Shown here piece by piece: positions 1 through 64,000 of a stretch of DNA of 64,000 nucleotides. This stretch comes from Saprospiraceae bacterium (GTDB taxonomy: Bacteria; Bacteroidota; Bacteroidia; Chitinophagales; Saprospiraceae). How positions within the stretch are numbered: position 1 is the stretch's first letter; every line of letters starts with the position of its first letter. Under the pieces are notes generated by a model, which did not search any database, was not told the DNA's origin, and saw only the letters and a list, made by a program, of their open reading frames with translations. Both the position numbers and the translations under genes were made by a program. The stretch spans positions 1 through 64,000 of the forward strand of contig JAEUUU010000110.1 in the NCBI GenBank assembly GCA_016787345.1, written 5' to 3'.

Positions 1-281
1 GGGGGCACCCGCACGCCTTTGGGGACGGAAAAACACAGGCCCATGGCTTCTCCGGGGTTGTGGTACGGGTCCTGGCCCAGAATAACCACCTTCACCTTGT
101 CGAACGGCGTATGGTTGAAGGCGTTGAAAATCAGCGGCCCCGGTGGATAAACCGTTTTTCCGGCGCGCCTTTCTTCCACCAAAAAGGTCTTGATGGCAGT
201 GAAATAAGGCTGCTGGAATTCATCGGCCAAAACGGCTTTCCAACCGGGTTCGATCTGTACGTTGTCGACTTTTTCGGACAT
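1..281 (-). CDS. ung: Uracil-DNA glycosylase, family 1 (partial, C-terminus outside window)
   Basis: Base-excision repair enzyme that removes uracil from DNA in the cytoplasm. The reverse strand from an ATG at 281 reads [20 protein letters not shown] and reaches the family-1 signature [20 protein letters not shown]; the Asp of GQDPYH is the water-activating residue of the family. The motif sits at about residues 68-73, as expected for Ung. Only about 93 codons are inside the window, so the uracil-binding region and the His-containing motif near the C-terminus cannot be checked. It is divergent from the secreted-protein gene starting at 359. Identification rests on the motif and its N-terminal context. 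Confidence 0.93.
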
Positions 282-358
282 GCGAGATGGGCTTTGTGGG
301 GCAAGTTACTGGCTGGAATGCCGTAACTTTGAAATATTTCCGGATAAAATTCTCACCT

Positions 359-1690
359 ATGTACACCCGCCTGTTTATGCTTTTCAGCCTGATTGCCCAG
401 ATCAATTACGCTCAGGTATTTTATATCCGCTTCCCAGACGATGTCAATACAACTGTGTGCAACATATCCTTTGATTTCGGGGAGCCCGTGTTTTTCAACC
501 CGGACGGTCTGGAATTGATCGTCGACTACACCGATGCGCAAATATTTCCTGTGCCTGATGCCTGCCTGATCATTGATCGCAACTGGCGGATATTGCGGGC
601 AGATACGTACGATCCTTCGTTGCCCTGCGATCAGGTGCCCAACCCAACGCCCAATCTGATAGCCGGCCACCCCGATAATTTGCCCGGCCCGGTCGTTGCT
701 CCCTTGGGCGCCGCGGCGCCCTGGGAACCTACCTGGTCCAATATTTTGCCTTTTGATCCCCTGCCCACATCGTTCAGCGTGTTTTGGAACGAATTTGCCA
801 ACTGTTATCAATACAACCAGCGCATAAAAGTAACCGACCTTGTGCCGCCAGTTATTGGGCAGGATTGCCCGGTGCTGCCGATTGTATGGACCGACTCTTC
901 GGCCAACGATCCCGATTTATGGCACGCGGCCTATTGGCAGGGGCCTTTTACGGGCAGCGACGACCTCAAAGAAGGCGAAGTTGAGTTGTCCCTTGCGGCA
1001 ACGGACAGTTGTTATGGCGCGAATGTGAATATCGCATACCTGCTTTTCCTCGATCTCGATCAGGACGGAACGATGGAGTCGGTGGTGAACAGCATGAACC
1101 CGCCTCCGCCGGGCATGGTTCGGTACAACAATGCCAACACACCGAATGGCGCCGGCGGAGAGCTTCGGCAGTTTGATCAGCGCAACGTACCCGCCGCCGA
1201 GTTATATGCCTTTGGTACAGACTGGGCGGTCGATGGAACGAATCGCACGGCCACTGTGCGATGGAAAACACTTGCCGGGAGTGTAAGCGTGCCGCCGCAA
1301 TTGCCGCCGGGTACGCACAAAATCCGATGGATTGCCGGCGATCCTTGTGGTAATCAGAGCATTTGTGAGTATTCATTTACGATCGAAAATCCGCTTTCCG
1401 GTTCCCTGAGCCCTGAGGGGCAGCGTGCCGGCGTTTATTTGTACGCTCCGGAACCCAATCCGGCTGTCGAACAGTTTGATATCCGATTTTACCTGCCGGA
1501 AGCCAGTCAGGCAGGACTGTACATTCGCGACGTAAGGGGCGTTCCGGTATGGTCGAACCGCGAGTACCGGGCCGGGGGCGAACACCGCATTCAATGCACG
1601 AAGCAGATGCTTGGCTGTCAGGGCGGCGTCTTTTGGGTGATTCTTGAAACGCCAGAAGGCTTCGCCGTTCGAAAGTTAATCTTGAAGTAG
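359..1690 (+). CDS. T9SS-exported surface/secreted protein of unknown function
   Basis: Predicted extracellular or surface protein of 443 residues. The ATG at 359 is chosen because it places a signal peptide (MYTRLFMLFSLIAQINYAQ, residues 1-19) at the N-terminus; an in-frame ATG at 287 would add 24 residues ahead of it. The middle contains an Ig-like stretch ending GTHKIRWIAGDPCGN (around residue 320), a pattern common in Bacteroidota surface proteins. The last ~85 residues start YAPEPNPAVEQFDIRFYLPE and end VRKLILK, which fits a type A T9SS sorting domain: the NP near its start, alternating strands, basic end. No enzymatic motif was recognised. The stop codon is TAG, and the last codons overlap the promoter of the tRNA gene downstream. 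Confidence 0.8.
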   Translation: MYTRLFMLFSLIAQINYAQVFYIRFPDDVNTTVCNISFDFGEPVFFNPDGLELIVDYTDAQIFPVPDACLIIDRNWRILRADTYDPSLPCDQVPNPTPNLIAGHPDNLPGPVVAPLGAAAPWEPTWSNILPFDPLPTSFSVFWNEFANCYQYNQRIKVTDLVPPVIGQDCPVLPIVWTDSSANDPDLWHAAYWQGPFTGSDDLKEGEVELSLAATDSCYGANVNIAYLLFLDLDQDGTMESVVNSMNPPPPGMVRYNNANTPNGAGGELRQFDQRNVPAAELYAFGTDWAVDGTNRTATVRWKTLAGSVSVPPQLPPGTHKIRWIAGDPCGNQSICEYSFTIENPLSGSLSPEGQRAGVYLYAPEPNPAVEQFDIRFYLPEASQAGLYIRDVRGVPVWSNREYRAGGEHRIQCTKQMLGCQGGVFWVILETPEGFAVRKLILK

Positions 1691-1712
1691 TGTGCAGAAG
1701 ATTTTACTTTTG
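1682..1712 (+). promoter_or_regulatory. Bacteroidota-type promoter for tRNA-Arg
   Basis: TTG at 1682-1684, 20 bases, then TACTTTTG at 1705-1712, matching the Bacteroidota housekeeping pattern (-33 TTG, -7 TAnnTTTG). Transcription would start about 8-10 bases before the tRNA at 1730. The -33 element lies inside the last codons of the upstream coding sequence. Confidence 0.65.
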
Positions 1713-1729
1713 CGCTGCCAAAAAGGCCG

Positions 1730-1802
1730 GGTCCCATAGCTCAATGGATAGAGCACCTGCCTTCTAAGCAGGCGGTTACAGGTTCGACCCCTGTTGGGAT
1801 CA
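1730..1802 (+). tRNA. tRNA-Arg (anticodon TCT)
   Basis: A 73-nt cloverleaf. The acceptor arms GGTCCCA (1730-1736) and TGGGATC (ending 1801) pair with one G-T wobble. The D loop contains the AGCTCAATGGATAGAGC stretch, the anticodon stem CCTGC/GCAGG encloses CTTCTAA with anticodon TCT, and the T arm carries GGTTCGACCCC. The discriminator base is A1802; CCA is not encoded and must be added. It reads AGA codons. Confidence 0.95.
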
Positions 1803-1812
1803 CTTCACAAAA

Positions 1813-1842
1813 AAGCCCGCTCCGAATGTTCGGAGCGGGCTT
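1813..1842. terminator. Bidirectional rho-independent terminator
   Basis: Perfect 13-bp stem (1813-1825 with 1830-1842) closed by the tetraloop ATGT, with an A-run just before it. It sits between the tRNA and the convergent RDD gene. The A-run reads as a T-run on the minus strand, so termination should be strongest for the RDD transcript while also ending the tRNA transcript. Confidence 0.8.
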
Positions 1843-1862
1843 CGTATTTGATTGACAGCCAG

Positions 1863-2372
1863 TTATTTCTTAAAAACCAATGTGCTTGCAACGATATCGT
1901 GCAAGGCTTGCCGGCGTTCGGTAAAGGCCGCCATGATATAACCGATGAGCAGCGTCAGGCTCGAAAGGTATTTGGCAAAATGCCGACCGGTGGCGCGGGC
2001 AAAAGTGATTCGCCCGCCGTTCAGGTCGGTAACTTTGAGGCCTAGCGCCATTTTGCCCAGTGTGGCCTGATTTTCCGACGATTCCATGTAGGCGAAATAG
2101 AGCCAGTTGATTACCATGCTCAGAATCATGCCCGGTAGAAGGGTCATGTAAAATTCCATCAAGCTGGCCAGGGCGCCTTCTTCGTCGAAGGGATCCAATT
2201 CCGGTTGGGTAAAACTGTTGGTCTGGAAAAAAATCGTCGTCAGAATGTTGGAGGCGATGCCCAGAATGATGCTGTCGATCAGCATGGCGACAAATCGCTC
2301 CCAAAAACCTGCGTAGCGCAGTGGAGGAGCTTGGTCTGGCACGTCGAGGATGCTGAAATTGGTTTCTTCCAT
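1863..2372 (-). CDS. RDD family integral membrane protein
   Basis: 169-residue membrane protein. After a ~20-residue cytosolic N-terminus the sequence YAGFWERFVAMLIDSIILG matches the RDD family opening (Arg and two Asp around the first helix). Three hydrophobic segments are visible at about residues 27-53, 73-95 and 131-150, and TLGKMALGLKVTDLNGGRI between the second and third is the typical RDD loop. Function in this family is poorly defined; some members influence ion or solute transport. It is the last gene of a long same-strand run starting at 9286, separated from the glycosyltransferase upstream by 56 bp. The family call is firm; substrate or role cannot be stated. Confidence 0.85.
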   Translation of the reverse strand: MEETNFSILDVPDQAPPLRYAGFWERFVAMLIDSIILGIASNILTTIFFQTNSFTQPELDPFDEEGALASLMEFYMTLLPGMILSMVINWLYFAYMESSENQATLGKMALGLKVTDLNGGRITFARATGRHFAKYLSSLTLLIGYIMAAFTERRQALHDIVASTLVFKK

Positions 2373-2428
2373 GGTTTGAATTGTTTATTCGGGTGAATGT
2401 TTGCAGGAGCGAATCTACTGCTCCGGTT

Positions 2429-3568
2429 CTAATATTCGCCTAAAATAGCCTGCACCAGATTGTCCCAGGAAAAGCGCTTTTTCTCCTGTCGCACGCCTTC
2501 CAGCATGGATGCGGCCCTTTGTTTTTCGAAAAAATCATGCATCGCTGCTGCGATGGCCGCGGCATCCGGTGCAACCACATAACCGGATACGCCGTGGGTG
2601 ACGATTTCCGGCAGTCCGCCTACGTCGGTTACGATCATGGGCTTTTCGAAATGATAGGCGATCTGGGAAATACCGCTTTGCGTGGCGGTTTTATACGGCT
2701 GAACCACCAGATCGGCAGCGCAGAAATAATATCGGACCCGATCGGCAGGGATAAAATCAGTAAAAACGTGTACCCGGTCGCCGAGCTGATGTTGTTCGAT
2801 GATCGATTGGTAACGCGACCAGTCTTCGTAAGGTTCACCAGCGATAATCGCTTGAATAGAAGGCGTTTGTGCCAGAGCATGCAGCAACAGGTCGAGCCCT
2901 TTGTAAGCCCTGATAAACCCGAAAAACAAAACGACCCTGGCATCGGCCGCCAGGCCCAACTCGTGCCGGGCAGTGTCGCGGCCGACCGGTTTTCCATACG
3001 AATCGTAAATAGGGTGGGGGGCAAAACGCACGTTTCGTTCGGTCGCCAGGGGTCTTTTGGCAGCCGGCAGAAAACCGATGATCTCTTGTCCGACCGACCG
3101 TGACATCACTACAAAATCGTTGCAGGCGCGTACAAAATAGCGGGCAAAGGCACGGTCGCCGGGGCGCTTTTCATGCGGCACGATGTTGTCGACCAGGCCG
3201 TTGACCCTGAATTTTTTTCGGGACCAAAACCGCGCCACCCGTAATACTGTGCCCAGACACGGCCCCATAAACGGCAGCCAAAAGCGCACAATCACCAGAT
3301 CCGCCTTTTCTCGCGCCAGGGCGATGCCCGAGAAGAGCCAGTTGAGCGGATTGACGGAGTTCAGTTTGGTCTCGATCCGGAGGCCTGCTGGCGCCGGATC
3401 GTCGGTGTACTGGCTTTTTCCGGGAAAAAGAAAAGAAGGGTACTGGACGCGAAAACTGTACAAAACCACTTCATGGCCTTGTTCTTGCAAAGCCTGTGCA
3501 AGCCGTTCGGAAGAGGCGGCAATACCGCCGCGCAGCGGGTGGGCGGGGGAGATGAGGACTATTTTCAC
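2429..3568 (-). CDS. Glycosyltransferase family 4-like (GT-B fold)
   Basis: 379 residues, the usual length for GT4 enzymes that transfer a sugar from a nucleotide donor in cell-surface glycan synthesis. The N-terminal Rossmann half opens MKIVLISPAHPLRGGIAASS with the glycine-rich acceptor loop. The C-terminal half contains VVLFFGFIRAYKGLDLLLHA (donor domain start) and EKPMIVTDVGGLPEIV, which contains the E-x7-E type motif of retaining GT4 enzymes. It begins 6 bp after the stop of the family 2 glycosyltransferase gene, so the two are almost certainly co-transcribed and may act on the same surface polymer. Donor and acceptor are unknown. Confidence 0.87.
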   Translation of the reverse strand: MKIVLISPAHPLRGGIAASSERLAQALQEQGHEVVLYSFRVQYPSFLFPGKSQYTDDPAPAGLRIETKLNSVNPLNWLFSGIALAREKADLVIVRFWLPFMGPCLGTVLRVARFWSRKKFRVNGLVDNIVPHEKRPGDRAFARYFVRACNDFVVMSRSVGQEIIGFLPAAKRPLATERNVRFAPHPIYDSYGKPVGRDTARHELGLAADARVVLFFGFIRAYKGLDLLLHALAQTPSIQAIIAGEPYEDWSRYQSIIEQHQLGDRVHVFTDFIPADRVRYYFCAADLVVQPYKTATQSGISQIAYHFEKPMIVTDVGGLPEIVTHGVSGYVVAPDAAAIAAAMHDFFEKQRAASMLEGVRQEKKRFSWDNLVQAILGEY

Positions 3569-3574
3569 GCCGTA

Positions 3575-4507
3575 TCAGATTTCTTGCTCAATCAAATATT
3601 CATCCCGCCTGGGTGAATTCCGGTTGATCATTTCGGCTAAAAAACCCGCCAGAAACAGCTGCACGCCGACGATGAGCGCCAGTATGCCGAAGAAAAAAGC
3701 CGGCCGGTCGGCGATGCCCCATTGCTGGTAAAACACTTTGGAGATCGTCAGCCACAACAAACTGCCGAAACCGGCCAAAAACGACAGGACGCCCATGGTG
3801 CCGAAAAAGTGCATGGGCCGTTTGCCGAATTTGCCGACGAAATAGATCGAAAGCAGGTCGAGAAAGCCGTTGACGAATCGTTCCCAGCCGAATTTGGAGT
3901 AGCCGTATTTGCGCGCCCGGTGCTCCACTACTTTTTCCCCGATGCGGCCGAAGCCGGCCCATTTGGCAATGACCGGGATGTAGCGGTGCATTTCGCCGTA
4001 TACTTCCACGGTTTTGACCACGTCGCGGCGGTAAGATTTGAGTCCGCAATTAAAGTCGTGCAGGTAAATGCCGCTCATGCGGCGCGTTACGGCGTTGAAC
4101 AGTTTGGTCGGGAAAGTCTTGGTCCAGGGGTCGTAACGTTTCTTTTTCCAGCCGCTGACGAGGTCGAAACCATCCTCCACGATCATGCGGCGCAGGTCGG
4201 GAATTTCGTCCGGGCTATCCTGCAGGTCGGCGTCCATGGTAATGACCACATCGCCCTTTGCTGCATGAAATCCCGTGTGCAAAGCGGCCGATTTGCCGTA
4301 GTTACGGCGGAATTTGAAGCCTCTGACGCGCGGATTGGCGTTTTTTAACGCATTGATCACGGCCCAGGAGCCATCGGTACTGCCATCGTCGATGAACAGG
4401 ATTTCGTATTCCAATCCTTCATTTTCACAAACCCTGCGAATCCAGGCTTCGAGTTCGGGCAGGCTTTCCGCTTCGTTGAGGAGGGGTATGACGAGTGATA
4501 ATTGCAT
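3575..4507 (-). CDS. Glycosyltransferase family 2 with C-terminal membrane helices (DPM1/GtrB-like)
   Basis: 310 residues from the ATG at 4507 (MQLSLVIPLLNEAESLPELE); an in-frame start at 4675 would add a basic tail unlike the family. GT-A features: the IPLLNE opening, ILFIDDGSTDGSW (nucleotide-sugar binding), VVITMDADLQDSPDEIP (DxD metal site and DLQDP-like motif). Two hydrophobic segments follow at about residues 225-250 and 265-290, as in polyprenyl-phosphate glycosyltransferases that charge a lipid carrier at the inner membrane. Such enzymes feed sugars to glycosylation of lipids, polysaccharide or protein. The neighbour on its 3' side is a GT4 enzyme. Exact sugar is unknown. Confidence 0.88.
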   Translation of the reverse strand: MQLSLVIPLLNEAESLPELEAWIRRVCENEGLEYEILFIDDGSTDGSWAVINALKNANPRVRGFKFRRNYGKSAALHTGFHAAKGDVVITMDADLQDSPDEIPDLRRMIVEDGFDLVSGWKKKRYDPWTKTFPTKLFNAVTRRMSGIYLHDFNCGLKSYRRDVVKTVEVYGEMHRYIPVIAKWAGFGRIGEKVVEHRARKYGYSKFGWERFVNGFLDLLSIYFVGKFGKRPMHFFGTMGVLSFLAGFGSLLWLTISKVFYQQWGIADRPAFFFGILALIVGVQLFLAGFLAEMINRNSPRRDEYLIEQEI

Positions 4508-4542
4508 GGCAAATGACTGTCGACAGGTGGTCAGGCGTGTGG

Positions 4543-5280
4543 TTACAGGTCGAATTTGGTCAGCGGGTTGGGCCGGATTTGTTTTTTCGGCGGCGCATGT
4601 TCGTCGCGCTCTACGAACACCGGCAACAAAGGTGCGGAATCTTTGCCGACCGGTATGGCAAATTGCCGGTGCCACGATTTTTCTTTCAACATGGCGCCCC
4701 AGCGCTGGAAAAGTTGCTCCTGTTGCGTTGCGTCGAGTTTGGGATTTTTATCATAAAACCCTTTTTCCGCGCGCTGCCGGCGCGCTTCGAACAGCGAAAC
4801 CGCACAAGCCACCGAGATATTCAGGCTTTCCGCAAAACCGGCCTGCGGGATCAAAAAATTGCCGTCGGCCAGGGCCAGGGCTTCGCTGCTGATACCTTCG
4901 TCTTCGTTGCCGAACAGCAGGGCGGTCGGCTGGGTAAGATCGAGGCTGTACAGCGACTGGCTGTCTTCGCCCAGGCGGGTGGCCAGAATGCGGCCATAGC
5001 GCTCGCGCACCCTGCGGAAACATTCCTCCAGATCGTCGAAAACGTACACGTCGATCCATTTAAAGGTGCCGGCCGAAGTCCGTTTGCCCAAAATCAGGCC
5101 GCGCTTGTCGAGGTATTGTTTGGTGTACAAAACAAATACCTCCCTTATGCCCACGGCGTCGCAGGAACGCAGTACCGCGCTGATGTTGAGCGGATCGAAG
5201 ATGTTTTCCAGCACCACCGTCAGGTCGGGCTGACTCTGGCGGATGACGTCTCTTATCTTTTTTTCGCGTTCGGGCTGCAT
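4543..5280 (-). CDS. trmH: TrmH/SpoU family 2'-O-ribose RNA methyltransferase
   Basis: 245-residue SPOUT-class enzyme using S-adenosylmethionine to methylate a ribose 2'-OH in RNA, most likely Gm18 of tRNA. The three SpoU motifs are present: motif 1 NISAVLRSCDAVGI (about residues 33-46), motif 2 ALLFGNEDEGIS, and motif 3 IPQAGFAESLNISVACAVS, all in TrmH-like form. The length is close to known TrmH proteins (about 230). The C-terminal ~50 residues are basic and rich in Gln/Trp. Its start codon directly abuts a 64-bp tandem repeat array, so the mRNA leader is made of repeat sequence. The SpoU family call is firm; the TrmH (rather than rRNA) target is inferred from motif 3. Confidence 0.86.
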   Translation of the reverse strand: MQPEREKKIRDVIRQSQPDLTVVLENIFDPLNISAVLRSCDAVGIREVFVLYTKQYLDKRGLILGKRTSAGTFKWIDVYVFDDLEECFRRVRERYGRILATRLGEDSQSLYSLDLTQPTALLFGNEDEGISSEALALADGNFLIPQAGFAESLNISVACAVSLFEARRQRAEKGFYDKNPKLDATQQEQLFQRWGAMLKEKSWHRQFAIPVGKDSAPLLPVFVERDEHAPPKKQIRPNPLTKFDL

Positions 5281-5472
5281 GGGTGTTGGTTTTTGGGTTT
5301 TGGGCGTTGGGTTTTGGTAAAAGGAGGGTGGTTGCTCTTGGTGTGGGTGTTGGTTTTTGGGTTTTGGGCGTTGGGTTTTGGTAAAAGGAGGGTGGTTGCT
5401 CTCGGTGTGGGTTTTGGGAGTTGGGTTTTGGTCGTTGGGTTTTGGTAAAAGGAGGGTGGATGCTCTCGGTGT
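5281..5472. repeat. Three tandem 64-bp G-rich repeats (VNTR-like)
   Basis: Units at 5281-5344, 5345-5408 and 5409-5472, each exactly 64 bp. Units 1 and 2 differ at one base by eye; unit 3 is diverged in its first third but identical through most of the TAAAAGGAGGGTGG block (5318, 5382, 5446). A partial fourth copy trails to about 5500. The plus strand is full of GGGTTTTGGG-type runs able to form G-quadruplexes. The transcribed (minus) strand is C/A-rich and forms the whole leader between the lipoprotein stop (5496) and the trmH start (5280). There are no spacers, so this is not CRISPR. Confidence 0.93.
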
Positions 5473-5495
5473 TGGGTGTGGGTTTTGGGTGGGTT

Positions 5496-6827
5496 TTATT
5501 CGGTGGAGGGGACGAAGCGGCCGTTTTGAAATTTGAGGATAAAAACAAACTTGTTTTCCAGGTAATCATAACGGCCGGCGTTGGTGTCGGGGTTGCCATC
5601 CTTGTAAACCGGGCTGAACTGGAAGCGGGTGCGAAGGCCCCTGAATTGCTCGCGCGATATTTTTTCGGGGAATGAAAGCCCGTATTTGCGCAGCATTTTA
5701 CCGGTAAAAAGCGTCACGTCGTATCCGTTGAACGCATCCTCGTCGGGTAAAGTGCCATAAGCCTCATAAAATGCCTGCTGGAATTCCATGACTTCGGGCG
5801 ACTGGTAGTCGATAAAAGTCGGAGTAGGGATTTTGACGTTGAGGGCGCTGTAAAATTCCGGCTCTATGTTTTCGTAACCTAGCCATTGGGGCATGCCGTA
5901 CACTTCGACGCTGGCCGAGCCTTTTACGGCGCGCAGTTTTCTCAAAAACGCCATCACGAAGTCCTGACTCGACCACGAAGGCAGCACAAACACCGTGGTG
6001 CGGCCGGCGCGCAGATAGGAAGCCAGGTTGGCGTTGTCGAAATTGGTGGTGGCGTCGGGCACCACGAGTTCGGTGAAGCGGGAGCCGCCGAGTGCGGCAT
6101 TCTGGTTTTGAAAATAAGAGAGTCGTTCGACTTCTTTTTGTTTGCACACCAATACGACCTGCTCGGGCCGGTGCGTGCGCCGTATGTCGCGGGTAATGGC
6201 TTCACAGTGGCTTCGCAGGGAGGGGTTGAATTGCAGGAAGCCGGGGTTTTGGGCGGTCAGGTCTTCGTTGGGGCTTTCGGGCGATACGAGAATTTTGCGG
6301 TTCGCGCGGGTGCGGGCAGCCAGCAGGCTGACGTGGCTCGACCGGATCGGCCCGATGTACACCTGCGGTTTGTCGAACCGGGAGCCGTTCATAACGGTCT
6401 GAAAATCAGCGTCGGAAGCCTGCGTGTCGTACAGGTCGACCACGAGTGTGAGCCGGTCTTCTTCCGAGAGTTTTTTCAGGGCCAGTTGGGCGCCGCCATA
6501 GAATTGAACAGCCAGCCGGCTTTTTTCCGGCACCGTCGTGCCATCGAACTGATTGCTGAGAAAAGGCAGCAGCAGCCCGATCTGATAGGTCTGGCCGGGT
6601 GCAGTTGTGTTGCCGGGTGCGGGTTTGTCATTGCCGATCGGCGGTTTGGGCTGGCCGGGGCTGGTCCAGCGGATCGTATCCATCGGCTCGTTTTTCGGGC
6701 GCTCGGCGCCGGGTTTGCCGGGCTGGGTCGGAGGCTTCGATACGGTGGGTTTGGCGCTGCCACAGGATTGCAGAATAAACAACGTGGCCCAAAGGAAGAC
6801 AAGGACCCACAATGGGTTGTTTTTCAT
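5496..6827 (-). CDS. Lipoprotein with periplasmic-binding-protein (Leu/Ile/Val-type) fold
   Basis: 443 residues. The N-terminus MKNNPLWVLVFLWATLFILQ followed by SCGSAK is a lipoprotein signal with Cys at residue 22; a Pro-rich linker follows to about residue 80. From QIGLLLPFLSNQFDG onward it resembles type I periplasmic binding domains (Peripla_BP_6/LpoA-like): a VVDLYDTQAS segment, VYIGPIRSSHVSLLAAR and VVLVCKQKEVERLSYFQNQ fit the alternating Rossmann halves. It would sit in the periplasm attached to a membrane. No permease or ATPase genes are adjacent, so a sensor or cell-wall-related role like LpoA is as likely as transport. It starts 22 bp after the SUI1 gene in the same run. Confidence 0.75.
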   Translation of the reverse strand: MKNNPLWVLVFLWATLFILQSCGSAKPTVSKPPTQPGKPGAERPKNEPMDTIRWTSPGQPKPPIGNDKPAPGNTTAPGQTYQIGLLLPFLSNQFDGTTVPEKSRLAVQFYGGAQLALKKLSEEDRLTLVVDLYDTQASDADFQTVMNGSRFDKPQVYIGPIRSSHVSLLAARTRANRKILVSPESPNEDLTAQNPGFLQFNPSLRSHCEAITRDIRRTHRPEQVVLVCKQKEVERLSYFQNQNAALGGSRFTELVVPDATTNFDNANLASYLRAGRTTVFVLPSWSSQDFVMAFLRKLRAVKGSASVEVYGMPQWLGYENIEPEFYSALNVKIPTPTFIDYQSPEVMEFQQAFYEAYGTLPDEDAFNGYDVTLFTGKMLRKYGLSFPEKISREQFRGLRTRFQFSPVYKDGNPDTNAGRYDYLENKFVFILKFQNGRFVPSTE

Positions 6828-6849
6828 AAGTTTAGTTTTAGATCAACGA

Positions 6850-7197
6850 TCAGCCGCCGGCTTTTTTGGTTTTTGAATAGCCCAGATCGATCAGGATTTT
6901 CAGCACTTTATCGCGGTGATCGCCCTGAATGATAATAATGCCGTCTTTGGCGTTGCCGCCGGTGGCGCATTTGTTTTTCAACATTTTTGCCAAAGCCTCC
7001 AGTTCTTCATCGGGGCCGGCGTAGCCTTTTATTACGGTGGCTTCTTTTCCGCCTTTGATGCGTTCAAGCCAGATGCGGAGGTTCTGTGAGGCTGGGGGAG
7101 GGGCTTCTACGGGTGTGTCGTCGAAGTCGTTGGGGCGGTAATCGGGATCGGTGGAAAAGACGAATCCGCCCTGGCCGGGTTTGTTGTTTTTACGCAT
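6850..7197 (-). CDS. SUI1/eIF1-like translation factor (YciH type)
   Basis: 115 residues starting MRKNNKPGQGGFVFSTDP. The C-terminal ~80 residues carry the SUI1 fold signature: RIWLERIKGGKEATVIKGYA, a stretch with LAKMLKNKCATGGNAKDG (the conserved K-C-GGT/N-K-G segment) and IIIQGDHRDKVLKILIDLGY. This is the bacterial YciH family, related to eukaryotic eIF1, which influences initiation fidelity at the 30S subunit. The ~30-residue N-terminus is low-complexity (Pro/Asp). It lies 11 bp after the lipid kinase gene. The motif match is strong for such a small protein. Confidence 0.9.
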   Translation of the reverse strand: MRKNNKPGQGGFVFSTDPDYRPNDFDDTPVEAPPPASQNLRIWLERIKGGKEATVIKGYAGPDEELEALAKMLKNKCATGGNAKDGIIIIQGDHRDKVLKILIDLGYSKTKKAGG

Positions 7198-7208
7198 GAT
7201 CTTGATGG

Positions 7209-8153
7209 TCAGGAGGTTTTGGGTATCAGTATTTTGAGGGATTTGGGTCGCATTTCGAAATGAAGCTCGCCGCTGATTTTCATGCCTTCGCCATCCAGGT
7301 GCACGAAGTTTTCGCCCGGGCAGCGTATGGTCAGTTGGGAGGTTTGGAAATGTTCGACAAAAGATTCGTCGTACAAACTCCCGTTGAGCGTAGCCGGCAG
7401 CGCGGCAAAGTATTGCCAACGCGGCGCGTCTTTGAGCAGAACGACGTTGAACAAACCATCGTCCAGCTGGGCATCCGGGGCGATTTGAACGTTGTAGCCG
7501 TACATGGGACCGTTGGCGACAGCCGCCACGAAACACTTTTCGGTTACGGTACGCCCGTCGGCCTCGATACTGCATTCTCGCGAAGTATAGCTGAGGCCTG
7601 CCTCCAGCGATTTGAGGAAGTAAGGCAGCAAGCCTCTTTTTTCCTGATTGCGCATCAGATTCGATACCAGTCCGTCGAACCCGATACCGGCGACGTTGAA
7701 AAAAGGCCGGCCATTGAGTGTGCCGGAATCAATTACAGCAGTGTTGGCATAATTGATCAGGCGGATGGCCTGGTCGAGATTGCGACCGTAACCGAGATGG
7801 GTAGCCAGGCCGTTGCCCGAGCCGGCCGGCACAACGCCCAGCGTGGCGCCGGAGCCGATCAGGGCGGCGCCCACTTCGTTGATGGAGCCGTCGCCGCCCA
7901 CGGCAACAACGATATCGTATTGTTCTTCCAGCGCTTTGCGGGCGAGCTCGGTCGCGTGGCCGGCGTATTCCGTGTGCCAGATACCGTATTCGAACAGTTT
8001 ATGGTTGAGGTTTTTATCAACGCTGGTTCGAATGCGGCGCTGAAAATTGACCCCTGCTTTTGGATTGACAATAAAAACGATGCGTCGGGGCCGCATGAGC
8101 TCGGCCAGCAAGGCATTTTTAAAGTATGGATGGGCTTCCTTGAGTTCTTCCAT
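7209..8153 (-). CDS. Diacylglycerol/sphingosine kinase family lipid kinase (YegS/BmrU-like)
   Basis: 314 residues from the ATG at 8153; this start lies 2 bp past the stop of the pseudouridine synthase gene. IVFIVNPKAGVNFQRRI opens the catalytic domain, VVAVGGDGSINEVGAALIG contains the GGDGT-like ATP-binding motif (Ser in place of Thr), and LGVVPAGSGNGLATHLGYG is the following lipid-kinase signature. The C-terminal beta-rich half ends with HLDGEGMKISGELHFEM, typical of the family. These cytoplasmic or peripheral enzymes phosphorylate lipid hydroxyls such as diacylglycerol; the actual lipid is unknown. Bacteroidota commonly make sphingolipids, so a ceramide-like substrate is possible but not shown. 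Confidence 0.9.
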   Translation of the reverse strand: MEELKEAHPYFKNALLAELMRPRRIVFIVNPKAGVNFQRRIRTSVDKNLNHKLFEYGIWHTEYAGHATELARKALEEQYDIVVAVGGDGSINEVGAALIGSGATLGVVPAGSGNGLATHLGYGRNLDQAIRLINYANTAVIDSGTLNGRPFFNVAGIGFDGLVSNLMRNQEKRGLLPYFLKSLEAGLSYTSRECSIEADGRTVTEKCFVAAVANGPMYGYNVQIAPDAQLDDGLFNVVLLKDAPRWQYFAALPATLNGSLYDESFVEHFQTSQLTIRCPGENFVHLDGEGMKISGELHFEMRPKSLKILIPKTS

Positions 8154-8155
8154 GG

Positions 8156-9286
8156 TTATAATTGTTCTTTCCGGGCATGAACGTAGTTGCGCCAGCGGTC
8201 CAGCACATTTTGCATGTCGTCCGGGAGGGGCGATTCGAAGCGCACGTGTTCGCCGGTACGCGGATGGGTGAAGCCCAGCACCTTGGCGTGCAGCGCCTGC
8301 CGGGGCAGGAGGGAAAGGCATTCTTCCACGAAATTTTTGTATTTGCTGTACACGGTGCCTTTCAGGATTTGGTTACCGCCATAGCGCGGATCGCCGAAGA
8401 GGGTGTGGCCGATGCTTTTCATGTGCACGCGTATCTGGTGCGTTCGGCCGGTTTCCAGTTGGCATTCGATGAGAGTGACGTAGTGAAAACGTTCGAGCAC
8501 CCGCCAGTGTGTGACGGCGTGTTTGCCGTCTTCGCCTTCCGGAAATACCATAAAAATGCGCCGGTCGTTGGGGTTTCGCCCGATATTGGCGATTACCGTG
8601 CCGCTGTCGGCGGCAGGGTCGCCCCACACCAGCGCCTGGTATCGGCGTTCGATGGTGTGGTGGAAAAACTGATTGGCCAGGTGCGTCATGGCATATTCGT
8701 TTTTGGCGATGACCATAAGGCCGGTCGTGTCTTTGTCGATGCGGTGTACGATACCCGGCCGGTCGGGTTCGTTGCCTTCCTTGACGGGCATGTTGGCCAT
8801 TTGCTCGCCGAGGTGCCAGGCGACGGCGTTGACCACCGTGCCGTTGGGGATACCGACGCCTGGGTGGACGGCCATTTTGAACGGTTTGTTGATAATCAGC
8901 ACGTCCTCGTCTTCGTACACGATATTGAGCGGAATGTTTTGAGGAGCGATGTCGTACCGGTCGTCCGGATTGCGCGGCAGGATGATACTGATGCGGTTGC
9001 CGGGTTTGACTTTATAATTGGGCTTTACTTCCTGATCGTTGACCAATACGGAACCCGCGCGGATGGCGGTTTGTACCTTGTTGCGGGAGCGGTTGCTCAG
9101 GCGGTCGATCAAAAACTTGTCGAGCCGGATCAGCGATTGTTTGGGGTCGGCCACCATTTCGTGGCGTTCAAAAAATTCTTCATCGCCTGCGATTTGTTCC
9201 TCCTCGGGCGTATCGGGAGCGGGTTTTGCGTTGAGGTTCTCCTCATCGGGAGGGGGGAATGACTGGGAATCGGGAGTCTGGTTCAT
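8156..9286 (-). CDS. rluD: RluA-family 23S rRNA pseudouridine synthase (RluD-like)
   Basis: 376 residues, about 50 longer than E. coli RluD because of an acidic, Pro/Glu-rich N-terminus (residues 1-40). An S4 RNA-binding domain follows (RLDKFLIDRLSNRSRNKVQT through NYKVKPGNRISI, about 54-105). The catalytic domain holds RPGIVHRIDKDTTGLMVIAK, with the nucleophilic Asp of the HRxDxxTSG motif (Thr-Thr here), then LIECQLETGRTHQIRVHMKS, the RluA motif III. It isomerises uridines in 23S rRNA, probably in helix 69 if RluD-like. It is the first gene of the minus-strand run down to RDD. Which member of the RluA family it is remains inference. Confidence 0.9.
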   Translation of the reverse strand: MNQTPDSQSFPPPDEENLNAKPAPDTPEEEQIAGDEEFFERHEMVADPKQSLIRLDKFLIDRLSNRSRNKVQTAIRAGSVLVNDQEVKPNYKVKPGNRISIILPRNPDDRYDIAPQNIPLNIVYEDEDVLIINKPFKMAVHPGVGIPNGTVVNAVAWHLGEQMANMPVKEGNEPDRPGIVHRIDKDTTGLMVIAKNEYAMTHLANQFFHHTIERRYQALVWGDPAADSGTVIANIGRNPNDRRIFMVFPEGEDGKHAVTHWRVLERFHYVTLIECQLETGRTHQIRVHMKSIGHTLFGDPRYGGNQILKGTVYSKYKNFVEECLSLLPRQALHAKVLGFTHPRTGEHVRFESPLPDDMQNVLDRWRNYVHARKEQL

Positions 9287-9431
9287 AGCGGCGACAGGAC
9301 AAATGGGCAGGGATCAATGTGCAAAATTAAAACAACGGAATAGCCCCGCGGTTTTTTTGTTTCTTTATCGGCCGATTTTCCCATTTTCCTTTTTTAAAAT
9401 ATTTTCCTAAATCTTTTTAATTCAATCCGTT

Positions 9432-10199
9432 ATGCAAAAGCGAACGTTTCTGAAAACCGGCGTGCTTCTGGGCATTGCCGCCGCTTCCTCGTCTTTCTGG
9501 GCCGCCTGTAAAAGCGCCGCCAAAACCACTGCCGCCGCGCCGGTGCTCCCGCCGCCCAAAACCCGCCGCAGCAACCCTTTCACGCTGCCACCGCTACCGT
9601 ACGATGCCGCGGCACTCGAGCCGCATATCGACAAAATGACCATGGAAATTCACCATGGCAAGCATCATCAGGCATACGTCAACAACCTGAACGATGCGGT
9701 AAAAGATACCGTATACGCCGATTACGAACTGGAAGACATCCTGTTTCGTATCACGACGGCCGACGCCGACAAAAAAATCCGCAACAATGGCGGCGGCCAC
9801 TGGAACCATACTTTTTTCTGGCAATCGCTGAGCCCCGCCGCATCGGCCGGCGCGCCGTCGGGCAACCTGGCCACGTCGATCAATACGGCGTTCGGTTCGC
9901 TCGACCAGTTGAAAGAACAGTTCAACAACGCCGCCAAAGGCGTGTTCGGCTCCGGCTGGGCCTGGTTGTGTGTGGGGAAAGACAAGTCGTTGTTCGTCAC
10001 CACTACCCCCAACCAGGACAATCCGCTGATGCTGCAGGTTGCCTCCAAAACCGGGACGCCTATTCTGGGTCTCGACGTGTGGGAGCATGCCTATTACCTG
10101 AAATATCAAAACAAACGCCCCGACTACGTCGCCGCTTTCTGGAATCTGGTGAACTGGAAAGAAGTGGGCATGCGGTATGAAAAAGCGATGTTCGGATAA
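9432..10199 (+). CDS. Fe/Mn superoxide dismutase with exported-lipoprotein signal
   Basis: 255 residues; detoxifies superoxide to peroxide and oxygen. From residue ~50 it is a complete Fe/Mn SOD: MTMEIHHGKHHQAYVNNLND (first His ligand), NNGGGHWNHTFFWQSL (second His), GSGWAWLCVG, and ILGLDVWEHAYYLKYQNKRP with the Asp and His ligands. Unusually, it starts MQKRTFLKTGVLLGIAAASS and then has FWAACKS: a Lys-Arg variant of the Tat motif (xRRxFLK), a hydrophobic core and a lipobox-like Cys26, then a Pro/Ala linker. Export by Tat would let the metal be loaded in the cytoplasm. Predicted to act in the periplasm. Metal choice (Fe or Mn) is not decided from the sequence. Confidence 0.92.
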   Translation: MQKRTFLKTGVLLGIAAASSSFWAACKSAAKTTAAAPVLPPPKTRRSNPFTLPPLPYDAAALEPHIDKMTMEIHHGKHHQAYVNNLNDAVKDTVYADYELEDILFRITTADADKKIRNNGGGHWNHTFFWQSLSPAASAGAPSGNLATSINTAFGSLDQLKEQFNNAAKGVFGSGWAWLCVGKDKSLFVTTTPNQDNPLMLQVASKTGTPILGLDVWEHAYYLKYQNKRPDYVAAFWNLVNWKEVGMRYEKAMFG

Positions 10200-10213
10200 G
10201 ATTTATCCCGAAT

Positions 10214-10278
10214 CAAAGGCGCTGAGGGGTCCATGGAGCGTTTAATATACATGCTCCGGTGCGCTCCCGGCGCCTTTG
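10214..10278 (+). terminator. Complex hairpin after the SOD gene
   Basis: Outer arms CAAAGGCGC (from 10214) and GCGCCTTTG (to 10278), with an inner GGAGC/GCTCC hairpin, followed by CATTTATT. It begins 15 bp after the SOD stop. It looks like a rho-independent terminator, although the T-run is interrupted. Confidence 0.55.
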
Positions 10279-10326
10279 CATTTATTCCCTGCGCCCCAGG
10301 CGACTGCCCCCGGGTTCCATCAACCA

Positions 10327-10356
10327 TATAAACCCTCATCAAACCTCATCAACCTT
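10327..10356 (+). repeat. Leader-located CCTCATCAA repeat, shared with the GH31 leader
   Basis: TATAAACCCTCATC (10327-10340) followed by AAACCTCATCAACCTT. The same 14-mer occurs on the minus strand at 52659-52672, again upstream of a gene start and in the same orientation relative to that gene. Here it lies about 105 bp before the alpha-2-macroglobulin start. Confidence 0.7.
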
Positions 10357-10462
10357 AAAAAAATGTTCTCCCCGACTTGTGTATTTTTTACAAAAGCCCG
10401 CATCTAATGCGGTACAACGGTTCGTCGCTTGTACCGTTATTTATAAAACCAGATTCTCCAAT

Positions 10463-13400
10463 ATGTTCAATGCCTTTTTAATGCCCCACGCACCTTTTCG
10501 TCGCCTGCTGATGCCCGGTATTTTGATCGCCGCAGGCCTTTTTTCCATTCAACTCTCCTGTAAACTAGCCCCCCCGCCACCACCGGTCATGCCGCCCATT
10601 CTCGATCAGCCCGCCAACTACCATACCGGCGATTATCTCGCCCAATGGGCCGAAATCGACAGCCTCGACGCCGCCGGATTGCCGCAAAGCGCCCTCGAAA
10701 AAGTGGAAGCCCTCTACCAGCGCGCCAAGGCCGATCGCAATCAGCCGCAGATCGTCAAAACGCTGATGTACAGAGGCAAATATGCCGTCATGCTCGACGA
10801 CGCGGGTCTGATCAAGGCCATTCAACTTTTTGAACAAGAAGCCAAAGACGTCCCTCTGCCCGAACGCGCCATCCTGCAAAGCATGCTTGGCGAAGTCTAT
10901 TCGACCTACCTGAGCAATCAAATCTGGGTCATTCGCGACCGCACACCAATCCCCGACGGCGAGGGCGGCGACATCCTGACCTGGTCGGCCGATCAAATCG
11001 AACGCAAGGCGCTGGAATACTACAACCTGTCGGTCGACGACGAAGCGGCCCTGCGCGCCGTGCCCACCGACTACCTCAAAGACATCAGTTTGCCCGGCCA
11101 GCAAGACACAGTCGCCAAAACTCCCTTGCGCACCAATCTTTATGATTTTCTGGCGCACCGGGCTTTGCACCATTTTACCAGTGAAAGGAGCTACCTCACC
11201 CAACCCGCCTACAAATTTTACCTCGACGGCGAACAGGCCTTTGCACCGGCCGAAACCTTTATCGGCGCCGCATTCCCTACCCGCGACTCTACCTCGGGCA
11301 AATGGATGGCTATCCGGCTGTATCAAAAGGTAATTGCTGCCCATATCGCCGATAAAAACACGGCCGCCCTCATCGACGCCGATTTGATGCGCCTCGAATT
11401 TGCGCACAACAACTCGGTGCGCGACGACAAAGACGCGCTTTACGACCAGGCTTTGCTGGCCTTGCATAAAAAACACTACGACCACCCCTCCGATGCGGAA
11501 ATCCTGTACAAACACGCCCAGTATCTCCGCTACCGCGAGGCGCCGGCCGGCGCGCCAAAAGACAATCTGCGTCAGGCTATGAGCGAATTGCAGGATGCCG
11601 TCCGCCGTCATCCCGATACTTATGGCGCAGCCTTGTGCAAAAGTGCCATCGAAGAGATCGAAATGCACTCCTTACAAGTCACCGTGGAAGAAGCCAACCT
11701 GCCCAATCAGTCCCTCCTGTACCAATTGGAGTATAAAAACCTGTCGAAAGTGTGGACCAAAGTGGTGCCCGTTTCGGCTTTCGGGCGTTGGAACGAATCC
11801 GTCGACTGGGAAAAACAGCTCGATAAACTCAACAGCATACGGCCGGTTCAGCAACGCGTCTGGACGCTGACCGATCCTGGCGATTACTACGCGCACAAAA
11901 CGGAATTGTCGCTGGAAGGGCTGCCCGTGGGCCATTACGTGCTCATGGCGGCTGCCGACGCGTCGTTTAGCGACAAAAAAGGCTACGTGGTGTTCAGCGA
12001 ATTTGCCGTATCCAACCTGGCGCCCCTGCGTATTCAGGAGCGGTATGCCGAAAAATTCGTCATCGCCCATCGCGCCACCGGCGAACCCCTGGCTGGTGTG
12101 AAAGGCGATTTTTACAAGCAGGATTGGGACTATAACCGCTCCAAAACGGTGTTCAAACACATTGGCAGCGCCGTAAGCGACCAGAACGGTATGGTTGCCT
12201 TCGAACAACAGACCGATTTTAGTCCCATCGCCCTGTTCAGTCTTGGAAAAGACACCCTCTACGCGGGTTATTTCAACAACCGGCGGTACTCGTCCGAGCG
12301 TGCTCGGCAGCAGGAAGTCCGGTTTTTTACCGATCGCGCGTTGTATCGCCCCGGCCAGACGGTCTATTTCAAGGGTTTACTCTTTGTATGGGATGAAAAA
12401 GATGCGCCCGCCATCGTCGCCAACAAGTCGGTGGAGGTGAAATTTTTCGATGTGAATAACCAGGAAAAAGGGCATTTGACCTTGAAATCAAATGAGTTCG
12501 GCACCTTCAACGGCTCTTTCACCGCTCCCGCAGGCGGTCTGACCGGTCAGATGCGTATTATGATTCCCGGTACAAACGGGGCGGCTTATTTTAACGTCGA
12601 AGAATACAAACGGCCCCGATTTGAAGTAAAATTCAAACCGGTGGAAGGCGCCTACCGGGTCGACGAGATTGTTACCATGACTGGCGAAGCCAAAAACTAC
12701 GCCGGCAATGCCGTCGACGGCGCAAAGGTGACCTACCGGGTTGTGCGCCAGGCGCGTTTCCCCTTTTGGGATTGGGGTTGGTGGAAGCCCATGCCCTGGC
12801 GCAGCGAGTCGATGGAGATCGCCAACGGCACCACCACGACCGATGCGAACGGCAATTTCGATATAAAATTCACAGCCCTGCCCGATCGCGCCATCCCGAA
12901 AAAAGAGCAGCCGGTGTTCGATTACACGGTGTATGCCGATGTGACCGACATCAATGGCGAAACCCGTTCGAGTCAGCAAGGCGTTTCGGCCGGTTATGTG
13001 GCCCTCACGGTCGCCTGGGGCCTCGGCAACGACATCGAGATCGACAGCCTTCGCAATATCACCCTGACCACCAGCAACCTCGCCGGACAATTTCAGGCGG
13101 CTGCCGGTGAGATCACCGTACAGCGTCTGCTTGCGCCGAAGCAGTTTTTCAAAAGCCGCCTTTGGCCCAAACCCGACGTGTGGACGCTGGCGGAAACCGA
13201 TTACCGCCGCGATTTTGCGGAATACCCGTATCGTGAAGAAGACAACCCGGATCAGTGGGGCGGCCCCGATTTTGCCCGCCCCGTGGCATTCAATACCGCC
13301 AATGACAAAAAGGTCGACCTGAACGGCGGCCGGATGGAAACCGGTTATTATCGCATTGTTTTAAAAACAAAAGACGCCTACGGCACGCCCGTCGAATTGA

Positions 13401-16400
13401 AAAAAGTGGTTCGGGTGTGGGATAAAGACGTACCGCAAACCCGCTTCGAGCAACCCGCCGCCAGTGCCGACAAAACCGTGCTGGAGCCGGGTGAAACAGC
13501 CCGGATTCATATCGGCGGGCGCCCCGTTGGGTTGAAGTTTCTGTTTGCCACCCGCCGGAGCGATGTGGTGGAAAACATCCGCTGGATCACCACCAACGGC
13601 GCCGAATCCATCAATTTGCCCATCAATGAAACCGATCGCGGCGGATTGAGCGTGTATGCTTTCACCGTGTACAACAACCGCGTTTACGTCGCCGCCAATC
13701 CGCTTGCCTTGAACGTACCCTGGTCGAACAAACAACTGAATATCAGTTACGAAACTTTCCGCGACAAACTCGAACCCGGTCAGCAGGAAGAATGGCGCAT
13801 CAAGATCAGCGGACCGCAGAAAGACCGCGTGGCTGCCGAAATGGTCGCCGCGATGTACGATGCTTCGCTCGATCAGTTTTTGCCGCACGGATGGGCCGGG
13901 GTCGACTGGCCCACGCATTACGGCGGCCAATGGCTGAGCTATCAGGTCGCTTTCGGGGTCAATCAGGGCGATACGCGATACAACGTGCCGCGTAAAACGC
14001 CGGATATTCCTTCGCGATTCTACCGGAGTTTGAACTGGTTCGACTTCCCGATGTACGGCGGCGGTCTTTATTACGCCGACGGCATCCGGGAAAGGCGGGT
14101 AATGCCCTCGATGGCGCCTGCGCCCGCCGGCGGTATGCCCCGGAAGCGCAAGGCCGCGAAGGATGAGGAAAAAATATTGATGGAATCCGAATCGGTAGCG
14201 GGAGAAGCCGAAGAAGCGCCTTCCATAGAAGATCAGGTCCTGCAGCAAATTGAAGCCGGCAATGTCGTGTCTGCGCCGCCTCCTCCGCCCCCGGCCGTTC
14301 GCAGCAACCTGAACGAAACCGTCTTCTTTTTCCCCGAAATGCGCACCGACGCCGAGGGCAACATCATTCTGCGTTTCAAAATGAATGAAGCCCTGACGCG
14401 CTGGAAGTTTATGGCTTTTGCCCATACCAAAACGCTGCAAACGGCGCTCAGCACCCGCGAGGTGGTGACGCAGAAGGAACTGATGGTGATTACCAACCCG
14501 CCGCGCTTTCTGCGCGCCGGCGATGTGATCGAGTTTTCGGCAAAGGTCAGCAACCTATCGCAGGAAAAACAGGTCGGCCTGGCCAGGCTCAATCTGTTCG
14601 ATGCCAATACAATGGAGCCCGTTGGCCCAAAAATGGGTTTGACCAGTTTGGAAAATGACGGGTTAGTTCCATTTATCGTGGAGGCCGGCCAAAGCGCTCC
14701 CGTTTTCTGGAAAGTGGCTGTTCCTGCCGATTACACGGGGGCGGTTGTCTGGCGGGTTACTGCCGAAACAAAACAATTCCGCGACGGCGAAGAAAGCACC
14801 TTGCCGGTGGTCACCAATCGTATGCTGGTGACCGAAACCATGCCGGTGACCGTGCGCGGCGGACAAACCAAAACCTTCAATTTCGATGATTTCCGCACGG
14901 GCCTGCGCAATCCGAACCAGGCTACGGTGCGCTATACCCTCGAATTTACGAGCAACCCCGCCTGGTATGTGGTACAGTCGCTGCCTTATATGATGGAGTA
15001 CCCGCATGAGTGCAGCGAGCAGATTTTCAGCCGCTACTACGCCAATACCCTGGCGTCGAGCGTGACGCAAAAAATGCCCCAAATCCGGCGCGTATACGAC
15101 CAGTGGAAAGGCACCGATGCCATGAAATCGAACCTGAGCAAGAATCAGGAACTCAAATACGCATTGCTCGAAGAAACGCCCTGGGTGCTCGATGCGCAAA
15201 GCGAGGAACAACAAAAGCAAAACATCGCCCTGCTGTTCGACCTCAACCGCATGGCCGACGAACAGGCGCGCGCCCTGAATACCCTTGCCGAGCGGCAGTC
15301 GCCCGCCGGCGGATGGGCCTGGTTTCCGGGCGGCCGCGACAGCTGGTACATTACCCAGCATATCGTGGCAGGGTTCGGGCATTTGCAACACCTGGGCGCG
15401 ATTGACCTGCAAAACGACCGCAGAACTGCTGATATGGTGGATAAAGCCCTCGGTTTTTGCGATGCGCGCCTGGAAGAACACTACCGCGAAATTGAAAAAG
15501 CCGTGGCCAAGGGACAGACGAAATGGGACGACGATCACCTCGATGCGATGGTGATCCACTACATGTATGCCCGTTCGTTCTTCCAGTTCGATCGCGGTTC
15601 CAAAATTCAGGCCTACTACCTCGACCAGGCTCAGAAATACTGGCTGGGCAAGGGCCTTTATCAGGAAGGTATGCTCGCCCTCGCCCTGCACCGCGCCGGT
15701 CGGGCCGATGCCGCCCAAAAGATCGTTGCCAGCCTGCGCGAACGCGCCCGCATGAAAGAAGAACTGGGCATGTACTGGGCATTCGACTGGGGCTATTACT
15801 GGTATCAATTGCCGATTGAAACCCAGGCGCTCATGGTAGAAGTATTCGACGAAGTAGCCAACGACCGCAAAGCCGTGGAGGAACTGCGCATCTGGTTGCT
15901 CAAAAACAAACAAACCAACCGCTGGGAAAGCACAAAAGCCACTGCCGAAGCCGCATACGCCCTTTTATTGCATGGCGACAACTGGCTGGGCAATACCCAG
16001 ACCGTGCAGGTGCAGGTCGGCGGCAAAACGCTGCGCCCGGCCGAAGTGGAGCCCGGTACCGGCTACTTCAAACAACAATGGACCGGTGCGGAAGTCAAAC
16101 CTTCGTGGAGCAAGGTAACGGTAGAAAACCCGAACAGCAACCTGGTGTGGGGCGCTGCGTACTGGCAGTATTTTGAAGACCTGGACAAAATTACCGGGTT
16201 CAAAAAGACCCCTTTGACCATCGTCAAACAACTCTACCGCGAAGAAAACTCGCCCACCGGACCCAAACTGATTGCCCTTGACAACGGCGCCAAACTGCAT
16301 GTGGGCGACAAGATCAAAGTCAGGATCGAGATCCGCGTCGATCGCGCTATGGAATTCGTACATCTGAAAGACATGCGCGCCGCGGGTTTCGAGCCCGTCA

Positions 16401-16630
16401 ATGTGCTGAGCAGTTACCACTGGCAGGGCGGGCTGGGGTATTACGAGAGTACAAAAGACCTCGCAACACACTTCTTCATTGACTATCTGCCGCAAGGTAC
16501 CTACGTGTTTGAATACCCGCTTCGCGTCAACCACCGGGGCGACATGTCGAATGGCGTCACGACGATCCAGTGCATGTACGCGCCCGAATTCACCAGCCAT
16601 TCCGAAGGGATTCGGGTGAAGGTGGAATAA
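10463..16630 (+). CDS. Alpha-2-macroglobulin family lipoprotein with thioester domain
   Basis: 2055 residues from the ATG at 10463; this start gives a lipoprotein signal (hydrophobic MPGILIAAGLFSIQLSC, Cys at about residue 33) followed by a Pro-rich linker. Order: helical N-terminal region (to ~380), repeated macroglobulin beta domains including RFFTDRALYRPGQTVYFKGL (the A2M N domain, ~620), a long unstructured insert with acidic and poly-Pro stretches (~1220-1280), LNETVFFFPEMRTDAEGNII (the A2M domain), then the helical thioester domain. YPHECSEQIFSRYYAN holds the CxEQ thioester with Cys1517. These periplasmic protease traps covalently capture attacking proteases. Bacterial A2M genes often neighbour pbpC, which is absent here. 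Flanked upstream by an exported SOD. Confidence 0.92.
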   Translation: MFNAFLMPHAPFRRLLMPGILIAAGLFSIQLSCKLAPPPPPVMPPILDQPANYHTGDYLAQWAEIDSLDAAGLPQSALEKVEALYQRAKADRNQPQIVKTLMYRGKYAVMLDDAGLIKAIQLFEQEAKDVPLPERAILQSMLGEVYSTYLSNQIWVIRDRTPIPDGEGGDILTWSADQIERKALEYYNLSVDDEAALRAVPTDYLKDISLPGQQDTVAKTPLRTNLYDFLAHRALHHFTSERSYLTQPAYKFYLDGEQAFAPAETFIGAAFPTRDSTSGKWMAIRLYQKVIAAHIADKNTAALIDADLMRLEFAHNNSVRDDKDALYDQALLALHKKHYDHPSDAEILYKHAQYLRYREAPAGAPKDNLRQAMSELQDAVRRHPDTYGAALCKSAIEEIEMHSLQVTVEEANLPNQSLLYQLEYKNLSKVWTKVVPVSAFGRWNESVDWEKQLDKLNSIRPVQQRVWTLTDPGDYYAHKTELSLEGLPVGHYVLMAAADASFSDKKGYVVFSEFAVSNLAPLRIQERYAEKFVIAHRATGEPLAGVKGDFYKQDWDYNRSKTVFKHIGSAVSDQNGMVAFEQQTDFSPIALFSLGKDTLYAGYFNNRRYSSERARQQEVRFFTDRALYRPGQTVYFKGLLFVWDEKDAPAIVANKSVEVKFFDVNNQEKGHLTLKSNEFGTFNGSFTAPAGGLTGQMRIMIPGTNGAAYFNVEEYKRPRFEVKFKPVEGAYRVDEIVTMTGEAKNYAGNAVDGAKVTYRVVRQARFPFWDWGWWKPMPWRSESMEIANGTTTTDANGNFDIKFTALPDRAIPKKEQPVFDYTVYADVTDINGETRSSQQGVSAGYVALTVAWGLGNDIEIDSLRNITLTTSNLAGQFQAAAGEITVQRLLAPKQFFKSRLWPKPDVWTLAETDYRRDFAEYPYREEDNPDQWGGPDFARPVAFNTANDKKVDLNGGRMETGYYRIVLKTKDAYGTPVELKKVVRVWDKDVPQTRFEQPAASADKTVLEPGETARIHIGGRPVGLKFLFATRRSDVVENIRWITTNGAESINLPINETDRGGLSVYAFTVYNNRVYVAANPLALNVPWSNKQLNISYETFRDKLEPGQQEEWRIKISGPQKDRVAAEMVAAMYDASLDQFLPHGWAGVDWPTHYGGQWLSYQVAFGVNQGDTRYNVPRKTPDIPSRFYRSLNWFDFPMYGGGLYYADGIRERRVMPSMAPAPAGGMPRKRKAAKDEEKILMESESVAGEAEEAPSIEDQVLQQIEAGNVVSAPPPPPPAVRSNLNETVFFFPEMRTDAEGNIILRFKMNEALTRWKFMAFAHTKTLQTALSTREVVTQKELMVITNPPRFLRAGDVIEFSAKVSNLSQEKQVGLARLNLFDANTMEPVGPKMGLTSLENDGLVPFIVEAGQSAPVFWKVAVPADYTGAVVWRVTAETKQFRDGEESTLPVVTNRMLVTETMPVTVRGGQTKTFNFDDFRTGLRNPNQATVRYTLEFTSNPAWYVVQSLPYMMEYPHECSEQIFSRYYANTLASSVTQKMPQIRRVYDQWKGTDAMKSNLSKNQELKYALLEETPWVLDAQSEEQQKQNIALLFDLNRMADEQARALNTLAERQSPAGGWAWFPGGRDSWYITQHIVAGFGHLQHLGAIDLQNDRRTADMVDKALGFCDARLEEHYREIEKAVAKGQTKWDDDHLDAMVIHYMYARSFFQFDRGSKIQAYYLDQAQKYWLGKGLYQEGMLALALHRAGRADAAQKIVASLRERARMKEELGMYWAFDWGYYWYQLPIETQALMVEVFDEVANDRKAVEELRIWLLKNKQTNRWESTKATAEAAYALLLHGDNWLGNTQTVQVQVGGKTLRPAEVEPGTGYFKQQWTGAEVKPSWSKVTVENPNSNLVWGAAYWQYFEDLDKITGFKKTPLTIVKQLYREENSPTGPKLIALDNGAKLHVGDKIKVRIEIRVDRAMEFVHLKDMRAAGFEPVNVLSSYHWQGGLGYYESTKDLATHFFIDYLPQGTYVFEYPLRVNHRGDMSNGVTTIQCMYAPEFTSHSEGIRVKVE

Positions 16631-16660
16631 AGCGGCGGAATAAGAATTTGACGAAATAAG

Positions 16661-16726
16661 TGTCACGCAAAGCCGCAAAGACCCCAGGGCGCAAACCCTT
16701 TGCGCGCTTTGCGACTTTGCGTGACA
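16661..16726 (+). repeat. Inverted repeat of CGCAAAG motifs, likely terminator
   Basis: Outer 12-bp arms TGTCACGCAAAG (16661-16672) and CTTTGCGTGACA (16715-16726), with further GCAAAG/CTTTGC motifs inside, then ATAATTTTTC. It begins 31 bp after the A2M stop and could act as its terminator. The CGCAAAG-rich make-up resembles REP-like elements scattered in many genomes; multiple genomic copies would have to be shown. Confidence 0.7.
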
Positions 16727-16833
16727 TAATTTTTCTACGATTTTGGGCCGGCCTGACTTGTGCGACAGCCGCATTAAACCGGATCGCACTTGCGCCAATA
16801 ATTCCAATTGAATTCGGGGGCGCGCACAAAAAA

Positions 16834-16866
16834 ACCTGCCCCGCACGATAAAGTGCGTGAGCAGGT
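16834..16866 (-). terminator. Terminator of the ccoG-ccoH-tauE run
   Basis: Stem ACCTGC...GCAC / GTGC...GCAGGT around the loop GATAAA, with a run of seven A just before it on the plus strand, i.e. a U-tract after the hairpin on the minus-strand transcript. It lies 23 bp beyond the stop of the TauE/SafE-like gene. Confidence 0.8.
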
Positions 16867-16889
16867 CAAAAACAAAAACCCCTTATTTT

Positions 16890-17576
16890 TTAATGGCAAT
16901 CCAGGTTGGCTGGCGGCACGGCTGATTCGAAGAGTGAAAGATCGAGTTGGAGGCCGCGTACCAGCAGCAGAATGCCCGCGATAGCGAGTAAAAATGGTTG
17001 TACCAGGCGAAATCTGCGCCTGAAATCCGCTTTCAGGGTTTGTCCGGCCACGCTTGCGCCGATCATAAGCGGTGCTGTCCCGAGACCGAACATGGCCATA
17101 AACAAGGCGCCGTGCCAGGCATCGCTGCTGGTGATAGCGCCCGCCAGTGCGAGATACACCATGCCGCAGGGAAGTAAGCCGTTGAGCAGTCCGACGGCGA
17201 AAGACGCACCGGACGGGCGGTGGCGTAGCAGCCGGCCCAGTTTGTTCTGGAGCGGTATGGTAAACGAAGAAAACCACTTGCCACCGGTAAGCAGACGCTC
17301 CCAGCGGGTCATAAATACAGCGGCAAAAAGCATGAGCGCTCCCGCCACGATGGAAGCGATTTGTTGCATTCCGGCGAGTACCAGTCCTTTCCCCAACAGC
17401 CCGAAACCGAGGCCCAGGGCTGAATAGGTCAAAATCCTGCCGGCGTGATAAGCCGAAGCTTGTACCGCGACCTGGCGCCGCGCGGCTGCCGGGAGCGGCA
17501 GTGCCAGCACGATCGGGCCGCACATCCCTACACAGTGGAGGCTGCCCGCCAGACCAAGTAAAAAGGCGGTGTACAT
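16890..17576 (-). CDS. TauE/SafE (DsbD-like) membrane protein linked to cytochrome oxidase assembly
   Basis: 228-residue polytopic membrane protein, about six hydrophobic segments. It opens MYTAFLLGLAGSLHCVGMCG: the GSxHCxGMCGP motif of the sulfite exporter TauE/SafE-like family that accompanies cbb3 oxidase accessory genes in Bacteroidota and Proteobacteria. GLLNGLLPCGMVYLALAGA is the second half's matching LPCG motif, suggesting an internal repeat with two conserved Cys sites. Proposed roles for such proteins include copper or reductant supply for oxidase maturation. It follows ccoH by 8 bp and ends in a terminator, so it is the last gene of the ccoG-ccoH unit. The gene family is clear; biochemical function is not. 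Confidence 0.82.
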   Translation of the reverse strand: MYTAFLLGLAGSLHCVGMCGPIVLALPLPAAARRQVAVQASAYHAGRILTYSALGLGFGLLGKGLVLAGMQQIASIVAGALMLFAAVFMTRWERLLTGGKWFSSFTIPLQNKLGRLLRHRPSGASFAVGLLNGLLPCGMVYLALAGAITSSDAWHGALFMAMFGLGTAPLMIGASVAGQTLKADFRRRFRLVQPFLLAIAGILLLVRGLQLDLSLFESAVPPANLDCH

Positions 17577-17584
17577 GTTATCGA

Positions 17585-18034
17585 TCAGGCATGTATGATG
17601 GTGACCACGGTTTCTTTATAAAACTTGCGGCCGCCGGCGTCCCAGATGACCTCCACGTGCCAGCGACCTTGTGGCAACTGGTCGGTCGGCACTTTCATTT
17701 GTCCGTTGCTTTCAGCGCTGACGTCGATTGTAAAATCGTCGGTGCCTTCGGCTGCCTGGGCAAATTTGATCTTGCCGCTGGGTTGCCCCAGGTCGGATGG
17801 AAACTGAAACAGGACGCTTTTTTCATCGCGGTTGAACACGACACCCAAATCCTGCGGAAGGGATGCGGCATTCTGCTTGCGTTCGAGTCGTTCCTGATAA
17901 TTCAGGTCGAGCGCGTAGTAGTCTTTTTGCACCAGTCGCACATTGTGGCGCCGCGAGGCAAATACCACACCGAGCATCGAGAGGGCAAAAGCGGCATACA
18001 CGAGCGCGATTCCGGTTCCCCAATTAAGTTTCAT
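17585..18034 (-). CDS. ccoH: FixH/CcoH family cytochrome oxidase assembly protein
   Basis: 149 residues with one N-terminal membrane helix (GTGIALVYAAFALSMLGVVF, residues 6-25) and a periplasmic beta-rich domain. The sequence after the helix, RLVQKDYYALDLNYQERLER, matches the FixH signature (KxYYxxxLxYQ). FixH/CcoH assists assembly or stability of the cbb3 cytochrome oxidase at the cytoplasmic membrane. It lies between ccoG, 78 bp upstream, and the TauE-like gene. The ATG at 18034 leads directly into the membrane helix, so the start is secure. Confidence 0.88.
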   Translation of the reverse strand: MKLNWGTGIALVYAAFALSMLGVVFASRRHNVRLVQKDYYALDLNYQERLERKQNAASLPQDLGVVFNRDEKSVLFQFPSDLGQPSGKIKFAQAAEGTDDFTIDVSAESNGQMKVPTDQLPQGRWHVEVIWDAGGRKFYKETVVTIIHA

Positions 18035-18112
18035 GACAGAGTAATTTATGGATGTGGAGAAAATCGATTAAAGATAAAAAACGATCACGGGATCATACGA
18101 TCGAACAAATCA

Positions 18113-19555
18113 TCAACGGCCAGGACCCATAAAATTGGTTTTTACTTCATCCAGTTTCTCGCCATTGGAATACACTTCAAAAACGAGCGGCGTTTTCCGG
18201 CCAGTCAGCTGATTGTAGTCGAGCGTGATAAAAAACGAACCCTGGGTCATTTTGTCGCGATACACCGAATCGGGCGCCGTACCGACGTATTTGATTTCGC
18301 CCTGAGGCGATACCAACCGGAGTTCGACGGGCATGTTGTCGGTCGTTTTGTTGATGAGTTGGTAAGTATATAGGTTGGACAAGTGGTTGGCGTCAACCTC
18401 CTGATACAAGAGCCCCTGCGAGCGCAGGATGATGGTTTCCACGTCGGTACGACCCAAAAGCAGCGCAATGTCGATGCCGATCAGCAGGGTCAATACGGCG
18501 GAATATGCCCAAACACGCGGCGTGAATATCCGGCGAATACTGCTTTCGATACCGGTCATGGAGTCGTAGCGGATCAAACCGCGTTTGCGGCCAACCTTGT
18601 CCATCACTTCGTCGCAGGCATCGATGCAGGCGGTACAGTTGACGCATTCCAGTTGCGTCCCGTTGCGGATATCGATACCGGTCGGGCAGACGGCGATGCA
18701 CAATTTGCAGTCGACACAGTCGCCCAGTACGGGCAAGGGGTATTCCGGTTCCCCGGCTTTTTGTTTTTTGACCTTTCCGCGCGGCTCGCCGCGAACGTGA
18801 TCATAGGCGATTACGATGGTGTCTTTGACCAATAATACGCCTTGCAAACGGCCATAAGGACAGATTGTGGTACAAACCTGTTCGCGCAAGCGGGCAAATA
18901 CGCCATAAAACAGGTATGAAAACCCGATCATGGCGAGAAACCCGTAGAGGTTTTCCGAAAACGGCGAACGAATGATCGCCAATACGGCATCCATGCCGAT
19001 GATGTAGGCCAGAAAATAGTTGGAAACGACTACGGCAATGGAGAAAAAGATGAAGTGTTTGAGCGCTTTTTTTCTGATCTTTTCATTCGTCCAGGGGCCC
19101 TGGTCCAGTTTGCGCTGCGCATTGTAATCTCCTTCGATCCAGTATTCTATGCGCCGGTAAATCATCTCCATAAATACGGTTTGAGGACATACCCAGCCGC
19201 AAAAAAGACGGCCGAATACTACCGTAAACAGGATAATGAAGACCAGAAAGGTCAACATAATCAGCCCGAAAATGTACAAATCCTGGGCCGTGAAGATCAA
19301 TCCGAAGATGACGAATTTGCGTTCCAGAACATTGAACAGCAGGCTCTGTTCGCCATTTATTTTGATAAATGGCAAAGCCAGAAAGACGATGACGAAGGCC
19401 AGGCTAACCCAAATACGGGCATTGTAAAACTGCCCTTTGGGTTTTTTCGGGTACATCCAAATTCGTTTTCCTTCCTGGTCTACTGTGGCTAAATGGTCGC
19501 GAAATTCTTCCTGTTCTTCCAGATAATCAGTCACAGGAGTACGGTCGTCATGCAT
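18113..19555 (-). CDS. ccoG: Cytochrome c oxidase accessory protein CcoG/FixG (2x[4Fe-4S], membrane)
   Basis: 480 residues from the ATG at 19555; another ATG at 19621 would add 22 residues and is overlapped by the inverted repeat TGACA-TT-TGTCA (19616-19627), which argues weakly for the shorter form. The cytosolic N-terminus holds VDQEGKRIWMYPKKPKG, a CcoG hallmark. Membrane helices follow, with GRLFCGWVCPQTVFMEMIYR (CxxxCP) after them. The ferredoxin domain contains CVDCKLCIAVCPTGIDIRNG and ECVNCTACIDACDEV, eight Cys for two [4Fe-4S] clusters. The C-terminal IG_FixG domain is beta-rich. In other bacteria it acts as a Cu(II) reductase needed for cbb3 oxidase assembly. No oxidase subunit gene is adjacent. 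Confidence 0.93.
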   Translation of the reverse strand: MHDDRTPVTDYLEEQEEFRDHLATVDQEGKRIWMYPKKPKGQFYNARIWVSLAFVIVFLALPFIKINGEQSLLFNVLERKFVIFGLIFTAQDLYIFGLIMLTFLVFIILFTVVFGRLFCGWVCPQTVFMEMIYRRIEYWIEGDYNAQRKLDQGPWTNEKIRKKALKHFIFFSIAVVVSNYFLAYIIGMDAVLAIIRSPFSENLYGFLAMIGFSYLFYGVFARLREQVCTTICPYGRLQGVLLVKDTIVIAYDHVRGEPRGKVKKQKAGEPEYPLPVLGDCVDCKLCIAVCPTGIDIRNGTQLECVNCTACIDACDEVMDKVGRKRGLIRYDSMTGIESSIRRIFTPRVWAYSAVLTLLIGIDIALLLGRTDVETIILRSQGLLYQEVDANHLSNLYTYQLINKTTDNMPVELRLVSPQGEIKYVGTAPDSVYRDKMTQGSFFITLDYNQLTGRKTPLVFEVYSNGEKLDEVKTNFMGPGR

Positions 19556-19668
19556 GACGGAGGAGTTTTTGTTGAAAATCGGGTGCAAGTTCCCCCCCTC
19601 CGTAATCACAGGGTATGACATTTGTCACGCCCGATGTTGCTAAAAATCACGTACCTGAAAAGGAATGG

Positions 19669-21105
19669 CTACTTGTAGTAGTTTCCGGATTGCCATTTGC
19701 GTTGCTCTTTCAAGAAGAGTTGTGCCAGTTGGTTCCCGATGACTTTCCCGCCCTCATGGGTAAGGTGGGTGTAGTCCAGGTTGGCCAAATTAGGTTTTCT
19801 GGACGCAAAATCGATCATGGCGCCCGGGCCACCCATACCGTGGAAGAGGTCGTAAAAAAGAAAACCGTGCTGGCGGGCCAGATCGCGCTGCATGGCGGCA
19901 ATGGCCGGTACGCTGGGCAGGGTAGTGAGTTCTCCCCCGATTTTGCCGGCGCGGTCGGGTACGCTGATGATGAGAATGGGGGTGTTGGGATACAAGGCAC
20001 GCAGGTGTTTGTAGGTGCGGTCGAGCTCCTGGCGGTACCAGGCAATATTTTTCAGGGAGGTGCTGGCCGCATTCAGTCCGTATTGCACCACGACGAGGTC
20101 GTAGTGGAGGCGATTGTCGAACTGCCGGATCATTCCGGGTTTCAGTAAAGTCAGCGGGCCGCCGCTGTTGCCGCGCATGGAAAAATTATCGAGATAAAAG
20201 CCCGGGCCGCTTTCGAGCGAGGCGCCGTACAAGCGCAGACCTCTGCCGTGCGGAAAGATGAATTTGGTGCTGGTAATACCTGGTTGTTTGTAGTCGAATA
20301 CCCCGATTTTACCCTGAGAGCGGGGCAAAACGGCTGTTTCTGCGCCTTTCCCGTTCACATTTAATGTGATCTCGTGCGAAAGCGAATCGCTGCTGTAAAA
20401 CAGCCGCACGCGCGACCACGACCGGGTGTGTTGGAAAAATTGGCTGGTTGCGCTATACCGCACACTGGCGCCCGATTCCGGATAGTAGACGTACCCGCTC
20501 ACACCACAAGCCGAGCGGCCTTCCGCTTTTTTAATAATGGAACCGGTCGTGAAACCATTGAAATCGTGGTTGATCGTTCGTTTGAACCGCGAAACCTCCG
20601 AGGTGATCGGTACGAACCCGACACCGTTGCCGCCCCAGGCCGATTGCAGCGAATCGCGCAAATCGCCGAGTATAATATCGCCCTCGACGAACGAATCTCC
20701 ATAAAAAGCCACACGAACCGTTCGGCCCAGGCGAATGGAGTCGACAGCGGCAAAAAACGCCTGGAGTCCGCTTTGGTCAAAGGTGTAATCTTCGATTATC
20801 TCCCCGTAAAAAGCGGAGTCTTTGGGCGGAAGCGGCCCGAGCGCCATGGTGTCTTCCGGCGCAAGAGCGGTACTGTCGGCAGCGGGCAGGGCCAGCCAGG
20901 CCGTATCGGGTCTCCATTCGGAGGTGCTGTCTTTGCTGATAAAATTGGAGGTATGGAAGCTGGAATCGCGCACGTCGGAAAAAATATCCATGCGGCGGAT
21001 GGCCAGACCGTTCAGGGTAGTCTCTTTGGAAAATACCGACAACACGGTGAGCATACCGATGAGCAGGGCGACCAGCCAGAAGGTTTGTCCAAGGTAGTTT
21101 TTCAT
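19669..21105 (-). CDS. SGNH/GDSL-family hydrolase with N-terminal membrane anchor or signal
   Basis: 478 residues. The N-terminus MKNYLGQTFWLVALLIGMLT is a single hydrophobic segment acting as anchor or uncleaved signal, so the enzyme faces the periplasm. VRVAFYGDSFVEGDIILGDL contains the block I GDS motif with the Ser nucleophile (about residue 155). YDLVVVQYGLNAAS gives the block III Asn region and the C-terminal NLDYTHLTHEGGKVIG supplies the Asp-x-x-His dyad. In Bacteroidota this architecture often occurs with MBOAT acyltransferases in surface glycan O-acetylation, but no MBOAT gene is next to it here. It starts 40 bp from the stop of the XRE regulator gene. Substrate unknown. Confidence 0.85.
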   Translation of the reverse strand: MKNYLGQTFWLVALLIGMLTVLSVFSKETTLNGLAIRRMDIFSDVRDSSFHTSNFISKDSTSEWRPDTAWLALPAADSTALAPEDTMALGPLPPKDSAFYGEIIEDYTFDQSGLQAFFAAVDSIRLGRTVRVAFYGDSFVEGDIILGDLRDSLQSAWGGNGVGFVPITSEVSRFKRTINHDFNGFTTGSIIKKAEGRSACGVSGYVYYPESGASVRYSATSQFFQHTRSWSRVRLFYSSDSLSHEITLNVNGKGAETAVLPRSQGKIGVFDYKQPGITSTKFIFPHGRGLRLYGASLESGPGFYLDNFSMRGNSGGPLTLLKPGMIRQFDNRLHYDLVVVQYGLNAASTSLKNIAWYRQELDRTYKHLRALYPNTPILIISVPDRAGKIGGELTTLPSVPAIAAMQRDLARQHGFLFYDLFHGMGGPGAMIDFASRKPNLANLDYTHLTHEGGKVIGNQLAQLFLKEQRKWQSGNYYK

Positions 21106-21145
21106 GCGGGGGCAAAGGTAGAAGATAGGTCGCTTTCCGTGCCCG

Positions 21146-22606
21146 TCAGTGTAAATTTCGAAGTGCGTCGCTTATTCTTTGCAGTTTTTCCGCCTGCTGT
21201 ACTTCTGTCGGTTGTGCGGCGCGTTCTGCGCAATCGGGTACGGAGCAGGATTCGCAAGTGGTATTGACGGTTTTTTGTAACAATGCAGGATCGTCGACCT
21301 GCGGAAAATGCCGACGCAGCGAATCATTGTGCAACAACCCGAGTGTAACGCTGACGTCGGGGCGCGTCGCCTGCGACATACTCAGGCAGAAATAAACCCG
21401 ATCGGTTTGCCAGTAGGCACTTTTTTGGGCCGTTACCAGAATGCCCTGGGGAGGCGACTGGCGGATTTGGCGCAGAATATCGATGGATATCCAGCGCCGG
21501 CAGTAGTGGTCGCCGTGCTCTGTTGCGTAGGGGCTTTGTTGTCCGCTGAGATGCAGTTCCTTGCTCATTTCGAAGCTGTCGAGGGTATTATTGCCCACCA
21601 TCCGGATAAAAAAGAGGTCTTTCAGCCCGAAATGAAAGGGTAGAATGTTGGTAAGCCGTTGCAGCAGCATTTCCGGCGTTACATCGAAGCGGTCGAGCAA
21701 ATCGAGCCAGTCGTCCGGCCGCCAATGGAGCAGGTTCGTCCACTGTCGCAACGAATCGGCCAGTACGTCCTGGTCCATCAGCAGGGCAGAAGAGAAGTAG
21801 GATGCTCGAAAGTTGTTGAGTAATTTGTCAAAATGCTCCGCCTGCTGAATGATCGTTTCAAACGGCCTGTTGTCGTGAATATTCAATGCCTGAAACCCGA
21901 TCTCGCGCCCGATCAGGAAATTCTCCTGTGCCGACGAGAGGCCGTGGTTAAGGTACAATGTGTTTTTGGCTGGTATGAAATAAGAGCGGATGCTCTGTAA
22001 ATCGGGCTCTCCGGCCAACACCTTGCGGTCGATGTCAATGCCGTAACATTCGGCCAGCGCCTTTTGAAGCGCTTCGGTTTTCAAGGCGTTCTGTTGATCC
22101 GCCCAGCCCTGCTGGCGCCGGAAAGCCTGGGCAGCCGACTCGATATCCGGAAAATAATTGTCGTGTAGCCCCTGATAGGAGCGCAAGGCGGCCTGGTGGA
22201 TGCTTTCCCGCGTCAGATGGTAGTTCCGTCCGATTTTTAAAACGGCGCCGATAAAAGCAGACACTTTTTCCGGGGAGGCCGCCAGCAATTCGATCACTTT
22301 TTCCGGCTTGAGGCCAAACATCTCCAGCGGGTAGATTTTGAATACATCCGATTCGAGCAGATCGATCACCGGCAGCAGTTTTTTTACGCTGCGCGGCGAA
22401 ACCAGCGTGTCGTAATCGGTTTCGAGGGCCTGGGCCAGGACGAGAATCTTGTCCTGTGACGGGTATTTTTTCCCGCTCTCCATATCGTGCAGATAGGAGA
22501 CCGTCGTGTTCGTCAGTGCGGCCAGTTGTTGCAGTGTAAGCCCTTTTTGCTGACGGAACAATCTGATTTTCAAGCCGAAAACCAAGTGCAGGTATTCTTT
22601 TCTCAT
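21146..22606 (-). CDS. RamB/ScfR-like XRE-family regulator of the glyoxylate genes
   Basis: 486 residues from the ATG at 22606. The N-terminal HTH (FGLKIRLFRQQKGLTLQQLA through the recognition helix region, about 8-63) is XRE type. The middle contains an IrrE/ImmA-like region in which the expected HExxH metalloprotease motif is degraded to REIGF. The C-terminus has the Cys-rich block CESCSVPDCAERAAQP, a pattern typical of short-chain-acyl regulators (ScfR/RamB/PrpC group). In Corynebacterium, RamB controls acetate and glyoxylate genes; here the gene is divergent from malate synthase and isocitrate lyase across a 134-bp gap, so direct control of that pair is the natural inference. A TTG 24 bases upstream (22630) is an alternative start. 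Confidence 0.86.
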   Translation of the reverse strand: MRKEYLHLVFGLKIRLFRQQKGLTLQQLAALTNTTVSYLHDMESGKKYPSQDKILVLAQALETDYDTLVSPRSVKKLLPVIDLLESDVFKIYPLEMFGLKPEKVIELLAASPEKVSAFIGAVLKIGRNYHLTRESIHQAALRSYQGLHDNYFPDIESAAQAFRRQQGWADQQNALKTEALQKALAECYGIDIDRKVLAGEPDLQSIRSYFIPAKNTLYLNHGLSSAQENFLIGREIGFQALNIHDNRPFETIIQQAEHFDKLLNNFRASYFSSALLMDQDVLADSLRQWTNLLHWRPDDWLDLLDRFDVTPEMLLQRLTNILPFHFGLKDLFFIRMVGNNTLDSFEMSKELHLSGQQSPYATEHGDHYCRRWISIDILRQIRQSPPQGILVTAQKSAYWQTDRVYFCLSMSQATRPDVSVTLGLLHNDSLRRHFPQVDDPALLQKTVNTTCESCSVPDCAERAAQPTEVQQAEKLQRISDALRNLH

Positions 22607-22672
22607 ACCGTTGTTTGTAATGACGGACAAAGCTAAGGCAGATTTCGTTGTTGAGAAAAAATAATTAATAGC

Positions 22673-22709
22673 GAAAATTTCTCTAAAAAAGAAAATTTCT
22701 TTATTTTTG
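22673..22709 (+). promoter_or_regulatory. aceB promoter with a candidate operator (direct repeat)
   Basis: GAAAATTTCT occurs twice, at 22673-22682 and 22691-22700, start-to-start 18 bp. It is directly followed by TATTTTTG (22702-22709), a Bacteroidota -7 box (TAnnTTTG), 32 bp before the aceB ATG. The -33 region falls inside the first repeat (22678-22681, TTTC), so a protein bound there would meet RNA polymerase. The ScfR/RamB-like product encoded on the other side of this gap is the obvious candidate ligand. Confidence 0.5.
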
Positions 22710-22740
22710 CCCTGTTATCCAAAACAAACAAGCCTCGTGT

Positions 22741-24366
22741 ATGAATACGGTATTCGACTATCCCTCCGTTTCTGCAGCTGCAAATGACCAGTTACTCGTC
22801 AGGGGACCGCTAAGCGGCCGTGCGGAACAAATACTCAGTCCGGGCGCCCTGGCATTTCTGTTGGCCCTTCATAAAAACTTTGAACCCCGACGGCAGCAAT
22901 TGTTGCAGGCCCGAAAAGCGCGTCAGGCCCGGCTCGATGCCGGTGAAGCGCTGGATTTCCCGCAAGAAACCCGCGCAATCCGCGAGTCGGAGTGGACAGT
23001 GGCGCCCCTACCTGCCGACTTGCGCGACCGGCGGGTAGAAATCACGGGGCCCGCCGAACGAAAGATGATGATCAACGCCCTGAACTCGGGCGCAAAAGTG
23101 TTCATGGCCGATCTGGAAGACAGTATGACGCCGAGCTGGCCGAACCTGATGGATGCCCAGGTCAATCTTTTCGATGCCGTTCGGGGCACGATCCGCTACG
23201 AAGATCTATCGAGCGGTAAACTTTACCGCCTGGGCCCCGAAACCGCTGTTCTAATTATGCGGCCCCGGGGCTGGCACCTCGACGAGGCGCATTTACGATA
23301 CCGTCAGGAGGCGCTGAGCGGAAGCCTGGTCGATTTCGGGTTGTATTTTTATCACAATGCCGAGGCACTGCTTTCCAAAGGAAGCGGCCCCTATTTTTAT
23401 CTGCCCAAGCTGGAGCACTACCTCGAAGCGCGGCTTTGGAACGATGTTTTCAATTTCGCGCAGGACTGGCTCAATATTCCGCGCGGCAGCATCCGGGCCA
23501 CGGTATTGATCGAAACGCTCCCGGCGGCCTTCGAACTCGATGAGATATTGTGGGAATTGCGCGAACACGCGGCCGGCCTCAACTGCGGCCGCTGGGACTA
23601 CATCTTCAGTTTTATCAAAAAAATGCGCACCAATCCGGCTTGTTTGTTGCCCGATCGGGCCGAAGTGACCATGACGACGCCTTTCATGCGGGCATATAGC
23701 CGGCGGGTTATTCAGGTATGCCACAGACGGGGATGCTCAGCCATTGGCGGTATGGCTGCCCAGATTCCGATCAGGAGCGATGTAGCGGCCAACGAGGCGG
23801 CCTTCGCCAAGGTGGCCGCCGATAAAATGCGCGAGGCGACCGACGGGCACGACGGCACCTGGGTGGCGCATCCCGGATTGGTGCCGCTGGCCCTCCGTAT
23901 TTTTAACGAACAGATGCCTACGCAAAACCAAATCAGCAGGAAACTCGATGATTTGAACGTCTCGGCCTCCGATCTGCTGCGTGTTCCCGCGGGTCACATC
24001 ACCGAGGACGGTATTCGGCTCAATATTCGTGTCGGTATCCAATACCTCGAACACTGGTTGCGCGGACAGGGCTGCGTCGCCCTCAACCACCTCATGGAAG
24101 ATGCGGCCACGGCAGAAATCAGCCGTTCACAGTTGTGGCAATGGCTGCGTTTTGGCGCTCGTTACGGGGCAGGGCAAACTCGGTTCACGCCAGATGAATA
24201 CCGCCGCCTGCGCGAAGAAGAACTCGCTCACATCCGTTTGGAAGGCGGTGCGAATGCCAACTCGTTGCTTATGGCCACCGAATTGTTCGACCAACTGGTG
24301 CTGGCTCCGCAGCTCGAAGATTTCCTCACCATACCCGCCTATCGCAAAATCACCAACATCCTTTAA
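22741..24366 (+). CDS. aceB: Malate synthase A
   Basis: 541 residues, the size of the A isoform (about 530-540; the G form is about 720). Condenses glyoxylate with acetyl-CoA to malate, the second step of the glyoxylate shunt. Signature blocks: [20 protein letters not shown] (metal-binding Glu/Asp region), [18 protein letters not shown] with the catalytic Arg, [40 protein letters not shown] and AHPGLVPLA. The ATG at 22741 is preceded by a TAnnTTTG promoter. Isocitrate lyase follows after 13 bp, so the two shunt enzymes are co-transcribed. Confidence 0.97.
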
Positions 24367-24379
24367 ATACGCGCTCACC

Positions 24380-25657
24380 ATGAACACATTCAACAACAAG
24401 GCAGAGGCCCTTAAAACCGAATGGGCTACCAATCCACGCTGGACAGGCATCCAGCGCCCGTATCAGGCAGAAGAAGTGCTCCGTTTGCGGGGAAGTGTCG
24501 AAATCGAGTACAGTCTGGCCCGTCGTGGGGCCCAAAAATTATGGTCGCTGCTGCACGATCGCCCCAATGTATCCGCGCTTGGCGCGCTCACGGGCAACCA
24601 GGCCATTCAGGAAGTGGCGGCCGGGCTGGATGCCATTTACCTGAGCGGCTGGCAGGTGGCGGCCGATGCCAATTTGTCGGGACAAATGTACCCCGATCAG
24701 TCGCTGTATCCGGCCAATTCGGTTCCGCAGGTTGTGCGCCGGATCAACAATGCTTTGATGCGCCGCGAGCAAATTCGTTCGGTCAACGGCGAGCCGTACC
24801 GCGACTGGCTGGCGCCGATCGTGGCTGATGCGGAAGCGGGTTTCGGGGGGAACCTGAACGCCTATGAATTGATGAAAGAAATGATTGAAGCCGGCGCCGC
24901 CGGTATTCACTTTGAAGACCAACTGTCGTCGGCCAAAAAATGCGGTCACCTGGGCGGCAAGGTGTTGGTGCCGACTCGGGAGGCGATCGAAAAACTCGTG
25001 GCTGCCCGTTTGGCGGCCGACGTACTCGACGTGCCCAGCATACTCATCGCGCGTACCGACGCCGAGGCGGCAACGCTTATCACTTCCGATATTGACGAAA
25101 GGGATCGGTATTTTGTCGAGGGCGCCCGTACGCCGGAGGGCTTTTACGGGTATAAAAATGGCCTGGAGGCCTGTATCGCCCGCTCGGTGGCCTATGCGCC
25201 CCATGCCGATTTGTTGTGGATGGAGACCTCACACCCCGATCTCGGCCTGGCCAGGGAGTTTGCCCAGGGCGTCCACGAAGTGTATCCCGGAAAAATGCTG
25301 GCATACAATTGTTCGCCCTCTTTCAACTGGGCTGCCCGGATGAGTACAGTAGAAATGGAAAGTTTCCGGGAGGATCTGGCAGCCCTGGGGTACAAATTCC
25401 AGTTTATCACCCTGGCCGGATTCCATGCGCTGAACACGTCCATGTTCGAGCTGTCGATGGCTTATGTGGAACGGGGCATGGCAGGTTTTTCTGCGCTGCA
25501 ACAACGCGAGTTTGGTTTGCAGGAGAAGGGGTTTACGGCTGTAAAGCACCAGAATTTTGTAGGGACCAGTTATTTCGATTTTGTTCAAAACACCGTTCAG
25601 CAAGGTCAGTCGTCGACGGTAGCCATGGCCGACAGCACGGAGATGGCGCAATTTTGA
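24380..25657 (+). CDS. aceA: Isocitrate lyase
   Basis: 425 residues, normal for prokaryotic isocitrate lyase; cleaves isocitrate to succinate and glyoxylate, letting carbon from acetyl-CoA bypass the decarboxylating TCA steps. [17 protein letters not shown] holds the catalytic KKCGH with Cys188. [20 protein letters not shown] and [13 protein letters not shown] supply metal- and substrate-binding residues. The ATG at 24380 is chosen over upstream in-frame starts, which would overlap aceB by hundreds of bases. It follows aceB by 13 bp. Confidence 0.97.
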
Positions 25658-25712
25658 AAAATTAGTCGAAACAGGGCGGAAGAGTCGGGTTTGCGGTTTT
25701 GCCGGTCAGGTC

Positions 25713-25743
25713 TTGCAAAAAAATATGCACATATTTACATTTG
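25713..25743 (+). promoter_or_regulatory. Bacteroidota-type promoter of the ArsR-family gene
   Basis: TTG at 25713-25715, 20-bp spacer, TACATTTG at 25736-25743; start of translation at 25758. The spacing is the same as in the tRNA-Arg promoter at 1682-1712. It gives the ArsR gene its own transcript, separate from aceBA. Confidence 0.6.
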
Positions 25744-25757
25744 TGGGATAAAACAGA

Positions 25758-26060
25758 ATGGATATGCCGCCCGATCTACCGTACAATTTTGCTTTTTTGG
25801 AATCCGCCACCGAAACGCTGCGGGCGATTGCGCACCCGCAACGCTTGCTGATCGTGGAGATGTTGTTTCAAAACCAGTCGATGAACGTAACCGAAATGTA
25901 TGAGCGCCTGGGGATCGAGCAGGCGGTGGCGAGTCATCATTTGCGTATTCTGAAAGACAGAGGGGTAGTGCAGGTGCGGCGCGATGGAAAGAACAGCTAT
26001 TACTCGCTGACCAGCCCGGAGTATTTTACCATTCTGGAGGTGCTAAATCGAGTGATCTAA
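25758..26060 (+). CDS. ArsR-family winged-helix transcriptional regulator
   Basis: 100 residues. ESATETLRAIAHPQRLLIVE is the ArsR-type first helix pair, MNVTEMYERLGIEQAVASHH followed by LRILKDRGVVQVRRDGKNSY is the HTH and wing. There are no Cys residues, so the metal-binding ELCVC site of ArsR/SmtB sensors is absent; it probably responds to another signal such as redox state or a metabolite. It sits between isocitrate lyase and the MFS symporter and ends in a strong terminator. Regulation of the flanking carboxylate genes is inferred from position only. A dimeric DNA-binding protein is expected. Confidence 0.85.
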   Translation: MDMPPDLPYNFAFLESATETLRAIAHPQRLLIVEMLFQNQSMNVTEMYERLGIEQAVASHHLRILKDRGVVQVRRDGKNSYYSLTSPEYFTILEVLNRVI

Positions 26061-26122
26061 GCGGTATTCAGTTTTTTATTTGGTTTTGGGTCGTGGAATA
26101 GGGTGGAGTTCAAAACATAAAA

Positions 26123-26157
26123 AAGGGGTGAAAGCCATCGTCAGGCTTTCACCCCTT
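26123..26157 (+). terminator. Terminator of the ArsR-family gene
   Basis: 14-bp perfect stem (26123-26136 with 26144-26157) around a 7-nt loop, then CGTTTTT. It lies 62 bp past the ArsR stop, followed by about 260 bp before the MFS gene. Confidence 0.85.
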
Positions 26158-26290
26158 CGTTTTTCATCGCGTAGTTAATGGTTGTTGTTCCGCCAAATCA
26201 TATTCTAAAACTGAACTTTATTTGGCCTTTCTTCCGAATAAATACAAAATATTTCCCCCATTCGACGCCCTTCCAAGAAAAATTTTCATC

Positions 26291-26348
26291 CTGATTTAAA
26301 AAAAATCAGATCAAAAGAGAAACGTATGTAGATGTCTATATACATTTG
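26291..26348 (+). promoter_or_regulatory. Candidate promoter and palindrome before the MFS gene
   Basis: TACATTTG at 26341-26348 fits the TAnnTTTG -7 box, but no clear -33 element is seen at the expected place. Upstream is the palindrome CTGATTT-AAAAA-AAATCAG (26291-26309), a possible operator. The rest of the 360-bp gap (26061-26420) is AT-rich with only the ArsR terminator in addition. Confidence 0.35.
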
Positions 26349-26420
26349 TCCGTCAGTAGTTCCTCCAAATAATCGCCTGTCAATTTTTTATTTCTCAACA
26401 TCAAAAACAAGTAAGACGGT

Positions 26421-27971
26421 ATGACCAGTTCATCTACACAAGCATCTTCCGAGAACAAAGGCCTCATGAAGGTAATCATGGCCTCCTCGGTTGGTACCCT
26501 GATTGAGTGGTACGACTTCTACATTTATGGAGCCATGGCGGTCATTATCGCCAAACAGTTTTTTCCGCAGGATAATCCTACGGCTGCGTTTTTGGCAGCC
26601 CTGGCCACTTTCGCCGCCGGTTTCGTCGTGCGTCCGTTCGGCGCTCTGGTGTTTGGCCGGATCGGCGATTTGATCGGCCGGAAGTACACCTTTCTGCTCA
26701 CGCTTTTGCTGATGGGCGGATCCACGTTTGCCATCGGCCTGGTGCCCGGCTATGCCAAAATCGGCATTTGGGCGCCGATACTCATCCTTTTGCTCCGTTT
26801 TATCCAGGGTTTGGCGCTGGGCGGCGAGTACGGCGGCGCTGCGACGTACGTGGCCGAGCACTCACCGGCCAACCGGCGGGGGTATTACACGGCCTACATC
26901 CAGACGACGGCTACTTTGGGCTTTTTCCTTTCGCTGGGTGTGATCCTGAGTACGCGCAAGTTTATGGGCGTGGAAGCATTCAACGACTGGGGCTGGCGGA
27001 TTCCGTTTATCGTGTCGGCTTTGTTGATTGCCATTTCGGTGTACATCCGTCTGCGCATGGCCGAGTCGCCCTTGTTTGCCAAGATCAAGAGCGAAGGCAA
27101 AGTGTCGAAGAACCCGCTGAAAGAGTCTTTTGCCCACAAATCCAACCTCAAAATGGTGCTGCTGGCCCTGTTTGCAGCCGTTATGGGTCAGGGCGTAGTG
27201 TGGTATACCGGCCAGTTTTACGCGCAGACCTTCATAGAGCGCACGCTATCGGTCGAATTTGAACAAGTGCGCTACCTGCTTTGCATCGCTATTCTGGCCG
27301 TGACGCCCTTCTTCCTCGTGTTTGGCGCCTGGTCGGACAAGATCGGCCGCAAGACCATCATGATGGCCGGTATGTTCCTGGCCATTGTAACCTACCGCCC
27401 GATCTACAAGGCCATGTACGCGCTGGGCGATCCGAAAGCCAAAACCGAAGTGGCGGAGAAAAGCAGCAAAGGCATTGCCTATGCCGTAAATGCTGCCGGT
27501 GATTCAACCATCACCACCACCACGGTATCGGCATTTACCGATGGTTCGACGCTGAAATTGGTGAAGAAGGAAACCGTGCTGGCCGACAAGTCGAAACCAG
27601 CCGTGAAGCCGGAAACAACCAAAACCTTCTGGCTCTCTTCATCCGGATTCTGGATGATGACCTTCTGGGTGTTTATTCAGATCATCTACGTCACCATGGT
27701 CTACGGCCCGATCGCTGCCTTCCTCGTGGAGTTGTTCCCCACCCGCATCCGTTATACTTCCATGTCGCTGCCTTACCACATCGGCAACGGTATTTTCGGT
27801 GGTCTGACGCCATTTATCGCCACACGCTTGTTCGATGCGTCCAAAACGACCGACAACCCGACCGGCGACCCCTACGTGGGGCTCTGGTATCCCATTCTGA
27901 TTGCCGGGGTATGCTTTATCCTCGGTATGTTGTACCTCCCTTCCAAGAATGACGAGGACGTAATGGATTAA
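26421..27971 (+). CDS. MFS metabolite:H+ symporter (MHS/ProP-like), probable carboxylate uptake
   Basis: 516 residues, 12-TM major facilitator of the metabolite:H+ symporter group. Diagnostic parts: SSVGTLIEWYDFYIYGAMAV (TM1 with the conserved Glu-Trp-Tyr-Asp), VRPFGALVFGRIGDLIGRKY (loop 2-3 motif), LRFIQGLALGGEYGGAATYV (TM4) and VELFPTRIRYTSMSLPYHIG (TM10-11). Unusually, about 65 hydrophilic residues, Lys/Thr-rich, are inserted around residues 335-402, between TM8 and TM9. Substrates in the family include proline/betaine, shikimate, citrate and alpha-ketoglutarate. The setting among glyoxylate and acyl-CoA synthetase genes suggests a short-chain or dicarboxylate. It is followed after 54 bp by a small membrane protein. 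Confidence 0.87.
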   Translation: MTSSSTQASSENKGLMKVIMASSVGTLIEWYDFYIYGAMAVIIAKQFFPQDNPTAAFLAALATFAAGFVVRPFGALVFGRIGDLIGRKYTFLLTLLLMGGSTFAIGLVPGYAKIGIWAPILILLLRFIQGLALGGEYGGAATYVAEHSPANRRGYYTAYIQTTATLGFFLSLGVILSTRKFMGVEAFNDWGWRIPFIVSALLIAISVYIRLRMAESPLFAKIKSEGKVSKNPLKESFAHKSNLKMVLLALFAAVMGQGVVWYTGQFYAQTFIERTLSVEFEQVRYLLCIAILAVTPFFLVFGAWSDKIGRKTIMMAGMFLAIVTYRPIYKAMYALGDPKAKTEVAEKSSKGIAYAVNAAGDSTITTTTVSAFTDGSTLKLVKKETVLADKSKPAVKPETTKTFWLSSSGFWMMTFWVFIQIIYVTMVYGPIAAFLVELFPTRIRYTSMSLPYHIGNGIFGGLTPFIATRLFDASKTTDNPTGDPYVGLWYPILIAGVCFILGMLYLPSKNDEDVMD

Positions 27972-28025
27972 ACCCGCACTGCAAACCGTTCTCCGACATT
28001 ATTAACAATACCAATTTTTCAAGAT

Positions 28026-28286
28026 ATGAACTCTCTCAAAAGAATATTAGGCTTTGTCTGGATCGCCCTGGCACTTGCCGCCATCTATCTGATGTTCCAA
28101 CGCGCCGGCCACGAAATCAATAAGGCGATAGCCGACAACAAAGCCGTGCTCGATACGCGCATGTTCTGGTATATCATCATCCCGATTTTTACGCCGATCA
28201 TGTTAGGGCTAACCCTGTTCGGCTGGTATGCCTGGAAAGGGGAATACGATGAAATTCCCCGCGATTCGGCGCACCTCGTTGATTAA
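28026..28286 (+). CDS. Small two-helix membrane protein (DUF6814-like) beside the MFS transporter
   Basis: 86 residues. Two hydrophobic segments, ILGFVWIALALAAIYLMFQR (about 5-25) and MFWYIIIPIFTPIMLGLTLF (about 46-66), separated by a charged linker rich in Asp/Lys. The composition and position fit the small proteins that regularly follow MFS transporters in Bacteroidota; the DUF6814 name is from memory of that family and not verified. It could be an accessory subunit or stabiliser of the transporter. No catalytic residues. Separated from the transporter stop by 54 bp and from the broken porin by 139 bp containing a strong hairpin. Confidence 0.72.
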   Translation: MNSLKRILGFVWIALALAAIYLMFQRAGHEINKAIADNKAVLDTRMFWYIIIPIFTPIMLGLTLFGWYAWKGEYDEIPRDSAHLVD

Positions 28287-28344
28287 AAAAAAGCCGGCTG
28301 TACCGGCGTAAAAGTCCATACCCACAGTTGATTGAATACCGGTT

Positions 28345-28371
28345 GTCAGCCGCGTGCCAAACGCGGCTGAC
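28345..28371 (+). other. Strong hairpin between the symporter pair and the porin
   Basis: Perfect 10-bp GC-rich stem GTCAGCCGCG / CGCGGCTGAC around TGCCAAA, with no T-run after it, so not a standard terminator. Its place between genes of one strand suggests an RNA processing or mRNA-stabilising structure that sets different levels for the two parts. A weaker GCCGG/CCGGC hairpin lies at 28293-28307. Confidence 0.55.
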
Positions 28372-28425
28372 CCGGGTTCCTTATGCTCTCCAATTTCATT
28401 CTTCTTTCAAATACTGCGCACAATC

Positions 28426-29871
28426 ATGAAATCTCGTTTACTGCTTTTTTCTCTTTTGCTCGCTGCCGGTATCCTGCGAGCCCAGCCAACAACTCCTCCG
28501 GCCCCCGCGCCGGCGCCTCCTCCACCGCCTCAAAAGGCAGCTGACCATTCCTACAAACCGCTTACGTTGAAATTGAACGAGGACGGCAGCAAATACGTAC
28601 GCTTCATCATGTGGCATCAGTTCTGGATGACCGCTACGCAAAACAACCCCGGCACCCGCGACGTAAAGGGCCAATTGATCGACGGTTCAGAGGGTTCCGA
28701 AAGCGCCTGGTCGACCGACATCGCCCTGCGTCGTTCGCGTTTTCTGGTGTATGCCCAGATTTCGCCGCGCGCCATGATCCTGACCCACTGGGGCATCAAC
28801 AACCAGAGCTTCATCGGCGGGGGTGTCGGAGCGGTAGGCTTCCAGGGCGCCTCAACCACGGGCGCCAACAACGGCGGTAAAAAGCCCCAGTTGTTCCTGC
28901 ATGATGCCTGGACGGAATACGAAATCGTAAAAGACAAATTGTACCTGGGCGCCGGCCTGATCTATTGGAACGGCATCAGCCGCCTGACCAGCAACAGCAC
29001 GCTCAACTTCATGACCCTCGATGCGCCGATCTTCAACTAGCCGACCATCGAAGCGACCGACCAGTTTGCCCGCCAGTTTGGTATTTATGCCAAAGGCCAA
29101 CTCGGCCGGCTCGATTACCGCCTTGCGCTCAACAAGCCCTTCGCCAACGGCGCCGCACCCGGTGCAGTGGCTAAAAACGGCGTGGCCGCCAACGTGCTCA
29201 CCGAGACATGGGCACAGGCTGGTTATGTCAACTGGATGTTCTGGGACAAGGAAAGCAACAAACTGCCCTTCTTCGTGGGCTCTTATCTGGGTACCAAGAA
29301 GGTATTCAACATCGGTGCAGGTTTTTACCGGCAGGCTGATGCTTCGCTTTACAAATCGACGGATGGCCGCGACTCCACTTTTCAGGATCACCTTTGCCTC
29401 GGCGCCGACGTGTACATCGATATGCCGCTGAACAAGGAAAAAGGAACCGCATTGAACTTTCTGGCCACATACTACAATTACAATTTCGGTACCAACTACA
29501 TCCGCAACGTCGGCATCCTCAACCTGCATGCCACTCCACCGCCTACCGACCAAAGCTGGGCCGGCGGCGGCAATTCGCAGCCGACCATCGGCACCGGCTC
29601 GATCATCTATGGCCAGTTGGGCTACCAATTGCCGAAGCTCAAAAACGGTACGGCTTTCATGCCTTACGTAACGGCTACGTACAAGGATTTTGACCGTTTG
29701 AAAGACCCCTCCACCCAATTCGGCGTAGGCCTCAACTACTTCGTCACCGGTCACCACGCCAAGCTGACGCTGGAATACCAGACCCGCCCGATTTACAAAG
29801 TTGACGGCACGGATATCGTTCGCGACGGTTCGAAGGGCGAGCTCATTCTGCAAACCCACATCTTCCTGTAA
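28426..29871 (+). pseudogene. Outer-membrane porin (phosphate-selective porin O/P-like), interrupted by an in-frame TAG
   Basis: A single reading frame of 482 codons encodes a signal peptide (MKSRLLLFSLLLAAGILRAQ), a Pro/Ala-rich linker and a beta-barrel ending HAKLTLEYQTRPIYKVDG...LILQTHIFL with a terminal Phe-Leu. It is broken by one TAG at 29038-29040 (codon 205): the frame reads LDAPIFN, stop, PTIEATDQFARQFGIYAKGQ, and both sides keep barrel-like sequence without any frameshift. One base (TGG to TAG, Trp) would restore it. The 204-residue product could not form the barrel. The next in-frame ATG is in MAKNGVAANVLTETWAQ at 29167. Position among symporter, sensor and acyl-CoA synthetase genes suggests a carboxylate channel. 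Recent mutation, sequence error and suppression remain open. Confidence 0.85.
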
Positions 29872-29937
29872 TCAACACGACTTGCTCTTTAAGTAGGGAG
29901 TTAAAGTGAGTAATAAATGTTGACGACCCTGTCGGCG

Positions 29938-29975
29938 CATGGGCAGGCCGGATTTCTTCCGGTCGGCCCATGTTT
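29938..29975 (+). terminator. Terminator after the porin gene
   Basis: Stem CATGGGC-A-GGCCGGA (29938-29952) with TCCGGTC-G-GCCCATG (29958-29972), one A/G mismatch, followed by TTT. It lies 66 bp after the porin stop and 35 bp before the next start codon. Confidence 0.65.
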
Positions 29976-30006
29976 CCGGCGGGATTCTTGTTTTAATTTT
30001 ACCGCT

Positions 30007-30201
30007 ATGTCCGATCGCAGGGAAGCCAATTTGCTGTTGTTGTTTATAACAGTACTTGTACTGCTCAACTATCCTTTGTTGAGCCTGGTAGATCGCCAGG
30101 ATCGCTGGCTGGGTTTCCCCGCCCTGTATTTTTACCTGTTTTTTGTTTGGCTGGGCCTGATCGTAGCAGTAGCTTTGGTGGTCCGAAAACGAAAAAAATA
30201 G
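30007..30201 (+). CDS. Small two-helix membrane protein upstream of the symporter-kinase
   Basis: 64 residues starting MSDRREANLLLLFITVLVLL. Two membrane segments (about 10-28 and 38-58) with a short loop DRQDRWLG, and a basic tail VVRKRKK placing the C-terminus in the cytosol. An in-frame ATG at 29917 was passed over because it would fall inside the terminator hairpin. It is 9 bp before the transporter-histidine kinase gene. Small proteins of this layout (DUF3311-like by arrangement) accompany sodium:solute symporter proteins in several phyla; here it may be a partner of the symporter-like half of the next product. No firm family match. Confidence 0.7.
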   Translation: MSDRREANLLLLFITVLVLLNYPLLSLVDRQDRWLGFPALYFYLFFVWLGLIVAVALVVRKRKK

Positions 30202-30210
30202 CGGCTTTTC

Positions 30211-32970
30211 ATGGCTTTAAGTTTGATCGTCCTTTGCTCGCTTGCCTATGTGATGTTGCTGTTTTACATCGCGTGGCGGGTCGATTTCAGCGCGGTAAGG
30301 GGTAAAAGCCCGGTCAATAACGCCTACGTATATGCTTTGTCGCTGGCGGTATATTGCACCGCCTGGACGTTTTTCGGCTCCGTCGGTCGCGCTACGACCG
30401 GCGGTTTGAGTTTTCTGGGGGTCTACCTGGGGCCATCGTTGCTGGCGCCGCTTTGGTTCGTATTGTTGCGCAAAATGATCCTGATTTCAAAGAATCAGCG
30501 AATCACCAGTATTGCCGACTTTATCTCTTCCCGCTACGGAAAAAGCGCCACACTGGGGGTAATCGTAACGGTTATCGCTGTATTGGGCATCGTACCCTAC
30601 ATCTCCATCCAGTTGAAAGCCGTCATGTTCGGGATCAATACCCTGACCCATTTTGGCCAGGCTGCTCCTGCTCCGCCGGCCGAATTGTGGCTCGACGGCG
30701 GATTTTGGGTCACGGTGGCAATGGCCATGTTCACGGCTTTTTTTGGTACCCGCAAACTGGACCCCAACGAACGGCACGAGGGCCTGGTCGCCGCGGTGGC
30801 CTTTGAAAGTATGGTCAAACTGGGCGCTTTTCTGGCGGTCGGGCTGTATGTGACCTTTGGCTTGTACAACGGTTTCGACGACCTGTTTACCCAAGCGCAG
30901 GTGCACGAAGCGACCCATAAAATGTTCAGCTTGCAGGACTCGGGTATCACGCCATTTTCGTGGAACATGCTCATGATCCTGTCTCTGTTTGCCATCATGC
31001 TGCTCCCGCGCCAGTTTCACATTGCCGTGGTGGAAAATACCTCGCCCCGGCATATTGCCAGGGCCATGTGGGTGTTTCCCTTGTACTTGCTGTTGATCAA
31101 TATTTTTGTTTTCCCGGTCGCTTTGGCGGGCAAAATGAATTTTGCAGCCAATATTCACCCCGATACTTATGTGCTCAGTCTGCCATTGGCCAACGGCGCC
31201 AACTGGCTGGCGCTCCTGGCGTTTATCGGCGGATTTTCGGCTGCGACCAGTATGATCGTCGTGGAGGCGACGGCGCTGAGCATCATGTTCAGCAACCATA
31301 TTGTCGTGCCGCTTTTGATCAAAACCCGCAGTTTTGGACAAGGTAAAGACCTGGTGAGCGGCGCCCACCGGCTGCTCGATATTCGCAGGGTCAGCATCCT
31401 GTTTATTCTGTTTATGGCTTACCTGTACCAGCGTTCGGTCGGTTCCACTTACGACCTGGTTTCGGTGGGCCTGATCTCCTTTACCGCGGCGGCACAGCTG
31501 GCGCCGGCTTTTATTGGGGCCATGTACTGGAAACGCGCCACGCATCAGGGCGCTGTGGCAGGGCTCGCGACGGGTTTTCTGGTGTGGGCGTATTGTTTGC
31601 CGATACCCAGTATGGCACAGGCGGGTATTGTTTCCCGCGATTTTATCGATCACGGACTTTGGGGCATCAGCGCGTTGAAGCCCTATGCCTTGTTCGGATT
31701 CAGCGGGGTCGATCCGGTTTCACACGCCGCGTTCTGGAGTTTGCTGCTCAATACCTGGGTATACGCGATCGTCTCGATCAATACCAAACCCAGCACCCTC
31801 AACCTCACGCAGGCCGACCTTTTTGTCAATATCCATAAATACATCAGCTGGCAGGACACCGACATCCTGAAACGGGAAGCCAAGATCGGCGACCTCAAAA
31901 ACATGCTAGATCGATTTTTGGGCGAAACGCGTACGCTGGCGCTTTTCCGCGAATATGAAACGAACAACGGCGTCTCGCTGACTAATCATCAGGTTGCGCA
32001 GGCTGATCTGGTCAATTTTGTCGAAACACAACTCTCGGGCGCGATCGGTGCTGCGTCGGCCCGATTGGTGATGGACAGCATTGTGAAAGAAGAGCCGATC
32101 ACACTCGATGAGGTGATGCGTATTCTCGAACAAACCCGCGAGGCGGTGGAATACAGCAGGGTAATGGTGGAGAAAAATACCGAACTCAAAACCCTGACCC
32201 TTCAACTGACAGCGGCCAATGAACAACTCAAAAATCTGGACCGCCTGAAAGCCGATTTTATCACCACCGTCACGCACGAGCTGCGCACGCCCGTCACCAG
32301 TATCCGTTCGCTCACCAAAATCCTGCTCGATTACCGTTCCGAACTGTCCGAAGAGAAAATTCAGGAGTATCTACAGATCCTGGTGGGAGAAAGCGACCGC
32401 ATCAGCCGCCTGATCAATCAGGTGCTCGATCTGGAAAAAATCCAGAGCGAGTCGATCGCCCCGGAAGCCCTGCAGTCCGTCGATATGGAAGCATTGGTGA
32501 GCCGTACAGCAACCGGTATGGAGCAGTTGTTTCGGGAAAAAGAAGTGGCATTTTCGGTTCAAAACGACGTGCCGGGCGCTTGCGAAGTGCAGGGCGATTA
32601 CGACCGGCTGGTGCAGGTCGTGTCCAATCTTTTGTCCAATGCGCTCAAATTCGTACCACAGGGAAGCGGTTGGGTGAAAGCGAGGTTGTTTCACCAAAAC
32701 GGCTTTTTGCACCTGCAAATTCTCGACAACGGTCCGGGTATCCCGCCGGAAAAACAGGCCATGATTTTTGAAAAGTTTACCCAACTGAGTCGCCGCGATA
32801 CGGGCAAACCACAAGGCAGCGGGCTTGGGCTTTTTATCACAAAAACAATCGTGGAACAACACGGCGGACTGCTCAGGGTGGACAGCAAGATAGGGGAGGG
32901 GGCCATGTTCGAAGTACGCCTACCACTGGATCGATTTGCCAAATCAACGTTTGCCGCTGCAAAAAACTAA
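30211..32970 (+). CDS. Sodium:solute symporter-histidine kinase fusion (CbrA/CrbS-like)
   Basis: 919 residues. Residues 1 to ~540 form an SSF/SLC5-type transporter-like domain with about 13 hydrophobic segments (YALSLAVYCTAWTFFGSVGR, TSIADFISSRYGKSATLGVI). A linker with a coiled-coil-like stretch (~620-675, KNTELKTLTLQLTAANEQLK) leads to the kinase: H-box FITTVTHELRTPVTSIRSLT with His689, N-box QVVSNLLSNALKFVPQ, G1 ILDNGPGIPPEKQ and G2 GSGLGLFITKTIVEQHGG. It is a membrane sensor that autophosphorylates on His. CrbS and MxtR, of the same design, control acetyl-CoA synthetase in Vibrio and Pseudomonas; two acyl-CoA synthetase genes follow here. A receiver gene lies 72 bp downstream. Confidence 0.93.
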   Translation: MALSLIVLCSLAYVMLLFYIAWRVDFSAVRGKSPVNNAYVYALSLAVYCTAWTFFGSVGRATTGGLSFLGVYLGPSLLAPLWFVLLRKMILISKNQRITSIADFISSRYGKSATLGVIVTVIAVLGIVPYISIQLKAVMFGINTLTHFGQAAPAPPAELWLDGGFWVTVAMAMFTAFFGTRKLDPNERHEGLVAAVAFESMVKLGAFLAVGLYVTFGLYNGFDDLFTQAQVHEATHKMFSLQDSGITPFSWNMLMILSLFAIMLLPRQFHIAVVENTSPRHIARAMWVFPLYLLLINIFVFPVALAGKMNFAANIHPDTYVLSLPLANGANWLALLAFIGGFSAATSMIVVEATALSIMFSNHIVVPLLIKTRSFGQGKDLVSGAHRLLDIRRVSILFILFMAYLYQRSVGSTYDLVSVGLISFTAAAQLAPAFIGAMYWKRATHQGAVAGLATGFLVWAYCLPIPSMAQAGIVSRDFIDHGLWGISALKPYALFGFSGVDPVSHAAFWSLLLNTWVYAIVSINTKPSTLNLTQADLFVNIHKYISWQDTDILKREAKIGDLKNMLDRFLGETRTLALFREYETNNGVSLTNHQVAQADLVNFVETQLSGAIGAASARLVMDSIVKEEPITLDEVMRILEQTREAVEYSRVMVEKNTELKTLTLQLTAANEQLKNLDRLKADFITTVTHELRTPVTSIRSLTKILLDYRSELSEEKIQEYLQILVGESDRISRLINQVLDLEKIQSESIAPEALQSVDMEALVSRTATGMEQLFREKEVAFSVQNDVPGACEVQGDYDRLVQVVSNLLSNALKFVPQGSGWVKARLFHQNGFLHLQILDNGPGIPPEKQAMIFEKFTQLSRRDTGKPQGSGLGLFITKTIVEQHGGLLRVDSKIGEGAMFEVRLPLDRFAKSTFAAAKN

Positions 32971-32977
32971 ATACACA

Positions 32978-33009
32978 TTGTCTGTCTTTTCCAAGTTTGC
33001 CTACTTTTA
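32978..33009 (+). promoter_or_regulatory. Possible promoter before the response regulator
   Basis: TTG at 32978-32980, 21 bp, TACTTTTA at 33002-33009, close to the Bacteroidota consensus but with A in place of the final G. It would let the receiver and acs genes be transcribed apart from the kinase gene. Confidence 0.3.
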
Positions 33010-33042
33010 TACCGGATTAATAAACAGACCAAAACTTAAGTC

Positions 33043-33429
33043 GTGCATACTCCCGATTCTGCTGCAAAGGTGCTTATCGTCGACGATGAACCCAATATTG
33101 TGGTTGCGCTCGAGTTCCTGCTTCAGCGGGAAGCTTATCAGGTACAAAAAGCGTACAACGGCGTTCAGGCATTGGAACTGGCCGCGGCATTTTTACCCGA
33201 TATTATTGTGCTCGACGTAATGATGCCGGGCATGGACGGATTTGAGGTCGCCCGCCGTGTGCGCCAGATGGAAGCGCTGGAAATGACCAAAATCGTATTC
33301 CTTACCGCAAAAGGCACACAACGCGACAAAGAGGCTGGCTATTCCAGTGGCGGAGAATACTATCTTATCAAACCCTTTGATAACGAAGTGTTTGTAAATA
33401 CGATCAACGAGATCATGGCCTACGGTTAA
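33043..33429 (+). CDS. Stand-alone receiver-domain response regulator (CheY-like)
   Basis: 128 residues consisting of a single REC domain. The acidic pocket is AKVLIVDDEPNIVVALEF (Asp14/Asp15), the phosphoacceptor is Asp58 in DIIVLDVMMPGMDGFEVA, and the Thr and Lys switch residues lie in FLTAKG and YLIKPFD. No DNA-binding or output domain follows: the protein ends 17 residues after KPFD. The start is GTG at 33043 (VHTPDSAAKVL), with no suitable ATG nearby. It is almost certainly the partner of the kinase upstream, but CrbR-type regulators normally carry a LuxR-type HTH, which is lacking, so it must act by protein contact or pass the phosphate on. Confidence 0.9.
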   Translation: MHTPDSAAKVLIVDDEPNIVVALEFLLQREAYQVQKAYNGVQALELAAAFLPDIIVLDVMMPGMDGFEVARRVRQMEALEMTKIVFLTAKGTQRDKEAGYSSGGEYYLIKPFDNEVFVNTINEIMAYG

Positions 33430-33568
33430 ATTGGCCCGCTTGCCTTTTTCAGTTTCTTTTGTCGGAAAAATGCCGCTTCCTGAAAAAGTTATTTCAATAA
33501 ATATAGGTATCTATATGTTTTGTTTCGTATCTTCGCAAGGTCATTAACCAAGTAATATCCGACCTGCC

Positions 33569-35455
33569 ATGACGTACGAAACGCTTTATCGCCGCAGTCT
33601 GGAAGACCCCATCGCCTTCTGGGAAGAACAAGCCCGCGCCATCGACTGGTACAGTTTCCCTCCCGAGATACTCACGACCGACGAAAACGGTTTTTACCGC
33701 TGGTACAAGGGTGGAAAGATGAATACGTCCTATCTGGCCCTCGATTACCATGTGGCCAACGGTCGCGCCGACCAGATCGCCCTGATCTACGATTCTCCGG
33801 TGACCAATACCTACCAAAAATATACCTACCGCGAATTGCTGGACGAAACCGCCCGTTTTGCCGGCGTACTGGCCGATCTGGGCGTGACGAAAGGCGACGG
33901 TGTCATCATCTACATGCCGATGATTCCGCAAGTAGTATTCGCCATGCTGGCCTGTGCCAGGCTTGGAGCGGTGCACTCGGTGGTTTTTGGCGGTTTTGCC
34001 GCGCACGAGTTGGCCCTGCGCATCGACGACGCCCAGCCCAAGGTATTGCTGACGGCCAGCGCCGGAAAGGAATTCGACAAGGTAATACCCTATCAACCCA
34101 TTGTGAATGAAGCGCTTGCGACGGCAAATCACAAAATCGACCATGTCGTGCTGTACCAGCGCAGTTTTGGCGACTGCGACCTTTCGCTTCCGGGTTACCA
34201 CGACTGGGAGACCTTGCGCAGCAAAGCCAAAGCGGCCGACTGCGTGCCCGTCGACGCTACCGATCCGCTGTACATCCTTTATACCAGCGGCACGACCGGA
34301 AAACCCAAGGGAATCGTGCGCGACAACGGGGGACATGCCGTGGCGCAGCGGTTCTCCATGCGATACGTTTACGGGGTCGAACCCGGCGAGGTGTACTGGG
34401 CAGCCAGCGACATTGGCTGGGCGGTCGGCCACTCCTACATTGTGTACGCGCCCTTGCTAACCGGCTGTACAACCATACTTTACGAAGGAAAACCCGTGCG
34501 AACACCCGACGCCGGCGCATATTGGCGGGTGATCGAACAATACAAGGTCAACGTTTTTTTTACGGCGCCCACCGGGTTCCGTGCGGTTAAAAAAGAAGAC
34601 CCGGATGGCCTTTTGCGCCAGGGCTATGATCTGGGCAGCTTGCGTCAGCAATTTCTGGCGGGCGAACGCTGCGACGCCGCCACACTTGAGTGGGCGCGCG
34701 AATTGCTGAAAATCCCGGTGATCGACCACTGGTGGCAAACGGAAAGCGGCTGGCCCATGCTGGCCAATATGGTCGGCACGGGCCTGTTTCCGATCAAGCC
34801 CGGCTCCTCCACCAAACCGGTGCCAGGGTTCGATATCCGCATCCTCGACGCCGATGGCGCACAGGCGCCGCCCAACCACGAAGGTGTGGTGGCCATCAAA
34901 TTACCCTTGCCGCCGGGCTGCCTGCCCACGCTCTGGAACAACCCGGAGCAATTCCGCGAAAGTTATCTCAATGCCTATCCGGGCTACTATTTCACCGGCG
35001 ATGGCGGTTATTTCGACGATGAGGGCTATTTCTATATCACCGGTCGTATCGACGACGTGATCAACGTCGCCGGACACCGCCTCAGCACCGCGGATATGGA
35101 AGAAATTGTTGCTTCGCACCCCGCCGTGGCCGAATGCGCGGTGATCGGGATTACCGACGAACTGAAAGGGCAGGTGCCGGTCGGGTATGTCGTACTGAAA
35201 AGCGGCGCCAATACGGACGAAAGCCAGTTGGAAGCCGACCTTATTAAAATGGTGCGCGACAAACTTGGCGCCGTGGCCTGTTTCCGATCGGCCAGGGTGG
35301 TGAAACGTTTGCCCAAAACCCGTTCCGGCAAGATTTTGCGCCGCACCATGCGCAACATCGTCGACGGCAAACCCTTCGCAGCCCCTTCGACCATCGAAGA
35401 TCCTACCGTACTGGACGAATTCAACCAGTTGGTTCACGACGCAAAAAGTCTCTGA
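33569..35455 (+). CDS. prpE: Propionyl-CoA synthetase (PrpE-like AMP-forming acyl-CoA ligase)
   Basis: 628 residues; activates propionate (or another short acid) to acyl-CoA through an acyl-AMP. The ATP motif ILYTSGTTGKPKGIVRDNGG, with the IVRDNGGHAVA extension seen in PrpE rather than in Acs (which has VVHTxGGY), is at about residues 235-255. YWAASDIGWAVGHSYIVYAP, WWQTESGWPM and the hinge YFTGDGGYFDDEGYFYITGR follow. The catalytic Lys588 lies in KTRSGKILRRTM, a site of acetyl-Lys control in this family. The C-terminus is full length. It is 139 bp after the receiver gene and 80 bp before acs. The PrpE assignment is from motif form and length. Confidence 0.88.
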   Translation: MTYETLYRRSLEDPIAFWEEQARAIDWYSFPPEILTTDENGFYRWYKGGKMNTSYLALDYHVANGRADQIALIYDSPVTNTYQKYTYRELLDETARFAGVLADLGVTKGDGVIIYMPMIPQVVFAMLACARLGAVHSVVFGGFAAHELALRIDDAQPKVLLTASAGKEFDKVIPYQPIVNEALATANHKIDHVVLYQRSFGDCDLSLPGYHDWETLRSKAKAADCVPVDATDPLYILYTSGTTGKPKGIVRDNGGHAVAQRFSMRYVYGVEPGEVYWAASDIGWAVGHSYIVYAPLLTGCTTILYEGKPVRTPDAGAYWRVIEQYKVNVFFTAPTGFRAVKKEDPDGLLRQGYDLGSLRQQFLAGERCDAATLEWARELLKIPVIDHWWQTESGWPMLANMVGTGLFPIKPGSSTKPVPGFDIRILDADGAQAPPNHEGVVAIKLPLPPGCLPTLWNNPEQFRESYLNAYPGYYFTGDGGYFDDEGYFYITGRIDDVINVAGHRLSTADMEEIVASHPAVAECAVIGITDELKGQVPVGYVVLKSGANTDESQLEADLIKMVRDKLGAVACFRSARVVKRLPKTRSGKILRRTMRNIVDGKPFAAPSTIEDPTVLDEFNQLVHDAKSL

Positions 35456-35535
35456 TACAGATTCAACAAACTTGAAAACACGGGTATCATTACCCCCGTT
35501 TACACACACTTTTCAATGATCATACCTTTACCGTT

Positions 35536-37440
35536 ATGAGTTTACAGATCAAAACCCTCGACGAATACCGGCAAGTTTATACTCGTTCCGTGGCCGATCC
35601 GGAAGGCTTCTGGGCCGAACAAGCTGCTGAATTTCAGTGGAAAAAGCCGTGGAAACAAGTACTTAAATGGAATTTCCGCGAACCCCGGATCAAATGGTTC
35701 CTGGGCGGAAAACTCAATATCACTGAAAATTGCCTCGACCGTCATCTGGAAAAACGCGGCAAGCAGGTTGCCCTGATCTGGGAACCCAATGATCCGTCCA
35801 AAAAAGCGCGCAAGATCACTTACAAGCAATTGTATGCGCAGGTTTGCCAGTTTGCCAACGCCCTGAAAGCGCAGGGTGTGAAAAAAGGCGACCGGGTCTG
35901 TATTTATATGCCCATGACGCCCGAACTGTCGGTGGCCCTCCTGGCTTGTGCCCGCATCGGCGCCATTCACTCGGTGGTTTTTGCGGGCTTCTCCGCGGTG
36001 TCGCTGGCCGACCGGATCAAAGATGCCCATGCGACGGTGGTGCTGACCTCCGATTACAATGCCCGGGGCGCTAAAAACATTCCAGTGAAAACGGTCGTCG
36101 ACGAGGCCCTCGGACTGGGTTGCGATACCGTCAAAACCGTCATTGTACATCAAAACACCGGCGATCCCGTCAAAATGATGGAAGGACGCGACATCTGGTG
36201 GCATGATGCGATTAAAGGCAAGCGCAAATCGTGCAAAGCGACGACCATGGACTCCGAGGATATGCTGTTTATTCTCTACACCTCAGGCTCTACGGGCAAG
36301 CCCAAAGGTGTGGTGCATACTCATGGCGGATACATGGTGTACACGGATTTTACCTTTCGCAACGTATTTCAATACCAGGAAGGCGACGTGTACTGGTGTA
36401 CGGCCGACATCGGCTGGATCACCGGCCACTCCTACATCCTGTACGGTCCGCTGCTTGCCGGCGCTACGACGATGATGTTCGAAGGCGTGCCTACCTACCC
36501 CGATGCCGGCCGCTTTTGGGATGTAATTCAACGCCATAAAGTCAATATTTTCTACACGGCGCCCACCGCTATCCGCGCCCTCATGGCCGCGGGCGATCAG
36601 TGGATCAACAATCGCCGCATGCCCTCGCTTCGCGTACTCGGTACGGTCGGCGAACCGATCAACGAAGAAGCCTGGCATTGGTACAATGAAAAAGTGGGTA
36701 AAAAACGCTGCCCCATCGTCGATACCTGGTGGCAAACGGAAACCGGCGGCATCCTGATTTCTCCTATCGCCGACGTAACACCTACCAAACCCTGCTTTGC
36801 CACCCTGCCGCTGCCGGGTGTGCAACCCTGCCTGGTCGATGCCAGCGGCAAAGAGATCACCGGCAACGACGTGGAGGGGATGCTTTGTATCAAATTCCCC
36901 TGGCCCAGTATCCTGCGCACCACCTACGGCGACCACGAGCGCTGCCGTACCAACTATTTTGCCGCGTTCAAAAACCTCTATTTCACCGGCGACGGCGCCC
37001 GCCGCGATGCCGACGGCTATTACCGGATCATCGGCCGCGTCGACGACGTCATCAACGTTTCAGGCCACCGCATCGGCACGGCCGAGGTGGAGGATGCTAT
37101 CAACAAAACGCCGGGTGTGGTAGAATCGGCCGTGGTGGGTTTCCCGCACGACATCAAAGGTCAGGGTATCTATGCCTACGTCATTGTAAACGACCGGCTC
37201 GAAGATGCTGCTGCATTCCGGCAAAAAGTCGTGGATACGGTTACCAAACAAATCGGCCCGATCGCCAAACCGGACAAAATTCAGATCGTATCCGGTTTGC
37301 CCAAAACGCGCTCCGGCAAGATTATGCGCCGTATCCTGCGCAAGGTTGCCGAAGGCGACACCTCCAATCTGGGCGATATTTCCACCTTGCTCAACCCCGA
37401 GGTAGTAGAAGAAATCAAAGTTGGCGCTTCCAGGGTTTAA
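35536..37440 (+). CDS. acs: Acetyl-CoA synthetase (AMP-forming)
   Basis: 634 residues, as for Acs (about 650). Converts acetate, ATP and CoA to acetyl-CoA. Motifs: ILYTSGSTGKPKGVVHTHGG (P-loop region), DVYWCTADIGWITGHSYILY, VDTWWQTETGGILISPI, and YRIIGRVDDVINVSGHRIGT. Lys595 in LPKTRSGKIMRRILRKVAEG is the usual acetylation target. WDVIQRHKVNIFYTAPTAIR is also Acs-like. Its product feeds the glyoxylate pair aceBA, 10 kb away in the same island. A weak ACGGG/CCCGT hairpin stands in the 80-bp gap after prpE; a terminator follows. Confidence 0.96.
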   Translation: MSLQIKTLDEYRQVYTRSVADPEGFWAEQAAEFQWKKPWKQVLKWNFREPRIKWFLGGKLNITENCLDRHLEKRGKQVALIWEPNDPSKKARKITYKQLYAQVCQFANALKAQGVKKGDRVCIYMPMTPELSVALLACARIGAIHSVVFAGFSAVSLADRIKDAHATVVLTSDYNARGAKNIPVKTVVDEALGLGCDTVKTVIVHQNTGDPVKMMEGRDIWWHDAIKGKRKSCKATTMDSEDMLFILYTSGSTGKPKGVVHTHGGYMVYTDFTFRNVFQYQEGDVYWCTADIGWITGHSYILYGPLLAGATTMMFEGVPTYPDAGRFWDVIQRHKVNIFYTAPTAIRALMAAGDQWINNRRMPSLRVLGTVGEPINEEAWHWYNEKVGKKRCPIVDTWWQTETGGILISPIADVTPTKPCFATLPLPGVQPCLVDASGKEITGNDVEGMLCIKFPWPSILRTTYGDHERCRTNYFAAFKNLYFTGDGARRDADGYYRIIGRVDDVINVSGHRIGTAEVEDAINKTPGVVESAVVGFPHDIKGQGIYAYVIVNDRLEDAAAFRQKVVDTVTKQIGPIAKPDKIQIVSGLPKTRSGKIMRRILRKVAEGDTSNLGDISTLLNPEVVEEIKVGASRV

Positions 37441-37481
37441 TCAAGATAACTGCCCTTTTAACGGGCTTTCATTCTCCATAT

Positions 37482-37553
37482 CCCCTTCTGCGCCTTTGCT
37501 TTGTCGCGTGTATTTTACCCGCAAAAAAGTGAAGGCTGCGGAGGGGATTTTTT
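37482..37553 (+). terminator. Likely terminator of acs
   Basis: Imperfect long hairpin: arm CCCCTTCTGCGCCTTT (37482-37497) with GAAGGCTGCGGAGGGG (37531-37546), then ATTTTTTATT. Forty-one bp past the acs stop. A short GCCC/GGGC hairpin (37452-37466) precedes it. Confidence 0.5.
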
Positions 37554-37558
37554 ATTAG

Positions 37559-37609
37559 TGATGAGTGAGGAGTGATGAGTGATGAGTGAGGAGTGAGGAG
37601 TGGGGAGTT
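37559..37609. repeat. GAGTGATGAGT/GAGGAGT simple repeat
   Basis: About 50 bp composed of GTGATGAGT and GAGGAGT units in irregular tandem, between the convergent acs and carbonic anhydrase genes. The minus strand is almost without G. It looks like a microsatellite-like array, not coding. Confidence 0.75.
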
Positions 37610-37619
37610 GAATAAAAAA

Positions 37620-37645
37620 CCCGCCGCACTTTTACAGCGGGCGGG
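37620..37645 (-). terminator. Terminator of the SulP-carbonic anhydrase pair
   Basis: CCCGCCGC ... GCGGGCGGG around ACTTTTACA, with AAAAAA directly before it on the plus strand, giving a U-tract after the hairpin on the minus strand. It is 39 bp past the carbonic anhydrase stop. Confidence 0.75.
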
Positions 37646-37684
37646 TCAAAAGAACATCCTTCAAATAATCTACTGCTTTATTCT

Positions 37685-38362
37685 TTATGCGATCAGTGCG
37701 CTCAACTCTTCTTTGCTGAGTTCGAGATGACTGATGTGTTCGTGTTCAAAGAGGTCGACTTTGCCGGTTTCTATATTGTACATGCCGCCTACGATGGCGA
37801 TGGCGCCGTCGTGAACCATTTCAGACAGGATGGGGCTGGCCTGTGCGAGTTCATCCATTACATAGTGTACGTTGTTGGTGGCAACGGCGTCGACGAATGC
37901 GTAGCTGTTGGACACCTCGAAGCTGGTTACGGACGTGTTGATGATGGCCGGTTCGATTTTGCGAAGCAAGGGGGTGAGGTTGCCCAGCTTAACGCCGTCG
38001 CAGGCGCCTTTGACCGCGCCGCATTTGGTGTGGCCGAGGACGAGGATAATTTTGGCGCCGGCAACTTTGCAGGCAAATTCCATGGAACCCACGATGTCTT
38101 CGTTGAGGATATTTCCGGCAATTCGGATACTGAAAATATCGCCGAGGCCCTGGTCGAAGATCAGCTCGGCCGAGGTACGCGAGTCCATGCAGCTGAGAAT
38201 CACGGCAAAAGGGTGCTGGCCGGATTTGGTTTCATTGACCTGTTCGAGCAGATTGCGGTGCAGTTTGAGGTTATTGACAAACCGGTGGTTGCCGCGGCGC
38301 AACAGTTCGAGGGCCAGAGCGGGGGTGATGTTATCTTGCATTTCTTTGGTGAGCGTACGCAT
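37685..38362 (-). CDS. Beta-class carbonic anhydrase
   Basis: 225 residues; interconverts CO2 and bicarbonate, using zinc. Zinc ligands: Cys and Asp/Arg dyad in VILSCMDSRTSAELIFDQGL, then His and Cys in VLGHTKCGAVKGACDGVK. No signal peptide, so cytoplasmic. It starts 7 bp after the stop of the SulP transporter gene, so transporter and enzyme are one unit: imported bicarbonate could be equilibrated or CO2 for carboxylases supplied. The ATG at 38362 (MRTLTKEMQDNITPALALEL) fits the N-terminal helix of the family. Confidence 0.94.
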   Translation of the reverse strand: MRTLTKEMQDNITPALALELLRRGNHRFVNNLKLHRNLLEQVNETKSGQHPFAVILSCMDSRTSAELIFDQGLGDIFSIRIAGNILNEDIVGSMEFACKVAGAKIILVLGHTKCGAVKGACDGVKLGNLTPLLRKIEPAIINTSVTSFEVSNSYAFVDAVATNNVHYVMDELAQASPILSEMVHDGAIAIVGGMYNIETGKVDLFEHEHISHLELSKEELSALIA

Positions 38363-38369
38363 AAGGCAA

Positions 38370-40016
38370 TTAGTTTAGAGTAGTAGTGGAGAGGGTGTTG
38401 TTGGGTTCTTTGGGCGCGGTTTTGACTGGAGGGCCCGGTGGTTCGACGTGTACAAAATCGGCTACCCAGTAGTTGTATTTTTCCTGGAAACCCCGGAGTT
38501 TGAACTGAATGTTTTTAGCCGGGGCATTTACTCTGAGGAAGTCCTGAATGATCTCCTGTACGTCGAAATCGATGTAAGCGGTGTCGGTAGCGTCAATCAC
38601 GACTTTGGAGTTTTCCGGCAGGTGGTCGAGGGTGAGTTTGATGCTGCCCTTGTTGAGGAAAGAAACTTCCTGCGACAATTTGATGTAAATCACGTCGCCC
38701 TCGTGGTATTCTTTGCGGTGGAAGAAGTAGGCATTTTTCATATTGCCCCGCAGAATCGCGAAAATGCTGGCGGCAAGGCCGATACCCACGCCCGTGAGCA
38801 GGTCGGTAAATACAACGGCGACTACTGTGATGATAAACGGCCACCACTGATATTTTCCGTTGGTCCACATTTCTTTAAAGATGGAGATTTTTGCCAGTTT
38901 GTAGCCGGTAAGAATCAACACCGCGGCAAGTGCCGCGAGCGGAATGAGGTTCAGGATATTTGGGATGAAAAGGACGCAGACAAATATCAGCAGGCCGTGT
39001 ACAATCGCGGCCATTTTGGTACGGGCGCCGGCATTTACGTTGGCCGAACTGCGCACGATCACGGAGGTGACCGGCAAACCGCCGATCAGGCCGGAAACCA
39101 TGTTGCCTACGCCCTGGGCGAATAGTTCCTTGTTCGGATTACTTGTGCGCTTCTGCGGATCGATCTTGTCCACGGCTTCGATGCAAAGCAGCGTTTCGAT
39201 GGATGCGACGGCGCAGATCGTCAGTGCAACGGTCAGCACTTTGGGGTTGTTCCACTGGCTGAAATCGGGCAAGGAAAACTGGTTGAAAAAACCGCTCAAA
39301 CTATCGGCAACAGGCATGTTGACCAGGTGTGTCGGCGTGATGACCCAGCTTCCGCCAACCGTTTTGAACAATTCATTGAGCAGAATCGACGCAATTACAG
39401 CGACCAAAGCGCCGGGAATCGGGCCCGATAATTTTTTTATAGCCGGTTTTTCCCAAAGCAACAGGATGCCGATCGAGATCAGGGCAACCAGCGTGGCTCC
39501 GGGGTGAATAAATTCGGTGATCGAGTTCCAGATGGCTGAAAAGGTGTTGCCGCCGTCCGACTGCAAAAAGGCTTCATCGCCCTCTGTATCGCTGTCGTAC
39601 CCCAAGGCATGAGGTATTTGTTTCAGAATAATAATGATCCCGATGGCCGTCAGCATGCCTTTGATTACGTTGGTCGGGAAAAAGTTGGCAATGGTGCCTG
39701 CACGGGCAAAACCGAGGATAAGCTGGAAGACGCCCGCCAGCACAACGGCCAGCAAGAACGTTTCAAAACTTCCAAGTTGTTGAATAGCAACAAGTACGAC
39801 CGCCGTCAGACCGGCGGCCGGACCGCTGACGCTGGTGTGCGAATTGCTGAGAAACCCGATTACCAGGCCGCCGACAATACCGGCGATCATACCGGAGAAC
39901 AAAGGCGCGCCGGATGCCAGGGCAATGCCAAGACACAAGGGTACCGCAATCAGGAAAATAACAAGACCTGCAGGAAGGTCAAACTTTAGGTTAGCAATAT
40001 AGTTGGGCTTTTCCAT
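38370..40016 (-). CDS. SulP-family anion transporter with STAS domain (probable bicarbonate)
   Basis: 548 residues from the ATG at 40016 (MEKPNYIANLKFDLPAGLVI); a start 10 codons earlier is possible. The transmembrane part (about 20-420, 12-14 helices) contains VPLCLGIALASGAPLFSGMI and SNSHTSVSGPAAGLTAVVLV, the SulP sulfate/bicarbonate signature region. The C-terminal STAS domain (about 445-535) has KVVIDATDTAYIDFDVQEII. The carbonic anhydrase gene directly downstream points to bicarbonate rather than sulfate as substrate (inference). SulP-carbonic anhydrase pairs and even fusions are known. Confidence 0.92.
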   Translation of the reverse strand: MEKPNYIANLKFDLPAGLVIFLIAVPLCLGIALASGAPLFSGMIAGIVGGLVIGFLSNSHTSVSGPAAGLTAVVLVAIQQLGSFETFLLAVVLAGVFQLILGFARAGTIANFFPTNVIKGMLTAIGIIIILKQIPHALGYDSDTEGDEAFLQSDGGNTFSAIWNSITEFIHPGATLVALISIGILLLWEKPAIKKLSGPIPGALVAVIASILLNELFKTVGGSWVITPTHLVNMPVADSLSGFFNQFSLPDFSQWNNPKVLTVALTICAVASIETLLCIEAVDKIDPQKRTSNPNKELFAQGVGNMVSGLIGGLPVTSVIVRSSANVNAGARTKMAAIVHGLLIFVCVLFIPNILNLIPLAALAAVLILTGYKLAKISIFKEMWTNGKYQWWPFIITVVAVVFTDLLTGVGIGLAASIFAILRGNMKNAYFFHRKEYHEGDVIYIKLSQEVSFLNKGSIKLTLDHLPENSKVVIDATDTAYIDFDVQEIIQDFLRVNAPAKNIQFKLRGFQEKYNYWVADFVHVEPPGPPVKTAPKEPNNTLSTTTLN

Positions 40017-40141
40017 AATATTTGAAGGAATACGCACGGCATACACCTGAACTCAGGCCGTATCCGTCGGATGAAATAATACACACGAGAACCCTGCCTT
40101 GTTGGCCGGATTCATTCAAACCTGAAATAAAAAATGGAAAA

Positions 40142-40468
40142 TCAAGCCCGGTTGGGGGGCGGAGAGAATATGGGCAAAAATGCCAGGTGACGCACCTCGT
40201 CGTCAAAAATAAGGTGCGCTGTGCGAACGTCAACCTCTCCCTCGAAAACAATTGCGCAAGTCTCAATCCGTTCGCGCATCTCTTTGTGCTTTACTTCTTC
40301 TTCAAAAATCGTGTTGGTCGGGTTGTTGTCTTCTCCATCATTGTCCTGATTGTTTTGTTGCATGACAACCTGAAAAACTTCGGGAAAAGAAAGGCGCGCC
40401 ACGTCGTTCAGCACGAGGCTGGAAACGGCTAATACGAGCAGACAATTTAAGACGCGACTTTTCAGCAT
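40142..40468 (-). CDS. Small exported protein of unknown function
   Basis: 108 residues. The N-terminus MLKSRVLNCLLVLAVSSLVL is a signal peptide or anchor; the rest is acidic with a Gln/Asn/Asp-rich stretch (residues 38-52) and ends FLPIFSPPPNRA. No known domain recognised. It is on the same strand as SulP, 125 bp upstream, and could share its promoter region or stand alone. It is supported by an intact frame with a plausible signal; the coding call remains moderate because it is short and unrecognised. Confidence 0.55.
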   Translation of the reverse strand: MLKSRVLNCLLVLAVSSLVLNDVARLSFPEVFQVVMQQNNQDNDGEDNNPTNTIFEEEVKHKEMRERIETCAIVFEGEVDVRTAHLIFDDEVRHLAFLPIFSPPPNRA

Positions 40469-40662
40469 AAATGGCTAGACCACACTTGAACAGCAAAAAT
40501 ACCAAGATTGATCGGGGTAAAGCGTTAAATTTTTATGACTTTTTCAAAAAAACAGAAAAACACGATTGATTATCAAGTGTTTATTTGGCTAAAAAAACCT
40601 TGTTTTTTTTCAAAAATTAAAAAGATCAAAGTTCGCTTCTTCGTTCCGTTTACCTTTCTGCC

Positions 40663-41625
40663 ATGAAAGCACTCGTCTTGAACGCACTTCATCAGGGGCT
40701 CGATTTTCAGGAAATGCCCGCTCCGCACGCCGGCAAAAGTGAAGGTCTGGTCCGTTTGCGCGCCGCTGCGCTCAACCATCGCGATTTATTCATCACGCAG
40801 GGTTTGTATGCCGGTATCAAATTCCCTACGATCCTCGGCTCCGACGGGGCGGGCGAATACCGGGGAAAAGCGGTGGTGATCGATCCGTCGCTCGATTGGG
40901 GCGGCGACCCACGGGCACAGGGCCGCGGTTTCAGGGTGCTGGGCTTGCCTGACGATGGCACTTTTGCCGAACAAATAGCCATACCCAGGTCGAATATTCA
41001 CCCCAAACCCGGACATCTCAGTTGGGAACAGGCTGCTGCGCTTCCGCTCGCCGGTGTCACTGCCTGGCGTGTCGTGTTTACACGTTGCCAGATCAAGGCG
41101 GGCGAACGCGTCCTGATTACCGGCATCGGGGGCGGTGTGGCGTTGATGGCGCTTCAGTTGGCCGCGGCTGCCGGAGCCGAAGTGTTCGTGACCTCTGGCT
41201 CGGACGAAAAACTGCAAAAAGCGGTGGCGCTGGGCGCCAAAGGCGGGGTTAATTATCGCAATGCTGACTGGGACAAGACGTTGAAAAAAGAAGCCGGCGG
41301 CTTCGATGTCATCATCGATTCGGCGGCCGGCAACGGTTTTGCACTTCTGCCGGCGCTATGCCAACCCGGTGGCCGCATCGGCGTGTATGGCGGCACTTTG
41401 GGCAAGATCGACGGGTTGAGCATGCAACCTGTTTTTTGGAAACAAATCAGCATTCTCGGCTCCACGATGGGTACGCGGCTCGATTTCAAAAAAATGCTGG
41501 CTTTTGTGGCCAAATACGAGATTGTACCGGTTGTCGATTCCGTTTTCCCGCTATCGGAAGGCAGCGCGGCCCTGCAAAAAATGGATCAGGGCGAGCAATT
41601 CGGCAAAATTGTTTTGTCCATCTGA
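40663..41625 (+). CDS. MDR-superfamily NAD(P)H oxidoreductase (zinc-type dehydrogenase/quinone reductase-like)
   Basis: 320 residues, cytosolic. GroES-like N-terminal half with ALNHRDLFITQGLYAGIKFP and ILGSDGAGEY; the catalytic Cys/His zinc ligands of true alcohol dehydrogenases are not evident. The Rossmann half has VLITGIGGGVALMALQLAAA with a GxGGG nucleotide loop, then ALGAKGGVNYRNADW, as in quinone oxidoreductase-type members. The end, FPLSEGSAALQKMDQGEQFG, is the family C-terminal pattern. Substrate is unknown. It is convergent with the EAD11-like gene, 6 bp between stops. The start at 40663 is the only ATG fitting the first beta strand. Confidence 0.88.
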   Translation: MKALVLNALHQGLDFQEMPAPHAGKSEGLVRLRAAALNHRDLFITQGLYAGIKFPTILGSDGAGEYRGKAVVIDPSLDWGGDPRAQGRGFRVLGLPDDGTFAEQIAIPRSNIHPKPGHLSWEQAAALPLAGVTAWRVVFTRCQIKAGERVLITGIGGGVALMALQLAAAAGAEVFVTSGSDEKLQKAVALGAKGGVNYRNADWDKTLKKEAGGFDVIIDSAAGNGFALLPALCQPGGRIGVYGGTLGKIDGLSMQPVFWKQISILGSTMGTRLDFKKMLAFVAKYEIVPVVDSVFPLSEGSAALQKMDQGEQFGKIVLSI

Positions 41626-41631
41626 CCGCGA

Positions 41632-42255
41632 TCAGAGAATGGTGAATTTGCCTTCGGCTACTTGTCGCCCGTTGATCAGCTGCTTCACCGAATATACACC
41701 GGGGACGTAACTGCCCGGCTTTTCTGCACCCCAGCCGTTGGTATAAAATGAATTAACCCAACCGGCTTCCACACTGCGACGTTTCTGGATATGCGTCAGC
41801 AGGCAGCCGTCAGGACGGTAGAGTTCGTACGTCAGATCAAATTCAATTTTCCCCGCCGAGGCAGGGTGAATCAGCCGCATCTCCCAATACACAAACCGGG
41901 TTTTTTCGTCTTTGAACTCGGTTTGGTATTTTCTTTCCCCTGATTCGGGCAAAACGCTTCCAGCCTCAAAAAAATAAAGCTGCGGATTGATCGCACTCTT
42001 TTGGAAAAAATCCGCTTCCATGCGGTCGAGCAGGTCGAGCAAACCAGACATGATACGGCTCCTGTCGCGGGAGTGTTGGTCGTAGTCGATGAGATTCTGG
42101 CTGTATTGGCGTTCGCTGCCCTCCCATTGTCCGTTGAGCAAAATGAGATCGTTGCGGAAAGGCCCTGGTAGCGGAGAGTTGGACAAATGCGTGAGCGCTT
42201 CCTCCAACAAGCCTTGCTGGATCAGGGAGCGACTGGAAAATGTATCTACTTGCAT
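41632..42255 (-). CDS. Probable effector-associated domain (EAD11-like) protein with C-terminal beta domain
   Basis: 207 residues from ATG 42255. Residues 1-85 (LIQQGLLEEALTHL, NDLILLNGQWEGSERQYSQN, then DRSRIMSGLLDLLDRM) follow the alpha-helical layout of effector-associated domain 11: a helix with LIxxGxxEEAL, NDLILLxGR/QY, and a final LLxLLDxL helix. EADs are adaptor modules of bacterial conflict and NLR-like systems that bring effectors and sensors together. The C-terminal ~110 residues (FVYWEMRLIHPASAGKIEFD to GVYSVKQLINGRQVAEGKFT) look like a beta-sandwich with a conserved GxYxVxxxxxGxxVAxGxF end, function unknown to me. No protease, NLR or nuclease gene is adjacent. The EAD call is from pattern memory. 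Confidence 0.6.
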   Translation of the reverse strand: MQVDTFSSRSLIQQGLLEEALTHLSNSPLPGPFRNDLILLNGQWEGSERQYSQNLIDYDQHSRDRSRIMSGLLDLLDRMEADFFQKSAINPQLYFFEAGSVLPESGERKYQTEFKDEKTRFVYWEMRLIHPASAGKIEFDLTYELYRPDGCLLTHIQKRRSVEAGWVNSFYTNGWGAEKPGSYVPGVYSVKQLINGRQVAEGKFTIL

Positions 42256-42308
42256 GAGGTGCAAAACTTGAAAACAGGGGGCAATTATAGCGATTGTGTG
42301 CCGACGTT

Positions 42309-42833
42309 TTATGAATTTGAACGCACAACCCTTCCCAAACCCCACAAAAACAACGCCGGCAGCCCGATCCAGAAGGCTTCGCTGAGTAAAACGCGGCCGC
42401 CCCATTCGCTCAGGAAGTTCCCGACCCCGATCGGCGATACCTGTATCGGCCGGAACGGGAAAAAAAGGCGCGCTTCGCTGAACGGCCACCACAAAGCGCA
42501 GCCCAAGCCGCCATTGGTCAACATGTCGAGTAAAGGGTGGGAGAGGGCCGACAGGGCGCACCAAAGCGCTGTTTTTAGTGTGTCCGGCTGTTTTTTGTAA
42601 AAAAAGCCGGCCAGCAAAAAGCCCAGCATCAAGGTAAAAACCACCGAGTGCGTCCAACCGCGATGCCCCCAGACGCTGTGGTAGGATATGCCAAACTGAA
42701 AAGCCAGTACGTCCAGATCGGGTGCAAAAGCGCAAAAACCTGCCAGCAGAAGCGTACTACTGCGTACCTGACGGGGAAAAAATGCGGCGCCGAGCGCCGA
42801 AGAAGCCACAACATGTCCGAATAATGATGCCAT
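42309..42833 (-). CDS. YdjM-like (DUF457) membrane-bound metal-dependent hydrolase
   Basis: 174 residues from the ATG at 42833 (MASLFGHVVASSALGAAFFP). The pattern HVVASSALG ... FAPDLDVLAF ... HRGWTHSVVFTLMLG ... LSHPLLDMLTNGGLG holds the His/Asp positions (H, D-x-D, H-R-G-x-T-H-S, H-x-x-x-D) of the LexA-regulated YdjM family. Four hydrophobic helices are visible. The family is predicted to be an inner-membrane hydrolase of unknown substrate, in E. coli induced by DNA damage. It is divergent from the large sortilin-like protein and lies 53 bp upstream of the EAD11-like gene on the same strand. Confidence 0.86.
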   Translation of the reverse strand: MASLFGHVVASSALGAAFFPRQVRSSTLLLAGFCAFAPDLDVLAFQFGISYHSVWGHRGWTHSVVFTLMLGFLLAGFFYKKQPDTLKTALWCALSALSHPLLDMLTNGGLGCALWWPFSEARLFFPFRPIQVSPIGVGNFLSEWGGRVLLSEAFWIGLPALFLWGLGRVVRSNS

Positions 42834-42986
42834 CGGGGGCAAAAATCCAAAATTTGTTTCCTTTGCCAGCCGCTACCCCAGGGACAAAACAGGTTTTTTG
42901 AACGCATTTTTGCCCGACTGATCGATTTAATCACCGGCATTGCCTTCATTGGCCCACCTTTTTGCAAAAAACAAAGCATAACCATC

Positions 42987-45900
42987 ATGCACTTGTCTGT
43001 CCGATTACTCCTCCCGATCTTTTGTTTGTCGCTCCAAAGCTTGTCGGCGCAAACCCTCAAACCGGATTATCTCCGTACCGTTTCCATCCGAAGTATCGGG
43101 CCCGGCGCCATGTCGGGGCGGATCACGGCGATCGCTGTCGATCCTGAACGCCCGGAAGTGATCTATGCCGGCGCTGCCTCGGGCGGCGTTTGGCGTTCTA
43201 CTAGTGGGGGTACCAACTGGGAGCCGATTTTCGATGGCGCCCCTACGCAAAGCGTCGGCGCACTGGCCATCAATCCGTACAACCCCGACGAGATTTGGGT
43301 CGGTACGGGCGAGGGCAACCCGCGCAATTCACAAAATTTCGGCGCCGGCATTTTCAAAAGCATCGACGGGGGAAAAACCTGGAAATCGATGGGGCTTGAA
43401 AATACGCATACCATTCACCGGATTGTTATTCATCGCGACAATCCCCAGGTCGTTTTTGCCGCGTCGCTGGGTTCAGCCTGGGGGCCGAATGCCGATCGCG
43501 GGGTGTTTAAAAGCACCGATGGTGGCCAAACCTGGCGCAAAGTGTTGTACGTCAACGATCTGACCGGTTGTGCCGATCTGGTGGCCGACCCTTCCAACCC
43601 CAACAAACTTTTCGCGGCCATGTGGGAATACCGCCGCTGGCCCTGGTTTTTCAACAGCGGTGGCAAGGGCTCCGGGCTGTACGTATCGCACGACGGCGGC
43701 GAAACCTGGACCCGCAGAACCGATGCCGACGGCTTGCCCGAAGGCGAACTCGGCCGCATCGGCCTGGCCATTGCAACCAGCAAACCCAATATCGTGTACG
43801 CACTGGTAGAGGCCAAAGACAATGCGCTGTATAAAAGCACCGACGGTGGCAAAAAATGGCAAAAAATGGCGGAAAAGAACATGGGTGACCGCCCGTTCTA
43901 CTACTCCGAAATCTACGTCAACCCGAAAAATGAATACATGGTCTACTCCGTGCATTCCCAAATCACCCGCAGCGTCGACGGTGGTAAAACCTTCGAGCGC
44001 TTCGTCGGATTTTGGGATATTCACCCCGATCACCACGCCTTCTGGATACACCCGAACGACCCGGATTTCATCATCGACGGCAACGACGGCGGCCTCAACA
44101 TTTCTCACGACGGCGGCCGTACCTGGCGCTATGCCGAAAATATCCCGGTTGGGCAGTTCTATCACCTCAACGTCGACAACGAACGCCCCTACAACATCTA
44201 CGGCGGTTTGCAGGACAACGGTACCTGGATTGGTCCCTCGGCTTCCTGGAAAGCGAGCGGAATGCGCAATTCCGACTGGCAGGAAATCTATTTCGGCGAT
44301 GGCTTCGATGCCATGCCGCAGCGCGACAACCCCCGCTACGCCTTCGCCATGTCGCAGGGCGGCGAACTCAGCCATATCGACCGCCAAACCGGCGACACTC
44401 GCTACATCAAACCCCTGCACCCCGAGGGCATCGAACTGCGGTTCAACTGGAATGCCGCCCTGGCACAGGACCCGTTCCGCGATCACGGACTGTATTTCGG
44501 CAGCCAGTTTTTGCATTATTCCCCCGATTTGGGTGAAACCTGGGAAATTATCTCCCCGGATTTGACCTCCAACGACACCTCCAAAATGCATCAGGACCGC
44601 TCCGGCGGCCTGACCATCGATGCGACCAATGCGGAAAATTACTGCACCATCATCGCCATCTCTCCGTCCCCCGTCCAAAAAGGCGTGGTCTGGGTGGGCG
44701 CCGACGACGGTCGCGTGCAACTCACGCAGGACGGCGGAAAGACCTGGGAAAACGTGGCGGGCCGTATGCCCGGCTTGCCCGACAATGCCTGGATTCCGCA
44801 GATCGAAGTATCGGCAAAAAACGCCGGCGAGGCATTTGTCGTGGCCAATAATTACCGCCAGAACGACTGGCAACCCTACCTCTACCACACCACCGACTTC
44901 GGTAAAAAATGGCGCCGCCTGGCCAGCGCTAAAAACGTGGAAGGCTTTTGCCTTTCCGTGGTGCAAGACCCCGAAGTACCCAACCTCCTCTTTCTGGGCA
45001 CCGACCGCGGGCTTTATTACAGCATCGATTATGGCGAAAACTGGACGGCCTTTCCGCGTGATGAAGATGGTGGCGGTTTCCCGGCAGTACCGGTGCAGGA
45101 TATGAAAATTCACCCGCGCGACGCCGATCTCGTCATCGCTACTTTCGGCCGCGGGATCTGGATTTGGGACAATATCAAACCCCTCAGGGAAATGGCGGGC
45201 AGCAAAGGCGAACTGGCCAACCAGCCTTTCAAAGTATTCCAGCCGCAGGATGCAGTGCTCGCGGCCTGGCGCTCGTACGATGGCGAGCGATTCGGTGGCG
45301 ATGCGCTCTACACCGGCGACAACAAGGGCACCGCCGCGCTAATAACGGTATGGATCAAACCCGAAGAGGTTAAGGCATCCAAAGAGAAAAAGAAGAAAAA
45401 AGATAAGGATGAGTCGAGTAAAAACGACAAACCGGCCGCCCGGGGAGGCAAACCGGAAGGCAGCAATCGCCCGGATAAAGCCATCGTTTTGATCCAGTCG
45501 ATGAATGGCGACACGCTGCGCCGTTTCAAAACGGATGTCGATACCTGCTTCAATTACATCTACTGGGGACTCGACACCAGAGGCGTGCGTTTCCCTTCCA
45601 ACAACGAGCCCGGCCCCGACCAACTGGAACCCGGCAACGGCCCAAGGGTATTGCCCGGTACTTACAAAGCCACGGTCATCTGGGGCGATTTTCGCGACTC
45701 AACCACGGTGACTGTTCTCGACGATCCCAGGCTTAACATAACCCCGGCCCAACGACAGGCTGAAAACGACGCCACCCGCGCCTTGTACAAACAAATCGAA
45801 CGGGCGGGCAAAGCTTATGATCGACTGAAAGAAGCGGAAAAAACCATCAAGCTGGTAGAAGAGCAACTGGCCAATACGCCCGACAGCACGAAAAAAGAAG

Positions 45901-46214
45901 TAATCAAACAGGGTAAAGCCCTGCGCGACAGCATCAGCGTATTGAAAGAAGCCTTTTTTACCCAAAAAGAAGCGAAAGGAATTCAACGGAACTCCGACCA
46001 CTTGAACGCCAAATACTGGCGGGCGATGGGATACATCCAGCCCGGTCCGGAAGTGCCCAATTCGACGGCGAAAATTGCCATCAGGGAAGCCGAAGTGGAA
46101 ACGGAAAAACTGGTTGCCCGTGTAAACGCCCTTTTCGAGGGCCCCTGGAAAGAATACAGGACGAAGTCGGAAGCTCTACAATATTCGCTTTTTAAAGATT
46201 ATGACCGATTATAA
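42987..46214 (+). CDS. Large exported sortilin/VPS10-like beta-propeller protein
   Basis: 1075 residues. Signal peptide MHLSVRLLLPIFCLSLQSLS-AQ. Many BNR/Asp-box repeats (GGVWRSTSGGTNWEPIF, KSIDGGKTWKSMG, KSTDGGQTWRKV, VSHDGGETWTRR, QLTQDGGKTWENV) between about residues 60 and 710 form one or two propellers. Then comes a Lys-rich linker (~800-820), a FlgD-like Ig domain (GTYKATVIWGDFRDSTTVTV) and a final coiled-coil-like helical part (~930-1075). There is no T9SS sorting domain, so it is expected to stay in the periplasm or leave by another route. Related Bacteroidota proteins are called glycosyl hydrolases by propeller similarity, without proven activity. Confidence 0.88.
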   Translation: MHLSVRLLLPIFCLSLQSLSAQTLKPDYLRTVSIRSIGPGAMSGRITAIAVDPERPEVIYAGAASGGVWRSTSGGTNWEPIFDGAPTQSVGALAINPYNPDEIWVGTGEGNPRNSQNFGAGIFKSIDGGKTWKSMGLENTHTIHRIVIHRDNPQVVFAASLGSAWGPNADRGVFKSTDGGQTWRKVLYVNDLTGCADLVADPSNPNKLFAAMWEYRRWPWFFNSGGKGSGLYVSHDGGETWTRRTDADGLPEGELGRIGLAIATSKPNIVYALVEAKDNALYKSTDGGKKWQKMAEKNMGDRPFYYSEIYVNPKNEYMVYSVHSQITRSVDGGKTFERFVGFWDIHPDHHAFWIHPNDPDFIIDGNDGGLNISHDGGRTWRYAENIPVGQFYHLNVDNERPYNIYGGLQDNGTWIGPSASWKASGMRNSDWQEIYFGDGFDAMPQRDNPRYAFAMSQGGELSHIDRQTGDTRYIKPLHPEGIELRFNWNAALAQDPFRDHGLYFGSQFLHYSPDLGETWEIISPDLTSNDTSKMHQDRSGGLTIDATNAENYCTIIAISPSPVQKGVVWVGADDGRVQLTQDGGKTWENVAGRMPGLPDNAWIPQIEVSAKNAGEAFVVANNYRQNDWQPYLYHTTDFGKKWRRLASAKNVEGFCLSVVQDPEVPNLLFLGTDRGLYYSIDYGENWTAFPRDEDGGGFPAVPVQDMKIHPRDADLVIATFGRGIWIWDNIKPLREMAGSKGELANQPFKVFQPQDAVLAAWRSYDGERFGGDALYTGDNKGTAALITVWIKPEEVKASKEKKKKKDKDESSKNDKPAARGGKPEGSNRPDKAIVLIQSMNGDTLRRFKTDVDTCFNYIYWGLDTRGVRFPSNNEPGPDQLEPGNGPRVLPGTYKATVIWGDFRDSTTVTVLDDPRLNITPAQRQAENDATRALYKQIERAGKAYDRLKEAEKTIKLVEEQLANTPDSTKKEVIKQGKALRDSISVLKEAFFTQKEAKGIQRNSDHLNAKYWRAMGYIQPGPEVPNSTAKIAIREAEVETEKLVARVNALFEGPWKEYRTKSEALQYSLFKDYDRL

Positions 46215-46283
46215 GGCTGATTTACAGCGATTCGGCCCATTTCGGTATCTTGCACCTATTCCTTCACCTTCACACCAGTTTTT

Positions 46284-47552
46284 ATGAAAAAACTACTTTC
46301 CACCTATGTATTCCTTTTGGCAGCGCTCGCGGCGGCCCAGGCTCAAAGCGCGCTGTTTGTCGACACGACCGTCACGCCCCAGCAGATGGTTGCCGACTTT
46401 TTCAATACCGGCCAGGTTACCGTGTCGAACGTGACGTTCAACGGGTCCGCCTCCTCGGCCGCGTATTTCGAAGCGGCCAATACCGACCTCGATTTGCTGG
46501 CCGGTATCATGCTGAGTTCGGGTCGTTGCAACAGCGCGCCGGGTGTTCCGGGCGATTTTGCATCCGATATGGTCGGTTTCGGGAGCGATTCTTCCCTGAC
46601 GGCTCTGTCCGGCATTACGACTTTCGATGCCGCGTTGCTCGAATTTGATCTGGTTTCCTCCACCGACACCCTTTGTTTCATCTACCGCTTTGGCTCGGAA
46701 GAATATCCGGAATACGTCGGATCGAGTTTCAACGATGTTTTTGCCTTTTTTGTAGAAGGCCCCGGCTACAATGGTCAGACGAATATCGCCCTGGTGCCCA
46801 ACACTACCATTCCCGTTGCCATTAATAATGTAAACAGCGATTTTAACAGCCAATACTACGTCGAGTACGACTCCACTGGCGGCGGTGATGCGGTGTACGA
46901 CGGATTCACGACCACTATGCCGGCCAAATTTATCGTTCAGTCCGGAGCGTCCTATCATGTCAAACTGGCCATTGCCGACTCCGGCGACGGCATTTTCGAC
47001 TCCAGCGTTTTCATTGCCATCAACTCGCTGGGTGGCGATAGCCTGCTGGCCCCGGTGGCCGAGATGGCTGCCCCGATCATCGACGGCAATACGGTGACGT
47101 TTACCAACACCAGCCGCTATGCCACGGCATGGCACTGGGATTTTGGCGACGGCACTACCAGCAACGAGCGCAATCCCGGCCCGCACACCTTCCCGCAATT
47201 CGGCCCCAACGGCGATGAGCGCAGTACCTACGTCGTCACGCTGATCACCACAAACTATTGCTGCGCGGATACGACCCAGTTTGTGGTGAATATCGGTTCG
47301 AGCGGCGTCGACGAATTGCAGGCACTGCCTTTCCGCTTCGGCCCCAACCCGGTTGCCGATTTCCTTCTGGTTCAGCCCGAGTTGGCGGGTCCGTACGTAT
47401 TGCGTGCGCTGGACCTGAATGGCAGAGTGATGAGTCAGCAGCAGGCCAACGGCGCCCTCCGCCTGGAAACCGCCGGCTGGCCATCCGGCGTTTATCTGCT
47501 TGAGTTTCAGCAGGGCGGCCACAGCGCGGTACAGCGTGTGGTGAAGCGCTAA
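46284..47552 (+). CDS. Choice-of-anchor L protein with PKD-like and T9SS sorting domains
   Basis: 422 residues. Signal peptide MKKLLSTYVFLLAALAAAQA. Residues ~25-260 match the choice-of-anchor L domain: TPQQMVADFFNTGQVTVSNV, GIMLSSGRCNSAPGVPGDFA, LEFDLVSSTDTLCFIYRFGS, YPEYVGSSFNDVFAFFVEGP. A PKD-like segment with WHWDFGDGTTSNERNPGPHT follows at about 290-345, and the C-terminal ~75 residues (FRFGPNPVADFLLVQPELAG to VYLLEFQQGGHSAVQRVVKR) form a type A T9SS sorting domain. A surface adhesin or matrix role is likely for this architecture. TATCTTGC (46246-46253) upstream is a possible -7 box. A terminator follows. Confidence 0.9.
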   Translation: MKKLLSTYVFLLAALAAAQAQSALFVDTTVTPQQMVADFFNTGQVTVSNVTFNGSASSAAYFEAANTDLDLLAGIMLSSGRCNSAPGVPGDFASDMVGFGSDSSLTALSGITTFDAALLEFDLVSSTDTLCFIYRFGSEEYPEYVGSSFNDVFAFFVEGPGYNGQTNIALVPNTTIPVAINNVNSDFNSQYYVEYDSTGGGDAVYDGFTTTMPAKFIVQSGASYHVKLAIADSGDGIFDSSVFIAINSLGGDSLLAPVAEMAAPIIDGNTVTFTNTSRYATAWHWDFGDGTTSNERNPGPHTFPQFGPNGDERSTYVVTLITTNYCCADTTQFVVNIGSSGVDELQALPFRFGPNPVADFLLVQPELAGPYVLRALDLNGRVMSQQQANGALRLETAGWPSGVYLLEFQQGGHSAVQRVVKR

Positions 47553-47584
47553 TAACCATGCAGAAATTGGAAAAATAAAAAAAT

Positions 47585-47612
47585 AGCCCGGCGGTGTTAC
47601 CACTGCCGGGCT
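47585..47612 (+). terminator. Terminator, bidirectional, after the choice-of-anchor L gene
   Basis: 12-bp stem AGCCCGGCGGTG / CACTGCCGGGCT with one G-T wobble around TTAC, preceded by an A-run (also serving the convergent gene at 47648) and followed by TACTATTT. Confidence 0.8.
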
Positions 47613-47647
47613 TACTATTTACTGCTAAAAAAGAGAAGTTTCTGTCG

Positions 47648-48340
47648 TTAGTCTTTGGTTTTCACTGCATCGGGAAGCGCCGGTGCAGCGTCCGGTTTGA
47701 GGGTCAGCGAGAGGGGCGTCAGTGGTGTTTTCCAGCGTTTGTAGCGATTGCGCAGCACGGTGCTGTTCGGGTCCGACGGGTCGCTGCCCGGAAGCGGGAG
47801 CGCTCCTGTTCGTTCGGCGCGCTTCCCGGTCGAGTTGACTTTGGGCTGCGTTTTTGGCTGATCCGCGGTAGCGGCCGGCTTGTCGGCAACCGGCGCCGCG
47901 AGCGGTGCGGAGATTGCCGGTTTGGCGCTTGTCGGCGGCATTTGCGTTTCGGCGCTTGCAGCAGGAGGTGTTCTTTTAGGTATGGGTTGTTGGGCGGGTA
48001 AAGTTTGAACGGGCGACTCGACGGCAACTTCCGGTTGGGCGACGGGCGCCTGATAGGTTTGCTCGTTGGCGATTTCGGAAGACGGGTCTTCGACCTGGGC
48101 GGGTTGGGGCTGTACCAGTGCGAGGTAGAGGCCAACCATTATCGCAATTGCCCCGGCGGCTACCAGCATAATCTGGGCGCTGCTCCAACCCTGTCGCGGC
48201 GGTTTGATGCGGGTTTGCACGTGTTGCCAGACGCGTTCGGAGGGGGTATCCCATCCGTCGGGGTCGGGCGATTCGGGCAACTGGTCGAAGGTATTGCGAA
48301 ACAGTTCGTCGAGTGAGTTAAAGTCTTTTTGTTCAGCCAT
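47648..48340 (-). CDS. Single-pass membrane protein beside an ECF sigma factor (probable anti-sigma-like)
   Basis: 230 residues. The cytosolic N-terminus (LDELFRNTFDQLPESPDPDG, then WDTPSERVWQHVQTRIKPPR) is followed by one helix SAQIMLVAAGAIAIMVGLYL (about 53-73) and a long Pro/Ala/Gln-rich periplasmic tail (to residue 230). No enzymatic or ZAS zinc motif is seen. In Bacteroidota such N-out tails with a short cytosolic domain commonly partner ECF sigma factors; the sigma gene starts 35 bp upstream on the same strand, so an anti-sigma role is likely but unproven. The PESPDPDGWDTP stretch in the cytosolic part would be the candidate sigma-binding region. Confidence 0.65.
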   Translation of the reverse strand: MAEQKDFNSLDELFRNTFDQLPESPDPDGWDTPSERVWQHVQTRIKPPRQGWSSAQIMLVAAGAIAIMVGLYLALVQPQPAQVEDPSSEIANEQTYQAPVAQPEVAVESPVQTLPAQQPIPKRTPPAASAETQMPPTSAKPAISAPLAAPVADKPAATADQPKTQPKVNSTGKRAERTGALPLPGSDPSDPNSTVLRNRYKRWKTPLTPLSLTLKPDAAPALPDAVKTKD

Positions 48341-48375
48341 GTGGGTCGGTTTCAGCCGGGATCAGGATTTTTTTA

Positions 48376-48921
48376 TTAAACGATAAACGATTTGTCCAGC
48401 ATTCGTTTTAAAAACTCTCGCGCTTTGAACAACTGGCTTTTACTGGTTCCGATGGAGATGTTCAGTTGATCTGCGATTTCCTCGTGAGAAAACCCTTCGA
48501 TAGCGTAGAGGTTAAAAACGGTTCGGTAGCCTGGGGGAAGCTTTTGCAGGTATTTCATCAGCGTTTCGGCGTCGAGGTTGGATGCAAAATCTTCTTCGGT
48601 GCGAAATCGGTTTTCAAAAGGCGTAAAATCGCCGGTATCGCGCAAAAAATCGCGCTGCCGGCGCAGATGGCTCAGGGCTGTATTGACCATGATTCGGCGA
48701 ATCCAGCCGCCCAGAGCGCCTTCGCCCCGAAACTGGGCCATATCGCGAAACACCCGCACAAACCCGTCTTGCAGCATATCTTCGGCTTCGGCGCGGTCGC
48801 GGGCGAATCGAAGCAACACACGGAACATCGGCACGCTGTACTGTTTGTACAAGGCGGTCTGATGTTGCGGGCTGCCGCGTAGGACGCCACTCACCAGTTC
48901 CTGGTCGCTCAGTTGCTGCAT
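48376..48921 (-). CDS. ECF sigma factor (sigma-70 family)
   Basis: 181 residues. Region 2 runs from LYKQYSVPMFRVLLRFARDR through AEDMLQDGFVRVFRDMAQFR to GWIRRIMVNTALSHLRRQRD; region 4 is LPPGYRTVFNLYAIEGFSHE followed by EIADQLNISIGTSKSQLFKA. A 25-residue linker has the usual acidic stretch. It directs RNA polymerase to its own regulon. The membrane protein gene 35 bp downstream is the likely anti-sigma partner. The stimulus is unknown. Confidence 0.92.
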   Translation of the reverse strand: MQQLSDQELVSGVLRGSPQHQTALYKQYSVPMFRVLLRFARDRAEAEDMLQDGFVRVFRDMAQFRGEGALGGWIRRIMVNTALSHLRRQRDFLRDTGDFTPFENRFRTEEDFASNLDAETLMKYLQKLPPGYRTVFNLYAIEGFSHEEIADQLNISIGTSKSQLFKAREFLKRMLDKSFIV

Positions 48922-49000
48922 AAGGTCTTGCGGATATTGCTGTTGATGAAAGGTACGAGAAAAGGGTTGCCTGCCTGCAAAATTATTTTTTCAGTTTTCT

Positions 49001-50053
49001 TCAATTCTCCGACAATTGCACGTTCAATTCGGCTCGGAACCAGCCATTTGCACGGGTAAGATGCAGTTTGTGCTGATGGGGGTAAATCAGGTCGAGCTGG
49101 CGGCGGATGTTTTTTAGTCCGATTCCTTCCCCGTTCGGGTTGGGCCGGCTTTCGTCGCCTTCGGCGGTGTTCTCAACGGAAAAATGGAGCACATTGTTTT
49201 TCAACTGCAGGCGAATATGGATTGCGGCCTTCCCCGTGGTACTGTGCGCGCCGTGTTTGAAACTGTTTTCAACAAATGGAAGCAAAAGCAAAGGCGCGAT
49301 GGAGGCATCGGGTTGGTCCATTTCGGATTCGTAGGTTACCGTCAGCCGTTTGTTGTAACGCAGTTTTTCCAACTCGATGTAATCCTGGATGACGCGCGCT
49401 TCGGCGGTGAGCGAGATCAACGGGGCTCTGCAATCGTACAACATAAAACGCATGATCTTGGAAAGCATCAGGATGGCATCCGGGGTGTGGTCCGACTTTT
49501 TTCGGGCCAGTACGTACAGGTTGTTGAGCGTGTTGAACAGGAAGTGCGGATTCGTCTGGGCGCGCAGAAAATTGATTTCCGATTGTAGTTTTTCCCGGAT
49601 CAATTGCTGTTCAAAATCGCGGCTCTTGTAGTGTACCCGGATCAGTTTGATCGTGCTGGCCGCTGCCGCGGTGATGAAAATATCGAAAGCAGTGAGCAGA
49701 AGCCCGCGGCCGTCGAACAGCAGAAAAGTCTTATCGGGTTCGAGGACCGGGTTGTACACAAAAACGATCACAAACCGGTATGCCAGCATGGTTGCCATAA
49801 AGCCGAGCAGTATGCTGAGCAACAACTGCGTCAGTTTGTGGCGTTCGAGATAGAGCGGTATGATGTAGTAAAAAACAAAGTAGGTAAATGCCATTTTGAT
49901 CGGCAGGGAGAATGCCTCCCCCGCCAACATGCCCCAAAAGGCTTCTTCCAGCGGCTGTCGGTAAACCGTACAGGTAAGCGCCGCGTTCAGCGGCAGGTAA
50001 ACGGCCCAGAACAATACGTGCAGGCCGATTCGACTCCAGTTCAAGCGTGCCAT
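49001..50053 (-). CDS. LytS/YehU-type sensor histidine kinase (orphan)
   Basis: 350 residues. Four membrane helices in the first ~140 residues (LHVLFWAVYLPLNAALTCTV, FTYFVFYYIIPLYL, LLSILLGFMATMLAYRFVIV, LLLTAFDIFITAAAASTIKL), then the His_kinase domain with LRAQTNPHFLFNTLNNLYVL and His170, plus an HATPase with LPFVENSFKHGAHSTTGKA and GEGIGLKNIRRQLDL. Kinases of this class normally work with a LytTR response regulator, but none is nearby. Its ATG (50053) lies 13 bp inside the 3' end of the GH31 gene, so the two are translationally coupled. It may therefore sense something linked to alpha-glucan use. Confidence 0.9.
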   Translation of the reverse strand: MARLNWSRIGLHVLFWAVYLPLNAALTCTVYRQPLEEAFWGMLAGEAFSLPIKMAFTYFVFYYIIPLYLERHKLTQLLLSILLGFMATMLAYRFVIVFVYNPVLEPDKTFLLFDGRGLLLTAFDIFITAAAASTIKLIRVHYKSRDFEQQLIREKLQSEINFLRAQTNPHFLFNTLNNLYVLARKKSDHTPDAILMLSKIMRFMLYDCRAPLISLTAEARVIQDYIELEKLRYNKRLTVTYESEMDQPDASIAPLLLLPFVENSFKHGAHSTTGKAAIHIRLQLKNNVLHFSVENTAEGDESRPNPNGEGIGLKNIRRQLDLIYPHQHKLHLTRANGWFRAELNVQLSEN

Positions 50054-52581
50054 TCAACAGTGGTGAAGCCCGGCGCTGCATTAAGGGTGTACAAGGAGCG
50101 GTCGCGCAGGCGAATTTCTTTGATCGGTATTTCTTCGCCGTCGAGCAAACAGGTTTTGACAAAAGCCGGAAAGCCGACGAGGTAGATTTTTATGGTATGG
50201 TACGCTGGCGTCCAGTCGCCGTTTTTTTGCTGATGCAGCGTAAAAAGGTTGTTTTGCCCCTGCGTTTCAAATGTTTTCAGGCTGTATTGACCGTTTTGGT
50301 ATCCATATCCTTCGCCCTCGTCTTCGTACAGGCGGCTGGTTTCTTTTCCGTTTTTATAATAAACATACAAGGTCAGTTCATCTACGGGCCGCTCGCCGGT
50401 CCATTGCCGCGGCGGGTACACGGGCAATACGGCGCCTTCGCGTACGAAAAACGGCAATTGGTCGGGCATCAGGTTGATAAACATCTCACCGTTGGCCTGC
50501 TGGCCGGTCCAGAAGTAGTACCAGTTGCCCTGTGGCAGATAAACCATTTGTCTTTGCAGTTTTGATTGTATCACCGGGCTGACCCAAATGTGGTCGCCAA
50601 ACAGAAAATCGCGTTCCTGATCGGCCAGCTTCGGGTCGGCAGGGTCGGCAAATGCCGCATGGCGGATCACCGGAGTACCGTCCTCCCTGTGCTGCCAAAA
50701 TGCCGTGTAGAGGCAAGGTAGCAAGGCATAGCGCAGTTCAATGGCTTTTTTGGCCAACTCCGTGGTTTTGTCACCAAACGACCAGGGCTCGCGGTCGAAT
50801 GTGTGCAACTCGGGGTCGCTCAGTTGCGCTTCGTCGGTGACCGCCACGTCGCCGGCGGCATGGCCACCCATACTGTGCATGCGCATCAGCGGGTGAAATA
50901 CGGCAAGTTGAAGCCAGCGGATGTACAATTCGGGGTCGAGCGTACCGGCAAAACCGCCGATGTCGGTGCCGCAAAACGAAAAGCCGGAGACGGAAAGCCG
51001 CTGGCACTGGATGTTGGCGATCTGCAGGTGTTCCCAGGAGGAGAGGTTGTCGCCGGTCCAGACAGCCCCATAGCGTTGCCCGCCGCTGAACGTAGCCCTT
51101 GTGAGCAGAAACGGCCTTTTTTCCGGTTTCAGGCGCCGAAACCCTTCCCACGAAGCGCGGGTCATCAACATGCCGTACACATTGTGGGCCTTGCGGTGAC
51201 TACAGGGTGCGCCGTCGTGGTCGTGCGCGACGTGGTCGGGCAGGGTTTTGTGGTTGACGTGGAAGACGGCCGGTTCGTTCATGTCATTCCAAAAACCGGC
51301 CACGCCTTCCTGTTGATAAAGTTCGGCATACAGTTCGCCCCACCAGTCGCGCACTGACGGATGGGTAAAGTCGGGAAATGCGCAGAATCCCGGCCAAACG
51401 GGGCCTTTTGCTACGTCGCCATCGGCTGTTTTGACAAAATAGTCGTTCTCCATGCCCTCCCGGTATACCCGGTACTCGGGGTCTTCCTTGATGCCCGGGT
51501 CGATCATAACCACGGTCGAAAAACCGAGTTCGCGCAGGTCGTCGATGAGTTGTTTGGGGTGTGGAAAATGGCGTTTGTCCCAGGTAAAACACCTGAACCC
51601 GTCCATGTAATCGATATCGAGGTAAATAGCGTCGCAAGGGATGTTCTTCTCACGAAAATTGCGGGCCAGCTGGCGCACCCGGCCGTGCGGGTAATACGAC
51701 CAGCGACACTGGTGGTAGCCCAGTGCCCAGAGGGGAGGGAGGTCGAGCCGGCCGGTCAGCCGCGCATATTTGCGGCACACATCGGTCGGGTCGGGGCCAT
51801 TGATAAAATAAAAGTCGAGGCTGCCGCCTTCGGCCCAAAACTCGATTGTTTCTGCGCCCTCGCTGTCGAAGTCGAAATGCGTTTTGAAACTGTTGTCGAG
51901 AAAAATACCATAGGCCAGGCCCTGATAAACGCTGTAATAAAATGGAATGGCGCGGTAAAGCGGGTCCGATTCTCTGCCGTATCCGTAGGCGTCGGTGCAC
52001 CACAATTCAAATTTTTTGCCGTGCAAATTGGCCCCGCAGCTTTTATCTCCCAGTCCGTAAAAGGCTTCCTTGCGGTGACTCTTTTTGCTCATGCGCAAAT
52101 CACACCAGCCGCGCAGGATGGTCCGTTTGGCCGTAAAACCGCCCGCATCCAGGCAAAGCGCGCGGTCGTCCTGATCGTAGATGCGAACGCGCATGCCGTG
52201 TTTCAAAATGACGATTTGAAGGGATTCCGAGTTCAGGATGTACTCGCTGTCGGTTTCGTCGAGGGTGGCCGTTACCTTTTCAGGCTGAAAATCGGGATCG
52301 ACGGCATAGGAAAAGTCGCGGCTGAACACACCGTCGGGGCTGTACCGGAATTTGACCATTCCGTTCGCCACGATCTGCAGCCGTAGCGCGACCCCGTTTT
52401 TACAAATAAACTCATAAGCGCCGTCGCGCCAGCGCAGGGTGTTTACCTCGTCGGGTGCGACGATTTGGTACACATCGTCGTATCGCGTGCTGACATCGGC
52501 AAATGAATAGTCGATTTCTTTCGGCGTTTCCGGTACATCGGGGCCGGAAGGCAAGGCAGGTCCGTGTTCGTTTTCCTCCAT
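50041..52581 (-). CDS. Glycoside hydrolase family 31 alpha-glucosidase
   Basis: 846 residues from the ATG at 52581 (MEENEHGPALPSGPDVPETP); a longer frame starting 138 bp upstream would read through a repeat. No signal peptide, so cytoplasmic. Core motifs: GYHQCRWSYYPHGRVRQLAR, IDYMDGFRCFTWDKRHFPHP, GFWNDMNEPAVFHVN with the nucleophile Asp433, VWTGDNLSSWEHLQIANIQC with the acid/base Asp, and DIGGFAGTLDPELYIRWLQL. The C-terminal beta domains hold LYEDEGEGYGYQNGQYSLKT. It splits alpha-glucosides, likely from maltodextrin or starch. Its stop overlaps the start of the histidine kinase. A transporter for the substrate is not in the window. Confidence 0.93.
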   Translation of the reverse strand: MEENEHGPALPSGPDVPETPKEIDYSFADVSTRYDDVYQIVAPDEVNTLRWRDGAYEFICKNGVALRLQIVANGMVKFRYSPDGVFSRDFSYAVDPDFQPEKVTATLDETDSEYILNSESLQIVILKHGMRVRIYDQDDRALCLDAGGFTAKRTILRGWCDLRMSKKSHRKEAFYGLGDKSCGANLHGKKFELWCTDAYGYGRESDPLYRAIPFYYSVYQGLAYGIFLDNSFKTHFDFDSEGAETIEFWAEGGSLDFYFINGPDPTDVCRKYARLTGRLDLPPLWALGYHQCRWSYYPHGRVRQLARNFREKNIPCDAIYLDIDYMDGFRCFTWDKRHFPHPKQLIDDLRELGFSTVVMIDPGIKEDPEYRVYREGMENDYFVKTADGDVAKGPVWPGFCAFPDFTHPSVRDWWGELYAELYQQEGVAGFWNDMNEPAVFHVNHKTLPDHVAHDHDGAPCSHRKAHNVYGMLMTRASWEGFRRLKPEKRPFLLTRATFSGGQRYGAVWTGDNLSSWEHLQIANIQCQRLSVSGFSFCGTDIGGFAGTLDPELYIRWLQLAVFHPLMRMHSMGGHAAGDVAVTDEAQLSDPELHTFDREPWSFGDKTTELAKKAIELRYALLPCLYTAFWQHREDGTPVIRHAAFADPADPKLADQERDFLFGDHIWVSPVIQSKLQRQMVYLPQGNWYYFWTGQQANGEMFINLMPDQLPFFVREGAVLPVYPPRQWTGERPVDELTLYVYYKNGKETSRLYEDEGEGYGYQNGQYSLKTFETQGQNNLFTLHQQKNGDWTPAYHTIKIYLVGFPAFVKTCLLDGEEIPIKEIRLRDRSLYTLNAAPGFTTVEWHA

Positions 52582-52645
52582 GGTGGGTCGAATTTCGAGG
52601 CCAAAAGTAAGGAGGAAGGATTGATAAGGTGAAAAGCTTGATAAG

Positions 52646-52715
52646 GGTTGATAAGGTTGATGAGGGTTTATAAAAGGAGGGTGGACGTTTTCTTCTTTAT
52701 CAACCTTATCCAACC
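52646..52715. repeat. GTTGATAAG repeats with inverted arm in the GH31 leader
   Basis: The left arm (52646-52664) and right arm (52697-52715) form an imperfect inverted repeat. Between them lie GATGAGGGTTTATA (52659-52672, the 14-mer found inverted at 10327) and TAAAAGGAGGGTGG (52671-52684, the same 14-mer as in the three 64-bp units at 5318, 5382 and 5446). It fills most of the 142-bp gap before the GH31 start, and it may also end the upstream barrel-protein transcript. Confidence 0.8.
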
Positions 52716-52723
52716 CCAATCAA

Positions 52724-54037
52724 CTAAAAAATCCAGCGGGCCATCACATGATAACGCCAGGGGGAGTTGGGCTTGATGGTGTAAGAAAGGCTGCCGACTT
52801 GTGACGGGTTGGGATCGAATGAAGCGTAGTTGTCCTGACTTCCCCATTCGGACAGGTTGTTTTGTACAAAAAATCCGACTTCGATATGCCGGGAGGGCCG
52901 AAAACCGACCCCGCTTTGCAGGTTGACCCGCCATTGTCCAACTTTCTGACTGGCCAGGTTGCCCAGCCGGTTCTCCGGATCGTTGATCGACCCGTTGTAC
53001 AGTTCCGAACTGCTCAGTGCCGCCGTTTTTGTGCCGGTTTCCACTTTAAGGGTATAAGACAAAGCGCCGCCGGCGTAGAGGCGCCATTTGTTGACCGGTT
53101 CCCACCAGCCCAGCAATGGCATTTCGATCCGGTGAACAGCAGAGACCTGGGTTTGTACCTGCACCGGAACAGCATTGGAATAGGACGTACTGGGCGAAGT
53201 AACCAGGTCCTCGATAATGATCTGATCCGGCTGGCTCACCGTATCGTACAGCGCCGGCGCACTGACTATGGATTCGGCGCTGAGCGGCAGTTTTTCATAG
53301 CCATACCGCAATCCGCTGCGCAGTCCCCAGCGGCGCTTGAGTTGAAAATCGGCCGTAAAACCAAGACTTGCATCATGTAAGCCGCTGAAATCGCGTGTGC
53401 CGGTGGTTGCGCTCAGCCCGAAATCCCAAAGGTGACGCTCGCGTTTGGGCGTCGGCGGGCTTGTCTGGGGCGAGCCAGCCAGGGCAATGGCGAGATCGGG
53501 ATGGGATACGAGTTCGAGACGACGTTGCGGTAAAAGCGCCGTTGCGAAGAACTGCTGTGGCTGAATATAGGTCGTAGCCGGATTGCCCGGTTCAACACCA
53601 GGGGTGGTAAGTTGTGCAGGTAAATGGTTGGTTGCGGGAATGTCTGTGCGGGGAATAGGGCGGTCGGATGATGACCGGGCCATCACAGTCTGCGTCATCG
53701 GATGTGTACGTTGCGCCGTAATGTTATTCGAAGCCGTTTGTGACTGTTCGGTGGAGGGCAGGCTGGCAAGGTCCGATGCGGAGTGCTCCGGCCGGGCGAT
53801 ACCGGCTACGGGCCCGCTTGGGGCGATGGCGGGCGGTACAGGCGCCGCCTGAACGGGCTGCGCGTTCCAGTTCCAATAAAACACCCCCAGACCGATAGCC
53901 AGTGCGGGCGCCAGCCACCACCAGAAAAAGCCCCGGCGTTTGCGGCCTTCGGGCATTTCTCGGTCGAGGGTTTGCCGCATGGCGGCCCAACCCTTGTCGG
54001 CGAGCGCTTTTTCCTTGTTAAAGCCTATATTTTTCAT
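52724..54037 (-). CDS. Membrane-anchored protein with C-terminal outer-membrane beta-barrel, partner of an ECF sigma factor
   Basis: 437 residues from the ATG at 54037. Three parts: a short basic cytosolic start (residues 1-37, AMRQTLDREMPEGRKRRGFF), one helix FWWWLAPALAIGLGVFYWNW (about 37-57), a Pro/Thr/Ser-rich linker (to ~190), then a beta-rich region (~205-437) with alternating strands such as WDFGLSATTGTRDFSGLHDA and RRWGLRSGLRYGYEKL and the C-terminal aromatic RYHVMARWIF, typical of outer-membrane barrels. The gene follows an ECF sigma gene by 31 bp. Such a product would need either cleavage after the helix (VQAAPV resembles a signal-peptidase site) or would span both membranes. Function is unknown. 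Confidence 0.68.
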   Translation of the reverse strand: MKNIGFNKEKALADKGWAAMRQTLDREMPEGRKRRGFFWWWLAPALAIGLGVFYWNWNAQPVQAAPVPPAIAPSGPVAGIARPEHSASDLASLPSTEQSQTASNNITAQRTHPMTQTVMARSSSDRPIPRTDIPATNHLPAQLTTPGVEPGNPATTYIQPQQFFATALLPQRRLELVSHPDLAIALAGSPQTSPPTPKRERHLWDFGLSATTGTRDFSGLHDASLGFTADFQLKRRWGLRSGLRYGYEKLPLSAESIVSAPALYDTVSQPDQIIIEDLVTSPSTSYSNAVPVQVQTQVSAVHRIEMPLLGWWEPVNKWRLYAGGALSYTLKVETGTKTAALSSSELYNGSINDPENRLGNLASQKVGQWRVNLQSGVGFRPSRHIEVGFFVQNNLSEWGSQDNYASFDPNPSQVGSLSYTIKPNSPWRYHVMARWIF

Positions 54038-54068
54038 AGTCAATCTCTTAGATAGCAGTTGTACAGGT

Positions 54069-54665
54069 TTATTGGGATGTGCCGGTGTTCCAGTTGCGGG
54101 CCATGCGGCGGTTTTCCATTCGTTCGTATTCGTTCAATTGATCGCGCAGTTTTTGGCGTGCGGTAGAAAGATGCCATTTGGAGGTTCCTTCGCTGATATT
54201 CAGATTTTGGGCGATTTCAGCGTGTGAATACCCTTCGATGGCGTACAGACGGAACACCTCCTGTGAAACATGGGGTAATGTTTTGACTGCCCGGAGAATG
54301 TCTTCTTCATGAAAAATTTCCGAGGATCGTTCCGGCACGGTTTCGTCCCGTTCTTCAAAGATCAGGAAGTGGGAATAGCGGGCATTGTCGCGGAAATAAT
54401 CGGCCAGACTGTGCCACACCAGGCGGCGTATCCAACCTTCCAGACTGCCTTTGAACGCGAACGTGTGTATTTTTTGAAAAACCCGAAGGAAGCCTCGGTT
54501 CAGGATGTCGAGCGCCGTGTCGTCGTCGCGGGTGTGCCGGCGGCACATGCGCAGCATTTCCGGGAAAAAACGCCGATACAAAGCCTCCTGCGCGCGCCGG
54601 TCGTTGGCGGCACAGCCGGCGACGAGTTCATCGTCGGTGTATTGTTTTTTTCCAAAAATGGACAT
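54069..54665 (-). CDS. ECF sigma factor (second of the window)
   Basis: 198 residues from the ATG at 54665 (MSIFGKKQYTDDELVAGCAA); a frame starting at 54719 would add 18 residues into the upstream gene. Region 2 contains LYRRFFPEMLRMCRRHTRDD, ALDILNRGFLRVFQKIHTFA and GWIRRLVWHSLADYFRDNAR; region 4 contains LPHVSQEVFRLYAIEGYSHA followed by EIAQNLNISEGTSKWHLSTA. It is cytoplasmic and recruits RNA polymerase. It lies between an outer-membrane protein gene upstream (26 bp) and the barrel-fusion gene downstream (31 bp), which suggests control by envelope status. The two ECF factors of the window differ too much to be a recent duplication. Confidence 0.92.
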   Translation of the reverse strand: MSIFGKKQYTDDELVAGCAANDRRAQEALYRRFFPEMLRMCRRHTRDDDTALDILNRGFLRVFQKIHTFAFKGSLEGWIRRLVWHSLADYFRDNARYSHFLIFEERDETVPERSSEIFHEEDILRAVKTLPHVSQEVFRLYAIEGYSHAEIAQNLNISEGTSKWHLSTARQKLRDQLNEYERMENRRMARNWNTGTSQ

Positions 54666-54690
54666 GTTCAAGTACAATATTAGTCTGTTT

Positions 54691-55476
54691 TTACAATTGC
54701 ACGGCCATTCCGAGTTCAAGTCGGCGGTGCAAAATTTTATCGGTGCCCTCGGAAGCGCCCCAGGTGTCGGTCCATACCCGGTTTTGCCGTTGAAACCTCA
54801 GCCCGCCGTACAGGCTGAAATGATTGCCCAGCCGGTAGCCCAGTTTGCCTTGCAGGAGCCAGCCTCCGGTCCAGTTGTCGTTGTAACCCCAGCGCTCGGA
54901 AGTACTTCCGCCGGCAAAGCCCCAGCCGCCCCCGAAGGCGTAAAAAGGGGCGCTGTTTTTGCGCTGGAAATATCCCCTCGCTTCCACAAAAACCGGGTAG
55001 GTCACCTGGTTGAACTCTTGTACGTATGGAGAATAGGCCTCCACGCCAAGACCCAGGCCTAGCCCGATCCAGCGGTTCAGAGCGTAGCCGGTAACATTCT
55101 GCAGCGAAACGCCGATCGTGTTTTCATCCCACCAGGTACGCCCTGCGAGTACGGAAAATGAACTGACGTTATACCAGCCATGCTCCCTGAAATCATAAGG
55201 ACGAGGTATAGCAGCGCGTTTTTTTGCGCTTTCATCGTCGCCCGGACAACGTTGCACCACCCGCCGCACCTTTTTCTCCTGAACATGGAGGATGAGGCCG
55301 CTCCAGGTTTGGACGACGAGTGTGCCGCCCTCCGCGTGTTCCAGTATTTTACCCCGGTAAATGCTCCCGTTTTTCAAATAAACAACATCGGTGCAGCCCG
55401 TCGAGGGGTCGGCGTTGGTCTGTGCCCGACCAACGACCGACCAGAAGATCAAAACAAAAAGCAGGTATGGTTTCAT
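54691..55476 (-). CDS. Secreted/outer-membrane protein with YLKNGS-type N-terminal domain and beta-rich C-terminus
   Basis: 261 residues. Signal peptide MKPYLLFVLIFWSVVGRAQ. Residues 25-75, DVVYLKNGSIYRGKILEHAE and the following VVQTWSGLILHVQEKKVRRV, match a short beta-domain widely found at the N-terminus of Bacteroidota envelope proteins. After residue ~90 the sequence is Gly/aromatic-rich with repeating strands (SFSVLAGRTWWDENTIGVSL, YAFGGGWGFAGGST, GYRLGNHFSLYGGLRFQRQN), fitting a small outer-membrane barrel. It is the first gene of the unit leading to the second ECF factor. Function unknown. Confidence 0.75.
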   Translation of the reverse strand: MKPYLLFVLIFWSVVGRAQTNADPSTGCTDVVYLKNGSIYRGKILEHAEGGTLVVQTWSGLILHVQEKKVRRVVQRCPGDDESAKKRAAIPRPYDFREHGWYNVSSFSVLAGRTWWDENTIGVSLQNVTGYALNRWIGLGLGLGVEAYSPYVQEFNQVTYPVFVEARGYFQRKNSAPFYAFGGGWGFAGGSTSERWGYNDNWTGGWLLQGKLGYRLGNHFSLYGGLRFQRQNRVWTDTWGASEGTDKILHRRLELGMAVQL

Positions 55477-55498
55477 GTTGAAAGAAACATTCGTTCAC

Positions 55499-56746
55499 TT
55501 ATTTCACCTGGATCGTGCTCACCAGTTTCGGGTTGGCCGGGTCGCTTACGTCCAGTTGGAAGAAGCCGCCTTCTCCGATCACGAGCAGGTGATTGTTGTC
55601 CAGTGAAATGACGTCGTAGGTTTTCAGTTGGTTCAGGTGTGCCAGCTGTTGCAGGTTGGTAGGTTGGGATTTGTCAAAAATTTTCAGGCCATCGTCGCAC
55701 AGATAGAGGTAGTTGCCCCGAACGGAAAGGCCTTTGGGGCGCGTCATCGGATAGGTGGCTTCCAGGCTGGCGCCGGGCAGGTTGCTGATATTGATGACTT
55801 CCAGTTGGTTGAGCGTGCCGTTGCAGGTGGTGCCGTCGTGCAGGGTGACGTAGGCGTACTTGTCGTCGCAAACGACCGGGTCGCAGCCGGTGGCGTGCCA
55901 GAAGGTCGTTTCAAGCACCGGGCGCTGCGGATTGCTGTTGTTGAAAATAAAGACCGCCTGCTGCGAGCCGACGAACAGCCGGTCTTTCCAGGGGAAAAGC
56001 GTTTCTATGTTCCAGCCAACGAAGATGGAGTCGGAAACTGCCGGGCAATCGGGCGATTGGAGCGACCAGGATTTGAGCGTGGTAATGTCGATGGTATACA
56101 GGTATTGGTCAACAAGACCGAAACGCGAATAGGAACCGGCAATGCCGGCCGGTACGTTCGAGCCGCCTCCGCTGTTGTCGAAAGCCGCATCCACCACGAT
56201 CACATCGCCTTCCATAAACCAGCCGTTGCCCCAGCGGTTATCGTCGCAAGCGACTTCTTCGGTCACTTTTGTCTCGTCGTAACCAACCATCCAGCCTCGT
56301 TGCGGATCGAAACCGTACAATGCGAAGGCATTCTGGCGGGTGCAAACCAATTGCGGCGACTGAATATCCTGTATGTCGATGGTCAGCAGGTTGATGTATT
56401 GGTCGGCGTACAGGTAATGCCCTCTGACTGCCATATCGATATTGCCATCGATACGCCAGAAAGCCAGGTTGACGGGATTGGCCGGGTCGCTGTTGTCGAT
56501 CAGGTGGATACCTTCGTTTTTTTCATTGATCAAAAGGTAGTGATCGAAATAGTAAATCTTGCCGGGATTGGTCAGTTCGCGGGCGGGTTGAACCTGAAAA
56601 CCCGTGTTGCACTCGGCAACCGTTTTGTAGATGGGTTCATAACGGGTGTAGGTTTTTACCGTGGTGCAGCGGTCGCGCAGGCAACCCGAAAAAAGAAACA
56701 GCGCAGTAAAACCGGCAGTGATGGAAAAAAGCAATTTGTACTTCAT
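55499..56746 (-). CDS. LVIVD-repeat beta-propeller lipoprotein
   Basis: 415 residues from the ATG at 56746 (MKYKLLFSITAGFTALFLFS, then GCLRD: lipobox with Cys22). Repeats of the LVIVD type run through the rest: GIHLIDNSDPANPVNLAFWR, LLTIDIQDIQSPQLVC, VFIFNNSNPQRPVLETTFWH, LEVINISNLPGASLEATYPM, LKIFDKSQPTNLQQLAHLNQ, FFQLDVSDPANPKLV, spaced 40-60 residues apart, as in a cell-surface propeller. Expected at the outer membrane. An in-frame start 27 bp upstream is possible. It lies 22 bp upstream of the next gene on the strand (start 55476), so it may be part of the same transcript. Confidence 0.85.
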   Translation of the reverse strand: MKYKLLFSITAGFTALFLFSGCLRDRCTTVKTYTRYEPIYKTVAECNTGFQVQPARELTNPGKIYYFDHYLLINEKNEGIHLIDNSDPANPVNLAFWRIDGNIDMAVRGHYLYADQYINLLTIDIQDIQSPQLVCTRQNAFALYGFDPQRGWMVGYDETKVTEEVACDDNRWGNGWFMEGDVIVVDAAFDNSGGGSNVPAGIAGSYSRFGLVDQYLYTIDITTLKSWSLQSPDCPAVSDSIFVGWNIETLFPWKDRLFVGSQQAVFIFNNSNPQRPVLETTFWHATGCDPVVCDDKYAYVTLHDGTTCNGTLNQLEVINISNLPGASLEATYPMTRPKGLSVRGNYLYLCDDGLKIFDKSQPTNLQQLAHLNQLKTYDVISLDNNHLLVIGEGGFFQLDVSDPANPKLVSTIQVK

Positions 56747-56838
56747 GGCAGACAGTTTGAAGTGAATTTTCAAGTGTATGTCTGCCTAGACGGGTGGGAG
56801 AGCGTACAAGGTTGGCGGGTGGGCAGATTTTTTTACAA

Positions 56839-56889
56839 AACCGCCTAAAGCGGTTAAGCCGTACTGCACATTTACAGCACGGCCTAACC
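56839..56889 (-). other. Two overlapping, mutually exclusive hairpins
   Basis: The arm GCGGTT (56850-56855) can pair with AACCGC (56839-56844), or its GGTTA part (56852-56856) with TAACC (56885-56889) as part of a 15-bp arm with two mismatches (56852-56866 with 56875-56889). Only one can form at a time. It lies about 90 bp upstream of the LVIVD lipoprotein start and could be an attenuator or a terminator for the gene ending at 57034. Confidence 0.45.
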
Positions 56890-56939
56890 CATTATAATCC
56901 CATGAACAACCAGAAGGGGGAGATTTTGATCAGTTAAAG

Positions 56940-57014
56940 GTGGTTTTGAAAACGAAGGGGGTTAAAAATTATTGGTACAAAAGTATAAAAAATATTTTTT
57001 TTCAAAACTACCAC
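56940..57014 (-). repeat. Imperfect inverted repeat after the T9SS propeller gene
   Basis: GTGGTTTTGAAAA near 56940-56952 and TTTTCAAAACTACCAC (56999-57014) face each other across about 45 AT-rich bases. It begins 20 bp past the stop of the gene at 57034. It could act as a terminator-like structure; the long loop makes this weak. Confidence 0.4.
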
Positions 57015-57033
57015 TGAAAAGGTATGTCCCGGG

Positions 57034-59811
57034 CTAGCGGTTTTTGACCAGTTTCCCGCTCTCTTGCCAGCCTTTTCCGCGTATGTTGTACAAATACACC
57101 CCGTCTGCGAGACCATCCAGATCGATCCGCTGGCGATTGCCCGATCCTTGCATCCGGCGGCACAATTTGCCGTCGAGGCTATACAGCCGTATTTCGAATG
57201 ATTGCCCCTGATTGTCGGGGAGGATGCAATCGGCATAGTCTCTGGCAGGGTTGGGGGCAATTTGCACGGCTACTTTTTGGTAAAGTTCGTTGTTGCCCGA
57301 GTTTTCGAGGAAATTGGCGGTAAACAACCCGTTGCCGTGCGTAGCGGCCACAACCAGCCCGTCGGAGGGGCGCACGTCCACGTAGTCGACTACCGTGCTG
57401 CCAATGGCGCCGGGGCCTTCGAGGGTCCAGAGGGTGCCCGGTTGGGCCGATGCATGCAATTTGAGCGTATCAGCCGAGTACAGGCCGACACTGGTGCCGC
57501 AGAAGTATTTTTTCGAACCGTTGGGGTAGGGCAAAATGCTCAGCCAGCGCAGGGAGGGGCCGGCGCCGGTTCCGCCCACGCTTCCTTCCAGGTTGCCGCC
57601 TACTTTTTGCCAGCTCACGCCCGCGTCGAAACTTCTGAACATGCTGTACACCTTGTAATTGGAATACACCACGACGACTTCGTCCGCATTGAACGGATCA
57701 ACGGCGATGCAGCTGACGTAACCCGCGGTGCCGGCAAGCGGCGGGGTGAGCAGGGTGAAAGATGGTTGTCCCTGGTGCGCGTTGTCGACCCGGAACAGTT
57801 TGTTGTTGCTGGTGCCCAGGTAAAGCCGGTGCGCAGGGTTGCTTTCGGATACGGCCAGGGCTGTAAACGAGCCCTGGGCAGCCGTCAGGGTATCTGGGAA
57901 TTGCACCCACCCCTGGCCGATCGAGTCCCATTCGCCGGTCAGCTGGATGGCGCCGAGGTCGTTTTGACGGTACACTTTTCGGCCGGCCGGCAGATAAAGG
58001 ATGGAGGCGTCGTTGGGGTCGAGCGCCAGGGGATTGATAAACAGGTAGTCGCTTTTGTTTGGCCCGATCGGGTCGATGCGTCGGAAGGCAGTGACATTTC
58101 CGGCGTCGTCGAGCGCACATTTGGCAACGCGCCCTTGTTGAATGGAAAGAATGTAATAGGCTTTACCCGGTGCGATGCCGCCGAAGGAGCCGTCGCCGTT
58201 GACGGTTTGCCGCCAGGGAGCGGTGGGGTCGGGGTTGTTGACAAAAAAGTTGCCATTGTCCTGCAAGCCGCCCATCAGCATGTTGTCGCCGGGGGCATTT
58301 TTATCAATAATAGCGGTATAAAACTGGGTCGTCAGGTAGCCGTTGTTCAGGGAGTTCCAGCTGACGGTTGCCGCGTTGCAATCTTCCGTTCGGTGCAGGC
58401 CGCCGTCGCTGGCGGTAATCATCACGTTGGGGTTGCCGGGCAGAAACATGAAGTCATGCTGGTCGGGGTGGTGGTTTTCGTACAATTCAAAAAAAGGCAG
58501 GTAAGTGCCAATTTTGTAGCCACCGATCTGCGTCGTGTTGTTGGGCGTGGCGAACCCGTCGGTAGAGCGATAAATATTGGTGCCGCCGACAAACACGTTG
58601 TTGGTACCTGGTTGCACTTTGACCACCAGATCGTACCCGCCCTGGCAGGCAAACTGGTCGAATTCGGTGCCGCTGGCAGGCAGATTACCGGAAAGATTAA
58701 CCCAGGCGCCGTTGACACCGGCGCCATTCCCGCCTATGTAGGTATATTTCCACAAGCTCGACCAGTCGTCGCTGTCGATGTATTCGTTGTAATGGCCATA
58801 ACCCGGTGTGGCGCCCAGGAAGTATACTTCATTTTCATTGTTCGGATTGATTCCGATCACAATGCGATCATACGCCGGCGGAAAGTTGGCGGGTGTGATA
58901 TTGGTCCAGGTGGTGCCGTTGGTGCTGCGCCAGATGCCTTTTTGGGGGCCATCGCTGCTCAAGGTGGCGTACAACACACCGGTTGGGGACACCGCCACAT
59001 CGGTAAAATAGGAATAGTTGGAGAGGTCGCCGCCACGCACGGCCGTCCAGGACGTGCCGCCATTGGCGCTGCGATAAATGGCGCCGACGGTCGCCATGTA
59101 GACGACGTCTTCGGTACCCGTCGGGCCGGTGACGACCCGCCAGCCGGTCTGGAAGAAGGAGTTGAAGTCTTGCGGATTGCCATCGTCGGTAGAACCGACG
59201 GGCGTCCAGGTTTCGCCGTTGTCGGTGCTTTTGAACAGGCCGTCGCCCAGATAAAAGGAAGCATTATTGCCGCCGGAGGCGCTGGTGCCGTAAATTTCAC
59301 CGGACAGGTAATACCAGGTATCGGTGTGTCCGGGGCGAACGTCCTGGGCAATGCTGATACAGCCAGGGTGGGCGTTCAGGGGCGTTTTACGGGTCCACGA
59401 CTGGCCGCCGTCGTTGCTGGCCCAAATGCCGCCCGAGACGCCGCCGGCCAGTAGGTGGTTTTCGTTGTTGACGTCCATAGCCAGCGCGCGGGTACGGCCG
59501 CCGTAGTTCCAGGGGCCGCGGGCGGTCCAGTCCGGTCCGGCGCGCAGCCCGTCGTCGGTTTTCGGGAGGCTGGCAGCAAACCACCGTTCCTGAAATTTGA
59601 CGCCATCGGGAATTTCACCGGTGGCAGGGTCGGCCAGCCGGAGCTTTTCCCAGGCTTTTCTGACCGCGCGATTTTCTTCGTTACCGCCCCCCGGAATACG
59701 AAGCGGGAGACTATGTTCAAATTTGAAAAATGTAGACAGAAACAAATCCTTTTGCCATACGACGACGGCGCCCAGACATGCCAATACCAGAAGAGGGTAA
59801 ATTTTTTTCAT
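57034..59811 (-). CDS. Large T9SS-secreted BNR/VPS10-like propeller protein
   Basis: 925 residues from the ATG at 59811. The N-terminal MKKIYPLLVLACLGAVVVWQ is the signal or anchor. After a charged segment, WTARGPWNYGGRTRALAMDV opens the propeller; Asp-box repeats include WASNDGGQSWTRKTP, FKSTDNGETWTPVG, YRSANGGTSWTAVRG, WRSTNGTTWTNITP and FRSFDAGVSWQKVGG. The C-terminal ~75 residues, IAPNPARDYADCILPDNQGQ to VYLYNIRGKGWQESGKLVKN, form a type A T9SS sorting domain, so it is released to or anchored at the cell surface. Unlike the protein at 42987, which shares the repeat type, it carries the sorting signal. A hydrolase activity is often annotated but not shown. Confidence 0.9.
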   Translation of the reverse strand: MKKIYPLLVLACLGAVVVWQKDLFLSTFFKFEHSLPLRIPGGGNEENRAVRKAWEKLRLADPATGEIPDGVKFQERWFAASLPKTDDGLRAGPDWTARGPWNYGGRTRALAMDVNNENHLLAGGVSGGIWASNDGGQSWTRKTPLNAHPGCISIAQDVRPGHTDTWYYLSGEIYGTSASGGNNASFYLGDGLFKSTDNGETWTPVGSTDDGNPQDFNSFFQTGWRVVTGPTGTEDVVYMATVGAIYRSANGGTSWTAVRGGDLSNYSYFTDVAVSPTGVLYATLSSDGPQKGIWRSTNGTTWTNITPANFPPAYDRIVIGINPNNENEVYFLGATPGYGHYNEYIDSDDWSSLWKYTYIGGNGAGVNGAWVNLSGNLPASGTEFDQFACQGGYDLVVKVQPGTNNVFVGGTNIYRSTDGFATPNNTTQIGGYKIGTYLPFFELYENHHPDQHDFMFLPGNPNVMITASDGGLHRTEDCNAATVSWNSLNNGYLTTQFYTAIIDKNAPGDNMLMGGLQDNGNFFVNNPDPTAPWRQTVNGDGSFGGIAPGKAYYILSIQQGRVAKCALDDAGNVTAFRRIDPIGPNKSDYLFINPLALDPNDASILYLPAGRKVYRQNDLGAIQLTGEWDSIGQGWVQFPDTLTAAQGSFTALAVSESNPAHRLYLGTSNNKLFRVDNAHQGQPSFTLLTPPLAGTAGYVSCIAVDPFNADEVVVVYSNYKVYSMFRSFDAGVSWQKVGGNLEGSVGGTGAGPSLRWLSILPYPNGSKKYFCGTSVGLYSADTLKLHASAQPGTLWTLEGPGAIGSTVVDYVDVRPSDGLVVAATHGNGLFTANFLENSGNNELYQKVAVQIAPNPARDYADCILPDNQGQSFEIRLYSLDGKLCRRMQGSGNRQRIDLDGLADGVYLYNIRGKGWQESGKLVKNR

Positions 59812-59967
59812 GTGCAAATACTGTTTTGGCAGCCAATATAAGACAGCCTTCGGGTAGTGATTTGTAATAATTGTCGGAATTACGTCAGGAGACTTTCAAA
59901 CAAGGCGCATTTAAGTTTGTTACCATTGTTTCAAAACGTTAATCGAATAATTCAGATCCAACTTTCT

Positions 59968-60732
59968 ATGGCTGTCCGCATTTTCCCCAAAGCACGTCAG
60001 GGCCAGGGCGCCTTTAATGGCGGCGAAATCATTGAAAACAAACCCATCGGGTTCCCGCAGGACGGCTCCGAGATTCGTCCGTATTCCAATCTTTTTTATT
60101 GGGCGCACGCCACAGCGGTGACCGACAGCACCATCGGCCTGCACCCGCATCAGGGTTTTGAAATTTGTTCCTTTATCCTGTCGGGGCCCGTCCGGCATTA
60201 CGACACCAAACTCAAGGAATGGCGGGCGCTGGACTCCGGCGACGTACAAATCATCCGGGCCGGCTCGGGCATCAGTCACTCCGAATGGATGGGTGAAGGC
60301 GCCGAAATGTTTCAGATTTGGTTCGACCCCGACCTTGCCCGGACCCTGCCCCTGCCCGCCAGTTACGACGATTATCGCGCGGACAATTTCCCCGTGCAGA
60401 CGCCCGTTCCCGGCGTACGGCTCACAACGCTGGCAGGTGAGTCGAGCCCGTTCCGCATGGATACGCCCGGAATTCGGGTTTATCGCCTTGGGCTCGACCA
60501 ATCAAGCCATTCGATTTCACTGGCCCCCGGTGAAATGGCCTCGCTTTATCTGATTCGCGGAAGCGCAACCCTGCAAGGCGAACGGCTGCAATCGTCGGAT
60601 TTTGCACTGGTCAATGAAGAGGCAGCCCTGCGGATCGAAACCGAAGAAAGTGCCGATCTCTTTGTCCTCATCTCGCCGGCTCAACCGGGCTACCGAACCT
60701 ATGCTCAGTTACGAAAGATACACGCCGAATAA
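59968..60732 (+). CDS. Pirin family cupin protein
   Basis: 254 residues from ATG 59968 (MAVRIFPKARQGQGAFNGGE). The N-terminal cupin holds SNLFYWAHATAVTDSTIGLH and HPHQGFEICSFILSGPVRHY with the two His of the metal site, then GSGISHSEWMGEGAEMFQIW with the His and Glu that complete it (H-x-H ... H-x-E of pirins). The second cupin is in the C-terminal half. Bacterial pirins are iron-binding and some act as quercetin dioxygenases or redox-linked regulators; the role here is unknown. It is divergent from the T9SS propeller gene. A bipartite terminator follows. Confidence 0.92.
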   Translation: MAVRIFPKARQGQGAFNGGEIIENKPIGFPQDGSEIRPYSNLFYWAHATAVTDSTIGLHPHQGFEICSFILSGPVRHYDTKLKEWRALDSGDVQIIRAGSGISHSEWMGEGAEMFQIWFDPDLARTLPLPASYDDYRADNFPVQTPVPGVRLTTLAGESSPFRMDTPGIRVYRLGLDQSSHSISLAPGEMASLYLIRGSATLQGERLQSSDFALVNEEAALRIETEESADLFVLISPAQPGYRTYAQLRKIHAE

Positions 60733-60733
60733 G

Positions 60734-60777
60734 CCCTGAAAAGGAGACGCACAACGGTTTCAGACCGTTTTGCAGGG
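60734..60777 (+). terminator. Terminator after the pirin gene
   Basis: Outer CCCTG (60734-60738) with CAGGG (60773-60777) and an inner AACGGT/ACCGTT hairpin (60753-60769), followed by TTTTATT. It begins 2 bp after the pirin stop. Confidence 0.65.
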
Positions 60778-60837
60778 TTTTATTGCCTTCTTTCGGACAT
60801 TTATTTGTGTAAAACCTTTTGAATTGGGCAAGCTGCC

Positions 60838-60845
60838 TATATTTG
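60838..60845 (+). promoter_or_regulatory. Candidate -7 box for secDF
   Basis: TATATTTG fits TAnnTTTG and lies 93 bp before the secDF start. TTTTG at 60817-60821 is upstream but 16 bp away, shorter than the 20 bp seen at other promoters here, so the -33 assignment is weak. Confidence 0.4.
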
Positions 60846-60938
60846 CGGGCTTTTTGCAAAAACGCAAAACAGCCGCCCGGACAGCATTTACGCTTCCCGG
60901 CGCAAATCCTACACATTCAATCATTATTATCCCGAGGT

Positions 60939-63900
60939 ATGCAAAGTAAAGGTGTCGTGCGCTTTTTTGTGATCGCGCTGACTTTGGTGTGTCTGTACCA
61001 GTATCTCCTCATTCTCCCGACCAACAACGTGGAGAATGACGCCCGCCGCTACGCCCATGACATGGTGGGTAAAAACCCGCAGCTCAGCTGGAACTCCTAC
61101 TATCAGTCCTACCTGGACTCGATGTCCAGCGAAACGGTGCTCAACCTGTGGCCGCTGAAAAAATTCAACTATGCCGAACTTAAGAAGAGCCAGCTGGCGC
61201 TGGGTCTCGACCTCAAAGGCGGCATGAGTGTATTGCTCCAGGTCGACTTGCAGGACTTTTTGAAAAGCCTTTCGGGCAACAACCCCGATCCGGCGTTTCA
61301 ACAGGCTTTGGTAAAAGCCACTGAACTGCAAAAAACGCAACAGACCGACTACGTCACGCTGTTTGCCCAGGCATGGAAAGAAACCAGCGGCGGCAAACCG
61401 CTTGCGCCCGTTTTTGCCAAAAACGAGTCGCTCAAAGGCAAAATCAATTTCGAAACGCCCGACGTCGAGGTCACCCGCGCCATCCGCGAACTGGCCAACG
61501 GAACGGTCGATCAGACGTACAAACGCCTGAAAGAGCGTATCGACAAGTTCGGTGTGGTCCAGCCCAACGTCAGTCTCGATGCCGCCCGCGACCTGATCCT
61601 GGTCGAACTGCCGGGTATCGACAACCCCGAGCGTGCCCGCTCCATGTTGCAGCGTTCCGCCAAACTGGAATTCTGGGAAACGTACCGCTATGGCGACCCG
61701 GGTATCAAAGACGGCTTTATCGCCGCCGATCTCAAACTGGCGGCGCTGGCCAGCAACGATACCACGGCCAAGTCCACTCAAATGGTAAAAGACACCTCCT
61801 ACGTGTACCCGAACGGCCCCGATGGCCAACCGGATACGACCAAGCCGAAGGAGATGAGAATCACGGACCGCCCGGCCAATGCCGATTTGAAAAAAGGTCC
61901 GCTGCTTACGCTCATGGCGATGAGCGGCTACGACCAAAGCGCTGTGTTGGCTTATGCCGATAAAAATAAAATGAAGACGATCTCGGACTACCTGTCCCGT
62001 CCGGAGGTCAAACAACTCTTCCCCGGTGATGTCGAGTTTCGCTGGAGTATGAAATCGGTACAGGAAACCGGCGATGAAGCCGGCGGTACAACCGGTAAAT
62101 ATGAGTTGTACGGCGTCAGAAAGTTCCGCAACTCCGACAAACCGCGTCTCGACGGTTCCGTTGTGACCAACGCCAGCGCCCAGCCCGACCCGACAACCGG
62201 CGACGTAGGTGTGAGCCTGAGCATGAACAACGAAGGCGCGCGCACCTGGGCTGAAATGACGACCGTCGCCGCTCAAAACGGCAATCGCGAAATCGCCATC
62301 GTGCTCGACGACGAGGTCGCCAGCGCCCCGCGCGTAATCAACCCGATCGAAGGCGGTGTCTCCTCGATTACCGGCAACTTCACGCTCGAAGAAGCCCAGG
62401 ACCTTGCGAATATCCTGCAGGTAGGTAAACTGCCGGCCGGTACGCACATCGTTCAGGAAAGTCAGGTCGGTCCTTCGCTTGGCGCCGACAATATCAACAA
62501 GTCGCTGATTACCATGCTTCTGTCGGTGGCCTTGTTGTGCGCCTTTATGTATGGCTACTACAACAAAGGCGGTGTGGTAGCAGTCGTTGCGCTGCTTGCC
62601 AACATCTTCTTTATCCTCGGCACCCTGGCTTCCATGGGTACGGTACTGACCCTGCCGGGTATTGCCGGTATCGTACTGACCCTTGCTGCCGCCGTGGACG
62701 CCAACGTAATTATTTACGAACGTATCCGGGAAGAGATTCGAGCCGGATTGCCTACTGCAAAAGCCATCCGCGAGGGTTTTGTTCACGCTTTGCCGTCTAT
62801 TATCGACGCCAACGTAACCACCCTTCTGACGGCTGTTGTACTGGTATACTTCGGCCTCGGCCCAATCAAAGGTTTCGGTACCGTACTGACCGTTGGTATT
62901 TTCACCACGATGTTCACGGCTGTACTTATGGGTCGTTACTTTACCGATTGGTGGTCGAACCGTACCGAGATGACGTATAGCTTCCCCTGGACGGAAAAAT
63001 GGCTGGTGGGCATCAATGTCGACTGGATGGGCAAGCGCAAAATCGCATACCTGTTCTCCGCAATTATTATTGGTATCGGCGTTTTTGCCATGGTAACGCG
63101 CGGTTTTGAACTGGGTGTCGACTTCAAAGGCGGCTACTCTTTCAACGTACAGTTCGACCGTCCGGTGGACGCCGAACAGTTGCGTGGTCCGCTGACCCAG
63201 GCATTTGGCGGCGCCAATCCGATCATCAAGTCGGTCAGCACCAACAATACCCTGAATATCACGACCTCATACGGCATCGACGACCGCAGTGAAACGGCCA
63301 TGGACAATGTCATTGCAAAAATGCATGAAGGTCTGAAAGCCGGCGGTGTAGATGTGCCGCTCAGCGAACTGAAAAAGACGGATGCTTCCGGTACGCATAT
63401 TGTTTCTTCCAGCCAGGTAACTGCTTTGGTAGCCGACGATATCCGTGAATCTTCCTACAAAGCAGCAGCCTGGGCGTTGGCCGCCATCTTCCTTTACCTG
63501 CTCATTCGTTTCCGCCGCTGGCAGTTTTCACTCGGCGCCGTGCTCTCGCTGGCACACGACGTTTTGATTACGCTTGGCTTCTTTGCCTTGCTGCACGGTA
63601 TCGTACCCTTCTCGCTGGAAATCGATCAGGCTATCATCGCCTGTATCCTGACGGTAATCGGTTTCTCCGTCAACGACACGGTAATCGTTTACGACCGTAT
63701 CCGCGAGTTCATCAACCTTTATACCGGACGCCCCAAACAAGAGGTGTTCAATGCTGCCATCAATACCACGCTGAGCCGTACCTTGATCACTTCGGGTACT
63801 GTTATTTTCGTCGTGTTGCTGTTGTTCATCTTTGGCGGCAGCGCGATTAAAGGTTTTGCCTTCGGTATGTTGGTGGGTATGGTTTTCGGTACTTATTCCT

Positions 63901-64000
63901 CGGTATTCGTCGCTTCGGCACTTGTCGTCGACCTTACCCGCGAAGAAGTACTGGCCGGTAAAGCGGTGGAAGCTGCGCCTGCCAAAGAAGCCGAGGCGCC
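60939..64000 (+). CDS. secDF: Protein translocase subunit SecDF, fused (C-terminal end outside window)
   Basis: Open from the ATG at 60939 (MQSKGVVRFFVIALTLVCLY) to the window end, 1020 codons. The fused SecD-SecF pump uses the proton gradient to pull exported proteins through SecYEG. SecD part: LGLDLKGGMSVLLQVDLQDF (D1 motif), the large periplasmic domain, then VDANVIIYERIREEIRAGLP in the TM4-5 loop. SecF part: RGFELGVDFKGGYSFNVQF, then DTVIVYDRIREFINLYTGRP. The sequence ends in an Ala/Glu/Lys-rich tail (EAAPAKEAEAP), suggesting that only a few residues lie outside. Bacteroidota typically have this fusion. It is the last gene of the window and follows pirin. Confidence 0.96.
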   Translation, partial: MQSKGVVRFFVIALTLVCLYQYLLILPTNNVENDARRYAHDMVGKNPQLSWNSYYQSYLDSMSSETVLNLWPLKKFNYAELKKSQLALGLDLKGGMSVLLQVDLQDFLKSLSGNNPDPAFQQALVKATELQKTQQTDYVTLFAQAWKETSGGKPLAPVFAKNESLKGKINFETPDVEVTRAIRELANGTVDQTYKRLKERIDKFGVVQPNVSLDAARDLILVELPGIDNPERARSMLQRSAKLEFWETYRYGDPGIKDGFIAADLKLAALASNDTTAKSTQMVKDTSYVYPNGPDGQPDTTKPKEMRITDRPANADLKKGPLLTLMAMSGYDQSAVLAYADKNKMKTISDYLSRPEVKQLFPGDVEFRWSMKSVQETGDEAGGTTGKYELYGVRKFRNSDKPRLDGSVVTNASAQPDPTTGDVGVSLSMNNEGARTWAEMTTVAAQNGNREIAIVLDDEVASAPRVINPIEGGVSSITGNFTLEEAQDLANILQVGKLPAGTHIVQESQVGPSLGADNINKSLITMLLSVALLCAFMYGYYNKGGVVAVVALLANIFFILGTLASMGTVLTLPGIAGIVLTLAAAVDANVIIYERIREEIRAGLPTAKAIREGFVHALPSIIDANVTTLLTAVVLVYFGLGPIKGFGTVLTVGIFTTMFTAVLMGRYFTDWWSNRTEMTYSFPWTEKWLVGINVDWMGKRKIAYLFSAIIIGIGVFAMVTRGFELGVDFKGGYSFNVQFDRPVDAEQLRGPLTQAFGGANPIIKSVSTNNTLNITTSYGIDDRSETAMDNVIAKMHEGLKAGGVDVPLSELKKTDASGTHIVSSSQVTALVADDIRESSYKAAAWALAAIFLYLLIRFRRWQFSLGAVLSLAHDVLITLGFFALLHGIVPFSLEIDQAIIACILTVIGFSVNDTVIVYDRIREFINLYTGRPKQEVFNAAINTTLSRTLITSGTVIFVVLLLFIFGGSAIKGFAFGMLVGMVFGTYSSVFVASALVVDLTREEVLAGKAVEAAPAKEAEA

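Follow-up and report, generated by a model that had tools for sequence, protein, structure and literature searches.

A probable acetate/propionate uptake, sensing and activation module of Bacteroidota with exchanged regulators and transporters, beside a separate glyoxylate cassette

The acetate switch of Vibrio and Pseudomonas is the CrbS/CrbR (MxtR/ErdR) system (PMC5436829, PMC5715377, PMC7918813), whose kinase carries a PAS domain and a C-terminal receiver (REC) domain (PMC7918813), and whose regulon, as described in the accessible parts of these papers, includes the symporter ActP and a DUF485 membrane protein (PMC5436829, PMC5715377, PMC7918813). Related SLC5-STAC kinases are CbrA of Pseudomonas (PMC13022988, PMC6591292) and RpuS of Sinorhizobium (PMC9100948). 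Neither the Bacteroidota locus described here nor its InsA-type regulator was found among the listed titles and abstract openings of the open-licence PMC literature, and no mention of DUF6814, or of DUF4212 together with acetate, was found in that literature.

We analyzed a 64,000-nucleotide stretch of DNA from a Saprospiraceae bacterium (hereafter, the window). All genes listed by the first-pass annotation, from a RamB/ScfR-like regulator through acs, are present at the positions given there. The 16-kb "island" that they form is two modules, A (21146–25657) and B (25758–37440):

21146–22630, minus strand: RamB/ScfR-like regulator, module A (Pfam HTH_3 and Peptidase_M78; C-terminal C-X2-C-X4-C)
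22673–22699: putative RamB operator in the ramB–aceB intergenic region, boxes GAAAATTTC with a spacing of 18 bp
22741–24366, plus strand: aceB, malate synthase A, module A (TIGR01344, 772 bits; cut-off 594.5)
24380–25657, plus strand: aceA, isocitrate lyase with KKCGH motif, module A (PRK15063, 720 bits; cut-off 562)
25758–26060, plus strand: ArsR-family regulator in the regulator slot of module B (profile matches)
26326–26341: putative ArsR operator ahead of the MFS gene, palindrome-like ATGTAGATGTCTATAT next to a TAnnTTTG-like -7 box
26421–27971, plus strand: MHS-type MFS symporter (TIGR00883-like, 376 bits; cut-off 443)
28026–28286, plus strand: small DUF6814 membrane protein, partner of the MFS symporter (Pfam/profile match)
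28426–29871, plus strand: outer-membrane porin, a predicted barrel, interrupted by TAG at 29038–29040 in the present assembly
30007–30201, plus strand: CbrX-like small membrane protein
30211–32970, plus strand: SLC5-STAC sensor histidine kinase (HisKA and HATPase_c by Pfam; 10ed_A alignment)
33043–33429, plus strand: stand-alone receiver (REC) without output domain
33501–33516: putative ArsR operator ahead of prpE, palindrome-like ATATAGGTATCTATAT
33569–35455, plus strand: PrpE-like AMP-forming acyl-CoA synthetase
35536–37440, plus strand: Acs, acetyl-CoA synthetase (TIGR02188, 968 bits; AcsA cut-off 725)

The RamB/ScfR-like regulator, aceB and aceA are an ordinary glyoxylate cassette. The regulator combines the HTH, the IrrE/M78-like domain and the C-X2-C-X4-C motif of the ScfR/RamB group and reaches 23 bits on the RamB equivalog model NF038139 (cut-off 700); its start is more likely the ATG at 22606 than the TTG at 22630. 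The GAAAATTTC box pattern, drawn from the window and locus L032, gave one match versus none in 100 shuffles. Metabolic logic favors a single unit extending from the outer membrane to the glyoxylate shunt, as the first-pass annotation had proposed. However, among 119 genomes of the same order, 31 encode AceA, 11 encode the SLC5-STAC kinase and only two encode both (Fisher p = 0.73); the two genes are adjacent solely in the window, and in the second genome with both (G201) they lie on different contigs. The DNA sites of the modules also differ, the aceB promoter having its own repeated boxes and lacking the module B palindrome, and in L028 a GDSL gene directly adjoins arsR with no cassette between them. 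One conserved unit spanning the whole 16 kb is therefore quite unlikely and already largely refuted: linkage across relatives fails for the glyoxylate block and holds for module B, so that the transporter-sensor-activation part of the proposed unit survives without the shunt. Within the 39 Bacteroidota loci listed, AceA lies near the kinase in three (window, L024 and L085) and AceB in three (window, L032 and L085). The modules adjoin in L085, a Flammeovirgaceae MAG, and in L032 module A follows acs at a distance of about 5 kb, both in arrangements other than that of the window. This recurrent proximity hints at some coupling, and the pairing may be functionally favored; it is not conserved. 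The glyoxylate genes are probably a separate, locally added block beside a conserved module B core. Module A would be an independent, RamB-controlled cassette consuming acetyl-CoA, whose arrival in the lineage of the window presumably separated the GDSL gene from arsR.

The conservation of module B was assessed around kinase loci comprising the top 80 of 584 confirmed matches from a single scan, plus 16 fetched places, a set biased towards the kinase of the window. The 39 Bacteroidota loci include an identical pair (L029/L104) and a same-species pair (the window and L024, with 99% identical kinases) and exclude L033, which is titled Chloroflexi. Genes were counted within about 11.5 kb of the kinase as far as contig ends allowed, several contigs being truncated. 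On this basis, a porin is present in 36 of the 39 loci listed, CbrX in 36, REC in 37, PrpE in 25, Acs in 24, and one or both ligases in 30. L085 has the kinase and REC but no match for porin, MFS, SSS or ligase. Cultured hosts include Spirosoma, Pontibacter, Emticicia and Anditalea.

Pfam SSF was missed on the full kinase and reached 21.2 bits on its N-terminal part (cut-off 22.8). A profile of eight kinases matched the solved chain 10ed_A with an E value of 5.8e-102 (profile positions 4–620 on residues 8–590); we take 10ed to be a CbrA SLC5-STAC construct. Together with HisKA and HATPase_c, this alignment places the protein among the SLC5-STAC histidine kinases. Pfam detected neither a PAS nor a receiver domain in the full-length kinase at E values up to 5. 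The preceding gene, previously noted simply as a small membrane protein, is more exactly a CbrX-type neighbor by its position: it ends 9 bp before the kinase in the window, and of the 36 CbrX-bearing Bacteroidota loci listed, 30 have the two frames no more than 15 bp apart and 18 have them overlapping. It also occurs in 49 of 58 other loci listed. Its assignment to DUF3311 was rejected (E 0.9, not significant).

The porin annotation also holds, with its frame split by an in-frame TAG in the window; the gene is intact in L024, and 11 other porins aligned with that of L024 are open frames. Profile searches gave no family name. The L024 porin as modeled by AlphaFold2 (mean pLDDT 73) consists mostly of strands and matched OmpF (4.9e-10), OprO (6.3e-10) and DcaP (3.3e-9) in Foldseek, with TM-scores by query length of 0.44–0.47 and 10–12% identity, which supports a predicted outer-membrane beta-barrel of the general bacterial porin type. 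The gene called prpE falls below the curated PrpE cut-offs (TIGR02316, 695 versus 827 bits; PRK10524, 742 versus 955), yet its product is nearer to PrpE than to Acs, scoring 652 on the Acs model.

The transporter slot is occupied by MFS plus DUF6814 in 22 of the 39 loci listed and by DUF4212 plus SSS, a symporter of the VC_2705 family together with its small subunit, in 15; none has both. On the kinase tree, in which nine of 46 rows have an unusual letter make-up, parsimony gives five switches (4–5 over bootstrap trees), and at least two are forced by well-supported branches. Such repeated swapping of two unrelated symporter and small-partner pairs in one slot is unusual, and suggests that the uncharacterized MFS-DUF6814 pair carries the same substrate as its replacement. 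The MHS subfamily to which this MFS protein belongs carries many substrates, which counts against an acetate/propionate assignment.

Judged from sequence, module B is probably a pathway-specific acetate/propionate uptake-sensing-activation module, with the RamB-type module A independent of it. A module for another substrate (pyruvate, an amino acid or a dicarboxylate), with acs and prpE as passengers, would fit the diversity of MHS transporters and of the SLC5-STAC kinases, which include histidine- and pyruvate-linked members (CbrA and RpuS, in the accessible parts of their descriptions). It is nevertheless unlikely, given the acetyl/propionyl-CoA synthetase-like gene near the kinase in 30 of the 39 loci listed, the contig ends within 600 bp of the kinase in three of the nine ligase-less loci, and the exchange with a VC_2705-type symporter.

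The receiver (128 aa) has no detectable output domain, and eight aligned receivers consist of the receiver domain only. This architecture could also mean that the target of the receiver is the neighboring acyl-CoA synthetase itself rather than transcription, as the single 763-aa open frame of REC and PrpE in L098 would favor. We consider this improbable: the fusion occurs in one of the 39 loci listed, a MAG, where it may reflect loss of a stop codon or faulty assembly, and REC keeps company with the kinase even where no ligase follows. A REC-PrpE fusion as a general rule was rejected on the same count.

The regulator slot differs between branches. ArsR is linked in just nine of the 39 loci listed and an IS1-InsA-like gene is present in 21, where it holds a constant position and orientation ahead of the porin; no locus has both. 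Each state pairs with its own candidate operator, both patterns having been derived from these loci by visual inspection before any sites were counted. In the 5.28-Mb genome, the palindrome with up to two mismatches occurs only at the MFS and prpE promoters; it lies upstream of MFS in seven loci and of prpE in five (window and L024 counted), and is found in 15 of 18 non-InsA loci versus none of 21 InsA loci. It is absent from the arsR promoter of the window itself. With up to one mismatch, four of five InsA-free genomes carry it at the island (G000, G207, G099 and, twice, G201); G099 has one further copy elsewhere, and the fifth, G085, has none. The sole such copy in G137, which has a linked ArsR and an unlinked InsA-like gene, is outside the island, and three of 11 genomes with strong InsA and no linked ArsR have one elsewhere and none in the island. 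Unlinked ArsR homologs of G207, G201 and G085 lack the palindrome (up to three mismatches) in 1.5 kb upstream. L032 keeps ArsR with three-mismatch sites only, and a three-mismatch copy on contig C12 (L126) showed no connection among the nearby ORFs.

Upstream of the InsA-like gene is a candidate tandem operator, TGCTAA-N5-TATA in two copies 19 bp apart. In a scan of 17 genomes, seven of the 11 strong-InsA genomes without linked ArsR have their best match at the island (exact in G076, G209 and G021; one mismatch in G058, G097, G060 and G092); G150 has two mismatches at the island and a one-mismatch match elsewhere, and none was found at the island in G121, G133 and G158. Chance-like two-mismatch matches occur in nearly every genome, with some match in 16 of the 17. 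On the kinase tree, where ArsR-linked and palindrome-bearing loci share one label and L085 and L112 have none, the regulator/operator split is a single event, so the Fisher values for this contrast are not independent evidence.

IS1 InsA is a zinc ribbon plus HTH protein. Like it, the alternative regulator of the relatives matches the IS1 transposase model of NCBIfam, at 78 bits (cut-off 100) and in the N-terminal part only; unlike it, it has a C-terminal extension of its own. A mere transposon remnant would explain this sub-cut-off match and the weaker matches in kinase-negative genomes (11 of them in G047). This is very unlikely, however, because matches above 180 bits occur once per genome, in 12 of 17 kinase-positive versus none of 198 or 199 kinase-negative genomes, the position in module B is fixed, eight sequences are 58–88% identical to a ninth, and no transposase domain was found. 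A structural model (pLDDT 80, pTM 0.54) matched PH0140, then ST1022 and other Lrp/AsnC-type proteins in Foldseek; with a best E value of 0.026, no fold is claimed. On balance, we slightly favor domestication of an InsA-type zinc-ribbon/HTH protein as a dedicated, autoregulated module switch reading the TGCTAA-N5-TATA tandem operator in one large Bacteroidota branch, with regulator and operator exchanged as a pair against the ArsR and palindrome ATATAGATATCTATAT of the window branch, while the SLC5-STAC kinase with its output-less receiver stayed put. Joint divergence of a regulator and its candidate operator from one branch to another is unusual.

We propose a pathway for module B in which the substrates, the kinase signal, the protein-site pairings and the receiver output are predicted. 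The acid would pass the outer membrane via the porin and cross the inner membrane by the MFS-DUF6814 symporter, or by DUF4212-SSS in other lineages. Acs and the PrpE-like ligase would activate it. The CbrX-associated kinase may sense the acid or its flux and phosphorylate the stand-alone receiver. Separately, ArsR in the clade of the window may co-switch the MFS and prpE promoters through the two palindromic operators.

Module B would provide Bacteroidota with an equivalent of the CrbS/R acetate switch whose proposed wiring can be tested. Its unusual features, among them an SLC5-STAC kinase with a neighboring output-less receiver, are open to experiment in the cultured hosts. Module A resembles the RamB/glyoxylate operon (PMC10370305) and MtPrpR (PMC6765138), as far as the available parts of these sources describe them, in the regulator beside the glyoxylate operon, the two near-identical boxes and the C-X2-C-X4-C motif; unlike RamB, its regulator scores low on the RamB model, and its binding here is putative. 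Like CbrX-CbrA of Pseudomonas, module B has a small hydrophobic protein directly before the kinase with overlapping or touching frames, whereas CbrA itself recognizes histidine, contains a PAS domain and passes its signal to the AAA+ activator CbrB (PMC13022988, PMC6591292, in part). In the accessible portion of PMC9100948, RpuS controls the monocarboxylate permease mctP with a small DUF3311 neighbor, a layout similar to module B; RpuS/RpuR differs in responding to pyruvate through a hybrid kinase and a LuxR-type regulator, and acs was not seen there as a member. Module B has in common with CrbS/CrbR that an SLC5-STAC histidine kinase is linked to acs and to a symporter of the acetate type. 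It falls outside that system in that its kinase lacks PAS and a C-terminal REC and the neighboring REC at the locus is stand-alone, not LuxR-type. Module B is also one gene cluster with a porin and an ArsR or InsA-like regulator. CrbS/CrbR controls acs transcription; the proximity of acs to the kinase in module B may reflect similar control.

Every gene listed in the first-pass annotation of the region was recovered at the locus. The proposal that these genes form a single functional unit holds in part: module B is kept across Bacteroidota, but the glyoxylate shunt of module A is not conserved with it. The relevant features are as follows.

21146-25657, module A: RamB/ScfR-like regulator, aceB and aceA
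25758-37440, module B: arsR to acs
29038-29040, TAG within the porin frame
30007-30201, small membrane protein
30211-32970 (+), SLC5-STAC sensor histidine kinase

The kinase search was positive in 8 of 99 class-level genomes and 11 of 119 same-order genomes. AceA is present in 31 of the 119, and only two carry both proteins (Fisher p 0.73): the window genome, and G201 with each on its own contig. At every one of the 11 AceA places retrieved from order relatives, AceB is no more than about 3 kb away, and six showed a RamB-like gene as well; module A is therefore a unit of its own. In the related locus L028, a GDSL gene directly adjoins arsR in the same orientation as in the window, without ramB-aceBA, and so the data fit a cassette inserted in the lineage of the window, with loss in L028 as the alternative. 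Module A is also close to module B in L085 and L032; since these arrangements differ from that of the window, the pairing probably arose more than once. In L085 (5000-12700, a Flammeovirgaceae MAG), AceA-AceB-RamB is directly upstream of CbrX-kinase-REC. Elsewhere in the window are genes for an alpha-2-macroglobulin-like protein of 2123 aa (10259-16630), DsbD-like, FixH and CcoG/FixG-like proteins (16890-19621, upstream) and, after acs on the opposite strand, a carbonic anhydrase and a SulP transporter (37685-40046); such a SulP-CA pair also lies close to the module of L078.

Module B was compared in 39 Bacteroidota loci, including the window, drawn from the best 80 of 584 confirmed kinase matches and 16 fetched places. 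The porin was found in 36, CbrX in 36 and the stand-alone receiver (REC) in 37; PrpE was found in 25, Acs in 24, and at least one of the two in 30. The porin is a predicted beta-barrel. The gene is present, but the TAG splits its frame in this assembly, while the copies in L024 (same species, kinase 99% identical) and 11 other aligned relatives are intact. Either the allele is a nonsense one or the assembly is wrong at this codon, and the window porin may be non-functional. The small membrane protein is likewise present but is not an unrelated gene, as most relatives encode one directly before the kinase. In 36 of the 39 Bacteroidota loci and 49 of 58 others, a CbrX-like protein is encoded just ahead of the kinase; among those 36 Bacteroidota loci, the two frames overlap in 18 and are at most 15 bp apart in 30 (9 bp in the window). 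A cNMP-CBS-DUF294 protein and a DnaQ-like exonuclease (L018 15590-18135 and similar) lie near the kinase in nine of the 39 loci and in many of the other loci.

The transporter slot is occupied by MFS in 22 of 39 loci (adjoined by DUF6814 in 21) and by DUF4212 with SSS in 15, never by both; L085 and the truncated L027 have neither. An InsA-like gene fills the regulator slot in 21 loci and ArsR in nine, never both, with neither nearby in nine. Each transporter type occurs with each regulator type. The regulator/site label requires one change on the kinase tree, on a fully supported branch, and the transporter label requires five (4-5 in bootstrap trees), with two changes forced by well-supported branches alone. 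This repeated exchange is the best evidence suggesting that MFS-DUF6814 and the VC_2705-type symporter share a kind of substrate; the symporter, judging from its neighbours, would carry acetate.

We propose that the acid would enter by the porin and symporter and be activated by Acs and the PrpE-like ligase, while the kinase would report flux or ligand to REC. The output of REC may be another regulator, a ligase or a relay; the ligase is considered because, at a single locus (L098 12739-15030, a Chitinophagaceae MAG), an uninterrupted 763-aa frame encodes both the receiver and the PrpE-like ligase. ArsR would jointly repress MFS and prpE. Near-matches to the palindrome ATATAGATATCTATAT, a candidate ArsR operator, lie upstream of MFS in seven loci and of prpE in five, counting the window and L024. 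At MFS promoters the site abuts a -7 element resembling TAnnTTTG, the Bacteroidota promoter consensus. The window has two sites versus 0.02 expected; the whole genome has 11 at up to three mismatches, and those with at most two occur only at the MFS and prpE promoters. Sites with at most two mismatches were found in 15 of 18 loci lacking the InsA-like gene and 0 of 21 having it; the three InsA-free exceptions are L032 (3-mismatch sites), L085 and L112. None of the 11 AceA loci has the palindrome, even at three mismatches.

The InsA-like protein matches IS1 transposase models, chiefly in the zinc-ribbon/HTH part. In L018 (5742-6167) and 20 other Bacteroidota loci its gene has a fixed place ahead of the porin, and a tandem repeat often lies upstream of it. 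Across two samples, matches above 180 bits were found in 12 of 17 kinase-positive genomes, one in each, and in 0 of 198 or 199 others, counts that ignore kinship; kinase-negative genomes have weaker matches, up to 122 bits. The five without such a match have the best ArsR scores of the 17: the window genome comes first, the unlinked genes of G085, G207 and G201 share the next three places (3.5e-30, 2.7e-28 and 1.6e-25), and G099 follows (1.6e-19, linked), barely ahead of G150 (7.3e-19) and G137 (8.6e-19). G137 departs from the pattern: its ArsR gene is linked and its InsA-like gene (188 bits) is not. The repeat unit TGCT[ACT]A-N4-6-TATA occurs 46 times in the 21 InsA loci versus 10.9 expected; control counts are 3 in ArsR loci (2.7 expected), 1 in other loci (3.9), 3 in AceA loci (3.1) and 0 in 16 proteobacterial loci (2.0). 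Tandem pairs 18-19 bp apart are present in 14 InsA loci, 13 upstream of the insA-like gene and one, in L086, between it and the porin. In a genome-wide tandem search of 11 InsA genomes, the island site was the best in seven and had two mismatches in an eighth; none was found at the island in the other three.

Profile positions 4-620 of the kinase match residues 8-590 of chain 10ed_A (E 5.8e-102); a single-sequence search aligned query residues 3-469 only. The entry is titled just 'histidine kinase', and from length and domains we infer that it is the CbrA SLC5-STAC construct in the available text of PMC13022988. HisKA and HATPase_c follow the SLC5-STAC part, and the domain search of the kinase found neither PAS nor a fused receiver. 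The separate receiver retains the acidic pair, phosphoacceptor Asp and Lys in alignment, and no output domain was found in it by domain search or alignment. The titles and abstract openings of the open-licence PMC literature searched do not describe the Bacteroidota locus of module B. SSS-type kinases in Bacteroidetes are themselves known, since the portion of PMC7918813 consulted notes them from database analysis; the SLC5-STAC literature was also compared in excerpts of PMC5436829, PMC6591292, PMC9100948 and PMC5715377. Module A resembles a typical ScfR-type glyoxylate cassette. Its regulator has HTH_3 and M78-like domains and a C-X2-C-X4-C motif like that of MtPrpR in the sections available of PMC6765138, and the pair of GAAAATTTC boxes ahead of aceB, spaced 18 bp apart, is arranged much as the box pair of Paracoccus RamB is described in the accessible part of PMC10370305.
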